Positions 1 through 53,467 of a DNA stretch of 53,467 nt are shown here, piece after piece. The notes under the pieces were generated by a model, which was not told the DNA's origin, ran no database searches, and worked only from the letters and a program-made list of their open reading frames with translations. The stretch lies in IMG/VR virus record IMGVR_UViG_3300035698_035346, positions 1-53,467 of that record. One strand, 5' to 3'. How positions within the stretch are numbered: the first letter of the stretch is position 1; each line of letters begins with the position of its first letter. The translations under genes were made by a program, and so were the position numbers. Origin of the DNA: a virus.

Positions 1-423
1 ACAAATATTTTCATGATATTTTAACACTTGTTTTTTTGCTAACATTGAATTAGATGGATGAGATTTAATCCATATTATTTCATACTTGAACATCTTCATA
101 TTGCTTGCTATTAAAGTTGTTGTGAATGGCTGACTAGCTGTCATCACAATGGCACCATTGGGCTTAATAACTCTTTTCAACTGTTTCCACATTGGTTCAA
201 GGGGAATAACGCTGTCCCATTTACAAGCAGTGGTACCGTAAGGTGGGTCTGTAAGCACCATATCTATGCTACTATCTGGAATATCTTTCATTGCAATTAA
301 ACAATCTCCTAGTATTAATTTCTCAGCAATTTCAATAGATTCTTTTCTATTCATTGCTTTATCTTTTTGCTCTGGTGGGTCATCAAAATACCCAGATTGT
401 CTTAATTGTTCTTCATTCATCAT
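1..423 (-). CDS. DNA adenine/cytosine methyltransferase, 3' end cut by window edge
   Basis: The reading frame starts at an ATG-ATG pair (423 or 420) behind GGAGG and stays open to base 1, giving 141 codons of an incomplete protein. It carries the methyltransferase catalytic motif DPPYG (around residue 59), preceded by the strand VLT, and the following segment KRVIKPNGAIVMTASQPF is typical of the beta class of amino-methyltransferases. The SAM-binding FxGxG motif is not seen and would lie beyond the window. It should methylate adenine N6 (DPPY type) in DNA. The next gene upstream is a second methyltransferase, so the pair may protect phage DNA from host restriction. Residues 24-29 (MNRKES) match the repeated junction sequence described separately. 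Confidence 0.88.
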   Translation of the reverse strand, partial: MMNEEQLRQSGYFDDPPEQKDKAMNRKESIEIAEKLILGDCLIAMKDIPDSSIDMVLTDPPYGTTACKWDSVIPLEPMWKQLKRVIKPNGAIVMTASQPFTTTLIASNMKMFKYEIIWIKSHPSNSMLAKKQVLKYHENIC

Positions 424-461
424 TTCCTCCAATCCTCAATAGATTCTTTTTTCTATATATT
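421..461 (-). repeat. Junction repeat copy 3 (diverged)
   Basis: This stretch between the two methyltransferase genes is a diverged copy of the element at 1209-1247 and 1388-1428. It contains AGAAAAAAGAATCTATTG followed by GAGGATTGGAGG and supplies the ribosome binding site of the downstream methyltransferase. Confidence 0.7.
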
Positions 462-1208
462 GGTTATCCTTTCGTTTGCAATATCAAAATATTCTTTGGA
501 TATTTCACTGCCTATATAATCTCTATTGTTTATTTTTGCCATTTTAGCAGTAGTCCCACTACCAATAAATGGGTCGTAGACTAAATCACCCTCGTTAGAC
601 CAACTTATTATATGGTCGCTTGCTAGTTGTTCAGGAAAAGATGCTGGGTGCAAACTACCTTTATTTCTTTTTTGAAAATACCATATATTGTATTTATATC
701 TCTTTTTCTTAACTGATTTCCCCTTTCCACTAGCATCACTTAATTCATCAGACAGCCTTCTATGTGTCATATGATTTTTTTTACCGTAACTAACGCAATC
801 TTCTAATATCGGATTAAACTTACTAACTTTTCCCTTGCTAAAAATAAACATATATTCAAATTGCTGTTCGTATCTATTATGTGTTAACGGTATAGGTGCT
901 TTTTTTGCATAAATCATTGTGTCGTGTAATCTAAACCCACATTCCTTAAAATATAATGCTTGCTTGAAAGATGTTCCAGATTCACTTCCTTTAATTGTGG
1001 CATCACCAACTACCCAAACAACTACTCCACCTATTTTTGTAACTCTATATAATTCTTTAGCTATACTTTCAAAGTCAAATGAATAACCATTATACTTTCT
1101 TAAATTATCATAAGGTGGAGAAGTAACAGTTAAATCTATAAAATTATTAGGCATCTTAGACATAGTATCTAAACAGTTTTCATTATATATTTTATTTGTC
1201 TTCTTCAT
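453..1208 (-). CDS. DNA methyltransferase (TSPPY type)
   Basis: This 251-residue protein has the catalytic motif TSPPY near residue 30 and the SAM-binding motif DPFIGSGTT near residue 214, the order (IV before I) of beta-class amino-methyltransferases. SPPY is most common in N4-cytosine enzymes, so N4-cytosine methylation of DNA is the best guess. I place the start at the second of two adjacent ATGs (1208), 5 bases after GGAGG; a longer frame from a TTG at 1220 would overlap that SD. The start overlaps the stop of the upstream zinc-finger ORF (ATGA). It ends in TAG. Together with the truncated neighbour it forms a two-gene modification module. Target sequence cannot be read from the protein. 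Confidence 0.9.
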   Translation of the reverse strand: MKKTNKIYNENCLDTMSKMPNNFIDLTVTSPPYDNLRKYNGYSFDFESIAKELYRVTKIGGVVVWVVGDATIKGSESGTSFKQALYFKECGFRLHDTMIYAKKAPIPLTHNRYEQQFEYMFIFSKGKVSKFNPILEDCVSYGKKNHMTHRRLSDELSDASGKGKSVKKKRYKYNIWYFQKRNKGSLHPASFPEQLASDHIISWSNEGDLVYDPFIGSGTTAKMAKINNRDYIGSEISKEYFDIANERITNI

Positions 1209-1390
1209 CATTTCCTCCAATCTCCATTAGATTCTTTTCTATTCATTGGTTCACTTTTTACTTTGTCCATTTCCTTATCTGAACAAGCCATACATACACT
1301 GTACTTTATAGTCTTATTACAATCCATACAACGACATTGAGCCATTACTTTGTTACATATCTTACATACTATTTTAAAGTGCTCCATCAT
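1208..1390 (-). CDS. Small zinc-finger-like protein
   Basis: This roughly 60-residue protein has seven cysteines in CKIC, CRCMDC and CMAC clusters, which suggests one or two structural zinc sites. The start is one of two ATGs (1390 or 1387) after GGAGGGG. Its last twelve residues (MNRKESNGDWRK) are encoded by a copy of the junction repeat, so the C-terminus may have been acquired with that repeat. The stop overlaps the start of the downstream methyltransferase. Function unknown; a small DNA- or RNA-binding adaptor is only a guess. Confidence 0.6.
   Translation of the reverse strand: MMEHFKIVCKICNKVMAQCRCMDCNKTIKYSVCMACSDKEMDKVKSEPMNRKESNGDWRK
1209..1247 (-). repeat. Junction repeat copy 2
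   Basis: On the minus strand this copy reads AATGAATAGAAAAGAATCTA followed by ATGGAGATTGGAGGAAATG. It ends with the ribosome binding site and first ATG of the downstream methyltransferase and encodes the C-terminus of the upstream small protein. It matches 1388-1428 closely and 421-461 partly; its core also occurs at 337-355 inside the first methyltransferase. Confidence 0.85.
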
Positions 1391-1428
1391 TACCCCTCCA
1401 ACCCTCATTAGATTCTTTTCTATTCATT
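1388..1428 (-). repeat. Junction repeat copy 1
   Basis: This copy lies between the glycosyltransferase and the zinc-finger ORF. It has the same core (AATGAATAGAAAAGAATCTA) and then a GGAGG ribosome binding site before an ATGATG start. It could also encode a short leader starting MNRKESNEGW. Confidence 0.85.
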
Positions 1429-2080
1429 AATATTTTCTCATTTCTTTCTTCATTCTTCTACTTGCTTGATAATGCACAATAGTGGGGTTACACTTAACAA
1501 AAGGTTTCGCACCACCAGGCATACTAGCAATATAACAATATTCTACAGATAATTCATATAAATCGTAATCACCTTTTTTAATTATTGCTTCCAAACATTT
1601 CTGTTCCCACATACCAGTTTCCATTGCTGTTTTATACCATAAATCACAAAGTTCTAATACTTTCTCAGAATAATTTAACCATATTGTACCTGAAAGTAAT
1701 TCTGTTTCGGTAGCATATGGTCTGTTATACCAAGTCTTCCAAGAAAGTATGTGGCAAGCTAAATCTGGATTAGGTGGTCTTAATTCTTGTGTTCGTATTA
1801 TAAGTTCTCCTTGAAAATTTCTAGGAGACCACTGTTCAAATATATGAGGATATTTTTTTATTTCGCAATCCACATCTAAACAAAGTATGGGTTCTTTGAT
1901 TGCTTCTAAAGCTTCCTTAATTATTTTAGGTTTTAAAGCAACATTTTGTTTCCAACTTCCAACCCTATCTACTTCTCTAACTATATAATCTATATCAAAT
2001 TTTTCTAAAGAAGGTAGAAGTTTGTCTTTGAATATTTTTTCATATTCTGTATTTTTAGTATACCAAGCCAAGACTCTCAA
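1427..2080 (-). CDS. Glycosyltransferase-like protein (GT-A fold, DxD)
   Basis: This 217-residue protein resembles nucleotide-diphospho-sugar transferases: an N-terminal beta-strand start (MRVLAWYT) and a candidate metal-binding DxD motif in CLDVDCE near residues 67-73. The start is a TTG at 2080, 6 bases after AAGGA; no ATG is available. The TTG overlaps the TGA of a tiny upstream ORF (TTGA), which suggests coupled translation. It lies at the downstream end of the glycan cassette. Donor and acceptor sugars are unknown. Confidence 0.65.
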   Translation of the reverse strand: MRVLAWYTKNTEYEKIFKDKLLPSLEKFDIDYIVREVDRVGSWKQNVALKPKIIKEALEAIKEPILCLDVDCEIKKYPHIFEQWSPRNFQGELIIRTQELRPPNPDLACHILSWKTWYNRPYATETELLSGTIWLNYSEKVLELCDLWYKTAMETGMWEQKCLEAIIKKGDYDLYELSVEYCYIASMPGGAKPFVKCNPTIVHYQASRRMKKEMRKY

Positions 2081-2169
2081 TTGTTGTCCTTTTTAGCCAA
2101 ATACCAACCTAAACAAAATATAAGAGAATTATAAATAAAAAGTTTTGCATAAAGTATTAAAGTATACAT
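2077..2169 (-). CDS. Tiny membrane peptide (30 aa)
   Basis: A 30-residue ORF beginning MYTLILYAKLFIYNSLIFC is almost wholly hydrophobic and ends in KKDNN, so one transmembrane helix is likely. It starts 6 bases after AAAGGA, overlaps the end of the upstream membrane ORF and its stop overlaps the TTG start of the glycosyltransferase. The good SD and the tight overlaps support it as a real gene. Function unknown. Confidence 0.5.
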   Translation of the reverse strand: MYTLILYAKLFIYNSLIFCLGWYLAKKDNN

Positions 2170-2348
2170 AAAACATCCTTTACTATGTAGTGATAAACAT
2201 AGTATATTGTTAAATTAATAAGATTCCACTGAACGGCTAAAATTAAAGGATTACATTTGTCTTTTAATCTATAACAGTATTTAAAAAATAAAGTATTAGC
2301 TAAAATAATTATAACTCTATATATTATTCCTATAGTAAATAAGTTCAT
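2157..2348 (-). CDS. Small membrane protein (63 aa)
   Basis: This ORF has two hydrophobic stretches (about residues 2-20 and 35-60) separated by a basic segment (YRLKDK), so a two-helix membrane hairpin is likely. It overlaps the neighbouring ORFs at both ends. I do not recognise a family. Confidence 0.5.
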   Translation of the reverse strand: MNLFTIGIIYRVIIILANTLFFKYCYRLKDKCNPLILAVQWNLINLTIYYVYHYIVKDVLCIL

Positions 2349-2494
2349 TCTATCCCAACTAGATTAGAGGTCACAAATAACATTGAAGAGCACGGTGGAT
2401 TGATAAAACACGAACAAGATTCCTCATCCAATATTGAACATTTATCGCAAGCATCACTGTCTTCAAACTGACAATCTTCACAATTTTGGTCCAT
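2345..2494 (-). CDS. Cysteine-rich small protein (49 aa)
   Basis: The likely start is an ATG at 2494 behind AAAGG; an upstream TTG at 2542 lacks an SD. The protein has eight cysteines, including CEDC, CDKC and CSC, and many acidic residues, so it may bind metal. Function unknown. Confidence 0.5.
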   Translation of the reverse strand: MDQNCEDCQFEDSDACDKCSILDEESCSCFINPPCSSMLFVTSNLVGIE

Positions 2495-2620
2495 ATTAAG
2501 CCTTTCTTGGTATAGTAGCTGCCTCAAGTCTTTTTCGTCCAACGTAGGCCGCTTAGCGTTGGAATTTGGCCGCTTATAAGGCCATTTTTAAGGTGTTTTT
2601 TGCAAGTTTGAGACTTTAGA
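2495..2620. other. Non-coding gap with small repeats
   Basis: This 126-base gap holds two direct copies of AAGCGGCC (minus strand, within about 2543-2580), a short GGCC inverted repeat and the 10-base palindrome AGACTAGTCT that includes the upstream stop codon. No convincing terminator (stem plus T run) is seen on the transcribed strand, and no promoter of the type found elsewhere in the window. Confidence 0.4.
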
Positions 2621-3175
2621 CTAGTCTTTTTGAGCCTCTATTCCTATCATTGGATATTCATGCCAAACTATCCTCTTTTTGATTATAGATTTCCATCCAT
2701 CTCCAAGTAACTCTTTAAATGTTTCAAAAGTATATCCCCATTTATGAACACTATATTTATTTTTGTGGTTACAAAAAATTAATTCATAACACCATTCTGG
2801 GTCTACATCTATGAAACTTAAAACCTGTTGTTTAATATCAGGAAAATCCATTATCAATTTTCCGCTAGGCTTTAAAACCCTTTTTATTTCTGATACTATA
2901 AATTGTGCTTCTTTTTTAGTAAAGTGCTCTATGACACTAATAGCTGCAATTTCATCTACTGAATTATCTTCATATCCTTCCCACGGAACTAAAAAGTTTA
3001 AATGTCCATCTTTAATTATTTCTCTTCTAGGAGAACCTAAAGGATATTTAAAATACTTATCCAGTGTTGTTAAATTTGGATTGCTTTCTACTTCGTCAAC
3101 AAATTTACCACCAATATCTAAATTTTCATAACCCTCTAAATAAACCGTTCCACATCCCAAATGAATCTTCGTCAT
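2621..3175 (-). CDS. SAM-dependent methyltransferase (class I)
   Basis: The 184-residue protein begins MTKIHLGCGTVYLEGYENLDI, which holds the SAM-binding glycine motif (LGCG) and the acidic residue that binds the ribose (NLDI). The later segments AISVIEHF and RVLKPSGKLIMDFPD are typical of methyltransferase family 11. Start at 3175, 8 bases after AGGAG; a longer frame to 3214 would run through the SD and the upstream gene. Lying among glycosyltransferases, it probably methylates a sugar or a glycan end. Small-molecule or protein substrates remain possible. Confidence 0.8.
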   Translation of the reverse strand: MTKIHLGCGTVYLEGYENLDIGGKFVDEVESNPNLTTLDKYFKYPLGSPRREIIKDGHLNFLVPWEGYEDNSVDEIAAISVIEHFTKKEAQFIVSEIKRVLKPSGKLIMDFPDIKQQVLSFIDVDPEWCYELIFCNHKNKYSVHKWGYTFETFKELLGDGWKSIIKKRIVWHEYPMIGIEAQKD

Positions 3176-3177
3176 TC

Positions 3178-4089
3178 TTATAGCTCCTTTATTGTTTCGT
3201 ATACTCTTGCCCAAGTTTGATATTTATTTAGCAGTAAGTCTCTAGCTTCTGCCATTTTTTCTATTGTTGATTTTGACGGTTTATTTTCAGCTATAAATCT
3301 AGTAGCTATAGTATTTTCAAATGAGGTATCTTGAATGTCTAAGTTTGCAAAAGAACCTTCAGGTAATATTTCTTCTACATTAGTTGAACCGAAATAAAAA
3401 GGAAAAGTCCACAACAATAAAGCATCATAAAATCTTTCACTGATATAATTTTTAGTTGGCCCCACATCAAATTCTAAGGAATAATCATATTGACCTACTA
3501 TTTCTTTTCCCAAGAAGTGTTCACCTTTTTTAGCATCAAATTCTTTTGGTCCTAATTGTCCTTTATAAGCTTCAGATAGTATTCCATTTTCTAAAAATTT
3601 TTCACTAGGTCTACCGTATAAATCATAATCTTTAACCGTTGCTGAAAACTTTTCCATAAAGATTAATCTTTGAGCATACATAGGTTTATGATTCTGATAA
3701 GTCATAATACAACATAATTTTTTATCTTTTTTTACATCTTTATATTTCATTTTCGTAAGTTCATCGTAGTTTTGAGGTATCCACCATTCTCCACAATTCC
3801 AATGTTTGTCTAAAGGATATTTACCTAAACAATCAATCTCGGCCCAAGTTCTGAATGCAGGGCAGTGACCATTTTCTATTTTTGGATGTTGCCCAAAATA
3901 TAACGTTCTATCTAGAGGAAGTTTACTAGCACTATACCCATCAAACACACAAATAAAATCTGCCTTGTCTGGGTCTGTTACAGCTTCCATGTCTTTCCAA
4001 CGATTAGAACACTGGGGGGTCATTTTAGTTAGTGTGTCTAAAAATAGTTGAGGTGTACCATAGTGCCAACTTAAAAAACATACTTTCAT
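3178..4089 (-). CDS. Family 10 (alpha-1,3-fucosyltransferase-like) glycosyltransferase
   Basis: The C-terminal part has the GT10 signature: KNYISERFYDALLLW, then FYFGSTNVEEILPEGSF (around residues 215-250), matching the motif in which a conserved K/ER region and a D-A-L segment bind a GDP-sugar. Length (303) fits bacterial GT10 enzymes, though the N-terminal half is less typical. It should transfer fucose or a related GDP-linked sugar. A GDP-mannose dehydratase (19250-20257), which starts GDP-fucose synthesis, is on the same strand. It directly abuts the next glycosyltransferase gene (TAA then ATG). Confidence 0.78.
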   Translation of the reverse strand: MKVCFLSWHYGTPQLFLDTLTKMTPQCSNRWKDMEAVTDPDKADFICVFDGYSASKLPLDRTLYFGQHPKIENGHCPAFRTWAEIDCLGKYPLDKHWNCGEWWIPQNYDELTKMKYKDVKKDKKLCCIMTYQNHKPMYAQRLIFMEKFSATVKDYDLYGRPSEKFLENGILSEAYKGQLGPKEFDAKKGEHFLGKEIVGQYDYSLEFDVGPTKNYISERFYDALLLWTFPFYFGSTNVEEILPEGSFANLDIQDTSFENTIATRFIAENKPSKSTIEKMAEARDLLLNKYQTWARVYETIKEL

Positions 4090-5091
4090 TTAATTCTCCA
4101 AATTTAACTCTCTGATTATATTAATTAATTCTTGTGTTCTTATTTCATGGGTATGATGTGCTTTTATGTGCTGTAAACCTGTTTGTTTCATTTGTTTTTG
4201 TTTGTTTTTGTCCTTAAACAATTCATCTAACTTTTGTTTTAAGTCTACCATGTCATCAGAATAAGTTAAGTAACTATTATCTGGAAACAATTCTTTTAAT
4301 CCATAGTCACCTTCATTTGTTACTAAAATACTTTCACTTGCCATTATTTCAAACATTTTAGCAGGGGTTATATTATATATACTAGCTCCAGATAAAGAAC
4401 AAACAGTTAAACTTAGTCCTTCAATGTAAGCCAAATTTCTTTTAGTTGAAGCGTAGTTTTGTATATAAGAACTTAATAAACTAGAATCTAAAACTTTTTT
4501 TCTGTGAGCATAAACTTCAGTATCGCTTCCCATAAAACCCATCATATTATAAGGTGAAAAATAGTATCTTGGTGGTTTAAATTTGAATACATTAGTATCC
4601 ACAGAAAAGGGATGCCATCTGTGTTCTATTCCTCCAAGCAAGTTTCCTACTACAGCATTATTTTTGTGTCTTTGAAGTATTATATCAAAGCCCATATCAA
4701 TGTACCAATCATTCGAATCTTCATAATGAAAGTCTTCTTCTATCATTATTTTAGGCGTTTTAGTCCAACTAGCAAAGTCTAGTGGCAACCATGTTCCTTC
4801 CCCTTCATTTGCCTCTCCTCCTGCCAAACATGCAGGATGATAGAAGTCAAACATTCTACTTTTTGTATTACAAATAACAACATCAAAGTTATACGCAGAA
4901 CGCATAGCTTCTAGTGTTACTAAAGGGTGGTAATCAGTTACAGCTAATTCAGGATATCCTTCATGTATATTTAAACCGTAAGCTTTCAATTCCAGTCCTT
5001 TTGTATTTGCTATAGACTTGGCATATTCTAAATGAAACCACTTATCAAAATTATATCTAGGTGCATATTTATATAACCAAAGAATTTTCAT
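4090..5091 (-). CDS. Glycosyltransferase, GT-B fold (CgeB/GT1-like)
   Basis: This 333-residue protein resembles the CgeB/YkvP-like GT-B family: the segment ASIYNITPAKMFEIMASESI followed by VTNEGDYGLKELFPDN corresponds to the nucleotide-sugar binding C-domain, in which the conserved E of the PAKMFE region contacts the donor. It begins MKILWLYKYAP, the first beta strand of a Rossmann fold. The start overlaps the end of the upstream gene. It acts with the neighbouring GT10 enzyme in assembling a glycan. Sugar specificity unknown. Confidence 0.72.
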   Translation of the reverse strand: MKILWLYKYAPRYNFDKWFHLEYAKSIANTKGLELKAYGLNIHEGYPELAVTDYHPLVTLEAMRSAYNFDVVICNTKSRMFDFYHPACLAGGEANEGEGTWLPLDFASWTKTPKIMIEEDFHYEDSNDWYIDMGFDIILQRHKNNAVVGNLLGGIEHRWHPFSVDTNVFKFKPPRYYFSPYNMMGFMGSDTEVYAHRKKVLDSSLLSSYIQNYASTKRNLAYIEGLSLTVCSLSGASIYNITPAKMFEIMASESILVTNEGDYGLKELFPDNSYLTYSDDMVDLKQKLDELFKDKNKQKQMKQTGLQHIKAHHTHEIRTQELINIIRELNLEN

Positions 5092-5821
5092 TTAATTTTT
5101 CCTTAAACTCTTTTAGTTTTTCAGTTTTACAATAAAAATAAGTTAAATCATCTACGTCTTTACAAAGAAATACAAATCCTGATTTTGAAATTAATTTTTT
5201 TTCTATTCCTTTTCTTAAAGTAATATTATTATAAAGACAAAGTAATTCTGTTTCTGGTTTAAAAGAAGGTTCTGCTAAACCAGACACTCCCTCCAAATTT
5301 ATTGTCATTTCTGTCCACCCAACTAAATTAATAACAGTAGGCATAAAAGTACTATCATTTAATCTATAATTAATCTTTCCTTTTTTCATCATATCTACTA
5401 ACATGTCTTCGCAAAGTTGTGTAAAGTTTTCTGTTATATGGAAATTTTTAAATCCCAATTTACTTAAATAAAAAGCGAATCTTCCCATACCACCAGCTTG
5501 GTCTTCTATATTAATTTCTTTATTATCATAAAGTTTATTTATAACGTATAAAGATGGATAGTTAGCAAAATATAATTGTAAATCAAATTTTAAGTCTCGT
5601 TGTATAGGGGACTGTGCTGGATAACAGTGAGAAATTAATAATTCTTTTTGATGATTAGGGTCATACCAATAGCTTACTTTTTTATTAGGTAAATCATATT
5701 CCTCTATACTCTCAATAGCAAAATTATAATTTGCACAAACTTGTTTTATTTGTTCATTATAAACAGCTAACCCTTCCCAGAATTTTTTATCTTTTTTACT
5801 TTTAAATACGTCTATTATCAT
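5069..5821 (-). CDS. Unknown protein, possibly a divergent methyltransferase
   Basis: I do not recognise this 250-residue protein with confidence. The segment IEDQAGGMGRFAFYLSKLGF (residues about 105-124) looks like a SAM-binding motif I (an acidic residue, then GGxGR) and is followed by a possible ribose-binding HITENF. It has no other motif. The gene sits between a membrane protein and glycosyltransferases with a 22-base overlap downstream, so a role in sugar or glycan chemistry is inferred from context only. Confidence 0.5.
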   Translation of the reverse strand: MIIDVFKSKKDKKFWEGLAVYNEQIKQVCANYNFAIESIEEYDLPNKKVSYWYDPNHQKELLISHCYPAQSPIQRDLKFDLQLYFANYPSLYVINKLYDNKEINIEDQAGGMGRFAFYLSKLGFKNFHITENFTQLCEDMLVDMMKKGKINYRLNDSTFMPTVINLVGWTEMTINLEGVSGLAEPSFKPETELLCLYNNITLRKGIEKKLISKSGFVFLCKDVDDLTYFYCKTEKLKEFKEKLNENSLVI

Positions 5822-5832
5822 TTAGAACCCCT

Positions 5833-6177
5833 TTAAATTAATTTAATTGCTAAATATGCCCAAAGTATTTTTGTTACTATGTGTAAAAATTGGTCATAAT
5901 GGACACCCCAGAATTTTAAACATTTACCTAAGTCTATAGTAAAATGAGCAAAAGTTTCTAATATTCCTAGATAAATATTATTAGTAACAATACCTACACC
6001 CAAACCGTTGACTAAAGAGTGAGCAAACAAACATTCTAACCAAAACCATTTACTTTTATGTCCAGCAAATTCAGCAGGCATCTCCAAAGGACTTTTATAC
6101 TTTGCCATCCAAGATGATTGTAAAGAAAAATCTGTTAAAGCATGAACAGCTATTAGACACAAAAATAGTTCAAGCAT
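5833..6177 (-). CDS. DUF3307-like membrane protein
   Basis: This 114-residue protein has about four hydrophobic segments and the HALTDFSLQSSWMAKYK pattern near its N-terminus, like the H-x3-D-F-x-L-Q motif of DUF3307 membrane proteins often seen in phages. A second histidine pair (FAHSLVNG, FAHFTIDLGK) adds to the match. Function of the family is not known to me. The start overlaps the stop of the LicC-LicD fusion gene. Confidence 0.65.
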   Translation of the reverse strand: MLELFLCLIAVHALTDFSLQSSWMAKYKSPLEMPAEFAGHKSKWFWLECLFAHSLVNGLGVGIVTNNIYLGILETFAHFTIDLGKCLKFWGVHYDQFLHIVTKILWAYLAIKLI

Positions 6178-7444
6178 TATCTACCGCTTTCGGTTTTTTG
6201 CCTTTAATAGGTGTTTTCCAATTTGCTCCATAACTTTCTGCTAAATAGTTATCGGTACTTGAAGGAATATTAAAAGTATGCCCTCTAAAAGTAACAGTGT
6301 CAAGAGTATCTATATAATGTTTTGGGCAACTTAAATCGCATCTACCAGGAGAATAATTATATCTATCTCCTTCATCATGAACAGTGTTAAGTTCTATTTT
6401 TTCAGCCTTTCGTGTAAACCAATAATCTCCTTCACAGCATATTTCAGGTTTAGGTACAAAACAACCTTTTTTTCTCATTATCGGTATTATTTTATCTATT
6501 ACTGTTTGTTCATCTTCTTTATGAATAGTTACATCTATATCAGTATCCCAAGGTATAAAATCACCATCCCTATAAGCACCTAAAAGCATACCCCAATTTA
6601 ACCAGTATTTAATATTGTTTTCTTTTAAGGCTTCTGTTATATCAACTAATAAATCTATAGCATCTTCTAAATTTCTTTCTGAACCGTGTCTAATACCAAA
6701 TTCCCAATCAGGAGCACCCCAAGGAAACAAATCTCTTGCATACTCCAAATCTTCTATAAAATCTATTTCTATACTAGGATAATGGGTTAAGTCTTGCATA
6801 TACAAATCAGCATTTTGTATAAATATAAATTCTTTAAAGGAATGTTCAACCCAATCAGTAAGTTTTACATTTTTTAATGCTTTATGAAATAAATCTATAT
6901 TTTGTTCAAATTTAGCTATACCTATAAATTCGCCATATACTGCATTATAAGATTCTTCAAATTCTTTGAAATCTTTACTAACTACTGTAACTTTATTATC
7001 AACTTGGGCAACTTTCATTTCTTCTTCACCGCATTTTTGTGCCTTAACTGCTAGAACATTACTTTCTGGGTTCTTTAATAATTCTTCAATTAAATTTGCA
7101 TGGGTAATAGTATCTCCGTTTAAAAATATAAAAGGTGAATGTCCTGTTCGACTCAAAGCTAAAGCTAAAGAATAGGCATTATTAGTCGTTGCATAATCAG
7201 TATTTCTAACCAAAGTAAAATTTATATCTGAAAATTGTGTTTTAAGTTTTTTTACATAGGTTTCTACTTTATCACCTTCAAATCCATAAACTAAAGTTAT
7301 ATCTTTGATATTGTTTTGTTCCAAAATCTTTATTTGCCATCCTAAGACAGACATACCACCTACATCTAATAAACATTTAGGTGTACTGTTTGTGAGTGGT
7401 TTTAATCTTGTGCCTTGTCCTGCTGAAACTATTATTGCTCTCAT
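6170..7444 (-). CDS. Fusion of LicC-like nucleotidyltransferase and LicD-like transferase
   Basis: Residues 1-230 are a sugar or choline-phosphate nucleotidyltransferase: the start AIIVSAGQGTRLKPLT is the nucleotide-binding loop, and FLNGDTI holds the metal-binding aspartate. Residues about 270-424 are a LicD domain: KYWLNWGMLLGAYRDGDFIP then WDTDIDV, the typical catalytic aspartates. In bacteria LicC activates phosphocholine to CDP-choline and LicD transfers phosphocholine to surface sugars; other LicD proteins transfer other phospho-groups. A single protein carrying both steps is unusual. It lies among glycosyltransferases and next to an adenylyltransferase-like gene. No choline kinase or transporter is seen in the window, so the true substrate is open. 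Confidence 0.8.
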   Translation of the reverse strand: MRAIIVSAGQGTRLKPLTNSTPKCLLDVGGMSVLGWQIKILEQNNIKDITLVYGFEGDKVETYVKKLKTQFSDINFTLVRNTDYATTNNAYSLALALSRTGHSPFIFLNGDTITHANLIEELLKNPESNVLAVKAQKCGEEEMKVAQVDNKVTVVSKDFKEFEESYNAVYGEFIGIAKFEQNIDLFHKALKNVKLTDWVEHSFKEFIFIQNADLYMQDLTHYPSIEIDFIEDLEYARDLFPWGAPDWEFGIRHGSERNLEDAIDLLVDITEALKENNIKYWLNWGMLLGAYRDGDFIPWDTDIDVTIHKEDEQTVIDKIIPIMRKKGCFVPKPEICCEGDYWFTRKAEKIELNTVHDEGDRYNYSPGRCDLSCPKHYIDTLDTVTFRGHTFNIPSSTDNYLAESYGANWKTPIKGKKPKAVDNA

Positions 7445-7509
7445 TTTATATTCTCCTCTCCAATCTTTGAATGCTTTACTTTTTCTAACAAAGTAAATCC
7501 TATCTTCAT
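7441..7509 (-). CDS. Micro-ORF bridging two genes (22 aa)
   Basis: A 22-residue ORF (MKIGFTLLEKVKHSKIGEEN...) fills the gap between its neighbours exactly: its ATG overlaps the stop of the upstream gene (ATGA) and its stop overlaps the start of the LicC-LicD gene (ATGA). It has AAGGA 9 bases upstream and contains the SD of the next gene. It may act only as a translation bridge. Confidence 0.4.
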   Translation of the reverse strand: MKIGFTLLEKVKHSKIGEENIK

Positions 7510-7865
7510 TTCTTTAATTCCTTACGGATTTTAGTAGCTGAAATAGCTTCAGTTTTTGCGTCTAATTTAATTTCTCGAATTCCCCAACCCACTTCTCGTC
7601 CATAAACTATATTATTAATATCAACCAAATTAAAAACAACAACCTTTCCTTCTTTTATTTCTTGTTTAAATATTTTTTTAAACACTCTTTTTCTTTGTTT
7701 TTGAGTATAAGGATTTTTATCTGTTCCGTCTTGTTTTCTTAAACCTATAGCTACGTTTTTATCTTCACTTAAAAGTTTTTTAATTAAAGCAAGGTGTCCG
7801 TCATGAGGTGGTATGCACTGCCACCGACCAATAACTAATTCATATTTTTTATGTTCTTGTTTCAT
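7506..7865 (-). CDS. HxGH-type nucleotidylyltransferase (cytidylyl/NMN adenylyltransferase-like)
   Basis: The 119-residue protein has GRWQCIPPHDGH at its N-terminus, the GxF-x-PxHxGH-like motif of the nucleotidyltransferase superfamily, and ISATKIRKEL at its C-terminus, like the ISSTxIR motif that binds the triphosphate. It is shorter than usual (150-190). Members make NAD, CDP-alcohols or ADP/CDP-sugars. The downstream LicC-LicD and the overlapping upstream APS-kinase-like gene leave three options: NMN adenylyltransferase, glycerol- or choline-phosphate cytidylyltransferase, or an ATP-sulfurylase-like step. Sequence by eye does not decide. Confidence 0.7.
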   Translation of the reverse strand: MKQEHKKYELVIGRWQCIPPHDGHLALIKKLLSEDKNVAIGLRKQDGTDKNPYTQKQRKRVFKKIFKQEIKEGKVVVFNLVDINNIVYGREVGWGIREIKLDAKTEAISATKIRKELKK

Positions 7866-8308
7866 TCTGCTACTCCTATTTCTTTACTATTAATTATAAA
7901 TTTTGTAATTTTATCTACACTTGCTTTTACATCTAATACATCATGGTCAACTGTAAAAACATCTTTAGGTTCTTCGTAAAAATGACCTTCTCTTTCTGCT
8001 ATAGTTCTTTTTACATAAATCCAAGTAGGGTCACAAATTTCTTCTATTTCTTTTCTGGCTTCTTCCATGGGAGCAATAACACTTACAAAAACTAAAATTT
8101 CTTGTTTGGATAATTCTTTTGCTAATCTTGCAACTCTAAGATTGTGTTCTCTTCTTTCTTCTCTAGTAAAACCTGCACCTAAAGAAATACTGGCTCTCAT
8201 AGAATCTCCGTCAAGCATTACTGCATTAAATTCTTTTAGTAACTCTTTAACTACTGTTGTTTTCCCTGCTCCTGATTGACCAGTAAACCAAATAACATTA
8301 TTCTTCAT
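7862..8308 (-). CDS. APS kinase-like P-loop kinase
   Basis: The 148-residue protein has Walker A FTGQSGAGKTT (residues 8-17), the motif LDGDSMR (32-38), and then GFTREERREHNLRVARLAKE, matching the adenylylsulfate kinase pattern DGDxxR...GFsxxdRxENxRR. The family phosphorylates adenosine 5'-phosphosulfate to PAPS, the donor for sulfotransferases. A sulfotransferase-like gene is present at 10918-11511, so sulfation of a phage or host glycan is plausible. Its start follows a tRNA gene by about 20 bases; its end overlaps the nucleotidylyltransferase (ATGA-like). Some phage relatives may act on other nucleotides. Confidence 0.78.
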   Translation of the reverse strand: MKNNVIWFTGQSGAGKTTVVKELLKEFNAVMLDGDSMRASISLGAGFTREERREHNLRVARLAKELSKQEILVFVSVIAPMEEARKEIEEICDPTWIYVKRTIAEREGHFYEEPKDVFTVDHDVLDVKASVDKITKFIINSKEIGVAE

Positions 8309-8329
8309 TCTTCTCCTTTTAATTCCTTT

Positions 8330-8405
8330 TGGTACCAGCGAGAGGGATTGAACCCCTGACCAATGGCTTATCGAGCCACCGCTCTACCAACTGAGCTACA
8401 CTGGC
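8330..8405 (-). tRNA. tRNA, probably Ile (anticodon GAT)
   Basis: The 76-base cloverleaf has acceptor GCCAGTG/CGCTGGT, D-stem GCTC/GAGC, anticodon stem GTGGC/GCCAT with loop TCGATAA, T-arm AGGGG-TTCAATC-CCTCT, discriminator A and an encoded CCA. The loop places GAT at 34-36, so isoleucine. Position 33 is C where nearly all tRNAs have U, which makes the identity less certain. Confidence 0.82.
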
Positions 8406-8406
8406 A

Positions 8407-8769
8407 TTAATTTTGATATCCACAATTATCATATATCTGTTTATTATGTTTAAACTTACCTTCTTTAAACCAAGTCATTCCTTTACAACAAGGACAACCA
8501 TGTATTTCTCTAGCTCCGCATTCGTGACACTTCTTAGATATACCGAAGCTAAAAAATCTTAACTCAATTGAAAAAAGTTTATGTACTCTAGGAAGTTCTG
8601 CCCCACAAAACGGACAAGGGTTCATCGGTCTAGATTTCTTTTTTTTCCTTTTACCCATATGTTTTTCTATTTCAGGAAAAATAGGTATATTGGTATTTTT
8701 CTGTTCAGTCTTATTAGGTTTTCCCCAATTACCTGCTGCCCATCTTTGGATTTTTCTATTGATTCGCAT
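8407..8769 (-). CDS. Zinc-ribbon protein (120 aa)
   Basis: A basic N-terminal half (KRKKKKSR) is followed by paired cysteine motifs CPFC, CHEC and CPCC, with a last CGYQN, suggesting two zinc ribbons. Such proteins bind nucleic acid or support other proteins. The stop lies one base from the tRNA gene. Function unknown. Confidence 0.6.
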   Translation of the reverse strand: MRINRKIQRWAAGNWGKPNKTEQKNTNIPIFPEIEKHMGKRKKKKSRPMNPCPFCGAELPRVHKLFSIELRFFSFGISKKCHECGAREIHGCPCCKGMTWFKEGKFKHNKQIYDNCGYQN

Positions 8770-8787
8770 CTTTCACTCCAATGCTTT

Positions 8788-9192
8788 TTATTTCCTTATA
8801 AATTGTGTTATATTATCTGCGGTTATCTTGAAATTATGAACCACATCAGAATCTAAAGTTTCTAATGCTATTAAATATCCTTCATGCGTTGCTAAAGAAG
8901 AGTCATATAATTTAATAATATGATTTTCATTAAGTAAATTTGTAAGATTACCAAATCTATCGCTTGCATCCCATAAAGAGACATCAAAATCAACTTGACT
9001 TCCTGATAACAAAACAAAATAATTACCATAAGGTTTTATTAATTCCAACATATCTAAAAGATGTGGATAACAAAATCTAACATAACCACCACTTTTTTCG
9101 TCTAATAATACAACATTCTCTGTTTTTGTAGGTATTAGTTTAATAATCTCTAATAAATATTTTCTTATGTCTTCATATTTTAAATTGTCCAT
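8788..9192 (-). CDS. Hypothetical protein (134 aa)
   Basis: I do not recognise this protein. It is a mixed alpha/beta sequence with no membrane segment or cysteine cluster. It follows the RLRCLT-motif gene after 2 bases, so the two are probably translated from one message. Confidence 0.6.
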   Translation of the reverse strand: MDNLKYEDIRKYLLEIIKLIPTKTENVVLLDEKSGGYVRFCYPHLLDMLELIKPYGNYFVLLSGSQVDFDVSLWDASDRFGNLTNLLNENHIIKLYDSSLATHEGYLIALETLDSDVVHNFKITADNITQFIRK

Positions 9193-9194
9193 TC

Positions 9195-9515
9195 TTATTC
9201 CTTATCTGTTAAACATCTAAGTCTATTTGCACATATGTTACATTTTTGATTTTTACACAATTCTAATTGGTGTTCAAAGCATTGTATTATAACTGCTACT
9301 GTACTAACATCAAAAACATAAGGACTACGGTTACCAAAGGTGTCCTGTTCTAGCTGAGATAAACTTACAGTTTCATATTGTTCGCCAGCTGAAGGATAAA
9401 GACTCCTTATTAACTTAGCATTTGGAGTATTTTTTACACCTTCAAGACAAGCTGTTGTGTGACCAGTCCCTCTAGGAATGTTTTTTATAGCTCGTATTAT
9501 GTTAAATATATTCAT
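9195..9515 (-). CDS. Hypothetical protein with C-terminal CxxCxxRLRCLT motif
   Basis: The 106-residue protein ends with KCNICANRLRCLTDKE. The same C-x2-C-x2-R-L-R-C-L-T motif occurs in ORFs at 29770-30129 and 42257-42568 and, diverged, at 49041-49571. An N-terminal IPRGTGHTT segment could be a weak phosphate-binding loop. I do not recognise the family; the three close cysteines suggest a metal site. Confidence 0.6.
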   Translation of the reverse strand: MNIFNIIRAIKNIPRGTGHTTACLEGVKNTPNAKLIRSLYPSAGEQYETVSLSQLEQDTFGNRSPYVFDVSTVAVIIQCFEHQLELCKNQKCNICANRLRCLTDKE

Positions 9516-9582
9516 ATTTAAGACTTCCAGTTAATATATACCAAGCTAATAAATATTTTTCTTTTAAATTTTTTGTTTTCAT
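9502..9582 (-). CDS. Tiny hydrophobic ORF (26 aa)
   Basis: A 26-residue ORF (MKTKNLKEKYLLAWYILTGS...) starts 7 bases after AAAGGA and its last codons overlap the start of the next gene. A basic N-terminus followed by a hydrophobic stretch suggests a small membrane peptide. Confidence 0.4.
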   Translation of the reverse strand: MKTKNLKEKYLLAWYILTGSLKYEYI

Positions 9583-9600
9583 TACTTATCCTTTTATTTT

Positions 9601-9674
9601 TGGCAAGCCTACTAGGGTTCGAACCTAGGTAATTGGCTCCAAAAGCCAATATGTTACCATTACATCATAGACTT
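9601..9674 (-). tRNA. tRNA-Gln (anticodon TTG)
   Basis: The 74-base cloverleaf has acceptor AAGTCTA/TAGGCTT, anticodon stem TTGGC/GCCAA with loop TTTTGGA (anticodon TTG), T-arm CTAGG-TTCGAAC-CCTAG, discriminator G and encoded CCA. Its 5' end overlaps the stop codon of the NADAR gene by 2 bases. It differs from the tRNA-Trp at 24034-24107 at only 11 positions, 5 of them in the anticodon loop. Confidence 0.93.
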
Positions 9675-10137
9675 ATTTTGGTAACTTACTAATTTCTATA
9701 CGTTGTTTTATTTGTAATTCGTGTCTAATTAACATTATTATTTTTCCTAGATTATTTTGTTTATGTATGTCTTTACATTCGTGACAAGTACAAACACCCC
9801 AATAATTATCATGCCACCAATTACCTTCAATTAGTTCGTGAGGACCAGTAGCTAATAATAACTTTTTTAATCTTTCATCTTGAAACTTTTGTTTTACTAC
9901 TCTATACATTATATCCCATTTTGTGTGTTCCCAATACGAAACTTTTTCTATTTTTTGTCCTAATCTTTGGGCTTGTCCTGGTGTTATATCTATAAAACTT
10001 TTCATTTCTTTAACTAATACACATTTAGAAGCCTGATAAGCATTTTCTGTTGAGGGAAAGTTGTAACCATCTGACCAAATCTCTATTGGTTCAAAATTAG
10101 ATAACCATTTATATTCACCATAAAAACCGTGTATCAT
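9673..10137 (-). CDS. NADAR (YbiA-like) domain protein
   Basis: This 154-residue protein matches the NADAR family: HGFYGEYKWLSNFEPIEI at the start, then FPSTENAYQASK, RLGQKI and HELIEGNWWHDNYWG, which correspond to the conserved F...LSNF..., S/T-x-E-x-x-Y-Q-x-x-K and W-D-x-x-W-G blocks. NADAR proteins act on ADP-ribose-linked compounds; members have been reported to cleave riboflavin intermediates (YbiA/RibX) or to remove ADP-ribose from guanine in DNA. In a phage, reversal of DarT-type DNA ADP-ribosylation is an attractive role, but is inference. I place the start at 10137 behind AGGAAG, after a hairpin at 10158-10181; an in-frame start at 10230 would encode that hairpin. Confidence 0.85.
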   Translation of the reverse strand: MIHGFYGEYKWLSNFEPIEIWSDGYNFPSTENAYQASKCVLVKEMKSFIDITPGQAQRLGQKIEKVSYWEHTKWDIMYRVVKQKFQDERLKKLLLATGPHELIEGNWWHDNYWGVCTCHECKDIHKQNNLGKIIMLIRHELQIKQRIEISKLPK

Positions 10138-10157
10138 GTTACTTCCTTTTTTTAGAT

Positions 10158-10181
10158 AGGTGGGAAGAATTAACTCCCCAC
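10158..10181 (-). promoter_or_regulatory. Hairpin just upstream of the NADAR start
   Basis: On the minus strand GGTGGG pairs with CCCACC around a loop of about 12 bases, part of which can also pair (G-U). It ends about 13 bases before the AGGAAG ribosome binding site. No T run follows, so it is not a simple terminator. It may affect mRNA processing or translation. Confidence 0.35.
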
Positions 10182-10264
10182 CCACAATATGAATAGAACA
10201 TTTATAACATCGTTTAACTGAATAAAGCAATTTTAGCTTTGGTCTCCTAACATTATTACATTTA

Positions 10265-10366
10265 CTACCTGCCTATTAACGAACAGAGCAAGTCTCCAGC
10301 GTTAACACTAACATCAACTATATAACCACCGACTACATTACAAAAACTTCCGAGTGCTGCTACCAT
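10265..10366 (-). CDS. Small hydrophobic ORF (33 aa)
   Basis: A 33-residue ORF (MVAALGSFCNVVGGYIVDVS...) starts 9 bases after AGGAGG, one of the better SD sites of the region. It lies immediately after the tmRNA 3' end. It is short, uncharged and glycine/valine-rich, like small membrane-active peptides. Function unknown. Confidence 0.45.
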   Translation of the reverse strand: MVAALGSFCNVVGGYIVDVSVNAGDLLCSLIGR

Positions 10367-10414
10367 CTTATCAAACCTCCTAACGTCTTAGTTTTTCTAT
10401 TCATATTATCTTTT

Positions 10415-10768
10415 TGGTGGAACTGCTGGGAATCTAACCCAGGTCCAGTAAAACTTCCAACTAATCTTTCTACATGTGTAGTTAATTTTTTAATTTAAAT
10501 GATTATCAAAAATAAACAAAAATATTATCATCTAGTACTATGAGTCTTAGTTTATTCTGCTAGTACAACAAAATAAAAGCGTCTTGATTCTGGTAAAACT
10601 ACAAACTATACAAGAACAGTTTGAAGAGTTGCTTCAGCTATGATAGCCTCAGCCTCACGTACAGGATTATATTCTGCATTTATTACTTTTTAGGTTTTTT
10701 ACAAGGCCACCTAAACCCTTGACATGCTTAACTAATCTTCACTTCTCTGTCGAGTATCCTTCAGCCCC
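10415..10768 (-). ncRNA. ssrA: tmRNA (transfer-messenger RNA)
   Basis: The 354-base minus-strand RNA begins GGGGCTG and has CGACAG shortly after, the usual 5' end of tmRNA. It ends in a tRNA-like half: GGACCTGGGTTAGATTCCCA gives the T-arm and CAGTTCC pairs with GGGGCTG (two G-U), followed by ACCA. A tag frame starts at GCA (10677) after AAAAAGTAATAAAT and ends at TAG (10606), giving 23 residues from AEYNPVRE to LQTVLV. tmRNA with SmpB rescues stalled ribosomes and tags the nascent protein. The tag is long for a bacterial tmRNA and lacks the usual LAA-like end. No SmpB is seen in this window, so host SmpB would be used. Confidence 0.93.
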
Positions 10769-10909
10769 ATTAATTTTGACACTTTCTTTATCATTTAAAC
10801 AACTAATAACTAGTGATTCTATTGCTAAATTTATTGCTTCAAAAACATTTCTTTGTCTGCATTGTCTTTTATATTGAATTAAAATACTCATTGCTTGTTC
10901 GTTATTCAT
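10739..10909 (-). CDS. Small ORF overlapping the tmRNA 5' end (56 aa)
   Basis: A 56-residue ORF (MNNEQAMSILIQYKRQCRQR...) starts behind AAGGA and ends 29 bases inside the tmRNA gene, so its last ten codons (GAEGYSTEK region) come from tmRNA sequence. The N-terminal part is helical and resembles a real protein. Processing of the tmRNA 5' end would cut this message. Function unknown. Confidence 0.5.
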   Translation of the reverse strand: MNNEQAMSILIQYKRQCRQRNVFEAINLAIESLVISCLNDKESVKINGAEGYSTEK

Positions 10910-10917
10910 AAATTTCC

Positions 10918-11511
10918 TTAGTTGTTAGGTTTTTCTACCATGTGTTGTAAGTTTCTAAATGGTTGTATCTTTAATAATTCTTCTACTTCAGTTAACTCTT
11001 TATTAACATCTTTTAATAAATCTTCGTATTCTATATGACAACATCTATCTGGATTTGCTGCCATAAATAAATAAAAAGCATTATAGGTCTCTCTCCACCA
11101 ATCATGATACATTGGTAAACTTATTGTTCCTCTAGGTGAAGTTTCATTTTTTATCCATGAATTATAAGTGCTATTTACATCTCTTCTAATAAATACAAAT
11201 TTTGCTTCAGGAAATTTCATAGCTAACCACTTCCAATTGAAAAATTCTATACCAGGATTACCTACAATCTTAGCTCCCATCCAAAGGTCTTTACTTTCCA
11301 ATTGCTGTAATGCGTTGAAGTGATATTCAGATTTTCTATATCTTTTTATATCAATAGATTGAGCTGCAAAAATTAATTCATGCGGCTCAAATAAGACATT
11401 TTTAATATCTGGATTTTCCATTATTAATTGTCTTAAAAAAGATGTTCCGCTTCTTCTCATACCTAAAACAAAAAAGGTTTTAGTTCCATCAAAAGTTATT
11501 GGTTGGTACAT
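10918..11511 (-). CDS. Sulfotransferase-like protein
   Basis: The 197-residue protein has TFFVLGMRRSGTSFLRQLI (residues 13-30), the 5'-phosphosulfate-binding loop of sulfotransferases, and KFVFIRRDVNSTYNSW (about 106-121), the 3'-phosphate-binding strand with a conserved R and S. It would transfer sulfate from PAPS to a sugar or peptide hydroxyl. The APS-kinase-like gene at 7862-8308 could supply PAPS. It is shorter than most family members but has both cofactor motifs. Acceptor unknown. Confidence 0.8.
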   Translation of the reverse strand: MYQPITFDGTKTFFVLGMRRSGTSFLRQLIMENPDIKNVLFEPHELIFAAQSIDIKRYRKSEYHFNALQQLESKDLWMGAKIVGNPGIEFFNWKWLAMKFPEAKFVFIRRDVNSTYNSWIKNETSPRGTISLPMYHDWWRETYNAFYLFMAANPDRCCHIEYEDLLKDVNKELTEVEELLKIQPFRNLQHMVEKPNN

Positions 11512-11753
11512 TTTTTCTCCTCATATTTTATTGGTTTAATTGTAGCTACATCTCCTTGACCCTCTATTATTCTATATTCACACTCAAACCTATCCTCTGT
11601 CCCTACTTTTTTAGAAACTAAATGGGCTGCTATCTTATCAGCATAAAAAGATAAATTAGCTGTTCCTTTTACTTCAGGAAATATCATATCGTTTTCAGCT
11701 AGATATCCTAATATCATATCTGATAATTTATTTATTTGGCTTTTTTGGCTCAT
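11496..11753 (-). CDS. Hypothetical protein (85 aa)
   Basis: I do not recognise this protein. It has a helical N-terminus and a beta-rich C-terminus ending EEKKCTNQ. The start is uncertain between an ATG at 11753 and nearby TTG codons (11759, 11756), all downstream of GGAAGG. It overlaps both neighbours, so translation is probably coupled. Confidence 0.55.
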   Translation of the reverse strand: MSQKSQINKLSDMILGYLAENDMIFPEVKGTANLSFYADKIAAHLVSKKVGTEDRFECEYRIIEGQGDVATIKPIKYEEKKCTNQ

Positions 11754-11952
11754 CAACAATGCACCTTCCCATTATTACCTTTTTATTACTTTTTAATTCA
11801 TAAGTAAGAGTATGTGTATGTATAAAATATCTGCCATCAGGAGTTGACTTGACTATATTTAAACCAGATATTGCCCACATTAGAAGAAATAAAGAAAACA
11901 CTACACTACAACCACCAATAAAACTATCAATCCAATTATCAACTGTATTCAT
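11728..11952 (-). CDS. Small membrane protein (74 aa)
   Basis: The start at 11952 is 6 bases after GGAGG. One hydrophobic segment (about residues 13-33, CSVVFSLFLLMWAISGL) is followed by a soluble beta-rich tail, so a single-pass membrane protein is likely. No family recognised. Confidence 0.55.
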   Translation of the reverse strand: MNTVDNWIDSFIGGCSVVFSLFLLMWAISGLNIVKSTPDGRYFIHTHTLTYELKSNKKVIMGRCIVDEPKKPNK

Positions 11953-12700
11953 TATCGTCCTCCAAAAATTCATGTTTATTTTGTAAATTAATATCTAAAG
12001 TTTTAAAACTTTCACCCCACAATAAACCTTTTTCTCTTCTTTTACGAAAACACTCATCATCTAAATTTTTTACCATCCCTCTTGTAATTTTATGAGTACT
12101 ATCTTTATAAGATGGCACTCTATTAGGATGATAATGAGTTAATTTTGCTGTTTCTGAAAAATGAAACTTATCTAAACTTTTAGCGTATTCATACATTTCT
12201 CTATCTTGGTAGAAGTGTAAATAAGATATCATACATACTTGGTTATCTTGATATCGTTCTATAAATTTTTTACCTAAAGCTACTTGACCAAATTCTGTTC
12301 CATGTAAACCTTTTTGATTAGGACATCTTTGTCTGATGCCAACAACACCGTCTGTATCTGGGAAACATGCTTCTAAATCTTTACTTAAATTTTCTAAACA
12401 ATCAACATCTAATTCAACATCATCAACTAACCAAACCATAGCATCTTTAATTTCATCAAAATGATATTTAGTAAAATGGTTCCAGCATCCGCTCACGAAT
12501 TTATGTTTACTCATTACATAACATTTTACTTTTTCATTGGTCCTAAAATGTCTTTTTATATGACTCATAGTACTATAATCTTTATTATCCGCTAATACAT
12601 GGATATCAAAATCTTGATGAGTACTAGCTAAAATAGATGTCAAAAGATTTTCTAACTTTTCGACCCTTTTGTAAGTTGGAATTACTATTGCAAAATGCAT
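11939..12700 (-). CDS. Glycosyltransferase family 2-like
   Basis: The 253-residue protein begins MHFAIVIPTYKRVEKLENLL, the classical start of GT-A family 2 enzymes, and has the acidic cluster VWLVDDVELD near residue 95, the position of the DxD metal motif. It is the first gene after a strong promoter at 12745-12773. It may transfer a sugar in the glycan cassette; substrate unknown. Confidence 0.78.
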   Translation of the reverse strand: MHFAIVIPTYKRVEKLENLLTSILASTHQDFDIHVLADNKDYSTMSHIKRHFRTNEKVKCYVMSKHKFVSGCWNHFTKYHFDEIKDAMVWLVDDVELDVDCLENLSKDLEACFPDTDGVVGIRQRCPNQKGLHGTEFGQVALGKKFIERYQDNQVCMISYLHFYQDREMYEYAKSLDKFHFSETAKLTHYHPNRVPSYKDSTHKITRGMVKNLDDECFRKRREKGLLWGESFKTLDINLQNKHEFLEDDNEYS

Positions 12701-12744
12701 ACTACTCCTTTTATTTACTTGTTTTTCCTTCTATCTTCACCCTT

Positions 12745-12773
12745 ATTATATCACAAAGGCAGGCAAATAGTAA
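12745..12773 (-). promoter_or_regulatory. Sigma70-type promoter P1
   Basis: The -35 box TTACTA (12768-12773) and -10 box TATAAT (12745-12750) are separated by 17 bases and followed by AAGGGTGAAGATAG. The same module occurs at 30805, 48598 and 52474. It would start transcription near 12738, 38 bases before the GT2 gene. Confidence 0.85.
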
Positions 12774-12776
12774 CTT

Positions 12777-13865
12777 TTATTTTAAAAATTCTTTTATTTT
12801 TTGACAAATTATTATTATTTCTTCGTCTGTTAGAGTCAAAGAAGAAGGTAGCCACAAACCTGTTCTAGAAAACTCTTCTGAGTTAGGTAAATTTAAATCT
12901 AGTTTATAATCCCCTTGTGAATAAATAGGCTGATATATTGTCCTTGTCTTGATATCGTTCTCCAGTAGGTATGCTTTTAGTTCATCTCTTTTATCTGTAA
13001 AAATTTCAATAAACCACGGAACTGTATATTCAAAATCATTGTATAACATCTTAACTTTATTTAATAGTTCAGGATAAAGATTGTCTATATACAAAGAGAG
13101 TATATCTTTTTTTCTATTTATTCTCCATTCAATATCTTCCATTTGAGACAATCCAACTATTGCTTGCAAGTCTGTAAACTTTGAATTTATACCAAAATTA
13201 CTATAAACATCTGACCCTGCCTCACTTCTACCGTGGTCTTTAAGTTGTAAAACATTTAAAGCCAAAATTTCATCATTTGTTGTTAAAATACCCCCCTGAC
13301 CAGTCGAAATAATTTTAGGTACACTCAAACTAAAACTTGTTAAATGGTCATCATTACCTATCATTTGACCACCACTTCTTTTAGAACCAAATGCTTGAGC
13401 TGCATCTTCTATAAAAACAATGTTAGAATTCTGACACACCTGAATAAAATCTTTAAGTTCGTCTTCACAATGACTTCTACCATTTAAAGATACATATATC
13501 ACTGCTTGGATATCTTTTTCTTTGAGTGCTTTTTCTAAATTCAAACAACCGTTCTCTGGGTCTATATCAACGAATATTGGATTTGCCCCTATTAATTTTA
13601 CTGCATTAGCTGTAGCCATCATTGAATGTGAAGGAACAACAACATTATGACCAGCTTTAATTCCTTCAGCCAATAAAGCCATACTTAAACTTATAGTTCC
13701 GTTATTAACACAAAAAACATATTTAACTCCTAAAAATTCTCTTATCTTTTGTTCGAATTCTTTAGTTTTCCAGTGTTCGGTATACCAATTTTTATCTAAA
13801 GCATAATCATATAATGCTTCGGCTAATTTTTTTCTTTCAAATAAGGGTTCGTATTGATATATCAT
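12777..13865 (-). CDS. DegT/DnrJ/EryC1/StrS family sugar aminotransferase
   Basis: The 362-residue protein has the family layout: the PLP-phosphate region (NNGTISLSMALLA, about 55-67), FIEDAAQAFGSKRSG (about 152-166, D/Q contacts to the cofactor) and FSLSVPKIISTGQGG (about 180-195), whose lysine forms the Schiff base. Such enzymes add an amino group to a keto-sugar nucleotide. A GDP-mannose 4,6-dehydratase on the same strand would give the keto-sugar used by perosamine synthases, so GDP-perosamine is one candidate product. It precedes promoter P1 and overlaps the HAD gene by 4 bases. Confidence 0.88.
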   Translation of the reverse strand: MIYQYEPLFERKKLAEALYDYALDKNWYTEHWKTKEFEQKIREFLGVKYVFCVNNGTISLSMALLAEGIKAGHNVVVPSHSMMATANAVKLIGANPIFVDIDPENGCLNLEKALKEKDIQAVIYVSLNGRSHCEDELKDFIQVCQNSNIVFIEDAAQAFGSKRSGGQMIGNDDHLTSFSLSVPKIISTGQGGILTTNDEILALNVLQLKDHGRSEAGSDVYSNFGINSKFTDLQAIVGLSQMEDIEWRINRKKDILSLYIDNLYPELLNKVKMLYNDFEYTVPWFIEIFTDKRDELKAYLLENDIKTRTIYQPIYSQGDYKLDLNLPNSEEFSRTGLWLPSSLTLTDEEIIIICQKIKEFLK

Positions 13866-14254
13866 TGTTTTGCCTTCTCTTTTGCTATTTTATTTTCGTT
13901 AAAATCAATAAAAGTATTAATTAATGTACTGCTTAATCCACCTTGATAAGCAGAGATGGCTTTATCATCTATTAACATGTCATACGAAGGTTTATTCCAT
14001 ATTATTTCATCATAAGGGACTCTGTGTTTCTTGAGCCATTTTCTCGTTGCATCTTTTATTTCATCTGGGCCGTAACGACTAGTAAAAATTATAATCTTGT
14101 TTCCTTCTTTTTTCATATCACATAAAACTTTAATGTGTTTTTTATAAGGTTGTAACTTTAAAAGTTGTTTAGGGACTAGTTTATTCTCATGATTACTTTT
14201 AATAGGTTGACACAAAGTATTATCTAAATCAAAAGCTATTATCTTATTTTTCAT
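13862..14254 (-). CDS. HAD-family phosphatase
   Basis: The 130-residue protein has HAD motif I AFDLDNTLC (residues 7-15), motif II as IIFTSR and motif IV MLIDDKA. It resembles small capsule-biosynthesis HAD phosphatases. The gene overlaps the aminotransferase and cupin genes by 4 bases each, forming a sugar-metabolism trio, so a sugar-phosphate substrate is likely. Confidence 0.78.
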   Translation of the reverse strand: MKNKIIAFDLDNTLCQPIKSNHENKLVPKQLLKLQPYKKHIKVLCDMKKEGNKIIIFTSRYGPDEIKDATRKWLKKHRVPYDEIIWNKPSYDMLIDDKAISAYQGGLSSTLINTFIDFNENKIAKEKAKQ

Positions 14255-14613
14255 TTTTCACCCTCATTTATACTATTAACTTCTTCTCTAAATAAAATAT
14301 GTTTGTCTTTTTTTTCTTCTATTGTTGCACCCCATTCCAAAATAGTGCTGTCTGTTAAGGAAATAAAATAATGAGGAGTGTCTTTTGGGATAACCCAACT
14401 GTCACCAGTATTAAGATAAATAATTTCATCACCTATAAAATATTTAACAGAACCTTCTATAACACAAGTATATTCATCATTAATTTTATGAATACATCCT
14501 CCTCTAGCTTTATCTTTTTTTGTATGAAATATAGTGACTTCTTCCCATTTCATATCTTCTGTTAGTGAAGCAATCTTACCTCTAAAATCTTCATGTATAG
14601 TGTCTAGTTTCAT
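14251..14613 (-). CDS. Cupin, WxcM/FdtA-like
   Basis: The 120-residue protein has a cupin pattern: GGCIHKINDEYTCVIEGSVK, then GDSWVIPKDTPHYF. Related WxcM/FdtA and epimerase-like cupins isomerise keto-sugar nucleotides. It overlaps the HAD gene by 4 bases and follows a deaminase gene. Sugar isomerase is the best guess from context. Confidence 0.72.
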   Translation of the reverse strand: MKLDTIHEDFRGKIASLTEDMKWEEVTIFHTKKDKARGGCIHKINDEYTCVIEGSVKYFIGDEIIYLNTGDSWVIPKDTPHYFISLTDSTILEWGATIEEKKDKHILFREEVNSINEGEK

Positions 14614-14945
14614 ATTTTTTCTCCTATTATTATTTTATCTATTCCATATTGTTTCATGATTTTTTGGCAATTATCACAACAATAAGTATGTCCAATAAGA
14701 TATAAAGTACTCCCTTTAGCTTCTTTTTTTGCTATCTTACAAGCATCAATTTCTGCATGAGAATTTTGTTTACATATTTTTTTACATAATTCGTACCCTT
14801 CACCACTCTTATATTTTAAAATATCTCTAGGGCAAACTTTTTGCGGATTTTTACACCAATTACTTCCAATATAATGTTTACCGTTTTTATTTACAATAAT
14901 AGCTGTGACTTCTTGTTTTGCACATCTTCCCTTTTTAGTTAGCAT
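14610..14945 (-). CDS. dCMP/cytidine deaminase family protein
   Basis: The protein has NSHAEIDAC (H and catalytic E) and YCCDNCQ (C-x2-C), the zinc site of the deoxycytidylate deaminase family. dCMP deaminase makes dUMP for dTTP supply, which fits an AT-rich phage. The ATG at 14945 lies inside the end of the helicase gene and has only a weak SD; a longer frame to 15002 (130 residues) is possible. A base-modifying or sugar-pathway deaminase is less likely. Confidence 0.75.
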   Translation of the reverse strand: MLTKKGRCAKQEVTAIIVNKNGKHYIGSNWCKNPQKVCPRDILKYKSGEGYELCKKICKQNSHAEIDACKIAKKEAKGSTLYLIGHTYCCDNCQKIMKQYGIDKIIIGEKI

Positions 14946-17900
14946 TTTTTGTGTCTTTCTTTTTGAATTTCTTCTTTGTTTTAAACTTAAATAAAGGTAC
15001 ATCTGTCATCTTACCTTTTTCTGTAGTTACCATATCTTTAAAGCCATCAGCTTCTTTTTCTATTTTAATGGTTTCGATTCTACCCATCTTCTTAACGTTA
15101 TCAGTTATATCGAGTACATGACACAATTTATTTTCATCATCTGGGTCTATTCTTATACCTCTACCTATTTGCTGATAAAACAAAGCTAACGAAAGAGTTG
15201 GTCTGGCTAAAGTAATTCCATCTAAACTGGGGAAATCAAATCCGCAATTTCCCATAATTGTTATTGTACCTTTTTTTCTTGTAATAATGGTTCCCAAATC
15301 AGTAGATACGCACCATACTCTTTTATTTTGACTTTTATTTTTATATAATATTGGTAAATCTTTTGTTAACTGATGTTTTTGCTTGTCATATAACGATAGC
15401 CTATAAAGTTGTTTTTTATTATTGGGTCTCATTTTAACAGGTTTTATTGTTACTCTATATCCTCTACATACTCCTATTTTTTGTAACAATTCAAATAAAT
15501 CTATTAAACTTTTGGTAATAGCTCCACCCTTATAGGGCTTATTATTTCCATGCCAACCGTCTGCTTGCCAAAGACCCTCCATTAGAGAAAAATATTGCTT
15601 TCGATTTAACCCCCAAAACCATTTTGTTCCTTTCTTGTTTAAATAAGGTAATAATCTATATATTCCATTGACAGATTGAGTATGTCCTCCTGTACCTTTA
15701 GGTAATCTATATATTCGTTTTTCATTAGCCATTTTACATTTTCTACCCATTATTATACCTGTAGGCCAAGAATCTGAATAACTATAATCTACGTTACATG
15801 ATTTTAATATATTTTCAATCCATTGTAGCATTTTAGGATATCCCTTAGACTGAGCCAAACTATAAGTTTTTTCCGATTTACCTTTTGTTGAAACGCTTCC
15901 ATCTCCCAACCAAAATCCTATAAATCTACATTCATCTAAAGTAAGTTCTTTAGGATTTTTATATTTCAATTTACTTTTTTTCTCCCAAAAATTTAATGCC
16001 ATTTTTTTTGCTGTTTTTTTATCTATCCCTTTTTTTCTATAATTATAAGAATTAGATATTATAAATTTATTTTTATTTATTTTAAATATTTGTTCTTGTT
16101 CAACAAAAAGTTTTTGTGGTTTAGCAAATCCAGAAACTAAAATATTACATTTTTTATTAACTAATTCTTTAGCTTTTATTTTTCTAAAATTGTCATTATA
16201 ATATTCAGACGCTATAAAGTTATGATTAGCTGTTGTACTAATAGACACATATCTCCCATCCACTTTTACCATTTCTTCATCTAATTTTAAATCTTTTTTT
16301 ATTATTTTTTGAGGTATTTTAAAAATTATCTCTTTAGTATTAATATTATATTGAGCAATTTTTTTGCTATAATCTATAGTATTTATATTAACCCATCCTG
16401 TTTCAGATAATATTTCGGTATCCTCAGATAAACAATTTAAAATCCCCACATTCAATAAATGTTTTATTTTGCCTGACCTAAAATTAGCAATCAATACTTC
16501 TCTTTCTTTTTTATTGTGCTTACTAGTAACAACATCAGCACTCAAACCCATAGTTGTTAACATAGCTTTAGCTCTATCCGCTTGTCTTATTGAAGAACAA
16601 AAGATTAAATTGTGTTTTACTCTCTTATCAAAGTCCAAGATAATTTGAGATAGTTTTTTTAATCTACTATCAGACCAAAAAGCTTCTACCGCATCTTTAT
16701 CATAATCTGCTCCAGTACTGTTTATTTTTAAATGAGAAGTATCAAAATCATTAAATTTATAATACTTGATTGGACACAGATATTTCTTTTTTAATAGTTC
16801 TTCATTATCTACCTTATATATTATTTGTTTAAAGAAAAAAGGATAAATTCGATTTATCATCGAAAGTTTCGAAGTATAAAATAAATCCTTTCCCTCTTTA
16901 AAGTATTTTTGTGTTAACCTATAAGGTGAAGCTGTTAGACCACAAATAGCTTTAGGTTTTATTTCTTTAAAGAATTTATTATACATTCCTTTTATTTTCT
17001 TAGGGTCAAGACCATGACACTCATCCAATAAAACATATTTAAAATCTTTAAATAGTTCTGGCTTTCTAAATATACTGCCTATTGTAGCATAAGTATATTT
17101 ACCTATTTCTTTTTGTTTCAAAGAAGCCGAATATATACTAATATCCTTTATACCGTAAGAAACCAACTTACTGTAATTTTGTTCTAATATTTCTTTAGTG
17201 GGCTGTAGTATCAATATAGGCTCATTCAATTGATGGCATATTTCAGCTATAACTAAACTTTTACCACTATTATGATGAATCATGAAATCACCTGTCAAAT
17301 ACAAATTATCACCATCTAATTCAAATCCATAATAATTATCAATCTTAGTTTTTTCTATTTTCCATCCTGTTACTAACGGATTAACCTTACATTTTCTTTT
17401 ATTTAATACTTTTTTTCTTTGACATATGTTTGGAATTAAGTGTAAGTCTCCTGTTATATGTACTCCCCAATATACACCTTTTTTAATTGTTTGGCATGAT
17501 TTTATTTTTTTAGAAAAAATTGCTCTGAATCCTAAACTTTTGCAAATAAACTGTACGTCTTTAGCTAGTTGTTTAGATTTTGATACGTATGAAAATTCAT
17601 TTTTACACAAGTGACCTTCAGTATCTAAAATACCTGCTAATATTTTTAATCTAGTGTTTCTACTTCCTCTTTTATATATATTAGGAACAAATTTATCTCC
17701 TGATTTTTTACCATATAATCCTAATTGTTTTATAATTGAAGTTAATGGATTGGGAATAGACCTAGTTGCTTTAGGATAGAAATAATTAATATTTCTAGAT
17801 TTTTTTCTTTTTATTTTATATCTAATTGTTGGTTTTACTCCAAACTTTTTAACTTTTTTATTCATTAATTCAATAATATTATCATCACTGTTTGTAAAAG

Positions 17901-18423
17901 ACGTACCGTGTAATAAACAACCATCACCTATTAGTACTCCTAAAACCCAAGGGTCTAATATTATTTTTTTGTCTATAGATTTAAAATTAGCACTCGAATA
18001 TTGTAATTTTCTTAAATGTTTCCATGTTTTTGATTTATTTAAACAATTTTTTACTTTTACACAGTCAGTATATCTAGGTTTAACATAAAGTCCTGAAGTT
18101 TTGTCTGATTGTTTTTCAAAAGCTAAAATATGATTTTCATTGACCAGAAAAGAGTTTCCTTTATTTGGAGTAACTCTATATAGTAATTCTGTACCTTTAA
18201 TGGTTTGTAAAGCAATTCTTTTTTGGTTATTTATTCCCATAATCTCATCATTAACTTTAATATTTTCTACCTTTTTCAAAGAACCATCATACATTAATAT
18301 ATCTGTACCTTTGGCATGACAACCAGTAGGCAACACAAGTACAAACGGTCTTTCGCCTTCTTGCATATACAAAACAGCTTTATCACTAGCTTCTTGTTGA
18401 TACCTTCTTAAAGTATACTTCAT
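14935..18423 (-). CDS. SF2 DNA/RNA helicase containing two inteins
   Basis: The 1162-residue precursor holds an SF2 (DEAD/DEAH-like, UvsW/RadD-type) helicase of about 415 residues after removal of two inteins. Extein motifs: Q-like YQQEA, Walker A LPTG-SGKS (split by intein 1 after residue 34), DECH box (LLDECHG), motif III LTASPYR, NVGILN-CGFDFPSLD (motif V, split by intein 2) and QQIGRGIR (motif VI). It probably unwinds DNA in recombination or replication restart. Intein 1 is residues 35-385 and intein 2 residues 664-1059. The start overlaps a small cysteine-motif gene (ATGA). Without splicing, ATP binding would be lost. Confidence 0.93.
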   Translation of the reverse strand: MKYTLRRYQQEASDKAVLYMQEGERPFVLVLPTGCHAKGTDILMYDGSLKKVENIKVNDEIMGINNQKRIALQTIKGTELLYRVTPNKGNSFLVNENHILAFEKQSDKTSGLYVKPRYTDCVKVKNCLNKSKTWKHLRKLQYSSANFKSIDKKIILDPWVLGVLIGDGCLLHGTSFTNSDDNIIELMNKKVKKFGVKPTIRYKIKRKKSRNINYFYPKATRSIPNPLTSIIKQLGLYGKKSGDKFVPNIYKRGSRNTRLKILAGILDTEGHLCKNEFSYVSKSKQLAKDVQFICKSLGFRAIFSKKIKSCQTIKKGVYWGVHITGDLHLIPNICQRKKVLNKRKCKVNPLVTGWKIEKTKIDNYYGFELDGDNLYLTGDFMIHHNSGKSLVIAEICHQLNEPILILQPTKEILEQNYSKLVSYGIKDISIYSASLKQKEIGKYTYATIGSIFRKPELFKDFKYVLLDECHGLDPKKIKGMYNKFFKEIKPKAICGLTASPYRLTQKYFKEGKDLFYTSKLSMINRIYPFFFKQIIYKVDNEELLKKKYLCPIKYYKFNDFDTSHLKINSTGADYDKDAVEAFWSDSRLKKLSQIILDFDKRVKHNLIFCSSIRQADRAKAMLTTMGLSADVVTSKHNKKEREVLIANFRSGKIKHLLNVGILNCLSEDTEILSETGWVNINTIDYSKKIAQYNINTKEIIFKIPQKIIKKDLKLDEEMVKVDGRYVSISTTANHNFIASEYYNDNFRKIKAKELVNKKCNILVSGFAKPQKLFVEQEQIFKINKNKFIISNSYNYRKKGIDKKTAKKMALNFWEKKSKLKYKNPKELTLDECRFIGFWLGDGSVSTKGKSEKTYSLAQSKGYPKMLQWIENILKSCNVDYSYSDSWPTGIIMGRKCKMANEKRIYRLPKGTGGHTQSVNGIYRLLPYLNKKGTKWFWGLNRKQYFSLMEGLWQADGWHGNNKPYKGGAITKSLIDLFELLQKIGVCRGYRVTIKPVKMRPNNKKQLYRLSLYDKQKHQLTKDLPILYKNKSQNKRVWCVSTDLGTIITRKKGTITIMGNCGFDFPSLDGITLARPTLSLALFYQQIGRGIRIDPDDENKLCHVLDITDNVKKMGRIETIKIEKEADGFKDMVTTEKGKMTDVPLFKFKTKKKFKKKDTKNAN
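15247..16434 (-). mobile_element. Intein 2 of the SF2 helicase (396 aa)
   Basis: It starts with C in CLSEDTEILSETGW (block A) after NVGILN and ends TIMGN before the extein C of CGFDF. LAGLIDADG-like motifs FWLGDGS and LWQADGW suggest a homing endonuclease. The penultimate residue is G, not the usual H. Confidence 0.92.
17269..18321 (-). mobile_element. Intein 1 of the SF2 helicase (351 aa), in Walker A
   Basis: It starts CHAKGTDILMYDGS after LPTG and ends DFMIHHN before SGKS, with S as the +1 residue. LAGLIDADG motifs LGVLIGDGC and LAGILDTEGHL are present. It closely resembles the intein in the primase-helicase. Confidence 0.95.
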
Positions 18424-18548
18424 TTAGTCTTATCCATGAATTTTTTTAAAGCTGATACAATAAAACACGCTTTATTTTTCTTGTCCCACCATTGACAATC
18501 TGGCATACATTTTTTATTTGTTAGTGGACAATATTTAACATCTTTCAT
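18420..18548 (-). CDS. Small cysteine-motif protein (42 aa)
   Basis: The 42-residue ORF has CPLTNKKCMPDCQWW and a fourth cysteine (KACFI), a C-x6-C-x3-C-x9-C pattern seen in small phage and Firmicute proteins that may bind metal. Its stop overlaps the helicase start (ATGA), so the two are translated together. A related, frame-disrupted ORF is at 26169-26346. Confidence 0.65.
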   Translation of the reverse strand: MKDVKYCPLTNKKCMPDCQWWDKKNKACFIVSALKKFMDKTK

Positions 18549-18782
18549 TTAGATTAATTCCTCATTCCTTATTAGTTTCATTGTTCCTGATTCATTTCCC
18601 ACACCTTGAATTTTACCTTTAACAAAAAAGAATTCAATATCTTCTATTCTTGTTTCTTTTCTCATTTTTTCTTGTAAATTATTACAAGCTCTTACAAGTT
18701 TTTGGTCTTCATATACTAACTTTGTCCAATATTTTTTAATTAATTGTTTCTGTTTATCTGTTGGTTCCAGTGTATAATCCAT
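18549..18782 (-). CDS. Hypothetical protein (77 aa)
   Basis: A charged, mostly helical N-terminal half (MDYTLEPTDKQKQLIKKYW...) is followed by a short beta-rich end. No motif recognised. It directly precedes the small cysteine protein. Confidence 0.55.
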   Translation of the reverse strand: MDYTLEPTDKQKQLIKKYWTKLVYEDQKLVRACNNLQEKMRKETRIEDIEFFFVKGKIQGVGNESGTMKLIRNEELI

Positions 18783-18794
18783 TATATATTCTCC

Positions 18795-19253
18795 TTAGTC
18801 CCAAGGATGAAATCTTCCCAATTGATGACCCATTTTATTTAAAGCTTTTTCTACGTCACAAACATAAAAAATTGTTTCTCCTGTTGCTTCGTCTAAAGTC
18901 ATTGTATTGTGACCAAAGACTCTATCAAACACTTCAGGGTTAATTTTTAAGTCTTTAAGAATTTCTTTTAATTGTGATTTAGGATAACCATATTTGTGCT
19001 TTGGCTTCGGTAATTTTTTCATTTTTTCCTCTTTCTTCTCTCCCCATTTATAAAATCCATAAATACTTGTTATTACTGCCGTACCTTCTATAAAGAAAAT
19101 AGAAGTTAATCCTACACTTAACCCTACCCAAATCCAACCTGTTGCTCCCACTATTCTAAACAACCAACCTGTTCGATGTTTTCTAGCTACACTTATATTA
19201 CCTACGGCATATATTGCACTAAAAACCCAACCAAAAATATCTAATGAACTCAA
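18795..19253 (-). CDS. Membrane protein with soluble C-terminal domain (152 aa)
   Basis: Residues 1-70 contain about three hydrophobic segments, including RTGWLFRIVGATGWIWVGL, resembling small PnuC-type or phage membrane proteins with a GW-R-G-W pattern. Residues 75-152 are hydrophilic and helical. It overlaps the end of the dehydratase C-terminal fragment by 4 bases. Function unknown. Confidence 0.55.
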   Translation of the reverse strand: MSSLDIFGWVFSAIYAVGNISVARKHRTGWLFRIVGATGWIWVGLSVGLTSIFFIEGTAVITSIYGFYKWGEKKEEKMKKLPKPKHKYGYPKSQLKEILKDLKINPEVFDRVFGHNTMTLDEATGETIFYVCDVEKALNKMGHQLGRFHPWD

Positions 19254-19552
19254 TTATTCTCCTTTTTCAATACTAATTCTTGATAAGCTTTTTCCATAGC
19301 ATTATCTAACATTTCTCCTACGAGGTCTTGAAAAGAACATTCTGGTTTCCAACCTAAAGTTGTTCTAATTTTAGAAGCATCGCCCAAAAGAGCTTTGACT
19401 TCATTCGGTCTTTCTAATCTCTTATCATACTCAACATAGGTATCAATATTTAAACCTACTTTTTTAAAAACTAATAGTAAAAATTCTTCTATAGAATAAT
19501 ATTCTTCAGTTGCTACAACAAAATCATCTGCTTTCTTGTGTTGCAATATCAT
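19250..19552 (-). CDS. gmd: GDP-mannose 4,6-dehydratase, C-terminal fragment
   Basis: This 100-residue frame continues the dehydratase after an in-frame TAG. It holds the substrate-binding region: KADDFVVATEEYYSIEEF and RLERPNEVKALLGDASKI, then TLGWKPE, as in the C-terminal third of Gmd. Its ATG immediately follows the stop (TAGATG), so reinitiation is possible but no separate SD is seen. The lost codon is where Gmd has Trp, so TGG to TAG is the simplest explanation. Confidence 0.85.
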   Translation of the reverse strand: MILQHKKADDFVVATEEYYSIEEFLLLVFKKVGLNIDTYVEYDKRLERPNEVKALLGDASKIRTTLGWKPECSFQDLVGEMLDNAMEKAYQELVLKKENN

Positions 19553-20257
19553 CTACATAGCTCTAACATAATCTGTTGAATTACCCCAATCACGTTTAGC
19601 ATTTAAATTACCTAAGTAAAGTTTCTTTTGTAAACCGAATTTTATTCTTGCTGCAGCCATAACTATTTTCTGTGTTACAAACCTTTCCCCTCTGTACTTA
19701 CCTTCATGATTGAAACAAATAGTATTACTAGCAAACATATTAAACCCTGTTCTATAGGCTTTTACTGCGTAGTATGCTGCCTGTTTTGCTATACCATAAG
19801 GACTTATTGGATGCATTTGTGTAGTCTCGTTTTGAGGTGGAGGTGTTGCCCCAAATTGTTCACTAGAACTGCACTGAAGAAATTTTGTCTTAGGAGATAA
19901 TATTTTGTTTTCTATACCTCTTCTAATACCTTCTAACAACCTCAGTACTCCTGTAGCATTTATATCGAAAGTGTATACTGGGATATCAAAAGAAATTCTT
20001 ACTTGACTCATAGCAGCAGTATTATAAATTTCATCAGGTTTTATTTTATAAATTAAATCTATAACACTATTATCTGCTAAATCTGCATAGTGTATTTTTG
20101 AAGCATCATGTGGACTAAACACATCATCTATTCTTTTTGTTGTTAAAGTACTAGACCTTCGTATTGTACCGTGAACTTCATAACCTTTAGATAATAATAG
20201 TCTAGATAAATTAGAACCATCCATACCATTTATGCCTATAATAAATGCTATTTTCAT
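19553..20257 (-). CDS. gmd: GDP-mannose 4,6-dehydratase, N-terminal fragment
   Basis: This 234-residue frame is the NAD(P)-binding and catalytic part of Gmd: GINGMDGSNL (the GxxGxxG nucleotide loop), LQCSSSEQFG, SPYGIAKQAAYY (catalytic Y and K) and NHEGKYRGERFVTQKI. Gmd converts GDP-mannose to GDP-4-keto-6-deoxymannose, the precursor of GDP-fucose, perosamine and rhamnose. It ends DYVRAM-TAG, where an intact enzyme continues. With the fragment downstream the length (335) fits a normal Gmd. The gene may be dead, read through, or expressed as two pieces. Confidence 0.9.
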   Translation of the reverse strand: MKIAFIIGINGMDGSNLSRLLLSKGYEVHGTIRRSSTLTTKRIDDVFSPHDASKIHYADLADNSVIDLIYKIKPDEIYNTAAMSQVRISFDIPVYTFDINATGVLRLLEGIRRGIENKILSPKTKFLQCSSSEQFGATPPPQNETTQMHPISPYGIAKQAAYYAVKAYRTGFNMFASNTICFNHEGKYRGERFVTQKIVMAAARIKFGLQKKLYLGNLNAKRDWGNSTDYVRAM

Positions 20258-20394
20258 TTATTTTCTCCTCTATAAGTTAAACCGTAGAATTTACACCAAC
20301 ACTTTACAGTACAATATTCTTCTGATTGTGCTTTTTTAGGTGTAAAGAATTTTCCACATTGTTTACATTTTTTACTTCTTAATTTTTTTTTCAT
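20254..20394 (-). CDS. Small zinc-ribbon protein (46 aa)
   Basis: The 46-residue ORF has KKCKQCGKFFTPKKAQSEEY followed by CTVKCWCKF, a C-x2-C...C-x3-C zinc finger. Its stop overlaps the gmd start and its own start lies inside the end of the upstream gene. Likely a small nucleic-acid-binding protein. Confidence 0.6.
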   Translation of the reverse strand: MKKKLRSKKCKQCGKFFTPKKAQSEEYCTVKCWCKFYGLTYRGENK

Positions 20395-20650
20395 AACACC
20401 CCGTACAACATTTAGATTCTTTTACTATTTCTGTTCCTTGAGTCTCAAAAGTTTTATCTACTATCCAATTTTCTAGTTCAAAATCTTTTATCCTATCTTC
20501 ATCTAAAGTTCCTTCTAGAAAAATACTTGTATCTTTATTTTTCTTTTTTAAAACAGTATAGACGTAATCTGTTTTTCGTTCTTCTTCCACAAAAAGACTC
20601 ATAGGTTCTTTAGGAAGAGTACTTTTACCACATACATCACATTTAAACAT
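20372..20650 (-). CDS. Zinc-binding hypothetical protein (92 aa)
   Basis: FKCDVCGKST at the N-terminus and SKCCTGCYEKK at the C-terminus form a likely C-x2-C/C-x2-C zinc site around a beta-rich middle. Family not recognised. It overlaps genes on both sides. Confidence 0.6.
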   Translation of the reverse strand: MFKCDVCGKSTLPKEPMSLFVEEERKTDYVYTVLKKKNKDTSIFLEGTLDEDRIKDFELENWIVDKTFETQGTEIVKESKCCTGCYEKKIKK

Positions 20651-21057
20651 TATAATAATCCTTTCTCCGTCAAATCATATAAATAGATTTTTAAGTTACC
20701 TTTAATTGCTTTATTTATCATATCTTGTGTGCCACCACTTTTTCCGTCCCAAATAGCTAGTAGAGCATCAGCATAATCTGCCATAGCTTGATTTCTTCTG
20801 AAGCCAGCTAGTAAATCATATTCAGTACCGTCATTTCTTTTTTTAATTTTGGCATCCTTATGAGACAAGTTTGTCCATTGAGCATTAAATCTTTTTATAG
20901 GTACTTCGTGTAATTTTGCCCACTTCTCACCCATAGCATCTATCCCCTTTGCTCCACCTGAAACAACTTCTGTTACTTCAAATTCAGATGCTTGTAGTGC
21001 TTTATACAAATAATTTATATTTGTTATCTTTCTAGAACCTGCTATAATTACTTTCAT
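20650..21057 (-). CDS. SLOG/DUF2493 (YspA-like) nucleotide-binding protein
   Basis: The 135-residue protein begins MKVIIAGSRKITN and has VVSGGAKGIDAMGEKWA, then FRRNQAMADYADALLAIWDG, matching the DUF2493/YspA group of the SLOG superfamily (GSR...SGGAxGxD...RN..M...). Such Rossmann-like proteins bind nucleotides or their derivatives. It is adjacent to the MptE-like gene. Role in the phage is not known. Confidence 0.75.
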   Translation of the reverse strand: MKVIIAGSRKITNINYLYKALQASEFEVTEVVSGGAKGIDAMGEKWAKLHEVPIKRFNAQWTNLSHKDAKIKKRNDGTEYDLLAGFRRNQAMADYADALLAIWDGKSGGTQDMINKAIKGNLKIYLYDLTEKGLL

Positions 21058-22845
21058 TTAATTCTCCAATTTGCTAAAAAATTCTTCCCAAGTTATCTTA
21101 TCAAAATAAGGTATATTAGATGGTAAACTAACATTCCAAATTTTTGAATTATGTTTTTCTAAATATACTTCAAAATCCTTTAAATCCTGTTTAATTGAAT
21201 CTCTATGTTTTATTCTATATACTAGAGGATTCCCTACACCAGAAGATACTATTGTTGGCTTGGTTTTATCTTTTTTAGGTTCAGCACTTTTTAAGTTTAC
21301 TTCATCTTGATACCAATGTGTTTTTTTTGTATTACAAGAAGGTGAACCAAAATCGTAACCACAATTACCCGACCAACAACACATATCATTTCTTTTTACA
21401 AAAATAATATGATTTTTTACATTGACATCATAAACATAATCATCATATTGTATTTTTTTTATTTGTTGGTTTTTTTTTAATGTTAATAAGTTTACAATGT
21501 TTCGACTACCACTTTTTTTACTATTGTTAGCATATATTGTATAACAGTCTTTGAAGCCTCGTTTTGGTATTTTCTTTATAAATTTATTTTTTTGATTTTT
21601 AAAAGCTTCATCTGAAGTTCTTGTATAAATATTACAGTAATATCCTAGTTTATAAAAAATTTCTTGAACATCTTCTTTTAACTGTTTAGATACTGTCCAA
21701 TAAGTATAACCAGTATTGTCTATTCTACCATCGCCAAATATTAAAGCATCTAATAAAATTTTTAATTGTCTTTTAGATAAATTCATTAATTCTCTAGGTA
21801 TATATTTTTCATGAGATAGACCAAATTGTTTTAAATATAATACTAATTGTTTACTATAAAACACCCAACCTCTTTTATGCCTATGATATTTATATGGTAG
21901 ATTGTTTAATATCTCTTGTATATAATCATCTTGTTCTCTAGTATGATTCTGATAAATAGTTACTTTATAATTTCCTCCATTAATACTTGAACATCCTTCA
22001 GATAAATACAATCCCAAAAAAGCTAACCAATAATCCATTTTGATTTTTTTTATCATAATTTGCTTAAACTGATTAGGATTTTGAGGCAGATAAAACCACT
22101 CTTGTTCTTTCCCCACATTAAAATCAAAAGTAATAGGTATTTTTATATTTTTTTTAATATGAAAAGATTCTTCAGCTGTTACCCATTGAAATTTATCCGA
22201 CTTTGTTAGATATCCAAATTTATGTTTAGGAGTGACCAATAAGTCCATACAGGGACTATTAAACTTATACATGTCGCCTTTGTATTTCATTTTAATTTTA
22301 TAATTTATATTGCTCCATTCAGTTTTGCCGTTTCTTTTTCTAGTCAATATCAAATCAAATTCTGTCAAATCTTCAAAATATTTCCATCCCTTAAAAGTAA
22401 GAACTTGAGTTTCTTTATCAAAACATAAATATATCTCTTCTCTCTTTTCTGCTATAGCTAAAGACAAAGCAAAATTACCACATAACCCCATACCACCATA
22501 AAAAAGTTCCTGTTTCTCACTTTCGAAAACTTTGTCTCCTAAGAAAGCTCCTCTATCTTTAGTTATTTTATATTGATGTACCCAATCTCCTAAAGTTACA
22601 CCAAAGGTTTTATTATATCTACAATGTACTTCAACCCCTTTATTATGCAAATCTATTATATCTGCTGTATTGTTTTTAAAGAACGAATTATCAACGAAGA
22701 TTTCCCTTTTTGGAAGAAAAGGCATCCATAAATGACTGTAATTTAATGACCAACATTCCTCCCCTTTTATTTTATCCCATGCACCTTTTGTTATACCTTC
22801 TTCGAAAGATACTCCTCCACCTATTATTATAACTCTTTTATTCAT
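21058..22845 (-). CDS. MptE/DUF115-like protein containing an intein
   Basis: The 595-residue precursor has an extein of 241 residues split after residue 140 (EEIYL) and resuming CGYDFGSP at 495. The start VIIIGGGVSFEEGI, the segment GGMGLCGNFALSLAIAEK and IYL-CGYDFG resemble the 6-hydroxymethylpterin pyrophosphokinase MptE-like (DUF115) fold, also seen in phage and sugar-related proteins. It may bind a nucleotide or nucleotide-sugar. The intein is residues 141-494. Family assignment of the extein is moderate; the intein is clear. Confidence 0.78.
   Translation of the reverse strand: MNKRVIIIGGGVSFEEGITKGAWDKIKGEECWSLNYSHLWMPFLPKREIFVDNSFFKNNTADIIDLHNKGVEVHCRYNKTFGVTLGDWVHQYKITKDRGAFLGDKVFESEKQELFYGGMGLCGNFALSLAIAEKREEIYLCFDKETQVLTFKGWKYFEDLTEFDLILTRKRNGKTEWSNINYKIKMKYKGDMYKFNSPCMDLLVTPKHKFGYLTKSDKFQWVTAEESFHIKKNIKIPITFDFNVGKEQEWFYLPQNPNQFKQIMIKKIKMDYWLAFLGLYLSEGCSSINGGNYKVTIYQNHTREQDDYIQEILNNLPYKYHRHKRGWVFYSKQLVLYLKQFGLSHEKYIPRELMNLSKRQLKILLDALIFGDGRIDNTGYTYWTVSKQLKEDVQEIFYKLGYYCNIYTRTSDEAFKNQKNKFIKKIPKRGFKDCYTIYANNSKKSGSRNIVNLLTLKKNQQIKKIQYDDYVYDVNVKNHIIFVKRNDMCCWSGNCGYDFGSPSCNTKKTHWYQDEVNLKSAEPKKDKTKPTIVSSGVGNPLVYRIKHRDSIKQDLKDFEVYLEKHNSKIWNVSLPSNIPYFDKITWEEFFSKLEN
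21364..22425 (-). mobile_element. Intein in the MptE-like protein (354 aa)
   Basis: It starts CFDKETQVLTFKGWKYFEDL, a textbook block A, and ends CCWSGN before extein C. LAGLIDADG-like motifs LGLYLSEGC and LIFGDGRI are present. The penultimate residue is G. Confidence 0.95.
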
Positions 22846-22927
22846 TATCTACTATTATCCAATCTTCAGCTTTTGCTTGGTCATAATCTTTGAATTTTTG
22901 ACAAAACTCTATAAAATTTTTATCTAC
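22838..22927 (-). other. Open frame without a start codon after the P-loop kinase
   Basis: In the -1 frame relative to the kinase, 29 codons (VDKNFIEFCQKFKDYDQAKA...) run from the kinase end to a TAA that overlaps the next gene start. The sequence looks coding but has no ATG, GTG or TTG, so it may be a frameshifted C-terminal tail of the kinase. Confidence 0.35.
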
Positions 22928-23574
22928 TTTAACTTATCTTTTGTTCTTCTTACCTCTTCTATATGTCCATTAAATGTTATTAGATAATCTGTATCTTTTT
23001 TTAAATCATTTATAGCTTTTTGTTCTTTTTTTAACACCTCTTGTCTATCACCATTTAGGATTTCTTTATTTCTAACTAATCTAAATTCTTCTGTCTGATT
23101 TATATCTCCCTCTAAATGAAATTTTATATTTCCGTGGTCTATATAATTAGCATACAGGCCTTCAATAATTAAAATATCTATATTTTCCCCATTCCATCGT
23201 ATTGATTCTAGGTCTTTTGTATAAATATTGTATTGTATAGTGGCAACTATTTTATTTTTTAAGAAGTCTTTACATATATTATTTATTAATCCCCAATCTA
23301 TCTCTTGTATACCTATATTTTGGAAGTTTTCCTTCTTCCTTAATTCATTTCTATTCTCCCATATCTTATAATAGTTATCTAAAGATATAATTTGAACCCT
23401 TTTATTATTCTCATGACACAAATCTCTTAAAACGTGGGCTTGTTCGCTTTTACCTGTCCCTGAAGACCCTCCAATACAAATAATTAATTTATCTTGGTTC
23501 CTATTGATTTTATTATATATTAATTCAGCTTTTTTTCGATGTAAATCATTTATTAAAATTCTATCGCCCTTCAT
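22924..23574 (-). CDS. Uridine kinase/phosphoribulokinase-like P-loop kinase
   Basis: The 216-residue protein has Walker A CIGGSSGTGKS (about residues 33-43), a following IISLDNYYK (metal-binding D, typical of the uridine kinase/PRK family) and ILIIEGLYANY (Walker B-like). The family phosphorylates nucleosides, pantothenate or sugar alcohols. It would fit nucleotide salvage, but the substrate cannot be read. It overlaps a small upstream ORF. A possible C-terminal extension in another frame is listed separately. Confidence 0.75.
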   Translation of the reverse strand: MKGDRILINDLHRKKAELIYNKINRNQDKLIICIGGSSGTGKSEQAHVLRDLCHENNKRVQIISLDNYYKIWENRNELRKKENFQNIGIQEIDWGLINNICKDFLKNKIVATIQYNIYTKDLESIRWNGENIDILIIEGLYANYIDHGNIKFHLEGDINQTEEFRLVRNKEILNGDRQEVLKKEQKAINDLKKDTDYLITFNGHIEEVRRTKDKLK

Positions 23575-23752
23575 CGAATGCTAACCTCCCCTGTTTCTCT
23601 TCTCCTATGCCACCGTTGAAATGAACAGGGTTCAAAGACTTTGAGTCATAACAATATATTTTATTCGTTACCCTATCTTTATATTTTGTTATAAAAATTT
23701 TATTCATACCCATATAAACTATTGTGTCTTCTAAATGGATTAATTCTTTCAT
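23561..23752 (-). CDS. Hypothetical protein (63 aa)
   Basis: The small protein starts behind GGGGAG and ends inside the start of the kinase gene. It has alternating beta-like segments (TIVYMGMNKIFITKY) and no cysteine cluster. Function unknown. Confidence 0.55.
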   Translation of the reverse strand: MKELIHLEDTIVYMGMNKIFITKYKDRVTNKIYCYDSKSLNPVHFNGGIGEEKQGRLAFDEGR

Positions 23753-23847
23753 TTCTCCCCTTCTCTTCTCACAATTTCATTATCTATTTTAACAATTATT
23801 CCTTTGTCGGTATACAAATGGGATATCCTGATACACTGATATATCAT
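23749..23847 (-). CDS. Possible small ORF (32 aa)
   Basis: The frame MIYQCIRISHLYTDKGIIVK... ends with an ATGA overlap onto the next ORF and contains its SD. It has no clear SD of its own. Coding is plausible but weak. Confidence 0.35.
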   Translation of the reverse strand: MIYQCIRISHLYTDKGIIVKIDNEIVRREGEK

Positions 23848-23862
23848 TATATATTATTTTAA

Positions 23863-23960
23863 GCAGCATGAGACGGCTGTTTTGAGAACTCTGTCCTCAC
23901 GGTGTCATTGAAAGTTGCCCAGGGATACCTTACCGAATCTCATACACCAATTTTTACTGC
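23863..23960 (-). ncRNA. Candidate structured RNA (three-way junction)
   Basis: On the minus strand GCAG and ATGAGA pair with TCTCAT and CTGC at the other end. Inside, CGGT pairs with ACCG and TGAGGAC pairs with GTTCTCA around the loop AGA. This gives a closed three-way junction in a stretch without good ORFs, about 70 bases after tRNA-Trp. I do not recognise a known RNA class. The flanking bases to 24033 are AT-rich and show nothing else. Confidence 0.35.
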
Positions 23961-24033
23961 CTATGTTATTATTCGTTTATCTCTTCTTTGTAGTTTATTA
24001 TATATTATTTTTGTGATTTTTCATTATTTATTT

Positions 24034-24107
24034 TGGCAAGCCTACTAGGACTCGAACCTAGATAATTGGCTTTGGAGGCCAATATGTTTCCGTTACATCA
24101 TAGACTC
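24034..24107 (-). tRNA. tRNA-Trp (anticodon CCA)
   Basis: The 74-base cloverleaf has acceptor GAGTCTA/TAGGCTT, anticodon stem TTGGC/GCCAA with loop CTCCAAA (anticodon CCA), T-arm CTAGG-TTCGAGT-CCTAG, discriminator G and encoded CCA. It is nearly the same as tRNA-Gln at 9601-9674 outside the anticodon loop. Bases 24108-24212 beyond it hold no gene that I can support. Confidence 0.93.
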
Positions 24108-24212
24108 ATTTTAATAGGGAGGGAGGACAGTTTTAGTAGACATCAATTAATATTACCATTTCCGTCTCGGATAGGAAAGTTTATTCGTACGCATCTAAAC
24201 CTCGTCTATCGT

Positions 24213-24278
24213 CTAGCCTACTGACTCCCAATTTATATCATGAGCATCACTATCACCATAATCTCTTAAAGTTCTCAT
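24213..24278 (-). CDS. Possible micro-ORF (21 aa)
   Basis: The frame MRTLRDYGDSDAHDINWESV... starts by a TAATG overlap with the stop of the previous ORF, which supports coupled translation. It has no separate SD. Function unknown. Confidence 0.35.
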   Translation of the reverse strand: MRTLRDYGDSDAHDINWESVG

Positions 24279-24445
24279 TATATTTTATTACTTTCATAAG
24301 TTTTTTCAATATAATCTTTATAATAAGCATCTAACAAATCGTAACATTTATTAAACCCTATATCTCCATGAATTTTTATCCAATCATCAGCAGGATACTC
24401 TTTAGGTATTATCTTTCTTTCTGGCTTATCCAAAATTTCCACCAC
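24278..24445 (-). CDS. Small ORF with non-ATG start (about 51-55 aa)
   Basis: This frame (LDKPERKIIPKEYPADDWIK...) has no ATG. Possible starts are GTG at 24445 or 24442, or TTG at 24433 behind the SD-like GGTGG. It overlaps the upstream ORF and ends TAATG with the next one. The composition looks like real protein. No family recognised. Confidence 0.5.
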   Translation of the reverse strand: MVEILDKPERKIIPKEYPADDWIKIHGDIGFNKCYDLLDAYYKDYIEKTYESNKI

Positions 24446-24573
24446 TTTCTTTTGTAGTTTTTACAATCCTTATTTATATTCTTATGAAAAAAAGGAGGTC
24501 GAGTCCACAATACTATATGAATACCACAAGTATTATTAGGATAGAACTCACAATTTACACACTCTTTTTTCAT
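24409..24573 (-). CDS. Small cysteine/tryptophan-rich protein (54 aa)
   Basis: Starting 4 bases after GGAGG with a TGATG overlap, the protein has CVNCEFYPNNTC and a fourth cysteine (DCKNY), a likely metal site, then a basic, tryptophan-rich end (KRKWWKFW). Function unknown. Confidence 0.55.
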   Translation of the reverse strand: MKKECVNCEFYPNNTCGIHIVLWTRPPFFHKNINKDCKNYKRKWWKFWISQKER

Positions 24574-24758
24574 CAATCCTCCTTATAAAAAGTATCTTCA
24601 AAATCATTTCCAACATCTATTTCCTCAACATAAACATTTTTGTTACTACCATAAATAAATTCATATTTACTCCAATTTCTTAAAGCTTGCCAAAATCTTT
24701 GAGTTTTATTTGCTTTGCAATATTTAATAAAAGAATCTAAGCTTTTTTTACTTTTCAT
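24573..24758 (-). CDS. Hypothetical protein (61 aa)
   Basis: A basic N-terminal half (MKSKKSLDSFIKYCKANKTQ) and an acidic C-terminal half (EEIDVGNDFEDTFYKED). Its start overlaps the stop of a small membrane ORF (ATGA). No family recognised. Confidence 0.55.
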   Translation of the reverse strand: MKSKKSLDSFIKYCKANKTQRFWQALRNWSKYEFIYGSNKNVYVEEIDVGNDFEDTFYKED

Positions 24759-24934
24759 AATACTCCTACCAACTGCAACACAACTACTATTCCTAAAATT
24801 ATTGCTAAAGAAATAGGGTTAAACAGAACAGCCATTATACCCATAATCAATAATATTACTATTGCAAAGACACTACATATTATTCCTATAGTCATAACCA
24901 CGAAAAAATTTAAGATATTAAGTAGTGTTATCAT
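24755..24934 (-). CDS. Small membrane protein (59 aa)
   Basis: Almost entirely hydrophobic, with two probable transmembrane helices (residues about 10-35 and 40-58). AAGGA precedes the ATG by about 9 bases, the start overlaps the upstream ORF and the stop overlaps the next start. Function unknown. Confidence 0.55.
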   Translation of the reverse strand: MITLLNILNFFVVMTIGIICSVFAIVILLIMGIMAVLFNPISLAIILGIVVVLQLVGVL

Positions 24935-25067
24935 CTTTCTCTGTCCTTCCTAAACGTTGCAATATTAAGTTATTATCAATATCTAAATCTAGGGCATAGT
25001 ATTGTAAAGCTTTTTCTTCTTCAACTAAAACTGTTACTCTTTCTAAACATTTTAACTTTATCTGCAT
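24918..25067 (-). CDS. Small hypothetical protein (49 aa)
   Basis: MQIKLKCLERVTVLVEEEKA... starts 5 bases after AAGGAG and overlaps the downstream membrane ORF. It is charged and helical. No family recognised. Confidence 0.55.
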   Translation of the reverse strand: MQIKLKCLERVTVLVEEEKALQYYALDLDIDNNLILQRLGRTEKDDNTT

Positions 25068-25077
25068 TGTTCTCCTT

Positions 25078-25344
25078 TTATATTGTTATATTTAAATTAC
25101 CATTATCTTGACAACTATACTGTGCTGCCCCTGTACCATCCGACTCGCACCAAACTTTATAAGGCCATTCCCAATAAGATATATGGTCTCTATAAGTGAC
25201 AGGCCAATAATTATTAGCTGTTTCAGGTTCTCCAAACATTTCTTTTAGTAATCCATATAATTTCTTTGCTTGTTCTGGAGTTATTGAAATTTCTGCTCCA
25301 CCTAAATTCAAAGTGATTGTTTTGATTTCTATTTTATTTGACAT
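25078..25344 (-). CDS. Hypothetical protein (88 aa)
   Basis: Residues 1-40 include LNLGGAEISITPEQAKKLYG, a strand-plus-helix pattern common in small phage proteins; the rest is aromatic-rich (YWPVTYRDHISYWEWPYKVW). No function recognised. It follows the SbcC-like C-terminal gene. Confidence 0.6.
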   Translation of the reverse strand: MSNKIEIKTITLNLGGAEISITPEQAKKLYGLLKEMFGEPETANNYWPVTYRDHISYWEWPYKVWCESDGTGAAQYSCQDNGNLNITI

Positions 25345-25353
25345 GTTACTCCT

Positions 25354-25962
25354 TTATTTAATTTCTATGACATTATAAGCTGAATTTATTAACTCATTTT
25401 TATGTGTTACTAAGATTATTTGTCTGTTTATTTTTTTGGATAATACATTTAAAAACTCACTAGCATCTAATAAATATTGTTCGCTTAAATGTTTAAAACT
25501 CTCATCCAGTATTATTGGTCCTTCTATTCTAGGAGTATACAACTCTAAAAAAGCAACTCTTAAAGCCAAACTAACTATATCCAATACTCCACCTCCACTA
25601 GTATCTAAAGGATTTTGTGGTTCTGTTAAATCTTTGGTTTTAATATTGAAATCTACTTCTTGCAAGTTCCCTCTTCTACCAAACTCTAATTCAAATTTGT
25701 ATTCTGCTCCAAAGACATAATGTAAAGCATAAGTAACCATGCTTTCAAACTTTTCTTTCAAAGAAGCTTGAACAGATTTTTGAGCCAAATCTAAAATTTC
25801 TACTGCTTTCTTATATAGCAATTGATTCTCTGTTTCTGTTTCAATGCTAGAAGACAGTTCTTTTAGTTGAACTCCCAACAAATCATATTGTCCTTTGATT
25901 TCAGAAATTTTGTTTTGTAGTTTATCTTTATGTTCTTTTAGATTTCTAATATCTGTTTGCAT
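25354..25962 (-). CDS. SbcC/Rad50-like protein, C-terminal ATPase half
   Basis: Residues 1-80 form a coiled coil; residues 120-202 contain the ABC signature-like TSGGGVLDIVSLALR, Walker B GPIILDESFKHLS and the H-loop ILVTHKNEL, which are the C-terminal ATPase lobe of SbcC/Rad50 (T4 gp46). There is no Walker A. The N-terminal lobe is encoded at 28487-29758. The two lobes would have to assemble to bind ATP. A short coiled-coil protein (25938-26168) overlaps its start. Confidence 0.85.
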   Translation of the reverse strand: MQTDIRNLKEHKDKLQNKISEIKGQYDLLGVQLKELSSSIETETENQLLYKKAVEILDLAQKSVQASLKEKFESMVTYALHYVFGAEYKFELEFGRRGNLQEVDFNIKTKDLTEPQNPLDTSGGGVLDIVSLALRVAFLELYTPRIEGPIILDESFKHLSEQYLLDASEFLNVLSKKINRQIILVTHKNELINSAYNVIEIK

Positions 25963-26168
25963 TCTTCAATATCCTTTGTTAATTCTTCTTCTTTTTCTAC
26001 TAACCAAGCATCTACTGTGTCTTCTGTTAAATCATGTTCCTTGAGTTCAGCAACAAGTTCATCTTTTTCTTCAACCAGATTGCGTTGTCTTTCTTCAAGT
26101 TTAGCTTTTTCTAGTTTGTTCTTTTCTACTACTTGTGTTATTCGTTCTATTTCTTGTTTAAAGTCCAT
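25938..26168 (-). CDS. Coiled-coil protein (76 aa), probable SbcC arm segment
   Basis: The sequence is nearly all charged heptads (KLEKAKLEERQRNLVEEKDE). It overlaps the start of the SbcC-like C-terminal gene by 25 bases in another frame, so it may be a separate part of the Rad50-like arm or a remnant of one formerly continuous protein. Confidence 0.6.
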   Translation of the reverse strand: MDFKQEIERITQVVEKNKLEKAKLEERQRNLVEEKDELVAELKEHDLTEDTVDAWLVEKEEELTKDIEECKQILEI

Positions 26169-26346
26169 TTATTTCTCCTTGTCTATTAATTTACAAAAAC
26201 CACCTTCAAGCCTTGGAGCACCAGAAGGATAGGTCTCACTTACCGTCTTCCAAGCCATACATTCTTCTTCTATACAATCAATTGGTTTCCTATAATATTT
26301 ATCAATATAAAAAATCTTTCTGAATAAAAGGACACTTCTTGCTCAT
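26169..26346 (-). pseudogene. Frame-disrupted small cysteine-motif gene
   Basis: An ATG at 26346 behind AAGGAG opens MSKKCPFIQKDFLY and then stops. If one base of the T6 run (minus strand; A6 at 26309-26314) is skipped, the frame continues through IDKYYRKPIDCIEEECMAWK to FCKLIDKEK and a TAA just before the next gene, giving about 58 residues of the same cysteine pattern as the ORF at 18420-18548. The 178-base length is exactly one base over a whole number of codons. It may be a mutation, a sequencing error or a slippage site. Confidence 0.7.
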
Positions 26347-26937
26347 CTAAAACTCCTTAACATAAATTAATTTTGGTTTACCTGTTTTTACTTCTGCTTC
26401 TCCAGTTTTAATTGCTTCTCTCAATCTATAACTATAAGGTCTATCTATAGTTAAACTTCGCATATGGTATCTTTTATCTCCCCACATTACATACTTTGAC
26501 TTACCTGTCTCACCTAACAAAGTAAATCCTGTAGCCTTATATATCGTTCCTACATGTCCTACTGTTTTGTCAGCAAAGGTTAATATCCCTTTTACTTCTT
26601 TATAATTTTTCTTTAGCCACCACATACACTTAGCTAAAAAATAACTCTCTGTGTTCTTAGGGGCTTTATCTACACAACAAAATCTTCTTAAATCAAGTAA
26701 TCCTTCATGTTTCTTTTGATGTCTAGGAGGACCAAATGTTGCAGCCCCTATTAGTGTATCTTTCCAGTATAAACCAAGATTAAATTTTATGTCGCCACCT
26801 ATATGGTCTGTTTTATAATGAAACAATTTATATATTTGAACCGCATCAGACCACTTGCATTCTTTAACTTTGAACTGGAGCGGAGAGGTCGGAATTGAAC
26901 CGCCATCATATGTCTGGAAGGACATGCGTTCTGCCAT
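26347..26937 (-). CDS. Mom-like (GNAT-fold) DNA modification protein 1
   Basis: The core resembles phage Mu Mom-type proteins: NLGLYWKDTLIGAATFGPP, LLDLRRFCC, ESYFLAKCMWWLKKNYKEVK, ILTFADKTVGHVGTIYKATGF and a last YVMWGDKRYHMRS. Mom modifies adenine in DNA using acetyl-CoA and protects from restriction. Only the starts at the far N-terminus (26937, or ATG at 26925) are available, and these codons (MAERMSFQTYDGG...) are encoded by the tRNA-Gly-like sequence; the family-like region begins about residue 22. The SD GGAG also lies within the tRNA-like acceptor. A second paralogue is at 39796-40446. Confidence 0.75.
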   Translation of the reverse strand: MAERMSFQTYDGGSIPTSPLQFKVKECKWSDAVQIYKLFHYKTDHIGGDIKFNLGLYWKDTLIGAATFGPPRHQKKHEGLLDLRRFCCVDKAPKNTESYFLAKCMWWLKKNYKEVKGILTFADKTVGHVGTIYKATGFTLLGETGKSKYVMWGDKRYHMRSLTIDRPYSYRLREAIKTGEAEVKTGKPKLIYVKEF

Positions 26938-26951
26938 TAAACTATCTCCGC
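26876..26951 (-). tRNA. tRNA-Gly-like sequence (anticodon TCC), possibly degenerate
   Basis: Acceptor GCGGAGA/TCTCCGC, D-arm GTTT-AATGGCA-GAAC, discriminator T and encoded CCA fit tRNA-Gly(TCC). The anticodon stem ATGTC/GACAT leaves only a 6-base loop (CTTCCA), and the T-arm has a mismatch and an extra base before the acceptor. It overlaps the end of one CDS and the start of the next, with TAATG lying in the D-arm. It may be decaying or have a second role. Confidence 0.65.
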
Positions 26952-27368
26952 CTTATTTTCTATTTTTCTTAACTCTTTCAATACTTCTGATGGAAATCTT
27001 TTATTGTACTTTTTAAAAGCTACTTCAACATCACTAACTGTTAAGTCTTTAGAAACTTTATTTGCTTTCTTCTTTAGTTCATTAATCATTGCATCACAAA
27101 TAGAACAATTGCTATTAGGTGTTTGATGTTTAGAACAAATACTAGTTATGTTATGTTTCTGTTGCCATTTAAATATTTCTTCTGTTATATGCTCTATTAT
27201 TGCTTCATAATTTTTCTGCGAATCAAATAGTGCTTTAGCTACTTCTTCAAGATTGCCTACCTTGTAAGAGTCTCTACCATATTCTGTATCTTCTGTTGCA
27301 TATAAATCTAACATTATCTCTTCAATTACAACTAAACCTTCTGGTTTTGTTTCTTTCTTTTTCTTCAT
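26937..27368 (-). CDS. Hypothetical protein (143 aa)
   Basis: I do not recognise this protein. A C-x10-C-x2-C cluster with a nearby H (CSKHQTPNSNCSICDAMIN, about residues 86-104) may bind zinc; the rest is helical. Its last four codons (AEIV) and stop are in the 5' part of the tRNA-Gly-like sequence. The start overlaps the stop of the SbcD-like gene. Confidence 0.6.
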   Translation of the reverse strand: MKKKKETKPEGLVVIEEIMLDLYATEDTEYGRDSYKVGNLEEVAKALFDSQKNYEAIIEHITEEIFKWQQKHNITSICSKHQTPNSNCSICDAMINELKKKANKVSKDLTVSDVEVAFKKYNKRFPSEVLKELRKIENKAEIV

Positions 27369-28339
27369 AATTTCTCCTTTGTCTTGCTTAGTCTGTCTAT
27401 TATTTCGTCTACAACCTTTTCGTTGTCTCCGTCTAGCTTTGTTCCAATATCTTTAATTAAACCTAACAAATCTAATTCTTCTAAACCAATGTCTTGTAAT
27501 GAATCAATAAAATCATTTAAATTGGTTTCTTGTTCCTTAGCTTCCTTTATTTTTTCTAAATCAAATATTTCTTCTACTGGTCTAGCACACTTTAATTTAA
27601 TGATTTCGTATTCATTTTTATCTGTATCAAAAAATATAACTTTTGGAACTCTTGTTACATCATTTTTGCTTACTGTTTTTCTTGCTAAAGCTCCAATAGA
27701 AATAAAGGTTGTCTTGTCTTTCTTTATAACTCCAAAGTCTTGATGATTATGACTTACTAGTATGTAATCAAAATCAGTTTTAAATTCTTTTACAGGTACA
27801 TGTTTAGCACTAAAAGGTAATTTCTTTGGTGTAATTAAAGCATGTGGTACACCTATTTTTAGTTTATCTGTTTTCTTAGAACAATAAAAACCGTTCTCTA
27901 ATATTTCTTCGTCTATGTTGTGGTTATAATCATATCCTTCTATTACACAACTATCGTCTTCTAAGAGGTTTTGTTTGTTCAGCCTATTAAAAGTATTGCT
28001 TCTTCTAAAGATATGATACATTATACTAGCTTTAGATAAGTCAACATTATGACCAATTAATGTATGATTTCCCTGGACAGAGTATACAGGCAAACCATTT
28101 TCTTCAAAGATATCAACAAACTCATCGGCAACAGCTAAAGAAACAAAAGGAGAATCAAAATTATCTCCACCGCTTATTAAACAATCACACTTATATTTTT
28201 TAGACAAATCACAAACTTCTTGATTCTTATCTAAAATGTCTTGAGTAAAGTCCCCAATACGATTTTTTGGGTTCGTTCCTCTTAAATGACCGTCGGTGAA
28301 ATACAAAAATTTAATGACTAGTCTCCTTTTTTCTTCCAT
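27365..28339 (-). CDS. SbcD/Mre11-like nuclease (T4 gp47-like)
   Basis: The 324-residue metallophosphoesterase has the motifs FTDGHLRG (DxH), SGGDNFDSP (GDxxD), VQGNHTLIG (GNH) and VSHNHQDFG (HxH) in family order. SbcD/Mre11 cuts DNA ends with its SbcC/Rad50 partner, here encoded in pieces on both sides. The ATG at 28339 has no SD; a good AAGGAG stands 7 bases before an ATT at residue 9, so translation may start there. Role: double-strand break processing and phage recombination. Confidence 0.88.
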   Translation of the reverse strand: MEEKRRLVIKFLYFTDGHLRGTNPKNRIGDFTQDILDKNQEVCDLSKKYKCDCLISGGDNFDSPFVSLAVADEFVDIFEENGLPVYSVQGNHTLIGHNVDLSKASIMYHIFRRSNTFNRLNKQNLLEDDSCVIEGYDYNHNIDEEILENGFYCSKKTDKLKIGVPHALITPKKLPFSAKHVPVKEFKTDFDYILVSHNHQDFGVIKKDKTTFISIGALARKTVSKNDVTRVPKVIFFDTDKNEYEIIKLKCARPVEEIFDLEKIKEAKEQETNLNDFIDSLQDIGLEELDLLGLIKDIGTKLDGDNEKVVDEIIDRLSKTKEKL

Positions 28340-28490
28340 TATATATTTGATAACAATCCATTATTAAAAATAGAGCAAAGGTAATAACTAAACCTTGTTG
28401 TGACTGTTCATTCATAGGTTCAAACAGATTCCAATGTTTACTCATAAGTTCTATCCACATAAGACTAATAAAAAATAAAAGGGTTCTCAT
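28311..28490 (-). CDS. Small membrane protein between SbcC and SbcD genes (59 aa)
   Basis: Two hydrophobic segments (MRTLLFFISLMWIELM and GLVITFALFLIMDC) suggest two membrane helices. It starts by ATGA overlap with the SbcC N-terminal gene, behind AAGGAG, and ends inside the start of the SbcD-like gene. Function unknown. Confidence 0.55.
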   Translation of the reverse strand: MRTLLFFISLMWIELMSKHWNLFEPMNEQSQQGLVITFALFLIMDCYQIYNGRKKETSH

Positions 28491-29758
28491 AACTTAATCT
28501 CCTTTAAACATTCTTCAGTTATTGGCTGAAAACAAACAGGACAAGTCTTTTGCTCTTTTAGTAACTCTTTATACTTTAAAACATTACTTCTTATTTCTTC
28601 TTTTACCAACATTAAATCCGCAGTCTGTAATTCTATATCTTCTGTTGTTGTACTCAATTCACTTTGTATGTGTTGTATTTTTTTATACTTGTCACTTAGT
28701 TCTTTTAAATTATTTAATTTGTTATCCTTTATAGATTGAATCTTATTCTTTTGTTCTTCTATAGTGCTTAATAATTCTGCATTGGTTTTATACTTGTTAT
28801 ACACATCATTAATTTCACTCAAAAGATTTGTAGCTAATTGTAAATTATTTAATCTGGAATCAGATATAATGTTTTGATTACAAATACCTTCCATTGTTTC
28901 CATTATTAAACAATCATTTTTACCAATCTTACTAAACAGCTCTTTAATTATATCGTGCTGTTGAGTAACTTTTTTTAACTCTTCTAATTTAGTTTCATCT
29001 AAACTTTTTAAACCTTTAATGTCTTCTATTGTTTTAGTATAGAGTTCTTTTTTTTTATTAATTGCTTCAATACAACCTTTTGTTTCTAGGTATTCTTTAT
29101 TTATTTCTTCTATTTTTGTATAGATAGTATCTACTAAATCATAGTTATCTGTTATAACTTCGTAGTCTGTTTTAACTGTCATGAAGGTGTGTTCTTTTTC
29201 GTCAAAATCGCTTTGTTTACTTTTGATATTTCTCTGTGTTCTCAATATATCTTTATTAAAGCCTTGATTAATTCCATCTAAAACATCATTACCTGTCAGC
29301 TTATTTAAAGCTTTCATTCTAAAAATACCAGCTTCACTTAGTAAAAAAGGCATCCCTAATTGCTGTGAAACATTTAATATAACTGAATTTTTATCGTCCA
29401 CATCTAACTTATTACACTTTAGAACGTTTTTTATATCTTCAGGTATTTCTTTTCCTATAGAATCATATTTATATTCTTTACCATCCTTATATAATACATA
29501 AGCATTAATAGATTTTGATTTAATACGTTCTACTTGAATACCATTATCTAAAGTTATTTTAACACTGGTTTGTTTTGTACCAGTTTTTCTAACAACATCC
29601 CCTGGTATTTCGCAATACAGTATCCACAACAAACTACGGATAAAACAACTTTTCCCTGTGTCGCTCCCTCCGTGAACAATATTAACCTTATCGGTTAAGT
29701 CTATTTTTAAGGAAGCATGTTTTTGAAAATTCTTTAATTCAATTTGTGTAATCCACAT
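28487..29758 (-). CDS. SbcC/Rad50-like protein, N-terminal half with zinc hook
   Basis: The 423-residue protein begins WITQIELKNFQKHASLKI and has Walker A VHGGSDTGKSCFIRSLLW (about 29-46), followed by Q-loop LSEAGIF-like region, a long coiled coil (about 170-400) and CPVCFQPIT near the C-terminus, the zinc-hook motif at the tip of Rad50 arms. It stops right after the hook. The returning arm and C-terminal ATPase lobe are encoded separately at 25354-26168. So the Rad50 homologue is split at the hook. Partner: SbcD-like gene next door. Confidence 0.88.
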   Translation of the reverse strand: MWITQIELKNFQKHASLKIDLTDKVNIVHGGSDTGKSCFIRSLLWILYCEIPGDVVRKTGTKQTSVKITLDNGIQVERIKSKSINAYVLYKDGKEYKYDSIGKEIPEDIKNVLKCNKLDVDDKNSVILNVSQQLGMPFLLSEAGIFRMKALNKLTGNDVLDGINQGFNKDILRTQRNIKSKQSDFDEKEHTFMTVKTDYEVITDNYDLVDTIYTKIEEINKEYLETKGCIEAINKKKELYTKTIEDIKGLKSLDETKLEELKKVTQQHDIIKELFSKIGKNDCLIMETMEGICNQNIISDSRLNNLQLATNLLSEINDVYNKYKTNAELLSTIEEQKNKIQSIKDNKLNNLKELSDKYKKIQHIQSELSTTTEDIELQTADLMLVKEEIRSNVLKYKELLKEQKTCPVCFQPITEECLKEIKL

Positions 29759-29769
29759 ATGGTTCTATC

Positions 29770-30129
29770 CTAAAAGTTTGGGTCTTCGTTTATAAAGTGT
29801 GTTGTATAAGTATTCAGAGCATCGTCCATATAAGCAGACATTTTATAAAAAGTAAATTCTATATTTTGTGAATCAATAAATTCACCTCTATAAATTTTAA
29901 TCTTACAAAATTTACCTTTAGGAAATTTTAGATTGCATTTTAATACTGCTGATGATTCGTATCCATTTCTAACTTTTATGTCTAAAGAATCAATTCGACC
30001 TTCGCCAGTTAAGCATCTCAATCTGTCTGGACATTTCTTACAAACTGTTTCTTGTAAGTTAGAAAAGCTTATAGCATTTTTGTTAACGTTAACTATAAAA
30101 GGTTTTTTTATTCTTTGTTCTACGTCCAT
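29770..30129 (-). CDS. Hypothetical protein with CxxCxxRLRCLT motif
   Basis: TVCKKCPDRLRCLTGEGRID (about 28-47) matches the motif in three other ORFs of the window. The remaining sequence is beta-rich. It lies 11 bases upstream of the SbcC N-terminal gene. The cysteines may bind metal. Function unknown. Confidence 0.6.
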   Translation of the reverse strand: MDVEQRIKKPFIVNVNKNAISFSNLQETVCKKCPDRLRCLTGEGRIDSLDIKVRNGYESSAVLKCNLKFPKGKFCKIKIYRGEFIDSQNIEFTFYKMSAYMDDALNTYTTHFINEDPNF

Positions 30130-30130
30130 C

Positions 30131-30538
30131 TTAATCCTTTAACATTGAAATAGCTTTGTTTTTTGTTGTTGTAGTTAATCCAATATAAATATTAGTTTTT
30201 ACTAGATACTTACTACACCCATAATCTTTTATATCGTGTTCTTCATCATCCAAAATAATATACTTTTCTATTTCTGGATGTTCTTCTAAATAGGTTTCTA
30301 TTTCTTCTCCCCTATCTCTACTACCCAGTCTAGAGGTTACACCTTTGATTTTAAAGCCTAAGATTTCTTCTAGGTGTGCATTAGTACTGCCGACCCTCCA
30401 ACTAGAAGAAACCACAACTTCGGCTTGTGTACTGTCTAGAATGTCTTGTAGGTGTTTCATAGTTCTTTTGTTGGGTTTATCAAACGAGTTTTCCATCGTT
30501 ACAATGACACCATCAAAATCTAAAAATATACACTTCAT
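30131..30538 (-). CDS. HAD-superfamily hydrolase-like protein
   Basis: KCIFLDFDGVIV (motif I), VVVSSSWRVGS (motif II) and KYIILDDEEHDI (motif IV) mark a HAD protein of the small SSSWR-containing group found in phages and RNA-repair-associated proteins. Probably a phosphatase on a nucleotide or nucleic-acid end. It overlaps the upstream small gene by 4 bases. Confidence 0.78.
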   Translation of the reverse strand: MKCIFLDFDGVIVTMENSFDKPNKRTMKHLQDILDSTQAEVVVSSSWRVGSTNAHLEEILGFKIKGVTSRLGSRDRGEEIETYLEEHPEIEKYIILDDEEHDIKDYGCSKYLVKTNIYIGLTTTTKNKAISMLKD

Positions 30539-30780
30539 TGTTTTAAATATTCTAGTAATTCAATTAGTTTACTTTTTTCGTGTAAAATAATACCATCTAA
30601 ACAACACTCTTTGCCTCTTAAAACTAAAATAGCTTTTTTTAATCTGTTCCAAAAACTATAATGATGTAAATCTGTAATCAAGTCAATATATAATTCTTTT
30701 GTTCCCTCATCCTCGACAGTTATAAAAGAAATATAATGTGTTCCTCCTATACAATCACATCTTAACGTTTTATCTTTCAT
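30535..30780 (-). CDS. Hypothetical protein (81 aa)
   Basis: First gene after promoter P2. It has CDC near residue 8 and KECCLD near residue 56, otherwise no motif. No family recognised. Confidence 0.6.
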   Translation of the reverse strand: MKDKTLRCDCIGGTHYISFITVEDEGTKELYIDLITDLHHYSFWNRLKKAILVLRGKECCLDGIILHEKSKLIELLEYLKQ

Positions 30781-30804
30781 TTGTTTCCCTCTTCTTTCAC
30801 CCTT

Positions 30805-30833
30805 ATTATATCACACTTACCTCACAATAGTAA
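30805..30833 (-). promoter_or_regulatory. Sigma70-type promoter P2
   Basis: TTACTA (30828-30833), 17 bases, TATAAT (30805-30810), then AAGGGTGAAAGAAG. The block from about 30795 to 30862, including TTAGTTAATA upstream, also occurs at 52464-52528. Confidence 0.87.
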
Positions 30834-30858
30834 CTATTATTAACTAACTTTTTCATTC

Positions 30859-31665
30859 TTAATTTGCTATACTAGTTGCCAAGCTTTTCTTCTTATTTTT
30901 ATCTAGAATATTAACTCTTTCTCTACTCCAAGTACCACATTCCTGACACTGAAAACGTCTAAATTTTGATACTTTTGTTGTAGCATAGCCTCTATATTGT
31001 ATTCTAAAGCTACCACAATTAACACAACTAGCTCTGTCTTCATCAATATAAACACCTAAGTTAGGATGATTTTTAATATAAGGACGTATCTTTAAATATA
31101 TTTTTTCTAATAGTACAACGTCTTTTTTATTATATTTAAGCATCTTAGCCCAAGCTTTGGGGTCTCCTTTTAAACATCTCTTCCATAAATCAAATCCGCC
31201 TGTTTGAGCTTTCTTACCTAACCCCAAGTGTTGACACAAATCATCCAATTTATTAGAGGTAAATCCAAAATGTTTTCTAGCTAATAAACAAGTGTCTATT
31301 GTTTTATAAGGTGATGGTGGAGTTATACCGTGATACAAAAATCTAGCATTGACTTTCTTAACATCAAACTTATCTAGGTTATGCCCAATAACTATATCAC
31401 TCTCATCTAACAGGTCTCTAAGTCCTTGTAATATATTTTTATCGTTATGAGGTTCTTTTTTATAATTCTTATCATCAAACAAAGAAGCTGATAACATTTC
31501 TCTTTTATCAAACCATTTAGCAGCCCAACATAATACAAACCAATCTTCTATAATAAAGTCTGCACTTCTATTTTCTGTCCACAGACCCCAAATATAAGCT
31601 TTTATAGGAGAAGTTTCTATATCAAAAAGAAGTATTTTTGCTTTACTGTTACTTATTTTCTTCAT
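30859..31665 (-). CDS. RNase H-like 3'-5' exonuclease with C-terminal zinc ribbon
   Basis: LLFDIETSP (residues 12-20, DxE), IGHNLDKFDVKKVNARF (second acidic motif) and LKYNKKDVVLLEKIY (Y-x3-D) are the DEDDy exonuclease motifs. A C-terminal CVNCG...CQECG pair forms a zinc ribbon. It probably degrades or proofreads nucleic acid and comes from the phage replication group. The polymerase gene has its own exonuclease domain, so this one may act in recombination. Confidence 0.85.
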   Translation of the reverse strand: MKKISNSKAKILLFDIETSPIKAYIWGLWTENRSADFIIEDWFVLCWAAKWFDKREMLSASLFDDKNYKKEPHNDKNILQGLRDLLDESDIVIGHNLDKFDVKKVNARFLYHGITPPSPYKTIDTCLLARKHFGFTSNKLDDLCQHLGLGKKAQTGGFDLWKRCLKGDPKAWAKMLKYNKKDVVLLEKIYLKIRPYIKNHPNLGVYIDEDRASCVNCGSFRIQYRGYATTKVSKFRRFQCQECGTWSRERVNILDKNKKKSLATSIAN

Positions 31666-31668
31666 AAT

Positions 31669-31869
31669 TTATCCCTTTGTTATGTAACAATCTAAAACAT
31701 AAGTATCGTTCTCTTCTCCCAAACATAAAACAAGTTTAGGTTTTTTACCTAACTTTTTAGATTTCATAAATAATTTATCTAAAACATTTTTAGTTAAATT
31801 ATAGCTCTTTTTCCCTACATAGATGCTTTCTATGCAGTAATCCTTACTCTGGTTTGGTTTCATGGTCAT
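31669..31869 (-). CDS. Hypothetical protein (about 66 aa)
   Basis: Start uncertain: ATG at 31869 or 31863 within the end of the upstream gene, each with a weak SD. The sequence (SIYVGKKSYNLTKNVLDKLF) is basic and mixed alpha/beta. No family recognised. Confidence 0.5.
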   Translation of the reverse strand: MTMKPNQSKDYCIESIYVGKKSYNLTKNVLDKLFMKSKKLGKKPKLVLCLGEENDTYVLDCYITKG

Positions 31870-32062
31870 CTTTTCTTGATGGTTTAAACAAATCAATACC
31901 AAAATGTTTCATTATAGCTACAGTATTGGTTCGGATATTTAATAAAATTTTAACTATCAAAATTGTTATTTTCAAAATAGCTTTGACTGCACCCATTTTT
32001 TCTTTATCGTACTCTTTTTCTATCCACTCTAGTTCTTGATACACATGTTTATTAGCTAACAT
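31844..32062 (-). CDS. Small protein with amphipathic/hydrophobic helix (72 aa)
   Basis: The ATG at 32062 follows GGAGG by 6 bases. A stretch VKAILKITILIVKILLNIRT could be a membrane-attached helix. The C-terminus is charged. Function unknown. Confidence 0.55.
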   Translation of the reverse strand: MLANKHVYQELEWIEKEYDKEKMGAVKAILKITILIVKILLNIRTNTVAIMKHFGIDLFKPSRKDDHETKPE

Positions 32063-32273
32063 TTTTTCCTCCAATTTCTAAACCTTTAACTACTTTATAA
32101 AAATCTTTTGATTCTGAAATAAACAGACCTTCTCTTATTTCGATATTTTGTATTGCCCACAAATCTTTATCATACGCTTTCAAAAAAGTTTCTAATCCTT
32201 TTTCATCCTGAACGATAGTTGTGTCTAACATTCCGTCACCTAAATCTACCAGTGTCACTATTATCATTTTCAT
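32052..32273 (-). CDS. Hypothetical protein (71-73 aa)
   Basis: It starts with an ATGA overlap at the polymerase stop (ATG 32273, or 32267 with better spacing from AGGAGG). The N-terminus MIIVTLVDLGDG is a beta strand. No family recognised. Confidence 0.5.
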   Translation of the reverse strand: MKMIIVTLVDLGDGMLDTTIVQDEKGLETFLKAYDKDLWAIQNIEIREGLFISESKDFYKVVKGLEIGGKNVS

Positions 32274-35200
32274 TCTCCCTCCTGTTTCAATTTTTCATTC
32301 CAACCCATAACATCATAAATTTTCTCTGTTTTATTATTAATGCTTCTACTTATAACTTCTTTCCAATCAACATTATCTTTATCAAATTCTGTAATATTAT
32401 CATCATTAAAAGCCAGAACATTTTTTACTTTACTTTTAATCGTCTTAGTTTCATGTGTTATATCTAGTCTGTCTACACTAACTAAATACTTTTTATATTT
32501 GTTCAACCATTGTTCTTTAGGAATGTTGTCAGTTAAAACTCTTAGTCTATCTTTTGATTTTTTTAAGTCTTCTGTCAAAACTTTTTCTAGTCTGACTTCT
32601 GATATTCTTTTTCCATCTAGTTTTCTGTAAGTCTTTTCTACGTCTTTCATTTCCCAACCAAAAGGTTTTACATAAGTATAATAATAAAGTTCACCTTTAG
32701 GGACAAAGAAGGTAGGGTCAATGTCTTTAGTATACCTATAAGCTCTCATAAAGATAGGTTCATTTATATAGTTTCTAGTTCCTACTTTACAAGGAAAACC
32801 TACTTCTTCTAAAGTTTTTGTTTTTATTTCTTCTTTCTGATTATCAACCCAAGTTTTTATTGATGCTTCAGGAACTTCTTCCATTATTTTTTCAAATAAT
32901 ATTCTTTGAAAACTTGCTTCAAATTGACTGGATGAACTACGTTTCATCTGTAAACCTTTAATTTCTGTCTCTAAACCTTTAGGTGTTTCTAGATAGCCAT
33001 AATAATGACAACGACCAATTAATAAGATTTTTTTAAACACGCCTTCTAATGCAAATTTAATAGTAACAGATTCTTTACCAAATTTTTCTTTACACCACTG
33101 TTGTACCAAATTATTAAAAAATTTTGTTATGTTTTCATTAGGTTTATCTAATTTACAAAAAATAGAATCTGTATCATAATAAATAACTTCGCCTTTTTCT
33201 TCCTCTATTTTATCAATAACATAATGTAATAAATCTCTGACTATATAAGTAATAGATGAAGTCAGTCTATTATCAAATAATCTAAAATAAGGATTGCCTG
33301 CTACACCAAAAACCGAATTGATTAAACCTTTTCCTCCATCATATTGACTTTTAATTATTTTATATTCTGGAGAATTTAAAGAGGTATTTTTTAATTTGTC
33401 ACCTAAATCTTTTTTAAAATCTAATAATTTCTCAACTACTACAGGAAATAGTGCATCTGGATTTTGTTTAAAATGTATTCCATTTACAGTAACTGTTTCT
33501 ATAGTAGGATATTCTTCTATATTTTGTGTATCTAAACAAAAATTTCTTATGGCTTCTGGATATGCTGCAGCTATATCCACTTTAAAAACATTTTTAAATA
33601 ATCCCACTTCTGAATCTCTAGTTGCTCCTTTAAACCCTTCGTTTTCGTTATCTGCTTTCTTATTAGGCAAAACTATTCTTTTTATTTTTGCTTCTTGTAA
33701 AATCATTGATTCTATCAAACGAGAATTACCACTTAACATAACTTTATCATTTCTTCTTATAAAGAAATTATGGTATTTATTTTCTATACACCACACTTTA
33801 CCTTTATAATGCTGTTCTTTAACCCATTTTTTATGAAAACATCTGGTCCAGTTTTCTTGCATTTGAATATAAACACTATATACTCTTTTCATAGATGACA
33901 ATTTTTTACCCATACAAACATCTTTATCAGTGTGACCTATGTAAGCATTATAGCCTGCTAAAATAGCTAAAATTTGATATTGCTCTGCTAAATCTCTATC
34001 AGCTGTAGCAATATAAACATTTCTGGGTTTTCTTTTTGATCTATGACCATCCCCCTCTACACAAGTATTTAAAAAAATTCTCATTTGTCTCAAAGGTAGT
34101 TCAAATAAATCTTTAGGAATTTGTTTTTTTTCATTTAATAAAACTCTGTATTTTGTTGCAAAAGCACTTGGTATAATCAATCCTTCTTTTCGTTCTCTAC
34201 CTGTTTTAATACCCAACCTTTTTAATAAATTTTTAATTTTATAATAAGTAGGTGTTCCTTTTTTTTGGGAAATAACTATACAACTTGCGAAATTTCTGCT
34301 TTGTCTTTTTTCAAACCCACCTTCAGTAATAATCCAAGCCAATAGCATTACTTCATCATCTGACAAATAATTATTTTTTCCATTATAATATCCTTTACCG
34401 CTCATAATAAAGGCTCTTTTTCCGTCAGCAATATTCTGAGCTTCTTCAAAACAATAAGTATCTTGTTTTGCCCACAACCCTTCGTATCTTTTATACTTCA
34501 TTAAAAAATTATGATTAGGTGTCACATTATAATTTATTCGTCCCTTTTCATAATTTAATAATATACCATCATAATCATAATTAAATATATTATCAATATT
34601 AATATATTCATATTTATCATTAAACAAATTTAAACTTAATACTGTTTGTTCTTTAGAAATAGTATCAATATTTTTCCATCCATCATTTGTTAATATTTCC
34701 GTTTTATCGTCTAAACAGTTATAAGGTAAATCTTCCCATTCACATTTAGTCAATCTTCTAATGTTATCGAAGTACGGAAAGATATTAAACATTTTTTCTA
34801 GTTTAATCATTCTCTCTACATCGTGAATATTTTTAGCTTTAACAACACCATCATCTAAATTATTGAAATCTGTTTTTTGCCACTTCTCTTCTTTCAAATA
34901 CTTTTGTGCAACTCTATCTAGTGCGTAACTCTGTTCTCTCATTTTTATTTTCTTAAAGAGTTCTATGTAATCTATTACACTTGTACCTGCTGGCATGTCC
35001 AAATAAAGTTTATCCTGCCCTATTAAGAAGGTAGATAATGAAGCCCATCTTTTTTTACCTATTGGACTTATTCTTGTAGCAAAGTCTGGTATTCTTTTAC
35101 TTAGATATTGGTAATCAAATTGTGTATTCCACATAGACATAACATCAAATTGTTCTTTTTTTAAATACCTAACAAAATCATCTAACAAAAATTCTTCTAA

Positions 35201-35638
35201 GTCCGCATAGTCAGGTAAGTAAAAGGTGTCTATTTTTTCTGTAGCTGAATTATAAATACTAATACAACTAACAGGCCATTCAGCTTTTGTTGGGTCAGGA
35301 AAACCTTCAGCTTTAACTTCAATATCAATAAAGCAATACTTGATTTTAGTTTCTTCTATTTCTTTAACTTTATCTATTAAATATTTACGACAAAAAGGAA
35401 TATCTGATTCAAAGTCATTTTTTCTGTCGGCATAAGTATAAAGGTCTTTTGGTATCTTACAAGGAATTTTTTCTAATCTAGTTCCATCGTAACCTTTATA
35501 TTTACCAGCTTTACTTGGTTTGTAGAAATAAGGTAAGTATCCATTTTCTTCTCTGATTTCTAGCTTACCTTCGGCATCACGAAGAAATAGATATAGTTTT
35601 TTATTGTTTTTGTTATTGTAAAGATTAACTAATTTCAA
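32270..35638 (-). CDS. Family B DNA polymerase containing an intein
   Basis: The 1122-residue precursor gives a 791-residue polymerase after splicing. Exonuclease motifs are YCFIDIEVK (about 101-109), MWNTQFDYQYL (169-179) and NIHDVERMI; polymerase motif A is FKVDIAAAYPEAI (about 685-697), motif B the K...YDGGKGLINSVFG region, and motif C IYYDTDSIF. All catalytic acids are present, so it should be an active replicative polymerase with proofreading. The intein (residues 308-638) lies at LPYN/SRLIE between exonuclease and palm. It heads a run of replication genes and is preceded by two small membrane proteins. Confidence 0.96.
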   Translation of the reverse strand: MKLVNLYNNKNNKKLYLFLRDAEGKLEIREENGYLPYFYKPSKAGKYKGYDGTRLEKIPCKIPKDLYTYADRKNDFESDIPFCRKYLIDKVKEIEETKIKYCFIDIEVKAEGFPDPTKAEWPVSCISIYNSATEKIDTFYLPDYADLEEFLLDDFVRYLKKEQFDVMSMWNTQFDYQYLSKRIPDFATRISPIGKKRWASLSTFLIGQDKLYLDMPAGTSVIDYIELFKKIKMREQSYALDRVAQKYLKEEKWQKTDFNNLDDGVVKAKNIHDVERMIKLEKMFNIFPYFDNIRRLTKCEWEDLPYNCLDDKTEILTNDGWKNIDTISKEQTVLSLNLFNDKYEYINIDNIFNYDYDGILLNYEKGRINYNVTPNHNFLMKYKRYEGLWAKQDTYCFEEAQNIADGKRAFIMSGKGYYNGKNNYLSDDEVMLLAWIITEGGFEKRQSRNFASCIVISQKKGTPTYYKIKNLLKRLGIKTGRERKEGLIIPSAFATKYRVLLNEKKQIPKDLFELPLRQMRIFLNTCVEGDGHRSKRKPRNVYIATADRDLAEQYQILAILAGYNAYIGHTDKDVCMGKKLSSMKRVYSVYIQMQENWTRCFHKKWVKEQHYKGKVWCIENKYHNFFIRRNDKVMLSGNSRLIESMILQEAKIKRIVLPNKKADNENEGFKGATRDSEVGLFKNVFKVDIAAAYPEAIRNFCLDTQNIEEYPTIETVTVNGIHFKQNPDALFPVVVEKLLDFKKDLGDKLKNTSLNSPEYKIIKSQYDGGKGLINSVFGVAGNPYFRLFDNRLTSSITYIVRDLLHYVIDKIEEEKGEVIYYDTDSIFCKLDKPNENITKFFNNLVQQWCKEKFGKESVTIKFALEGVFKKILLIGRCHYYGYLETPKGLETEIKGLQMKRSSSSQFEASFQRILFEKIMEEVPEASIKTWVDNQKEEIKTKTLEEVGFPCKVGTRNYINEPIFMRAYRYTKDIDPTFFVPKGELYYYTYVKPFGWEMKDVEKTYRKLDGKRISEVRLEKVLTEDLKKSKDRLRVLTDNIPKEQWLNKYKKYLVSVDRLDITHETKTIKSKVKNVLAFNDDNITEFDKDNVDWKEVISRSINNKTEKIYDVMGWNEKLKQEGE
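33725..34717 (-). mobile_element. Intein in DNA polymerase B (331 aa)
   Basis: It starts CLDDKTEILTNDGWKNI and ends VMLSGN before the extein S of SRLIE. LAGLIDADG-like motifs LLAWIITEGGF and VEGDGHR are present. The C-terminal block VWCIENKYHNFFIRR resembles that of the metallophosphoesterase intein. Penultimate residue is G. Confidence 0.95.
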
Positions 35639-35647
35639 TTCTTCTCC

Positions 35648-35866
35648 TTATTTTTTATATATTTCATATGAACGTATATTTTTTGAAGAGAAAACATACA
35701 AGTGATAACCTTTAGTTTTATCCATATATACTTCTAAAGCCCCTGACACTGGAGCTATAGTCCATCTCTTTGCATCCTCTATTGTTCTTGTCGTACCATC
35801 ATTAAACTCCACGATAACTACCATCATCAAAAACATAAATACCCAACTCAACCAATTTCTTTTCAT
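35648..35866 (-). CDS. Small secreted or membrane-anchored protein (72 aa)
   Basis: MKRNWLSWVFMFLMMVVIVE is a signal-anchor-like start; the rest is a small beta-rich domain (EFNDGTTRTIEDAKRWTI). It overlaps the next small gene. No family recognised. Confidence 0.55.
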   Translation of the reverse strand: MKRNWLSWVFMFLMMVVIVEFNDGTTRTIEDAKRWTIAPVSGALEVYMDKTKGYHLYVFSSKNIRSYEIYKK

Positions 35867-36144
35867 TTTATCACCCTCAAATCACCTTTGTTTTCTGTAA
35901 AATATTCTCTAAAACCTTCATATATTTCCATGTTATTAGCAGTATATTCGCCATTAACTAAAAAATCTCCATTTTCTTTAATTCTTATGCTTTCACCAAC
36001 TTTTACTAAAAATACCATATCACCATAAGCCTTTTCACAAATGATAGACTCTGCTCCTTGAAATATATTGAGATTATTCTTATACAACATTTGTCCTCCG
36101 AAAGCAGCAACAACCATTAAGAGAAATATTATAAATTTTCTCAT
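35863..36144 (-). CDS. Small protein with N-terminal signal/anchor (93 aa)
   Basis: MRKFIIFLLMVVAAFGGQML is a signal peptide or anchor. The following domain has VFLVKVGESIRIKENGDFLV. It overlaps both neighbours by 4 bases. Function unknown. Confidence 0.55.
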   Translation of the reverse strand: MRKFIIFLLMVVAAFGGQMLYKNNLNIFQGAESIICEKAYGDMVFLVKVGESIRIKENGDFLVNGEYTANNMEIYEGFREYFTENKGDLRVIK

Positions 36145-36335
36145 ACTACTTCTACTTTACCTTCATCAAACATAACACATTCACCTTCACAATGATTAAC
36201 GGATTCATTTAAGCAACAAGTGCATTCTTCCATATTCTCTAATATATCTTCTTCATTTGGCACTCCGTCTTCTTTATTCCACTCATACTCAACAAAAGAT
36301 TCTTTTCCATTATTATCAGTTACTTTAAATTTCAT
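36141..36335 (-). CDS. Acidic cysteine-rich small protein (64 aa)
   Basis: Cysteines cluster in MEECTCCLNESVNHCEGEC. The protein is strongly acidic. A metal site is likely; no family recognised. Confidence 0.55.
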   Translation of the reverse strand: MKFKVTDNNGKESFVEYEWNKEDGVPNEEDILENMEECTCCLNESVNHCEGECVMFDEGKVEVV

Positions 36336-36343
36336 TTTACTCC

Positions 36344-36823
36344 TTAATCCTGTTTTGTATCAGTCATATAACTTTCTTTTTTCTGTTGTTTCATAATAGA
36401 TTGACAAGAATTTATACCTTTCTCACAAGAGTTTAAATAACCTTTAAATACATTTCTAACGGTACGATACCTAGCAACAAATACACTTGCTTCACTTTTT
36501 ATTAATTGAGCTACTATTTTTTTCTGTTCTTTAGGTGGCAAGTCATCATTTTCTAGTTCTAATTCATTCTTTCTATTAACTTCAAAAGCAGTTTCTCTAT
36601 TTATCTTTTCACCTGTAATAATTTCTGCTACAGGGGCAATAGACATATACATTCCAGTTAGAATTTGTAAACATTCTTCTGCTTCTCCATAATTAGTAAG
36701 TTGTTTTCCTGCCATTTTAAATTTTTGAAAATCTATTTCATCAAAAACTTCTTTGTATTCTTCTAGTAGCTCATCTAAAGTTTCTGCGTTTTTAAAATGT
36801 TGTTCTATTTCTTTATAATCCAT
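36344..36823 (-). CDS. Hypothetical helical protein (159 aa)
   Basis: No family recognised. It is mostly helical, with two C-terminal cysteines (NSCEKGINSC). Starts just inside the end of a small gene that itself overlaps recA, so it belongs to the recombination operon. Confidence 0.6.
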   Translation of the reverse strand: MDYKEIEQHFKNAETLDELLEEYKEVFDEIDFQKFKMAGKQLTNYGEAEECLQILTGMYMSIAPVAEIITGEKINRETAFEVNRKNELELENDDLPPKEQKKIVAQLIKSEASVFVARYRTVRNVFKGYLNSCEKGINSCQSIMKQQKKESYMTDTKQD

Positions 36824-37028
36824 AATTTTCCTTTACTACTTTATTATTGACTAAGTGAGCATATTCTTTTTTCCACTCATTTTTTAGCCAAGATTTCTGG
36901 CTATCAAAATAAGGTGTTGGTTTATCTAATTTAGAATAACCGTCTTCTAAGTGATTAAATTCCCACTTACTTTTTTTTAGGTTTTTTGACGGTATCAATT
37001 TTGTCCACAGGGTCACTGGTTTTTTCAT
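36813..37028 (-). CDS. Small protein overlapping the recA end (71 aa)
   Basis: The ATG at 37028 has AAAGGA 6 bases upstream and lies within recA, giving a 62-base overlap in another frame. No later start is available, so the overlap is probably real. The protein is basic and aromatic. Function unknown. Confidence 0.55.
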   Translation of the reverse strand: MKKPVTLWTKLIPSKNLKKSKWEFNHLEDGYSKLDKPTPYFDSQKSWLKNEWKKEYAHLVNNKVVKENYGL

Positions 37029-38016
37029 CTTTATCCTTTAGTTTTTTATTTATTAGTGTTTGAATTTCTTTAAACAATTCTTTATCGTCATTCAAAAGTA
37101 ATCTTAGATTATCTCTACCTTGAAATTTTCTTGTATCGTCTAGATGAAACCACCCAGCACCTTTGGCTTTCAATATTTTTAGTTCTAAAGCCCGATTTAT
37201 TAACTCAGAACTTTTAGATATACCTTCATCAAAATAAAATTCAATAATTGTTTCTCTTTTAGGGGGGGCAACTTTATTTTTTTCTATTTTACACTTAACA
37301 TTGATACCTATTATTTCATCTCCTCTTTTTATATCAGAGATTCTTCTTAAATCCATTATAATAGTTGTAGCAAAGTCTAAAGCTTTTCCACCTGGTCTAA
37401 TCCATTTCTTTCTACTCATAGGGTCTATATTCATTCTAAGCTGATTAATAAAGATAATAGTCGTTCCTGACTCACTAGCTAGAGCAACCAACTTACGCAT
37501 AGCCTGACCCATTAAACGAGCATTCAGAGCATAATGAGCATCACCCATATCACCTTCTAATTCTTTTTCAGGTACTATCATAGGAACAGAGTCCACCACT
37601 ATTAAATCAAATTCTGCACTCTCTACTAGTTTTTGTGTGATGGTAAGGGCTTCTTCACCTTTCATAGGAAGTGATAAATAAAAATTCTTTTCTTGTATTC
37701 CTAGCTTTCTAGCATGAGCAGCATTAAAACCATGTTCCGCATCAATGAAAGCAGCCTTCCCACCTTGTTTCTGTACTTCAGCAATCATCATTAGAGTTAA
37801 AGAAGTTTTACATGTACTCTCTTGGCCTGCTACTTCTATAATCTTTCCTTTAGGTAAACCGTTATTACCCACGGCTTCATCTATACCATAACTACCAGTA
37901 GGAAAGGTTTCCAAAGGTCTTAATTCCATATCACTTAAAGACATTATAGAATCTTTGCCAAAAGTCTTTTTAATATCATCTAAATAATTTGATTCTTTTT
38001 TCTTTTCTTTAGTCAT
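36967..38016 (-). CDS. recA: RecA/UvsX-like recombinase
   Basis: The 349-residue protein follows RecA: GSYGIDEAVGNNGLPKGKII, Walker A GQESTCKTS (about 67-75), LIVVDSVPMIVP (Walker B), LMGQAMRKL and TTIIFINQLRMNID (loop L2 region), then RPGGKALDFATTI. It should form filaments on single-stranded DNA and catalyse strand exchange. The Walker A glycine before the lysine is replaced by cysteine (GPESSGKT in ordinary RecA), which could weaken ATP hydrolysis. No intein is present in this gene. The tail is rich in K, D and P. Confidence 0.93.
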   Translation of the reverse strand: MTKEKKKESNYLDDIKKTFGKDSIMSLSDMELRPLETFPTGSYGIDEAVGNNGLPKGKIIEVAGQESTCKTSLTLMMIAEVQKQGGKAAFIDAEHGFNAAHARKLGIQEKNFYLSLPMKGEEALTITQKLVESAEFDLIVVDSVPMIVPEKELEGDMGDAHYALNARLMGQAMRKLVALASESGTTIIFINQLRMNIDPMSRKKWIRPGGKALDFATTIIMDLRRISDIKRGDEIIGINVKCKIEKNKVAPPKRETIIEFYFDEGISKSSELINRALELKILKAKGAGWFHLDDTRKFQGRDNLRLLLNDDKELFKEIQTLINKKLKDKDEKTSDPVDKIDTVKKPKKK

Positions 38017-38037
38017 TAACTACTCCTTTAAACTTTT

Positions 38038-38103
38038 TTATATATTATATTTATTAGCACATTTTCGACTACAAAATTTCTGTTTCTTTTTATTGTATAT
38101 AAA
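38038..38103 (-). pseudogene. Remnant of a zinc-ribbon gene
   Basis: An open frame without a start codon reads FIYNKKKQKFCSRKCANKYN, the usual end of a small zinc-ribbon protein (F-C-S-x-K-C). It lies directly after the HNH gene. The missing N-terminal half suggests loss when the HNH gene arrived. Confidence 0.4.
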
Positions 38104-38111
38104 TTATTGAT

Positions 38112-38438
38112 TTATTCTTTATTGTTTTCACTTTCTATATATCCTTTTTTATAATATTGTTTAGTAATATTTTCCAACCATTTTTCATATACTCTAACCA
38201 AATCTAGGTTGATATTAAATTTAAATATTTCTTTTGATTGATGATGATTTCGACATAAACCGATACAATTTAGAGGACTATTCAAGTATAAAGGAAATAG
38301 TCTTTGATAATCTTTTTTATTCGATAATTTATGATGAAAATCTTCTATTTTATTTGTACATCCTTCTACTCCACAATAATTATTTTGGGCTTTATATATT
38401 GCTTCTCGTGTTTCTGTGCTAAAAGTTAATTCTTTCAT
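38112..38438 (-). CDS. HNH-type endonuclease-like protein
   Basis: The 108-residue protein has YCGVEGCTNKIEDFHHKLSN and CIGLCRNHHQSKE, the C-x4-C...HH...C-x2-C-x-x-HH layout of an HNH nuclease. HNH proteins of this size are often homing endonucleases in phages. Start at 38438 overlaps the stop of the upstream gene (ATGA) behind GAGGAG. Confidence 0.75.
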   Translation of the reverse strand: MKELTFSTETREAIYKAQNNYCGVEGCTNKIEDFHHKLSNKKDYQRLFPLYLNSPLNCIGLCRNHHQSKEIFKFNINLDLVRVYEKWLENITKQYYKKGYIESENNKE

Positions 38439-38620
38439 GACATCTCCTCTGGACACCAAGGATTACTACATCCTGTATCTTCAGTAATATATTCACCACA
38501 AGCATTACAAAACCATACAGTTTTACCAAAAGCTTTAATATAAACTTTGTGCTTACCACGTTTACACTTATATTTAAATATAGATTCATATAAGTTTATT
38601 ATTTTTTTATTTATTTCCAT
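38435..38620 (-). CDS. Small zinc-ribbon protein (61 aa)
   Basis: VWFCNACGEYITEDTGCSNP then WCPEEMS gives a C-x2-C...C-x4-C site. It overlaps genes at both ends. Function unknown. Confidence 0.55.
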   Translation of the reverse strand: MEINKKIINLYESIFKYKCKRGKHKVYIKAFGKTVWFCNACGEYITEDTGCSNPWCPEEMS

Positions 38621-38778
38621 TTTATTTCTAATCCTCTTGTTGTGAACTCACATGCATCACAAACCAAAGCTCTTTTTTTAGAACAACCTTTACGGATATC
38701 TTCTCTAATCGGTCCTCCGCAAATAGGACACTTAGTTTTATCTTCCCATTCTATTTCTTTATTTTGAAAAATATACAT
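38611..38778 (-). CDS. Small zinc-ribbon protein (55 aa)
   Basis: KCPICGGPIREDIRKGCSKK and LVCDACEFT form a C-x2-C/C-x2-C zinc ribbon. The start is a TAATG overlap with the RuvC-like gene, with no separate SD, so it is probably translated by coupling. Confidence 0.6.
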   Translation of the reverse strand: MYIFQNKEIEWEDKTKCPICGGPIREDIRKGCSKKRALVCDACEFTTRGLEIKWK

Positions 38779-39338
38779 TATTTATTTATTTCGTTTTGTA
38801 ACTCTAGCATGGACTTTTTTTGTATTTGACATTTAAATAAAGCAACCAAAGCTAATACTATTGCATCTATAACATCATCATCTTCTATTTTTATCTTTGT
38901 TTTTCTTTTAAACTCTGCTTGAACTTTTACTTTTTTAGCACTTCCATTCAACCCTAAATATTTTCTAGCTTGAGTAGCTAGTAAGAACTCCAACTTCTCA
39001 GCTTTTTTTAATCTCCCTACAGTGTAAACTATTCCTCCTATACGAGACAATAATTTAAATGTTTTTTTATTGAACCCACAAAAAGTATCCTCTATTAATA
39101 TATAATCTTCTTCTCCTGTTAATATATTATCAAAAAATTTGATAAGTTCATTATATTTAAATAAGTAATTCTTGCTCTTTATATCTAAGAATCCATAATC
39201 TAAATAAATCCAATTGGTATTACTTTTTATAAAGCACCACCCTGTACGACTAGCAGTATCTATTCCTATAACTTTTTTATTAGGTGGTATCTTTTTATTA
39301 AATATCTTCTCTATTCTCTTTTTGTCTAGTTTGAGCAT
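38778..39338 (-). CDS. RuvC-like Holliday junction resolvase
   Basis: VIGIDTASRTGWCFIK (catalytic D in GIDTA), YILIEDTFCG (E) and IEDDDVIDAIVLALVAL (DD) give the RuvC-type RNase H fold with four acids. It should resolve branched DNA in recombination or packaging. The start at 39338 has AAGGA 8 bases upstream; the frame is open to 39389 but that would extend into the upstream gene further. Confidence 0.85.
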   Translation of the reverse strand: MLKLDKKRIEKIFNKKIPPNKKVIGIDTASRTGWCFIKSNTNWIYLDYGFLDIKSKNYLFKYNELIKFFDNILTGEEDYILIEDTFCGFNKKTFKLLSRIGGIVYTVGRLKKAEKLEFLLATQARKYLGLNGSAKKVKVQAEFKRKTKIKIEDDDVIDAIVLALVALFKCQIQKKSMLELQNEINK

Positions 39339-39618
39339 TTCTGAATTCCTTAAATTTAGTTTTTGACATTGATATACATTCTGCTCCACAATGATTACAT
39401 GTCCATTTATCTTTATGAGTAGCTTTCAAGGCTTGTAAGTCACAATCAGGACAATATAATACTGTACCTTCTCCCCATCCAGCTGTCTTGGGTGGCATCT
39501 CACCAGGCTTTAAATATTTGTTAGCCCACTTTCTGAAGTCTCTCTTTTTATTCTTCTTCTTGTTAGCTTCTATCTTTCTACCGTCAGCTTCTTGCTTATT
39601 AATTATTTCTTTTTTCAT
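39298..39618 (-). CDS. Zinc-ribbon protein (106 aa)
   Basis: A very basic N-terminus (EANKKKNKKRDFRKW) is followed by LYCPDCDLQAL and WTCNHCGAEC, a C-x2-C/C-x2-C ribbon, suggesting nucleic-acid binding. It overlaps the RuvC-like gene by 41 bases. Confidence 0.6.
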   Translation of the reverse strand: MKKEIINKQEADGRKIEANKKKNKKRDFRKWANKYLKPGEMPPKTAGWGEGTVLYCPDCDLQALKATHKDKWTCNHCGAECISMSKTKFKEFRNAQTRQKENREDI

Positions 39619-39803
39619 ATTTTATCCTTATAATCACTTTCATACCATCCATCACCTTTTAAATCAAAACTACCTGAAAACTTAATAACCTTTTCTAGTT
39701 TACCTCCACACTCTTCACAAACTGTTATAGGGTCAGTAAACATACTATGAAAATAAGTAAATTCTACTTCACAGTCTACACAATAATATACATAATTAGG
39801 CAT
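39615..39803 (-). CDS. FmdB-type zinc-ribbon protein
   Basis: MPNYVYYCVDCEVEFTYFHS, VCEECGGKLEKVI and SGSFDLKGDGWYESDY match the FmdB/CxxC-CxxC-SSSS regulatory family found in bacteria and phages. Likely a small regulator or adaptor. Confidence 0.75.
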   Translation of the reverse strand: MPNYVYYCVDCEVEFTYFHSMFTDPITVCEECGGKLEKVIKFSGSFDLKGDGWYESDYKDKI

Positions 39804-40446
39804 TACTTCCCTCTATTTCTTTATAACTAGCATCATATTTTTTATTCTCTGTCTTAGGATAAGATGATATTGGATATCTTAATTTTTCTTTCAGTTCCTT
39901 TTTTTCCTCTTTACTCCCCAGAAAATAAATATATCTATGTTTTCTTGGTCTTTGAACTACGTGAAACCTATCGTCTGCTTTTCTTAGCTTCAAATCATAT
40001 AGTTCACAAACCGTTTTAGAATGAAGATTAGTTCCTTTCATTCTCCACTCTGTTCTTTTATCGGATAACCCAGTATAAATAAAATTAGTTGCTTGATAAA
40101 TATAGCCTGCATGATTCCAACTTGTATCAGCATAACTAACTATTATCTTTGGCTTTGGTAACATTTTAAACGTTTTACCTATTAGAAAAGAAGCACTATT
40201 TTTTTCTACTTCTGGTTCTAAGAACAACCTGTTTAATTCGACTACTAGGCGTCTATATTCTTCTCCACAAATACCTTTACATAACGAAGGACTAGGAGGG
40301 CTACCATAAGTACAAATACCCTTTAAAGCATCACCTTCAAACAATCCGTAAGCATAACTTATACTGGGTCTTCTTTGGGCATAATGATGATGCAAGATAT
40401 AGTTACGGGTTTCTTTATTAGGTATTTGTTTTACAGTGTATTTCAT
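39796..40446 (-). CDS. Mom-like (GNAT-fold) DNA modification protein 2
   Basis: ILHHHYAQRRPSISYAYGLF, LKGICTYGSPPSPSLCKGIC, ELNRLFLE, ASFLIGKTF, IIVSYADTSWNHAGYIYQAT and YTGLSDKRTEWRMKG fit Mom-type proteins, which acetyl-CoA-dependently modify adenine. The match (particularly YADxxxxHxGxIYQATNF) is stronger than in the paralogue at 26347-26937. It overlaps the FmdB gene by 8 bases and ends next to the metallophosphoesterase. Probably protects DNA from restriction. Confidence 0.8.
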   Translation of the reverse strand: MKYTVKQIPNKETRNYILHHHYAQRRPSISYAYGLFEGDALKGICTYGSPPSPSLCKGICGEEYRRLVVELNRLFLEPEVEKNSASFLIGKTFKMLPKPKIIVSYADTSWNHAGYIYQATNFIYTGLSDKRTEWRMKGTNLHSKTVCELYDLKLRKADDRFHVVQRPRKHRYIYFLGSKEEKKELKEKLRYPISSYPKTENKKYDASYKEIEGSNA

Positions 40447-42045
40447 TTATTTTTTTCTTTCAAGTCTTTCAAGTTTTTTCTTTTGCTTAATCTTTTTTTT
40501 AAACTTTTCAGCATATTCACATTTTTCTCCATTTTTTATCCATTTAGCTATATTGCTAATTATTTCTTGAAAATTAACTGGTCTAAAATCATTAACATCT
40601 ACTCCCACATTATACATTATAGATTTGTCACTTAATCTTTTTATTTTCCAAGCATCATGTATATGGCCAACTAGATTTATTTCATAAAATTCATTTGCAT
40701 GGGAAGGACTATGAACAACGTAATATCTTTTTCCACTGTATCGTACAACAAGATTTTGTATCTTTGTTTTCATTCCGTTTCTTGAATTACCTGTTAATAA
40801 AGTTTGTCCGTTTCTTTCCATAAAAAAATTTTCATTTTCTATTTCAATACACCACATTTTTTCTGCTTTAACTTCTATTGTTCTATTGTCATTGGCAAAT
40901 TGTTTATATTGTAAAAAATCTTCTTTAGACTGTTTTCTTTTACATATAGTTAAATGGTTATCCCCTCTACAATCAGTTATTAAATTAGATTTAATATTAT
41001 GTGTAATATTTAGAGCTAAAAATTGTTCTAAAACTTTACTTTTACCCCATAAAGATATAGTATTAGAACTACCTTTTCCACCATTTGCTTTACATGCTTC
41101 TTGAATAAAAATATTATATTGTCTATCTGATAAAAAATACAACCATTCTGGAAATTTTTCTTTGTCTTCTAACTGTAATTTTTTTAAAATTATTTTACTG
41201 TTTTCACTACGAAAGTGAAATCCTACAGCAGGCAAAGAGTCTTTTTTTAATTTTTTGCCACATATATGAGTAATATTTCTTTGTCTTTTATAAAATCTAT
41301 AATCAAATTTTAATTTTTTTAATAAATCTTGAATTTCTTTAATATATTTGGGTTTAGATTGGTATAAACTTACATGTTTATATTTTTTATGTATACCACC
41401 ATCTGTTAAAATCCAAGCTAATAATTTTATCCATTCATCAGAAATATTATATTCTTTATTTCCACTTTGAAAGGCTCCTATAAGTTTAACAGGTGAATCA
41501 TATTCAAAAAGTTCTTTAGAAGTTTTAATTCTAATCGAATTACAATTATTAGTACCAAAACTAAATATGTGCCGATGATTTTCACTAAATTTAAATATAG
41601 CATTTCTATGTTTAAATTTATATACTTTATCAACATTGGTGATTATTATTTTTTTTATTGGTTTAAATTCTAATTTCTTGCTTTTTAAATTTATATTTGG
41701 TATTAAATCTCCGTCTTCAATTTCATTATAAAATTTCCATCCGTCTTTTGTTAGTATTCTTGTATCCATTGATACGCAGCAATGGTTGCCACTTACAAAA
41801 GTTTTTATCCCATTTAATTTTTTAATATAATCATAAGATTTTTTTGGAGTTCCTTGTTTACCACCTTTACTATTCCTAAAATTAAAATCTCCAACATTTA
41901 TAACAAAATCATCTTTCTTTACTCTTTCGTTCCAATTTTTTATTAAAGTGTCATCCATTTCTTTAACTGATTTAAAGGGTCTATTACAGTATTTTATTAT
42001 TTGAAAATGGCCAAAATGATCATCTGCCGAAAAATATGTATCCAT
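40447..42045 (-). CDS. Calcineurin-like phosphoesterase containing an intein
   Basis: The 532-residue precursor gives a 201-residue phage metallophosphoesterase. Motifs: FSADDHFGH (DxH), INVGDFNF (GD), FVSGNHC (GNH, normally GNHD) and NLVGHIHDAW (GHxH). The intein starts right after the GNH motif, either at Cys89 or Cys90; Cys90 leaves GNHC-SRNG with normal spacing. Likely a phosphodiesterase on nucleic acid or nucleotides. Splicing is needed to bring the metal ligands together. Confidence 0.92.
   Translation of the reverse strand: MDTYFSADDHFGHFQIIKYCNRPFKSVKEMDDTLIKNWNERVKKDDFVINVGDFNFRNSKGGKQGTPKKSYDYIKKLNGIKTFVSGNHCCVSMDTRILTKDGWKFYNEIEDGDLIPNINLKSKKLEFKPIKKIIITNVDKVYKFKHRNAIFKFSENHRHIFSFGTNNCNSIRIKTSKELFEYDSPVKLIGAFQSGNKEYNISDEWIKLLAWILTDGGIHKKYKHVSLYQSKPKYIKEIQDLLKKLKFDYRFYKRQRNITHICGKKLKKDSLPAVGFHFRSENSKIILKKLQLEDKEKFPEWLYFLSDRQYNIFIQEACKANGGKGSSNTISLWGKSKVLEQFLALNITHNIKSNLITDCRGDNHLTICKRKQSKEDFLQYKQFANDNRTIEVKAEKMWCIEIENENFFMERNGQTLLTGNSRNGMKTKIQNLVVRYSGKRYYVVHSPSHANEFYEINLVGHIHDAWKIKRLSDKSIMYNVGVDVNDFRPVNFQEIISNIAKWIKNGEKCEYAEKFKKKIKQKKKLERLERKK
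40786..41778 (-). mobile_element. Intein in the metallophosphoesterase (331 aa)
   Basis: It starts CVSMDTRILTKDGW and ends TLLTGN before extein S. LLAWILTDGG is a LAGLIDADG-like motif; the second (EACKANGGKG) looks degenerate, so the endonuclease may be inactive. C-terminal MWCIEIENENFFMER resembles the polymerase intein. Confidence 0.93.
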
Positions 42046-42305
42046 TATATAATTCCATTCTCTTTTTCCTTTTTTATTTCGTAAGGAACTACTTTTTTTC
42101 TATAGTATTCTTGTTTAGCACTTTCTAGTGCACCCATTATTGTATTGTGGATTTTATATCTTTCTGTGTTTTCCTCTAAATAGATGTGACAAATCTTAGT
42201 AATGAGATAATTCAATTCACCTTCATTATCTGTTTGAGCAGTATATCTTACAAGATTTAAAACTTCTTTGAATTTGATTCTTTTATCTTCTGTAATGTAT
42301 GGCAT
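42045..42305 (-). CDS. Conserved phage hypothetical protein (DUF6899-like)
   Basis: MPYITEDKR, GELNYLITKICHIYL, NTIMGALESAKQEYYRKKVV and PYEIKKEKENGII resemble a small family common in bacteria and phages that I recall as DUF6899. Function unknown to me. It overlaps the metallophosphoesterase start by one base and the end of an RLRCLT protein. Confidence 0.65.
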   Translation of the reverse strand: MPYITEDKRIKFKEVLNLVRYTAQTDNEGELNYLITKICHIYLEENTERYKIHNTIMGALESAKQEYYRKKVVPYEIKKEKENGII

Positions 42306-42568
42306 TTTGTATCTCCATTTCTTTTAAATGCAAGTAAACTTTTTGGTATAGTGAATGAACTTGAAATTTTTATATCTAAACATTTTCGGTTAACGCTAAA
42401 TAATTTAGAAGGAGCGGTTGTCCCAAAACCTACATGACCATCATTATAAAAAAAATGTTCTAGAATTGGGGGATTTGTTAAACATCTTAATCTTTCTTTA
42501 CACTTTTTACATATTTTATCTTTACCTTTTAAATCAAAGTAACATGAATGTCTATTAAGTTCTCTCAT
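42257..42568 (-). CDS. Hypothetical protein with CxxCxxRLRCLT motif
   Basis: ICKKCKERLRCLTNPPILEH occupies about residues 19-38. The start at 42568 is behind GGGGAAAAT. The rest is unrecognised. One of four ORFs in the window with this motif. Confidence 0.6.
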   Translation of the reverse strand: MRELNRHSCYFDLKGKDKICKKCKERLRCLTNPPILEHFFYNDGHVGFGTTAPSKLFSVNRKCLDIKISSSFTIPKSLLAFKRNGDTKCHTLQKIKESNSKKF

Positions 42569-42651
42569 TTTATTTTCCCCAATAAATAGCCTAATATAAG
42601 ACCATAAAAAACACACAAGGTATAATTAAATATTAAATATTCTTTACTCAT
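42565..42651 (-). CDS. Tiny membrane peptide (28 aa)
   Basis: MSKEYLIFNYTLCVFYGLIL... has one probable membrane helix and ends with ATGA overlap on the next gene, whose SD (GGGGAAAA) it contains. Its own SD is weak. Confidence 0.4.
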   Translation of the reverse strand: MSKEYLIFNYTLCVFYGLILGYLLGKIK

Positions 42652-42680
42652 TTTTTAAACATCAACCCACATTTTCCAAT

Positions 42681-42806
42681 TTAACTCATTAATACTTTGT
42701 ATATACCATATAAGACCCATAGTACTAGTATATTCCCTTCATAATGGCTATGACATAGAACCATCTCTGCTAATGTTAATATTCCTAGTATTTGTACTGT
42801 TGTCAT
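42681..42806 (-). CDS. Small membrane protein (41 aa)
   Basis: MTTVQILGILTLAEMVLCHS and ILVLWVLYGIYKVL suggest two short membrane helices. AGGA precedes the ATG by 5 bases and the start overlaps the end of the upstream gene. Function unknown. Confidence 0.45.
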   Translation of the reverse strand: MTTVQILGILTLAEMVLCHSHYEGNILVLWVLYGIYKVLMS

Positions 42807-43081
42807 TTTTTCCTCGCTTCTAAAAATATATGATACATCTTATTCTTTAAATAAATACTGTCCATATGGGTATGCTTTTTATCAATAATAAATTTAGTAT
42901 CTTTATTGTTTTCTACTATTCTAAAAGTTCTATCTTTAGGTAAGTTGCTTAAATTATTTATTGTTGCATATAAATAAAGTTTAGTACCTATTTTTCTTAC
43001 ACCTAACAAAGCAAATAAACCTCTTATTTTTATTGTTTGTTCTGGTACAAGTTGAAGTTCATATTGTTCAACTGTTATCAT
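42803..43081 (-). CDS. Phage hypothetical protein (DUF7352-like)
   Basis: YELQLVPEQTIKIRGLFALL and RTFRIVENNKDTKF with a final MYHIFLEA resemble the small phage family I recall as DUF7352 (Q-T-I...L-V...W...TF...G...H-x-F). Function not known. Confidence 0.6.
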   Translation of the reverse strand: MITVEQYELQLVPEQTIKIRGLFALLGVRKIGTKLYLYATINNLSNLPKDRTFRIVENNKDTKFIIDKKHTHMDSIYLKNKMYHIFLEARKK

Positions 43082-43256
43082 TGTTTCCTCCTATATCTAT
43101 ACCATTTGTTGCATTTTTTCTCTGTCGATACAATATCTCACACTTGTCTTTATCGCAAAGATAATCAAACCTATCTCCTACCATTCTATAAATACTTGCT
43201 TTTCTTCTACAAATACAACAATGTTTACCTTCAAAATAACTTCTGTCTTTCCTCAT
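43068..43256 (-). CDS. Small zinc-finger protein (62 aa)
   Basis: HCCICRRKASIYR and YLCDKDKCEILYRQR form a C-x2-C...C-x4-C finger. The ATG at 43256 follows the stop of the upstream gene; an earlier ATG at 43265 is too close to the SD. Function unknown. Confidence 0.55.
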   Translation of the reverse strand: MRKDRSYFEGKHCCICRRKASIYRMVGDRFDYLCDKDKCEILYRQRKNATNGIDIGGNNDNS

Positions 43257-43257
43257 C

Positions 43258-43767
43258 TTAATCATTCTCCTTTAAAGCTTTAAACAACTCTTTTTCTGTG
43301 TATTGGGCATCTGCTGATCCTTTATAAAAATAATCTATACATTTTTTATCCAATAATTCGTCAACATCTTTAACAAACCAAGAAGTAAAATATTTCAAAA
43401 AAGGATGCTCTTTATAATTATTATCTTCGGTTATAATAATAATTGGTTTTTGGTGTTCCCAAGCCCAAGCAAGTTCACAAGTAGTACCTGTTGAAGGTCT
43501 GGAGCACCCAAAAGTATTCATATTAGCTACTATCAAATCCGAATTAATTACACACTGATAATCTCTGTGTACTAAAGCTTGTGGAGGAACATCTGACTTC
43601 AATCCATCACCACTTATCTCAGCAAACTTTTTACCATTATAGGGGTCTAAGAATTTAACATCTTCCCAAGATTTCATCCTGTAATGATTTCTTACTTTCA
43701 GTCTCCACTCAACAGTTTCTTTTAGTTTGTCTTTAGACATATACCCTGCTAAATAAATCTTAAACAT
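43258..43767 (-). CDS. Nucleoside 2-deoxyribosyltransferase-like protein
   Basis: FKIYLAGYMSKDKL at the start, CVINSDLIVANMNTFGCSRP, STGTTCELAWAWEHQKPIII match the deoxyribosyltransferase/SLOG group (active-site E in TCELAWA). It may move bases between deoxyribonucleosides or hydrolyse nucleotides, aiding salvage or base modification. An NAD-derived substrate is possible in related groups. Confidence 0.78.
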   Translation of the reverse strand: MFKIYLAGYMSKDKLKETVEWRLKVRNHYRMKSWEDVKFLDPYNGKKFAEISGDGLKSDVPPQALVHRDYQCVINSDLIVANMNTFGCSRPSTGTTCELAWAWEHQKPIIIITEDNNYKEHPFLKYFTSWFVKDVDELLDKKCIDYFYKGSADAQYTEKELFKALKEND

Positions 43768-43774
43768 TATCTAC

Positions 43775-43820
43775 TCCTTGTCTATTTCTTTTTGTATTCC
43801 TTGTCTATTTCTTTTTGTAT
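43775..43820 (-). repeat. Perfect 23-bp tandem repeat
   Basis: Two identical copies of a 23-base unit, 43775-43797 and 43798-43820, span the C-terminus and stop codon of the upstream ORF. The second copy (in transcription order) is read in a different frame, gives the TAG stop and supplies AAGGA for the deoxyribosyltransferase-like gene. Confidence 0.9.
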
Positions 43821-44066
43821 CCTGTTTTTAATTTTGACTACTTTTTTCTCAACGTCATTATAAAAAATAACATTTTCTTTTTTATGCCATCTATATTTTA
43901 TTTTAATACCGTCTCCGTATCTATCATCAACATCTGCTTGTGTAAAGTTATCACAGGTTACACATTTTTCACCTGTGTCCCAAGCTATATTTATTAAATA
44001 AACTATACCTATTATCGGATTTTCTAGTTTTTTTATTCTTGCTTCAAGTATTGTATTCCAAAACAT
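43782..44066 (-). CDS. Hypothetical protein (94 aa)
   Basis: Helical protein with CVTCDNF near residue 37 and a basic end formed partly by the tandem repeat. No family recognised. It lies just downstream of the primase-helicase gene. Confidence 0.55.
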   Translation of the reverse strand: MFWNTILEARIKKLENPIIGIVYLINIAWDTGEKCVTCDNFTQADVDDRYGDGIKIKYRWHKKENVIFYNDVEKKVVKIKNRIQKEIDKEYKKK

Positions 44067-44076
44067 TGCTCACTCC

Positions 44077-46980
44077 TTATTGTTCCTGAATCCTTTTTAA
44101 TTCTTTAGAATTCAATTCGTCTTTTCTGTGTAAAATTTTAGTGTCTACATCATAAATACATTTGATTTCTGTATTTTTTCTCATTCCTATTGGCTCTCTC
44201 ATCTTAGTTACTTCAAACCTACTATTTTTTCCTTCTCCTTCTTTCTCGTAAAGAAACTTACAAACAAACGAAGGGAACAAAGGAAGCAAGTTATCAGCAA
44301 AAAAGGTTTCATCGTACTTCAACTGAGTAAAAACTATTAGTAACCCACCTTTAAGTTGTAACTGTTCGGTAAAGTGTTGAAATATTTTATCAGTTTCTGC
44401 ATAATTTTGAGGTAACAACCAATCTATAATAGTAACTGCATCTTTTTCTAACTCGATAGTTTCTGGTTTAGCATGTTGGCAGAAATAAAACTGACCTTCT
44501 GTTATTTGCAAATCTTCAGCTATAAGACCAAATCTTGAACCAGCCTCTAACGATATATAATATGGTTTTATGTGTTGGTCTATAAACTGTTTTATAAACC
44601 CCATTGCCATATGTGTATTATGATTAACAATAAAATTATCTAACATGTACAATGAATCTTTATTCAATTCAAAACCATAATATTTTTCTTTTTTGTTTAA
44701 TGGAGTAATTTTTATTCTACAAGTATTTGCCGATAATCTATTAGCTTTTGATTTTCTTGCTTTTTTTCTTTTCCTTTTGACAGGAATTGTTTCACAATCA
44801 CCCATAATTGAAATTTTATAAACTGTATAAGGTTTTTTATTGTGTGTTATATATTTTTTTTTATCATTAACAACAAATCCTAAACTTCTTGCTAAAAAAA
44901 CAATATCTTTAGCTAACTGTTCATTTGCAATATCTACAGCATAACATGTTTTACTTTTCGGTAAATATCCCTCTGTATCTATAAGACCTGCTAAAAGTTT
45001 CAATCTATTCTCTTTTGAATTTATTAAATATTTTCTAGGAATATGTTTATATTTAACAAGTTTTAATCCTATACTACTAGAATAATTTTCTAATTGTTTT
45101 ACTTCTTTATCTGGAGTAGTTATATTGGGTGTTGCACTGTCTCCAGCTCCTAACCAAACTCCCAATATATAAGGATCAATATCTAAACTTTGTTTTTTAA
45201 AATCAACGGGGACTCTATAAGCCAAATATGTTTTTTGTTTCTTTTTACTCCAACTTAAAAACGTTCTTACACTAATATTTAGCTTTTCTTTTGTTTTATA
45301 ATGTTGTAAAGACATAATATGTTCTCTATTAACTACAAAACCAGGTCCCCTTGTAGGTTTAACCTCAAACATTTCTCCAAAACCTGTACCTGTTTTTAAA
45401 ACTGTACGAGGAGTACTATCTATTCCCATTACTTTATTATTCACTGTAATATCTTCTACTTTTTTAAAAGAACCATCATACATTAAAACTTTTGTTCCTT
45501 TTCTGTGACATTTCCCGGTTCCTGTACTTCCCGCAATAACAACTATATCACCGTGTCTAAAAATTGCTTTGTCGTGGAAGTAAGGTACTTTAAAATCTAA
45601 AGCTCTACATGTACCTGAAAAAGTATCTTTCCATAATACTTTATTTAAGTGCTGATAATTCTTACCTGTTTTTCTTAAAAAATTCTTCTCAACAAGTTCA
45701 CTTAATATTTGTACAACTTTATTTTGTTTGTGTCCTGTTCCTCTTACTACTTCTAAAATGTTAGCTTCTTTAGCATGTTTTATATAGGTAAGTATATCAT
45801 CTGCTGCATCAGCTACTTCGTCACTAACATATTTATTAATGCTATTTAAAATATTTTTTAGTTCTGGTTTTGATAGTGGGTTTGGTATTCTATTATTTAA
45901 TACATCTAAAGAATAACAAACTTGCTCAAAACTCATTTTCTTAACCAGCGCCCCTGCTATACTCATAAAGGAAGTAGTTCTTGTACCTTCGGGAACAATA
46001 TCTTTAGTGCTTATAGTATTTTCTATAGTGTCTTCATTTTTGTCATCGTCTACAAACTCTTGTTGGAATTTTAAAAACTCATCATTAAAATTCTTTTTAT
46101 TATCGTTAATAGCACCTAAGACATCTACTTTTAAAATTGCTGGCATTCCACTCAAAGTATTAGTGTGGAAAGTTCTTTGATGGTTGTTTATGACGGAAGG
46201 CTCTACCATAATAAGCCCCCCGTCATTTTCAATGTCTATTTTTACCCTATCTAGTTCTATAGCTGATTTTCTAATAGTGTCATCATACTTATAGAATAAA
46301 TGTAACCCACCCAATGTTTCTTGATGCACAGTCTTATCAAGTTCTAAGAAATATTTACCCAAGAATTTCTTAATACTAGCATCTCTTATTTCTATTGCTT
46401 TTTTCTTTTCTTCTTCTGTAAGAGCTGGACCTTTTTCACCGTACCATCTCTTCTTTAAATCAGTAGGCATAGCATCAATATCTACTACGGTTATCCCACT
46501 CTTTGCACCTGTTTTCACAGCAATGTTTTTCTTTTCTTCTATCCAGATTTTCCATTGCTTCTTCTCTTTAGTTGTTTTCTTTTGCCATAACTTTTGTATG
46601 CAGGCTTTTCCGTTCTTTACTACTGGAGCTAGGTCAAAATTAAATGATTCATAAATACTTAAAACATCATCTATTATTTTCGGGGTTAACACTTGCATAT
46701 CGTATTTCTTAGCCAAATAATCTAATATTTCTTCTCTGGTATCTTTACTTCTTTCTGGCTCTAAAACTCTAACAAAGTCGACTAAATCTCCTTTTTTCTT
46801 ACAAACAAAACAATCAAATTTATAAGCTTTGTTTCCTTCTTCTAAAATAGGTCTCGCCGAAGGCATAACACTCTTACAAAAAGGGCAGTTTATCATTATT
46901 GATTTTTTCCATTTTTTTGTTTTGTACCCTTTAAAATTTTCACGAAGATATTCATCGACTTTTGTTAAAACTTTATACAT
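44077..46980 (-). CDS. Primase-helicase (zinc finger, AEP-like, PriCT, RecA-like helicase) with intein
   Basis: The 967-residue precursor becomes 669 residues after splicing. Domains in order: zinc finger CPFC...CFVC (about 32-60); archaeo-eukaryotic primase/polymerase core with GITVVDIDAM, GGLHLFYKY and KIDIENDGG (about 120-290); PriCT-like helical region EGTRTTSFMSIAG (about 331-385); RecA-like helicase starting IVVIAGSTGTGK (479-490) and continuing THMAMGFIKQF, WLLPQ, GGLLIVFTQLK. It should prime and unwind at the replication fork. The intein (491-788) sits between GK and T of Walker A. Followed by genes for an OB-like protein upstream in transcription. Confidence 0.93.
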   Translation of the reverse strand: MYKVLTKVDEYLRENFKGYKTKKWKKSIMINCPFCKSVMPSARPILEEGNKAYKFDCFVCKKKGDLVDFVRVLEPERSKDTREEILDYLAKKYDMQVLTPKIIDDVLSIYESFNFDLAPVVKNGKACIQKLWQKKTTKEKKQWKIWIEEKKNIAVKTGAKSGITVVDIDAMPTDLKKRWYGEKGPALTEEEKKKAIEIRDASIKKFLGKYFLELDKTVHQETLGGLHLFYKYDDTIRKSAIELDRVKIDIENDGGLIMVEPSVINNHQRTFHTNTLSGMPAILKVDVLGAINDNKKNFNDEFLKFQQEFVDDDKNEDTIENTISTKDIVPEGTRTTSFMSIAGALVKKMSFEQVCYSLDVLNNRIPNPLSKPELKNILNSINKYVSDEVADAADDILTYIKHAKEANILEVVRGTGHKQNKVVQILSELVEKNFLRKTGKNYQHLNKVLWKDTFSGTCRALDFKVPYFHDKAIFRHGDIVVIAGSTGTGKCHRKGTKVLMYDGSFKKVEDITVNNKVMGIDSTPRTVLKTGTGFGEMFEVKPTRGPGFVVNREHIMSLQHYKTKEKLNISVRTFLSWSKKKQKTYLAYRVPVDFKKQSLDIDPYILGVWLGAGDSATPNITTPDKEVKQLENYSSSIGLKLVKYKHIPRKYLINSKENRLKLLAGLIDTEGYLPKSKTCYAVDIANEQLAKDIVFLARSLGFVVNDKKKYITHNKKPYTVYKISIMGDCETIPVKRKRKKARKSKANRLSANTCRIKITPLNKKEKYYGFELNKDSLYMLDNFIVNHNTHMAMGFIKQFIDQHIKPYYISLEAGSRFGLIAEDLQITEGQFYFCQHAKPETIELEKDAVTIIDWLLPQNYAETDKIFQHFTEQLQLKGGLLIVFTQLKYDETFFADNLLPLFPSFVCKFLYEKEGEGKNSRFEVTKMREPIGMRKNTEIKCIYDVDTKILHRKDELNSKELKRIQEQ
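44617..45510 (-). mobile_element. Intein in primase-helicase Walker A (298 aa)
   Basis: It starts CHRKGTKVLMYDGSFKKVED after GTGK and ends NFIVNHN before T (+1). LAGLIDADG motifs LGVWLGAGDS and LLAGLIDTEGYL are present. Very similar in block A and C-terminus to helicase intein 1. Confidence 0.95.
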
Positions 46981-46983
46981 AAT

Positions 46984-47472
46984 TTATCTTATCAACCCTT
47001 CATATTTTTTGTATATTTCTTGTATTAGTTCCAAAACATTTTCGTTAGTAACAAAACCCTGTAAAGCTACTAATGTTTGTGATGTCATTTTACCTATAGA
47101 TTGATTTTCAATAGATAATTGTTTCCTAGCTGTCCACGACTCGTCAGGAAGAAAAGATGATGCAGAATTTTCCAGTGTTCTTTTTGCAACTGGAGCTTCT
47201 TTTGTTACTTTCTCTTCCGTTTTCTTTGTTTCTTTTTTCTCAGTCTTGACTGGTTCTTTCTTTTCTACTTTTGTAGTAGCACCTTCAACTGTTATTGCTG
47301 TTAGATATAAACTGGCATGTTCCTTCTTGAATGTATACTCTACGGCTTGTGCAGGTTTCAAAGCTTTAACTGTTTCTTGAAATTCACCATCCACACCAGA
47401 AAACAACCAATCACGACCTATTTGAACCATCTTACCGTTATTATGAACTCTTGTGATTTTGCCCTTTTCCAC
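46984..47472 (-). CDS. Hypothetical protein with OB-like N-terminus (162 aa)
   Basis: Residues 1-65 (GKITRVHNNGKMVQIGRDWL, later AVEYTFKK, YLTAITVE) have the strand pattern of an OB barrel, as in single-strand DNA-binding or cold-shock proteins. A K/E/T-rich linker (about 70-100) leads to a helical C-terminus. It directly precedes the primase-helicase, so a DNA-binding replication accessory is likely by context. Confidence 0.6.
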   Translation of the reverse strand: MEKGKITRVHNNGKMVQIGRDWLFSGVDGEFQETVKALKPAQAVEYTFKKEHASLYLTAITVEGATTKVEKKEPVKTEKKETKKTEEKVTKEAPVAKRTLENSASSFLPDESWTARKQLSIENQSIGKMTSQTLVALQGFVTNENVLELIQEIYKKYEGLIR

Positions 47473-47474
47473 TA

Positions 47475-47792
47475 TTATTCTCCTCCTTTATATTCCTTCC
47501 AATCAAGTTTACCATCTGAATCTCTACGCAAATAAAATGTATCTGGGTCATCTTTCTTAGAACCAAAAGTCAATGAAGCTTTGCAATCATTGCAATAGAC
47601 TTTTGCGTACTTATATTGCCCCTGTGCTACATTAGCCAAGAGTCTTAAATTTGTGCTCTGACATACATCACACTTTTCTACATCATAGAAACTTAATCTT
47701 TGTGATTCCATAATAACATCAAAAAGATTTTCGCCTTCTACTTCGAACTCATACATGTTCTGACCAATTTGTTTAATTACTTTCAGTTTCAT
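47475..47792 (-). CDS. Conserved phage zinc-ribbon protein (105 aa)
   Basis: EKCDVCQSTNLRLL and KVYCNDCKASLTFG form a zinc ribbon; FEVEGENLFDVIMESQRLSF and a last YLRRDSDGKLDWK match a small family common next to phage replication genes. Likely supports DNA binding. Confidence 0.68.
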   Translation of the reverse strand: MKLKVIKQIGQNMYEFEVEGENLFDVIMESQRLSFYDVEKCDVCQSTNLRLLANVAQGQYKYAKVYCNDCKASLTFGSKKDDPDTFYLRRDSDGKLDWKEYKGGE

Positions 47793-47976
47793 TCTTTTTC
47801 TCCTCTTTGTTTGTTTTGTTATCGGTTACGTTCATTAATCTTGCTAACCCATCAAAAAAATCTGATGCGTTTTCGCTTCTTGTTTTAGGTTCAGATTTTT
47901 CACTTACTATTTCTGTTGCAAAAATATTAGTACTAAACATTACCAACATAATCATAATCAAAAATGTTTGCTTCAT
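47773..47976 (-). CDS. Small secreted protein (67 aa)
   Basis: MKQTFLIMIMLVMFSTNIFA is a clear signal peptide, with likely cleavage after IFA. The mature part is short and charged. The ATG follows AGGAGG. Function unknown; export to the envelope is inferred. Confidence 0.6.
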   Translation of the reverse strand: MKQTFLIMIMLVMFSTNIFATEIVSEKSEPKTRSENASDFFDGLARLMNVTDNKTNKEEKKNETESN

Positions 47977-48362
47977 TCTCCTCCTATCTTTTTCCATAAA
48001 ATAAATGGAGTTTTAAAATATTTACCATACTCTTCTGTATCATCTATCATTATATCAATCTTATTTTTCTCACAATAATCAGCTTTGACTTTGTTCCAAC
48101 AAACCTCTTCAAATATTGGTCTATTATGTTTATCAAGAGTATAAAGTGTATTTTGTTCTATTAGAAAATCTGTAATAGAAAAGAAATGAGTATACCCTAT
48201 TTTATCTGCTGCTTTTATTTTATTAGTGTCATCTCTAGTCATACCAGTAATGAGATGTACTTCGTTATCTTCACCTTTACAAAACAAAAGACTTCTAGTT
48301 AGTGCTGCAAAAAATTCAGGACTTGTTTTGATTACTCCATGATAATCTAAACCTATTTTCAT
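47973..48362 (-). CDS. HAD-like hydrolase (129 aa)
   Basis: IGLDYHGVI (motif I with D and substituted second acid as in small phage HADs), VHLITGMTRD (motif II) and IDIMIDDTEEY (motif IV). Probably a nucleotide or sugar phosphatase. It overlaps the signal-peptide gene by 4 bases. Confidence 0.68.
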   Translation of the reverse strand: MKIGLDYHGVIKTSPEFFAALTRSLLFCKGEDNEVHLITGMTRDDTNKIKAADKIGYTHFFSITDFLIEQNTLYTLDKHNRPIFEEVCWNKVKADYCEKNKIDIMIDDTEEYGKYFKTPFILWKKIGGE

Positions 48363-48370
48363 CTTACTCC

Positions 48371-48547
48371 TTAGTCAATAGTACTTTTGACCCACGTTGG
48401 TTCGCCCGAACCTCGTATTGTTTGTCTTGTGTAGTCATTGTCAACGTAATGTTTTATTCTTTGTGTATGTGCTTCTACACTGTAAATACTTAACACTGTT
48501 GTACAGATTATTGCTACCGCCCACAAAATTACTTGTTCTGTTTTCAT
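48371..48547 (-). CDS. Small membrane protein (58 aa)
   Basis: The ATG at 48547 follows GGAGGAGG; MKTEQVILWAVAIICTTVLS is a membrane segment followed by a polar tail. First gene after promoter P3. Confidence 0.58.
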   Translation of the reverse strand: MKTEQVILWAVAIICTTVLSIYSVEAHTQRIKHYVDNDYTRQTIRGSGEPTWVKSTID

Positions 48548-48597
48548 ACTTCCTCCTCCTCCGTCCATTTGTCATTTTTCCCTACCCTTCTATTTAT

Positions 48598-48625
48598 ATT
48601 ATATCATAACTCGACCAAATAGTAA
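48598..48625 (-). promoter_or_regulatory. Sigma70-type promoter P3
   Basis: TTACTA (48620-48625), 16 bases, TATAAT (48598-48603). The upstream TAAAATAAAAG also matches P1. It lies between the stop of the membrane gene at 48629 and the gene starting at 48547. Confidence 0.8.
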
Positions 48626-48628
48626 CTT

Positions 48629-48847
48629 TTATTTTATTTTAAATCCATATATACCTCGTTCATACATAAAGAAAGTTATCAACAAACTAATAGGTCCAAA
48701 TAAACTTAACCCTGTACAAGTTACAACATCTGTTCGGTAACCTGATTTAGCAATAACAGGATATTTTCTTTGAAAATAAGCAAAAGTTAAACCATAAGAT
48801 AAAAAACAACACACGCAATAAAAAACTATTAAACTAAATAACAACAT
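48629..48847 (-). CDS. Small membrane protein (72 aa)
   Basis: Two hydrophobic segments (LLFSLIVFYCVCCFLSYGLT and GLSLFGPISLLITFFMY) separated by a basic loop. Overlaps the upstream gene. No family recognised. Confidence 0.55.
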   Translation of the reverse strand: MLLFSLIVFYCVCCFLSYGLTFAYFQRKYPVIAKSGYRTDVVTCTGLSLFGPISLLITFFMYERGIYGFKIK

Positions 48848-49040
48848 CTTCTTCTCCTTTTTTATTGATTCCTAAATCTTGCTCTAATTTCTCTATTGCT
48901 TCCGCTCTAGAACTTACTTCCCATGGTCCTTTAACCAAAGAAACAAAAGGACTTTCTTGTGCATCAGTGATGTCTCTACTATCGAAAAATCTTTTAACTT
49001 GTAAACTACCTGTTGAATGTAAATATCCCCACCAAAGCAT
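48834..49040 (-). CDS. Conserved phage hypothetical protein (68 aa)
   Basis: WGYLHSTGSLQVKRFFDSRD and AQESPFVSLVKGPWEVSSRA resemble a small protein commonly found in phages with a YLHxxG-x-x-QxKRFF motif. Function unknown. Confidence 0.6.
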   Translation of the reverse strand: MLWWGYLHSTGSLQVKRFFDSRDITDAQESPFVSLVKGPWEVSSRAEAIEKLEQDLGINKKGEEDVVI

Positions 49041-49571
49041 TTAGTCCTCCTTTTTTATTGGGTCATATCGAACACAATGCATTTCCCAAACTTTACTATC
49101 AAAACTTTTCTCAATATAATCATAAGTCCACCAATCACTGATATGATGTCTACCTCTAATATTACACCAATTTGTTTTTCTCAAAGGTGTGTTGACTCTT
49201 TTAAGACAGGTTAATTTTTTTAATCTATTTTTGCAATTAACACATCTTTCTTGCTCAAATAATTTTTTAGCTTCGTTTATGTGTACTTTTTTTGGAAAAA
49301 CATATTTAGTCATATTATTATATAATTGACATTTTTTCATTAAGTTTTGGCAAATAGTAAAAACTGTTTCAGGTTTATAATTAAAAGCATAATCAGTAAA
49401 CTCTTCTGCATATTTGTCTCTTTTAGTTATATACTCTTTAAATATGTGTTTATCTTGTGTGTACTCTAAACAAAGGAAGTCTTTAACCAAATACGGTTTT
49501 ATTTCTTGCTCTAAGTGGTCTTCTAATTCTTTTTTTGTACAATCTCTTATAGTTATATTATATTTTTTCAT
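49041..49571 (-). CDS. Hypothetical protein with diverged RLRCLT-like motif (176 aa)
   Basis: RCVNCKNRLKKLTCLKRVN (about residues 108-126) is a diverged form of the CxxCxxRLRCLT motif. The rest is charged and helical at the N-terminus and aromatic at the C-terminus. No family recognised. Confidence 0.6.
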   Translation of the reverse strand: MKKYNITIRDCTKKELEDHLEQEIKPYLVKDFLCLEYTQDKHIFKEYITKRDKYAEEFTDYAFNYKPETVFTICQNLMKKCQLYNNMTKYVFPKKVHINEAKKLFEQERCVNCKNRLKKLTCLKRVNTPLRKTNWCNIRGRHHISDWWTYDYIEKSFDSKVWEMHCVRYDPIKKED

Positions 49572-49574
49572 AAT

Positions 49575-50054
49575 CTATTCATTATTTTCTAATATATTTT
49601 TTAAACAATCTAAACCATCTAAATGGTTTAACTCATGTTGGACAATTCTAGCTATAAAACTTTTAAAGGTTTTAGCTACAGGATTCCAATTCTCATCAAA
49701 ATATTCAACATCAATAACTCTATACCTATTCATTTTTTCTATCTGTTTAGGTTTAGATAAACAACTTTCATACATTGCTACTACTTGTTTTCCATGTCTT
49801 ACTATCTTAGGGTTAATCATGACAAACAAATCTTCTTCTTTTTTAGATTCAGTAATCAAACAAACTCTTTTTGTTATACCTATTTGATTGGCAGCTATTC
49901 CTACACCTAGATATCTTCCGTTCTTATAGAAGAAAGATTTTTTCAGTTCTTCAATACAATCTTCGTCTTCTGGTGTAAAAATATCACACTTAGTCCTTAA
50001 AACTTTTTCATTATTTTTTAATATTTCTTTTGGTTTATTTTCCTTCGGCTCCAT
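49575..50054 (-). CDS. def: Peptide deformylase
   Basis: All three motifs are present: GVGIAANQIG (motif 1), YESCLSKP (motif 2, usually EGCLS; cysteine is a metal ligand) and QHELNHLDG (motif 3, HExxH). At 159 residues it has the usual length. It removes the N-formyl group from new proteins. Phage deformylases are known from several marine phages. It overlaps the next upstream gene in another frame. Confidence 0.93.
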   Translation of the reverse strand: MEPKENKPKEILKNNEKVLRTKCDIFTPEDEDCIEELKKSFFYKNGRYLGVGIAANQIGITKRVCLITESKKEEDLFVMINPKIVRHGKQVVAMYESCLSKPKQIEKMNRYRVIDVEYFDENWNPVAKTFKSFIARIVQHELNHLDGLDCLKNILENNE

Positions 50055-50301
50055 CTTTCATTTCTCCTTTTAAATGATCTAATACTGCTATTATATCTTC
50101 TCTTTTAAAATTATTGGTGTATCTCATGTGTTCTATTTGATTTTGTTCTGTTGTTTGATAAGAACTAATAGTTAACATGTATCCATTTTCATGAACAGCA
50201 TCTAAACGTTCTTTTATTTGTTGAACTTTAGCTTCATCTATTGGTAACTGAATTTTTGTTACTGGTACTGTAGGTTGTTCTTGTTGTGGTGACTTGCTCA
50301 T
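50035..50301 (-). CDS. Hypothetical protein (88 aa)
   Basis: Pro/Gln-rich N-terminus, then a strand-helix pattern (NGYMLTISSYQTTEQNQIEH, FKREDIIAVLDHLKGE). No family recognised. SD: AGGAG upstream. Confidence 0.55.
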   Translation of the reverse strand: MSKSPQQEQPTVPVTKIQLPIDEAKVQQIKERLDAVHENGYMLTISSYQTTEQNQIEHMRYTNNFKREDIIAVLDHLKGEMKDGAEGK

Positions 50302-50310
50302 ATTTTCTCC

Positions 50311-50373
50311 TTAAAAAAAATAGATAATAGCAGAATTAAATATATTACTGATAACAAACATAATAACACTCAT
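50311..50373 (-). CDS. Micro-ORF, membrane peptide (20 aa)
   Basis: MSVIMFVISNIFNSAIIYFF lies 7 bases after GGAGAG. It is almost all hydrophobic. Real but unknown, or chance; the SD favours real. Confidence 0.35.
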   Translation of the reverse strand: MSVIMFVISNIFNSAIIYFF

Positions 50374-50460
50374 AACTAATCTCTCCGAATCTGAACAACT
50401 ATTAATAACAAAATATTTTGTAGTTTGTTTTTGGATTCGTGAAAATACTGTAATAGGTTT

Positions 50461-50544
50461 TTAACCAAAGTGATGCTTATTTAATTCCCAATATTCAAAA
50501 CAGTCTCTTGCGAAATAGTAATAAATATTGTTGCTATTATCCAT
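50461..50544 (-). CDS. Possible micro-ORF (27 aa)
   Basis: MDNSNNIYYYFARDCFEYWE... is open but has no SD. The 250 bases between the genes at 50301 and 50553 otherwise show only AT-rich sequence. Confidence 0.25.
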   Translation of the reverse strand: MDNSNNIYYYFARDCFEYWELNKHHFG

Positions 50545-50552
50545 TTATGTGA

Positions 50553-50840
50553 TTAAACAATTGATTTTAAAAGTTCATCAATATTAACTTCTGTTTTTAT
50601 TTCAGACGTAGCATTGGCTTGTTTAATACTAGAATCTAATTTAAATAGTGCTGTTTCTATTTCTACTATCTTTTGGTCAATAACCTTTGGGTCATATTTC
50701 ACTTTTTTCTCAATAACTTTCTCCTTATCACCTGACCACGTTTCTACGGTGTCATAAAGATTTTCAATTATCATCCTACGTAAATCTGATAATCTGCCCT
50801 GTAAACACTTCTGTAAAGCTAATCCTTCGTTAATTGTCAT
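50553..50840 (-). CDS. Helical hypothetical protein (95 aa)
   Basis: Charged, helical, with LQKCLQGRLSDLRRMI and QKIVEIETALFKLDSSIKQA, which resembles small coiled-coil proteins of the DIP1984 type. Assignment weak. Confidence 0.55.
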   Translation of the reverse strand: MTINEGLALQKCLQGRLSDLRRMIIENLYDTVETWSGDKEKVIEKKVKYDPKVIDQKIVEIETALFKLDSSIKQANATSEIKTEVNIDELLKSIV

Positions 50841-50854
50841 ACTATCTCCTTTTT

Positions 50855-51229
50855 TTATTGTTCTTCAATTATTTTATCTTTTATTAATTTATTATAAGCA
50901 AACTCGAAAACTTCTTCGTACACATGACCATCAAAATGCCAAAACAATTCTTCTTTTGTATAAGCTTCATCATCTAGTAAAGCTAATATTTTTTTTCTAG
51001 CTTCAAAACTTGTGTACCTTAATTTAATAACTCTAGAAACTAAATCTCTTTGATTGTCTACCCACCATGCTGACCACTTACATTCTTCATTAGAACAAGT
51101 CACTTCCATATTAAAATGGTCATCTATATAACCTGTTAATAAACCAGGAGTTTTACATAAAGGACATTTAAGATTTTTTGGTAACTTTACGTCCTTTTTT
51201 TCTTTTTTTTGCTTTGGTTTTCTCACCAT
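50855..51229 (-). CDS. Zinc-ribbon protein (124 aa)
   Basis: Lysine-rich N-terminus, then LKCPLCKTPGLL and VTCSNEECKW (C-x2-C...C-x4-C) and a helical C-terminal half. Starts 62 bases inside the nuclease gene. Probably nucleic-acid-associated. Confidence 0.58.
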   Translation of the reverse strand: MVRKPKQKKEKKDVKLPKNLKCPLCKTPGLLTGYIDDHFNMEVTCSNEECKWSAWWVDNQRDLVSRVIKLRYTSFEARKKILALLDDEAYTKEELFWHFDGHVYEEVFEFAYNKLIKDKIIEEQ

Positions 51230-51980
51230 AATTAATCACACCTTTATTTTCATAAATTTGATTATATCTTTTAGCTAAATCTCTGTGCCACAATTTATCT
51301 ATATCAAATTCATATTTACTATCTATATTTTTTATTTCTTTTATTATTTTGTTGTCTATATCTTTAGGTAACTCTAACAAGTTAACAAGTTTTTTTCTTA
51401 TTTCGTATTCTTCTTCTGTTGTTACTTTGGTTACCAAGTTATCGGCTTTTTCTTTTGTTATCTTGTCTGCTAGAATTTTATAAGGATTTTTTATATACTT
51501 ATAATCTTTTGTTATATTAGAAAATAACTTTACATTAGGTAAAACTGTTAAAGGTTCAAAATCACTATCTGAAGAAACTATAATACATTCATTGTCTTTA
51601 AAATGTCTACTACTACTACTAATAATATCATCAGCTTCACAATTGTCTACTAGTATTGGCTGTAAAGAAGTAGAATAACTTAGGTTCTCGGTAAACCTAT
51701 TAAATTCAGGAAACCAAAAATCCCAATCAATATCTTTCTTTCTTCTTTTTACTTTTCTATCGGCTTTATAATTCTCATCTAATTTTCTTCGCCAATTTCC
51801 TTTTCCAAAACTATCTCTAGCCAAAATTAAAATATCATCAGGAGTTATAGGTAATTTTTTTAAACAAGCCATTATCATGTTCATAGCTAAATAAGTAGCA
51901 GATAATTTTTTAATGTTTACCTGTGCAAATATAGCTTTGTGTATGAATATAGAAAAATCTATTAGAATAATTTTTTTCAT
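51168..51980 (-). CDS. FEN-like 5'-3' nuclease (T4 RNase H-like)
   Basis: ILIDFSIFIHKAI (first D), LDENYKADRKVKRR (the YKxxR arch region), VDNCEADDIISSSS (E-A-D-D) and IVSSDSDFEPL (D-x-D) are the FEN/PIN acids in order. It should remove RNA primers or flaps during replication. The very basic C-terminus resembles T4 RNase H. The ATG at 51980 follows the stop of a small zinc gene; SD is weak. Confidence 0.83.
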   Translation of the reverse strand: MKKIILIDFSIFIHKAIFAQVNIKKLSATYLAMNMIMACLKKLPITPDDILILARDSFGKGNWRRKLDENYKADRKVKRRKKDIDWDFWFPEFNRFTENLSYSTSLQPILVDNCEADDIISSSSRHFKDNECIIVSSDSDFEPLTVLPNVKLFSNITKDYKYIKNPYKILADKITKEKADNLVTKVTTEEEYEIRKKLVNLLELPKDIDNKIIKEIKNIDSKYEFDIDKLWHRDLAKRYNQIYENKGVINYGEKTKAKKRKKGRKVTKKS

Positions 51981-51981
51981 A

Positions 51982-52146
51982 TTAATTCTGTTTTTGTTCC
52001 AAACAAACATCATGGTAAACTTTGTCTTTGATTTTTCTATATTTTTCTCCTAAAAAAATCTCATCTTTACAGTAAGCACAGTAACCTACTATTTTAGCTG
52101 TTTCCCATTTGTCTGTATCGGTGTTAAAAATTTTTATGTTTTTCAT
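51982..52146 (-). CDS. Small zinc-finger-like protein (54 aa)
   Basis: GYCAYCKDEIFLGEKYRKI and YHDVCLEQ form a C-x2-C...H-x2-C treble-clef-like site. It starts by ATGA-type overlap with the Nmad1-like gene and ends one base before the nuclease start. Function unknown. Confidence 0.6.
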   Translation of the reverse strand: MKNIKIFNTDTDKWETAKIVGYCAYCKDEIFLGEKYRKIKDKVYHDVCLEQKQN

Positions 52147-52448
52147 TTTTTTTCTTTCCATGTAGCTTTAAAAATTACTAAATAATTAATCATATCGTTT
52201 ATTGTATCTTCTATTGATTCGTCTTTAACTTCAGCTTTTGTATTCCATAAATTACATATACGCATAAATTTATCACTAAGTCTAACTAATACTCCTTGTG
52301 GACTTTCTGCTATTTTAAGATATTCTACCAACTCAAAATTTCTTAAAGCATTTGTACCTTTAGAATAATCATGATTTTTTTTAAGCATTGTTTCTAAACA
52401 ATCTTTAAAAGTATCTTCAAATATTTTTGTCAGTTCTTTTGTTTCCAT
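52143..52448 (-). CDS. DUF1599/Nmad1-like protein (nucleotide modification associated)
   Basis: NHDYSKGTNALRNFELVEYL, GVLVRLSDKFMRICNLWNTK and VKDESIEDTINDMINYLVIF match the DUF1599 (nucleotide modification associated domain 1) family. It is linked to modified-base metabolism in phages. Start at 52448 behind AAGGAG, 26 bases after promoter P4's -10 box. Confidence 0.82.
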   Translation of the reverse strand: METKELTKIFEDTFKDCLETMLKKNHDYSKGTNALRNFELVEYLKIAESPQGVLVRLSDKFMRICNLWNTKAEVKDESIEDTINDMINYLVIFKATWKEKK

Positions 52449-52473
52449 GGTTTCTTCTCCTTCTTTCACCCTT

Positions 52474-52502
52474 ATTATATCATACCTATAGCAAAATAAC
52501 AA
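52474..52502 (-). promoter_or_regulatory. Sigma70-type promoter P4
   Basis: TTGTTA (52497-52502), 17 bases, TATAAT (52474-52479), then AAGGGTGAAAGAAG. It lies between the nicotinamidase stop and the Nmad1-like gene and matches P2 over about 65 bases with changes. Confidence 0.85.
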
Positions 52503-52508
52503 CTACTA

Positions 52509-53156
52509 TTAACTAACTTTTTCATTCTTAATATATTCTATTATAGCATCCGTACTAAACATGTCAACACCTTTGTCTGCCCATTCCTCAAACAGTTCTT
52601 CAGCCACCTCTTCAGATAAAGCTTTTATTGCGTCCAGTATTACTATTACTTGGTAGCCTCTTTTTTTCAAACCTGCTACAGCAAATTTAACACAAATGTC
52701 AGTTGCTACACCATAAACAACTACTGTATCAATAGGTAAAGATTTTAAAAGTTCATCTGTATTTACATTACCTTCAAATACATCAAACTTATCTTTTAAG
52801 AGTACTAAATTGTCACATCCAACACTATCTAAGATAAAGTCTTTTTTACTAGAAAATATTGTAGTTTTTCTACATTTATTACTTATTGAAACCTCCTCCA
52901 CTGCCTCTGCTCCTGTTGTATATTTCATACAATGAGGAGGGAATGTTGTTTCATAATCAGGGTTAATTGAAATTTCTTCATCTGTGTCTAAGTGGGAGTC
53001 ACAAGTATAAATAATTTTAATATTATTTGCTCCTGCACAACTTGTAAGTTTTTTTAAGTTAGGTTTTATTGTTTCTGCTCCAGTAACATATAAGGCTCCA
53101 TTTGGCTCGATGAAATCCTTCAGACAATCCACCGCCATGAATATAATATTTTTCAT
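52509..53156 (-). CDS. Nicotinamidase/isochorismatase family hydrolase
   Basis: VDCLKDFIEP (catalytic D), FPPHCMKYTTGAEAV (metal-binding and cis-peptide region of PncA, HC...T-G-A-E), LKDKFDVFEGN (catalytic K) and VYGVATDICVKFAV (catalytic C) match nicotinamidases well. It would convert nicotinamide to nicotinate for NAD salvage. It precedes promoter P4. In a phage it may help restore NAD depleted by host defence. Confidence 0.85.
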   Translation of the reverse strand: MKNIIFMAVDCLKDFIEPNGALYVTGAETIKPNLKKLTSCAGANNIKIIYTCDSHLDTDEEISINPDYETTFPPHCMKYTTGAEAVEEVSISNKCRKTTIFSSKKDFILDSVGCDNLVLLKDKFDVFEGNVNTDELLKSLPIDTVVVYGVATDICVKFAVAGLKKRGYQVIVILDAIKALSEEVAEELFEEWADKGVDMFSTDAIIEYIKNEKVS

Positions 53157-53467
53157 TTTTTCTCCTTTTTCTCAACAAGCTGACTAATCAAATCTGTAAC
53201 CATTTTATTTTGAAGTTCTTTTTTAGATAAACAAAATATTTCATACATTGGAAAACAAACTGTGGCTAAACACTTGCAACATAGTCTGTCATAGAGAGCT
53301 ATTTTAATACCTAATCTTTTTTGTTTATTTATTGTTTCGACTACTGGACCTGGGCTTACAAATATTTTATTATCTCCTAGTAGTGGTTCTAAATCTTCAA
53401 AATATTTTCTATTTAGGTCTGACCATTCTTTACAATATTGTTGTAAATATCCTTCTTCTATTTTCAT
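53153..53467 (-). CDS. Hypothetical protein (104 aa or more; at window edge)
   Basis: The frame begins with an ATG that is exactly the last codon of the window, so it may continue upstream. It is helical with CCKCLA and CFPMYEIFC in the middle. No family recognised. It overlaps the nicotinamidase start by 4 bases. Confidence 0.55.
   Translation of the reverse strand: MKIEEGYLQQYCKEWSDLNRKYFEDLEPLLGDNKIFVSPGPVVETINKQKRLGIKIALYDRLCCKCLATVCFPMYEIFCLSKKELQNKMVTDLISQLVEKKEKK

Follow-up and report, generated by a model that had tools for sequence, protein, structure and literature searches.

We found that a 53,467-nt contig of an uncultured phage, the whole of which is called the window below, carries six in-frame inteins in five genes, all on the - strand (Table 1). 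It is very likely that these six class-1 LAGLIDADG inteins were for the most part acquired separately and have built up at conserved sites, mainly in proteins of replication and DNA metabolism. Six inteins in five proteins, amounting to about 2060 codons, had been reported in an earlier note on this DNA; we recovered all six in frame at the same positions, and they add up to 2061 codons. This corresponds to a density of 11 inteins per 100 kb, above that of every kin contig and above the published counts that we found. The window inteins are ordinary class-1 LAGLIDADG inteins, present at an unusual density. A seventh intein was not found in the window with family models and custom HMMs, a truncated methylase at the left edge lying outside judgement, and no group I or group II introns were detected in it by Rfam.

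Table 1. Intein-containing ORFs of the window and their inteins. Sites are written as N-extein / intein ends / C-extein.
Feature	Position	Strand	Length	Without intein(s)	Insertion site	Domains or LAGLIDADG motifs
SF2 (RadD/ResIII-like) helicase ORF	14935..18423	-	1162 aa	415 aa		
SF2b intein	15247..16434	-	396 aa		motif V, NVGILN / C...MGN / CGFDFP	acids D + D
SF2a intein	17269..18321	-	351 aa		Walker A, VLVLPTG / C...HHN / SGKS	acids D + E
MptE-like protein ORF	21058..22845	-	595 aa	241 aa		
MptE intein	21364..22425	-	354 aa		EEIYL / C...SGN / CGYDFG	acids E + D
DNA polymerase family B (PolB) ORF	32270..35638	-	1122 aa	791 aa		DNA_pol_B 1.7e-24
PolB intein	33725..34717	-	331 aa		WEDLPYN / C...SGN / SRLIES	acids E + D
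Metallophosphoesterase (MPE) ORF	40447..42045	-	532 aa	201 aa		
MPE intein	40786..41778	-	331 aa		SGNHC / C...TGN / SRNG	second motif degenerate (KANGG)
Primase-helicase (PH) ORF	44077..46980	-	967 aa	669 aa		CHC2-type Zn ribbon, Prim-Pol, PriCT_1, P-loop helicase part
PH intein	44617..45510	-	298 aa		Walker A, GSTGTGK / C...NHN / THMA	shortened; first motif degenerate (GVWLGAGDS)

Splicing and endonuclease motifs of the inserts

All six inserts have class-1 borders, that is, Cys1 and a terminal Asn followed by a +1 residue, which is S, C, C, S, S and T in SF2a, SF2b, MptE, PolB, MPE and PH, respectively. The presence of Cys1 in each of them ruled out class-3 inteins, which have a WCT triplet and no Cys1 and start splicing from a block-F Cys. 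Inspection by eye identified the block-B His in all six (NENH, TANH, TPKH, TPNH, SENH and NREH, three of them with N or S in place of T); this residue, H64, is invariant in the intein alignment, where MAFFT offsets the MPE intein by two columns. The penultimate residue is His in SF2a and PH and Gly in SF2b, MptE, PolB and MPE, and the SF2b and MPE inteins are also without an obvious block-F His. GNHCC offers two possible starts for the MPE intein; the first Cys was excluded by block-A spacing and by the allele of mycobacteriophage Switzer (GNHD/C...TGN/S), which set the start at the second Cys.

A profile search for Hint and LAGLIDADG domains, proposed in the earlier note, agreed with these assignments. 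Pfam LAGLIDADG_3 scored above cut-off in five inteins, all but SF2b (SF2a, 8.8e-14; PolB, 4.1e-8; MptE, 2.4e-6; MPE, 1.3e-6). Among the models of the Hint fold, Hom_end_hint was above cut-off in SF2a (1e-13) and PH (2.3e-16, together with Hom_end at 8.6e-9), and matches below cut-off were obtained with Intein_splicing in MptE (3.7e-6) and PolB (5.9e-7) and with intein_Nterm in MPE (0.008). SF2b, which gave weak family-model matches only, is backed by a homologue, described below, and by its fold: in a Foldseek search with its AlphaFold model, of modest pLDDT (58), the top PDB matches included PI-SceI (4e-7), I-DmoI (5e-5) and other inteins and mini-inteins. An AlphaFold model based on an alignment of just two sequences, PH and SF2a, had a pLDDT of 41.6 and was of no use. 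When the inteins were compared with phage records by tblastn, the best matches of five ran from intein residue 1 or 2 to the last residue, and SF2b was covered over residues 1-378 by tblastn and 1-396 by blastp. Because these matches span the inteins from border to border or nearly so, their identity as inteins is not due to chance.

Both LAGLIDADG acids were found by eye in SF2a, SF2b, MptE and PolB, while one has been lost in PH (GVWLGAGDS) and one in MPE (FIQEACKANGG). Most of the six thus carry intact-looking endonucleases, and two of the six, those of PH and MPE, look degenerate, as judged from these motifs.

Joined exteins and empty sites in kin phages

Scans of IMG/VR with single proteins did not reveal close relatives of the phage, and T4-like PolB relatives used as a scan query returned only distant polymerases (23-28% identity). 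About 20 kin contigs were collected in another way: contig G033 emerged from an alignment-based scan with the PH and SF2a inteins, and the rest were reached through extein alignments that included G033.

The alignment of exteins to intein-free homologues, also suggested previously, was continuous for all five proteins, and the polymerase, helicase and primase domains are still recognisable. The extein parts of the SF2 ORF match the ResIII, DEAD, Helicase_C and heli_RadD_YejH models, and the joined extein has an uninterrupted counterpart in 80 of 80 IMG/VR loci (38-62% identity), which belong to other phages without the PolB of the window. Joined PolB is 44% identical to that of G033, joined PH is 42% identical to the joined G033 extein, and joined MPE is 50-53% identical to its counterparts in G033 and two further kin contigs (G052 and G053). 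The name 'MptE-like' is that of the earlier note, Pfam and NCBIfam matches being confined to the intein part of this ORF; its extein has uninterrupted homologues in kin contigs with 25-42% identity.

It had been proposed that removal of the inteins restores the conserved motifs exactly. This holds for length and register, but there are substitutions beside the junction at three sites: MPE reads GNHC/SRNG vs GNHD/RNNS in the closest kin, MptE reads IYL/CGYDFG vs IYL/LGYDFG in kin, and SF2b reads NVGILN/CGFDFP vs NVGVLT/TGFDYP in relatives. At position +1, the Cys or Ser is not shared by the intein-free MptE alleles, nor by most kin in the case of MPE.

The PolB site is empty in all 19 kin contigs listed (e.g. 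WEDLYFN/SRIVEM), the MptE site in 10 kin-contig homologues and the MPE site in each of the kin contigs compared. At the PH site G033 alone has an intein, and 17 other kin contigs listed have none. None of the fetched kin contigs has the SF2 gene, whose two inteins may therefore have come with it.

The kin contigs are themselves rich in inteins, with 19 in 1.10 Mb, or about one per 58 kb, as a lower bound, since intein_Nterm recovered several that the custom HMMs had missed. One 63-kb contig has four, three of them inside a single methyltransferase-like frame. At the kin rate 0.92 inteins would be expected in the window, and the Poisson probability of six is 4e-4, a post hoc figure that assumes even rates and serves as a guide only. 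Further inteins of the kin occupy other sites: DTD/S and DLG/SAYP in PolB, a RecA-like protein, DE/C in a clamp loader, methyltransferase and ribonucleotide reductase. Several inteins in several proteins are also known from other phages. Mycobacteriophage ET08 has at least five, the most of any mycobacteriophage at that time (PMC3029335), and ET08-related phage records are about 155 kb long; zeta crAss-like phages have up to 3 inteins together with 14 introns in 145-192 kb (PMC7886860). The window differs in having six inteins in 53.5 kb and no introns by Rfam. The view that such a density is rare is thus justified for the window contig, but less so for its intein-rich kin family.

Relatives of the individual inteins

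The best match of each window intein lies outside the window. For four of the six we found allelic or near-allelic counterparts in other genomes, and in trees these four group with inteins from elsewhere that interrupt a homologous protein at the same position or next to it, or that occupy the same P-loop site. SF2a has a full-length homologue in Escherichia phage PJ16, inserted at the identical PTG/SGK(T/S) site (SGKT in PJ16), and falls into a clade of inteins at (P/A)TG/SGK(T/S) sites with support 97/95. The Walker-A helicase inteins of PJ16, Klebsiella phage JD001 and Salmonella phages with the annotation 'intein containing helicase precursor' belong to the SF2a family, although their identities are only 34-39% and the JD001 intein, unlike SF2a, is inserted at GK/T. 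SF2b is 28-30% identical over nearly its whole length to an insert that Salinibacter phage M8CC-19 has in an SF2 helicase, and the two are sisters in the tree (100/99); both are motif V inteins, but that of M8CC-19 lies one codon earlier (VL/TEGY vs LN/CGF). The PH intein is 41% identical to that of G033 at the same GTGK/T site (sisters, 90/95).

The MPE intein has a full-length relative in the gp53 RDF/phosphoesterase of mycobacteriophage Switzer (25% identity; sisters, 91/84), which shares the GNHx/S site and the penultimate Gly. Unlike that of Switzer, the window protein has Cys rather than Asp at -1 and a degenerate second LAGLIDADG motif, and the host phages are unrelated.

Among the other phages compared, no allelic counterpart of the PolB or MptE intein was found. 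The relatives of the MptE intein, by similarity and in the tree, are kin-phage inteins at several other, unrelated sites. The PolB intein lies at YN/SR, outside the catalytic motifs of the polymerase, whereas the archaeal pol-c type is inserted at DTD/S. PolB of G033 has an intein at YWDTD/S, which we take to correspond to the archaeal position.

Origin of the inteins

Since no nearest pairs occur within the window and four of the six inteins are allelic or near-allelic to inteins elsewhere, separate and mostly site-specific invasions explain the data better than copying within the genome. The earlier note had suggested active spread of homing inteins. Spread is in keeping with the presence and absence of inteins, which vary strongly among related phages as mobile inteins predict; the best matches and the trees indicate that it did not proceed by copying within this genome. 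'Active' is unproven: no close relative displaying recent homing was found at the DNA level, and two of the six endonucleases are without one acid.

One alternative is that the inteins are ancestral, were inherited vertically and have been lost in kin. Old acquisition followed by loss would apply above all to the PH site shared with G033, where identity of the inteins (41%) is near that of the exteins, and the window and G033 lie in one PolB clade (93/94). However, no compared kin contig, on either side of the PolB tree, has an intein at the PolB, MPE or MptE site, so that vertical inheritance would need many precise losses, and the SF2 gene is missing from the fetched kin altogether. We regard this explanation as unlikely for the set of six.

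It is also conceivable that one or two inteins entered and were then copied within the genome to give six paralogues. SF2a and PH, which are 37% identical and both interrupt Walker A motifs, would fit such a history, as would the MptE group, whose several unrelated sites in kin show that ectopic movement occurs in the wider family. Yet every window intein is nearer to one in another genome, SF2a and PH branch apart, each with inteins that other phages have at the same site, SF2b pairs with the Salinibacter motif V intein, and the trees already largely hold the six apart, which makes this history decidedly improbable.

The penultimate Gly in four of the six, with no penultimate His, and the two degenerate endonucleases could suggest that the inserts are inactive and that the genes are broken or the precursors remain unspliced. 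The frames, however, are open through about 300-400 intein codons, all nucleophiles and terminal Asn residues are kept and the extein domains are recognisable. The objection raised by the penultimate Gly is softened by the Bethlehem gp51 RDF intein, a phage intein that has this residue and splices fully (PMC5050341). From the shared RDF annotation we infer that it is the same intein as that of Switzer gp53. Inactivity is therefore very hard to credit. An assembly chimera or mis-assembly is the least probable explanation and scarcely worth entertaining: the contig comes from a collection of uncultured viruses and is known from assembled sequence alone, but the frame is kept with correct borders at both ends of the inserts, GC content is similarly low in inteins (0.24-0.27) and host ORFs (0.25-0.30), and several neighbouring genes are common to G033.

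Separate acquisition could have proceeded as follows. The inserts keep the reading frame and hold the residues for self-splicing. After translation, Cys1 would undergo an N-S shift, the +1 Cys, Ser or Thr would accept the N-extein, the terminal Asn would cyclise and the exteins would be joined into proteins of normal length. In a co-infecting phage the endonuclease would cut the empty allele, and repair would copy the intein together with flanking codons. Homing with co-copied flanks would account for sites in common with distantly related phages, for sites that are empty in kin and for the Cys or Ser at +1 of MptE and MPE, which most intein-free relatives do not have. Following fixation the endonucleases would decay, and to judge from their motifs those of PH and MPE may already have done so in part, each being without one catalytic acid. 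It seems very improbable that splicing rates, some tuned by the penultimate Gly, gate replication by timing the joint activation of several DNA-metabolism enzymes, here the polymerase, the primase-helicase with its interrupted P-loop, the twice-interrupted SF2 helicase and the phosphoesterase.

Implications

Without recognition of the inteins, five genes of the window would pass as oversized ORFs in annotation. The +1 residue that differs from the empty alleles is helpful as a marker of the sequence that moves together with an intein. The MPE site shared with a mycobacteriophage and the SF2 site adjoining that of a Salinibacter phage point to a site preference across very distant phages. With six inteins in 53 kb, the window is the most loaded member of its phage group, and the group, in which kin sites are empty or other sites are filled, lets the gain and loss of inteins be followed site by site.

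Inteins and their borders

Six inserts were located in five minus-strand ORFs of this linear virus record of 53,467 bases: two in an SF2 helicase (SF2a in Walker A, SF2b at motif V) and one each in an MptE-like protein, DNA polymerase B (PolB), a metallophosphoesterase (MPE) and a primase-helicase (PH). An earlier note, written from the sequence alone, had counted the same six inteins in five proteins and about 2060 intein codons; the lengths sum to 2061. All six carry Cys at the start, the block-B His and Asn at the end, and the +1 residue is Ser (SF2a, PolB, MPE), Cys (SF2b, MptE) or Thr (PH), in agreement with the Cys start and terminal Asn–Cys/Ser/Thr junctions originally read. Alignments with inteins of unrelated phages begin at intein residue 1 or 2 and reach the final residue, SF2b in tblastn excepted; the borders are thus supported beyond motif reading.

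Positions of the inteins (borders set to the residue) and of other features in the window
Feature	Position	Strand	Remark
SF2b intein	15247-16434	-	396 aa
SF2a intein	17269-18321	-	351 aa
MptE intein	21364-22425	-	354 aa
PolB intein	33725-34717	-	331 aa
MPE intein	40786-41778	-	331 aa
PH intein	44617-45510	-	298 aa
tmRNA	10415-10768	-	full-length RF00023 match, 120.5 bits, E 1e-46
GDP-mannose dehydratase-like gene	19250-20257	-	one in-frame TAG at 19553-19555
weak tRNA-like element	26876-26951	-	two-base anticodon call; overlaps start of ORF 26347-26937

The expected Pfam domains were recovered in part: LAGLIDADG_3 scored above cut-off in five of the six and Hom_end_hint in SF2a and PH, but SF2b was the weakest by family models. 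SF2b is homologous over nearly its full length to a Salinibacter phage SF2 helicase intein, and PI-SceI and I-DmoI were among the top matches of its predicted structure (pLDDT only 58, best near both ends).

Elsewhere in the window, ARAGORN reported no tmRNA at the RF00023 match, which is perhaps an unusual phage-carried one. The dehydratase-like gene has an uninterrupted homologue in the related contig G052 (64411-65376).

Joined exteins

The joined SF2 extein matched without interruption at both sites in all 80 best IMG/VR loci. Joined PolB is 44% identical to that of the related contig G033 (WEDLPYN↓SRLIES versus WEDLYFN↓SRIVEM; arrow, insertion point), and kin aligned straight through the MPE, MptE and PH junctions, so that all five exteins are continuous with intein-free homologues. 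Removal thus restores length and register, but the claim that it restores motifs "exactly" was too strong, since three joined sites deviate beside the junction from all or most intein-free relatives: MptE has Cys at +1 against Leu in kin; MPE reads GNHC↓S, while in kin the residue after GNHD is mostly R, K, N or G; and SF2b reads LN↓CG against LT↓TG. This would fit import of the +1 nucleophile, perhaps with a few neighbouring codons, together with the intein.

Site occupancy and origin

Plain searches of IMG/VR found no near relative of the window. An intein-based scan led to G033 (L095, 21 kb), which has the same primase-helicase, and extein alignments with it to about 20 more kin contigs, which were fetched and compared. 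All 19 listed kin contigs have an uninterrupted PolB site; the MPE site is likewise empty in each that has the gene, and the MptE site in 10 of 10 homologues. At the PH site G033 carries an intein, whereas 17 others carry none. The window groups with G033, G052, G053, G049 and G059 in the PolB tree (support 93/94). The SF2 helicase gene is absent from the fetched kin, and therefore may itself be a recent arrival.

In no case was the best match of a window intein another window intein. SF2a falls in a supported clade of (P/A)TG↓SGK(T/S) inteins that includes Escherichia phage PJ16, at the same site; SF2b has as its sister the motif-V intein of the Salinibacter phage (100/99), one codon away; and the MPE intein is sister to that of mycobacteriophage Switzer gp53 (91/84), at the identical GNHx↓S site. 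No allelic match was found for the PolB intein. The MptE intein clusters with kin-phage inteins of other sites (95/81), and this group has therefore also moved to new sites. The PH intein pairs in the tree with that of G033, which also sits at GTGK↓T (90/95); since the inteins (41%) and exteins (42%) are alike in identity, the two may stem either from common descent or from two invasions. The six are best read as several separate, mostly site-specific acquisitions.

Other inteins in kin and non-kin contigs

Kin contigs also carry inteins at other sites, in proteins named by reading their sequences: PolB (DTD↓S and DLG↓SAYP), RecA, ribonucleotide reductase, methyltransferases, a tyrosine recombinase-like protein and, at DE↓C, a clamp loader. 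At about 51000-57700 on the minus strand of G059 (L312), a 1377-aa methyltransferase-like frame holds three, of which one looks HNH-like by eye, and a clamp-loader-like frame holds a fourth at DE↓C. The intein of the ribonucleotide reductase-like gene of G052 (L285, position 41300) apparently has an HNH-type nuclease, not LAGLIDADG, by eye. Small ORFs adjoining the MPE and PolB genes of G033 (L225/L226; 13746-14171 and 16238-16759) resemble free-standing NUMOD-type homing endonucleases by eye. A 55-kb non-kin contig (G042; L101, 7686-8702) has a 1474-aa SF2 helicase frame that likewise holds two inteins, one at GK↓T and one ahead of QMIGRGLR, the latter with terminal Gln, not Asn.

Splicing, homing and density

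From their residues, we infer that the six inteins are splicing-competent. Gly precedes the terminal Asn in four; the mycobacteriophage Bethlehem gp51 RDF intein, probably the same as that of Switzer gp53, splices completely with a penultimate Gly and more slowly when this is changed to His (PMC5050341). By eye, both LAGLIDADG acids are kept in SF2a, SF2b, MptE and PolB, and one is missing in MPE (KANGG) and in PH (GVWLGAGDS, domain shortened); the G033 PH intein retains GLWLGDG.

The window holds 11.2 inteins per 100 kb. Its kin have at least 19 in 1.10 Mb (0 to 4 per contig), the densest at 9.5 and 6.4 per 100 kb, all being lower-bound counts. Mycobacteriophage ET08 has at least five, then the highest number among mycobacteriophages (PMC3029335), and zeta crAss-like phages, a group of 145-192 kb, up to three per genome (PMC7886860). 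With kin contigs and open-licence papers as yardsticks, we claim no density record. The six inteins noted earlier are confirmed, and the active spread proposed with them is partly supported, in that the density is unusual and the acquisitions were probably separate; the mix of intact and degenerate endonucleases is what a cycle of gain, fixation and decay would give, and is no proof of present homing. The density is striking; the elements themselves are ordinary.
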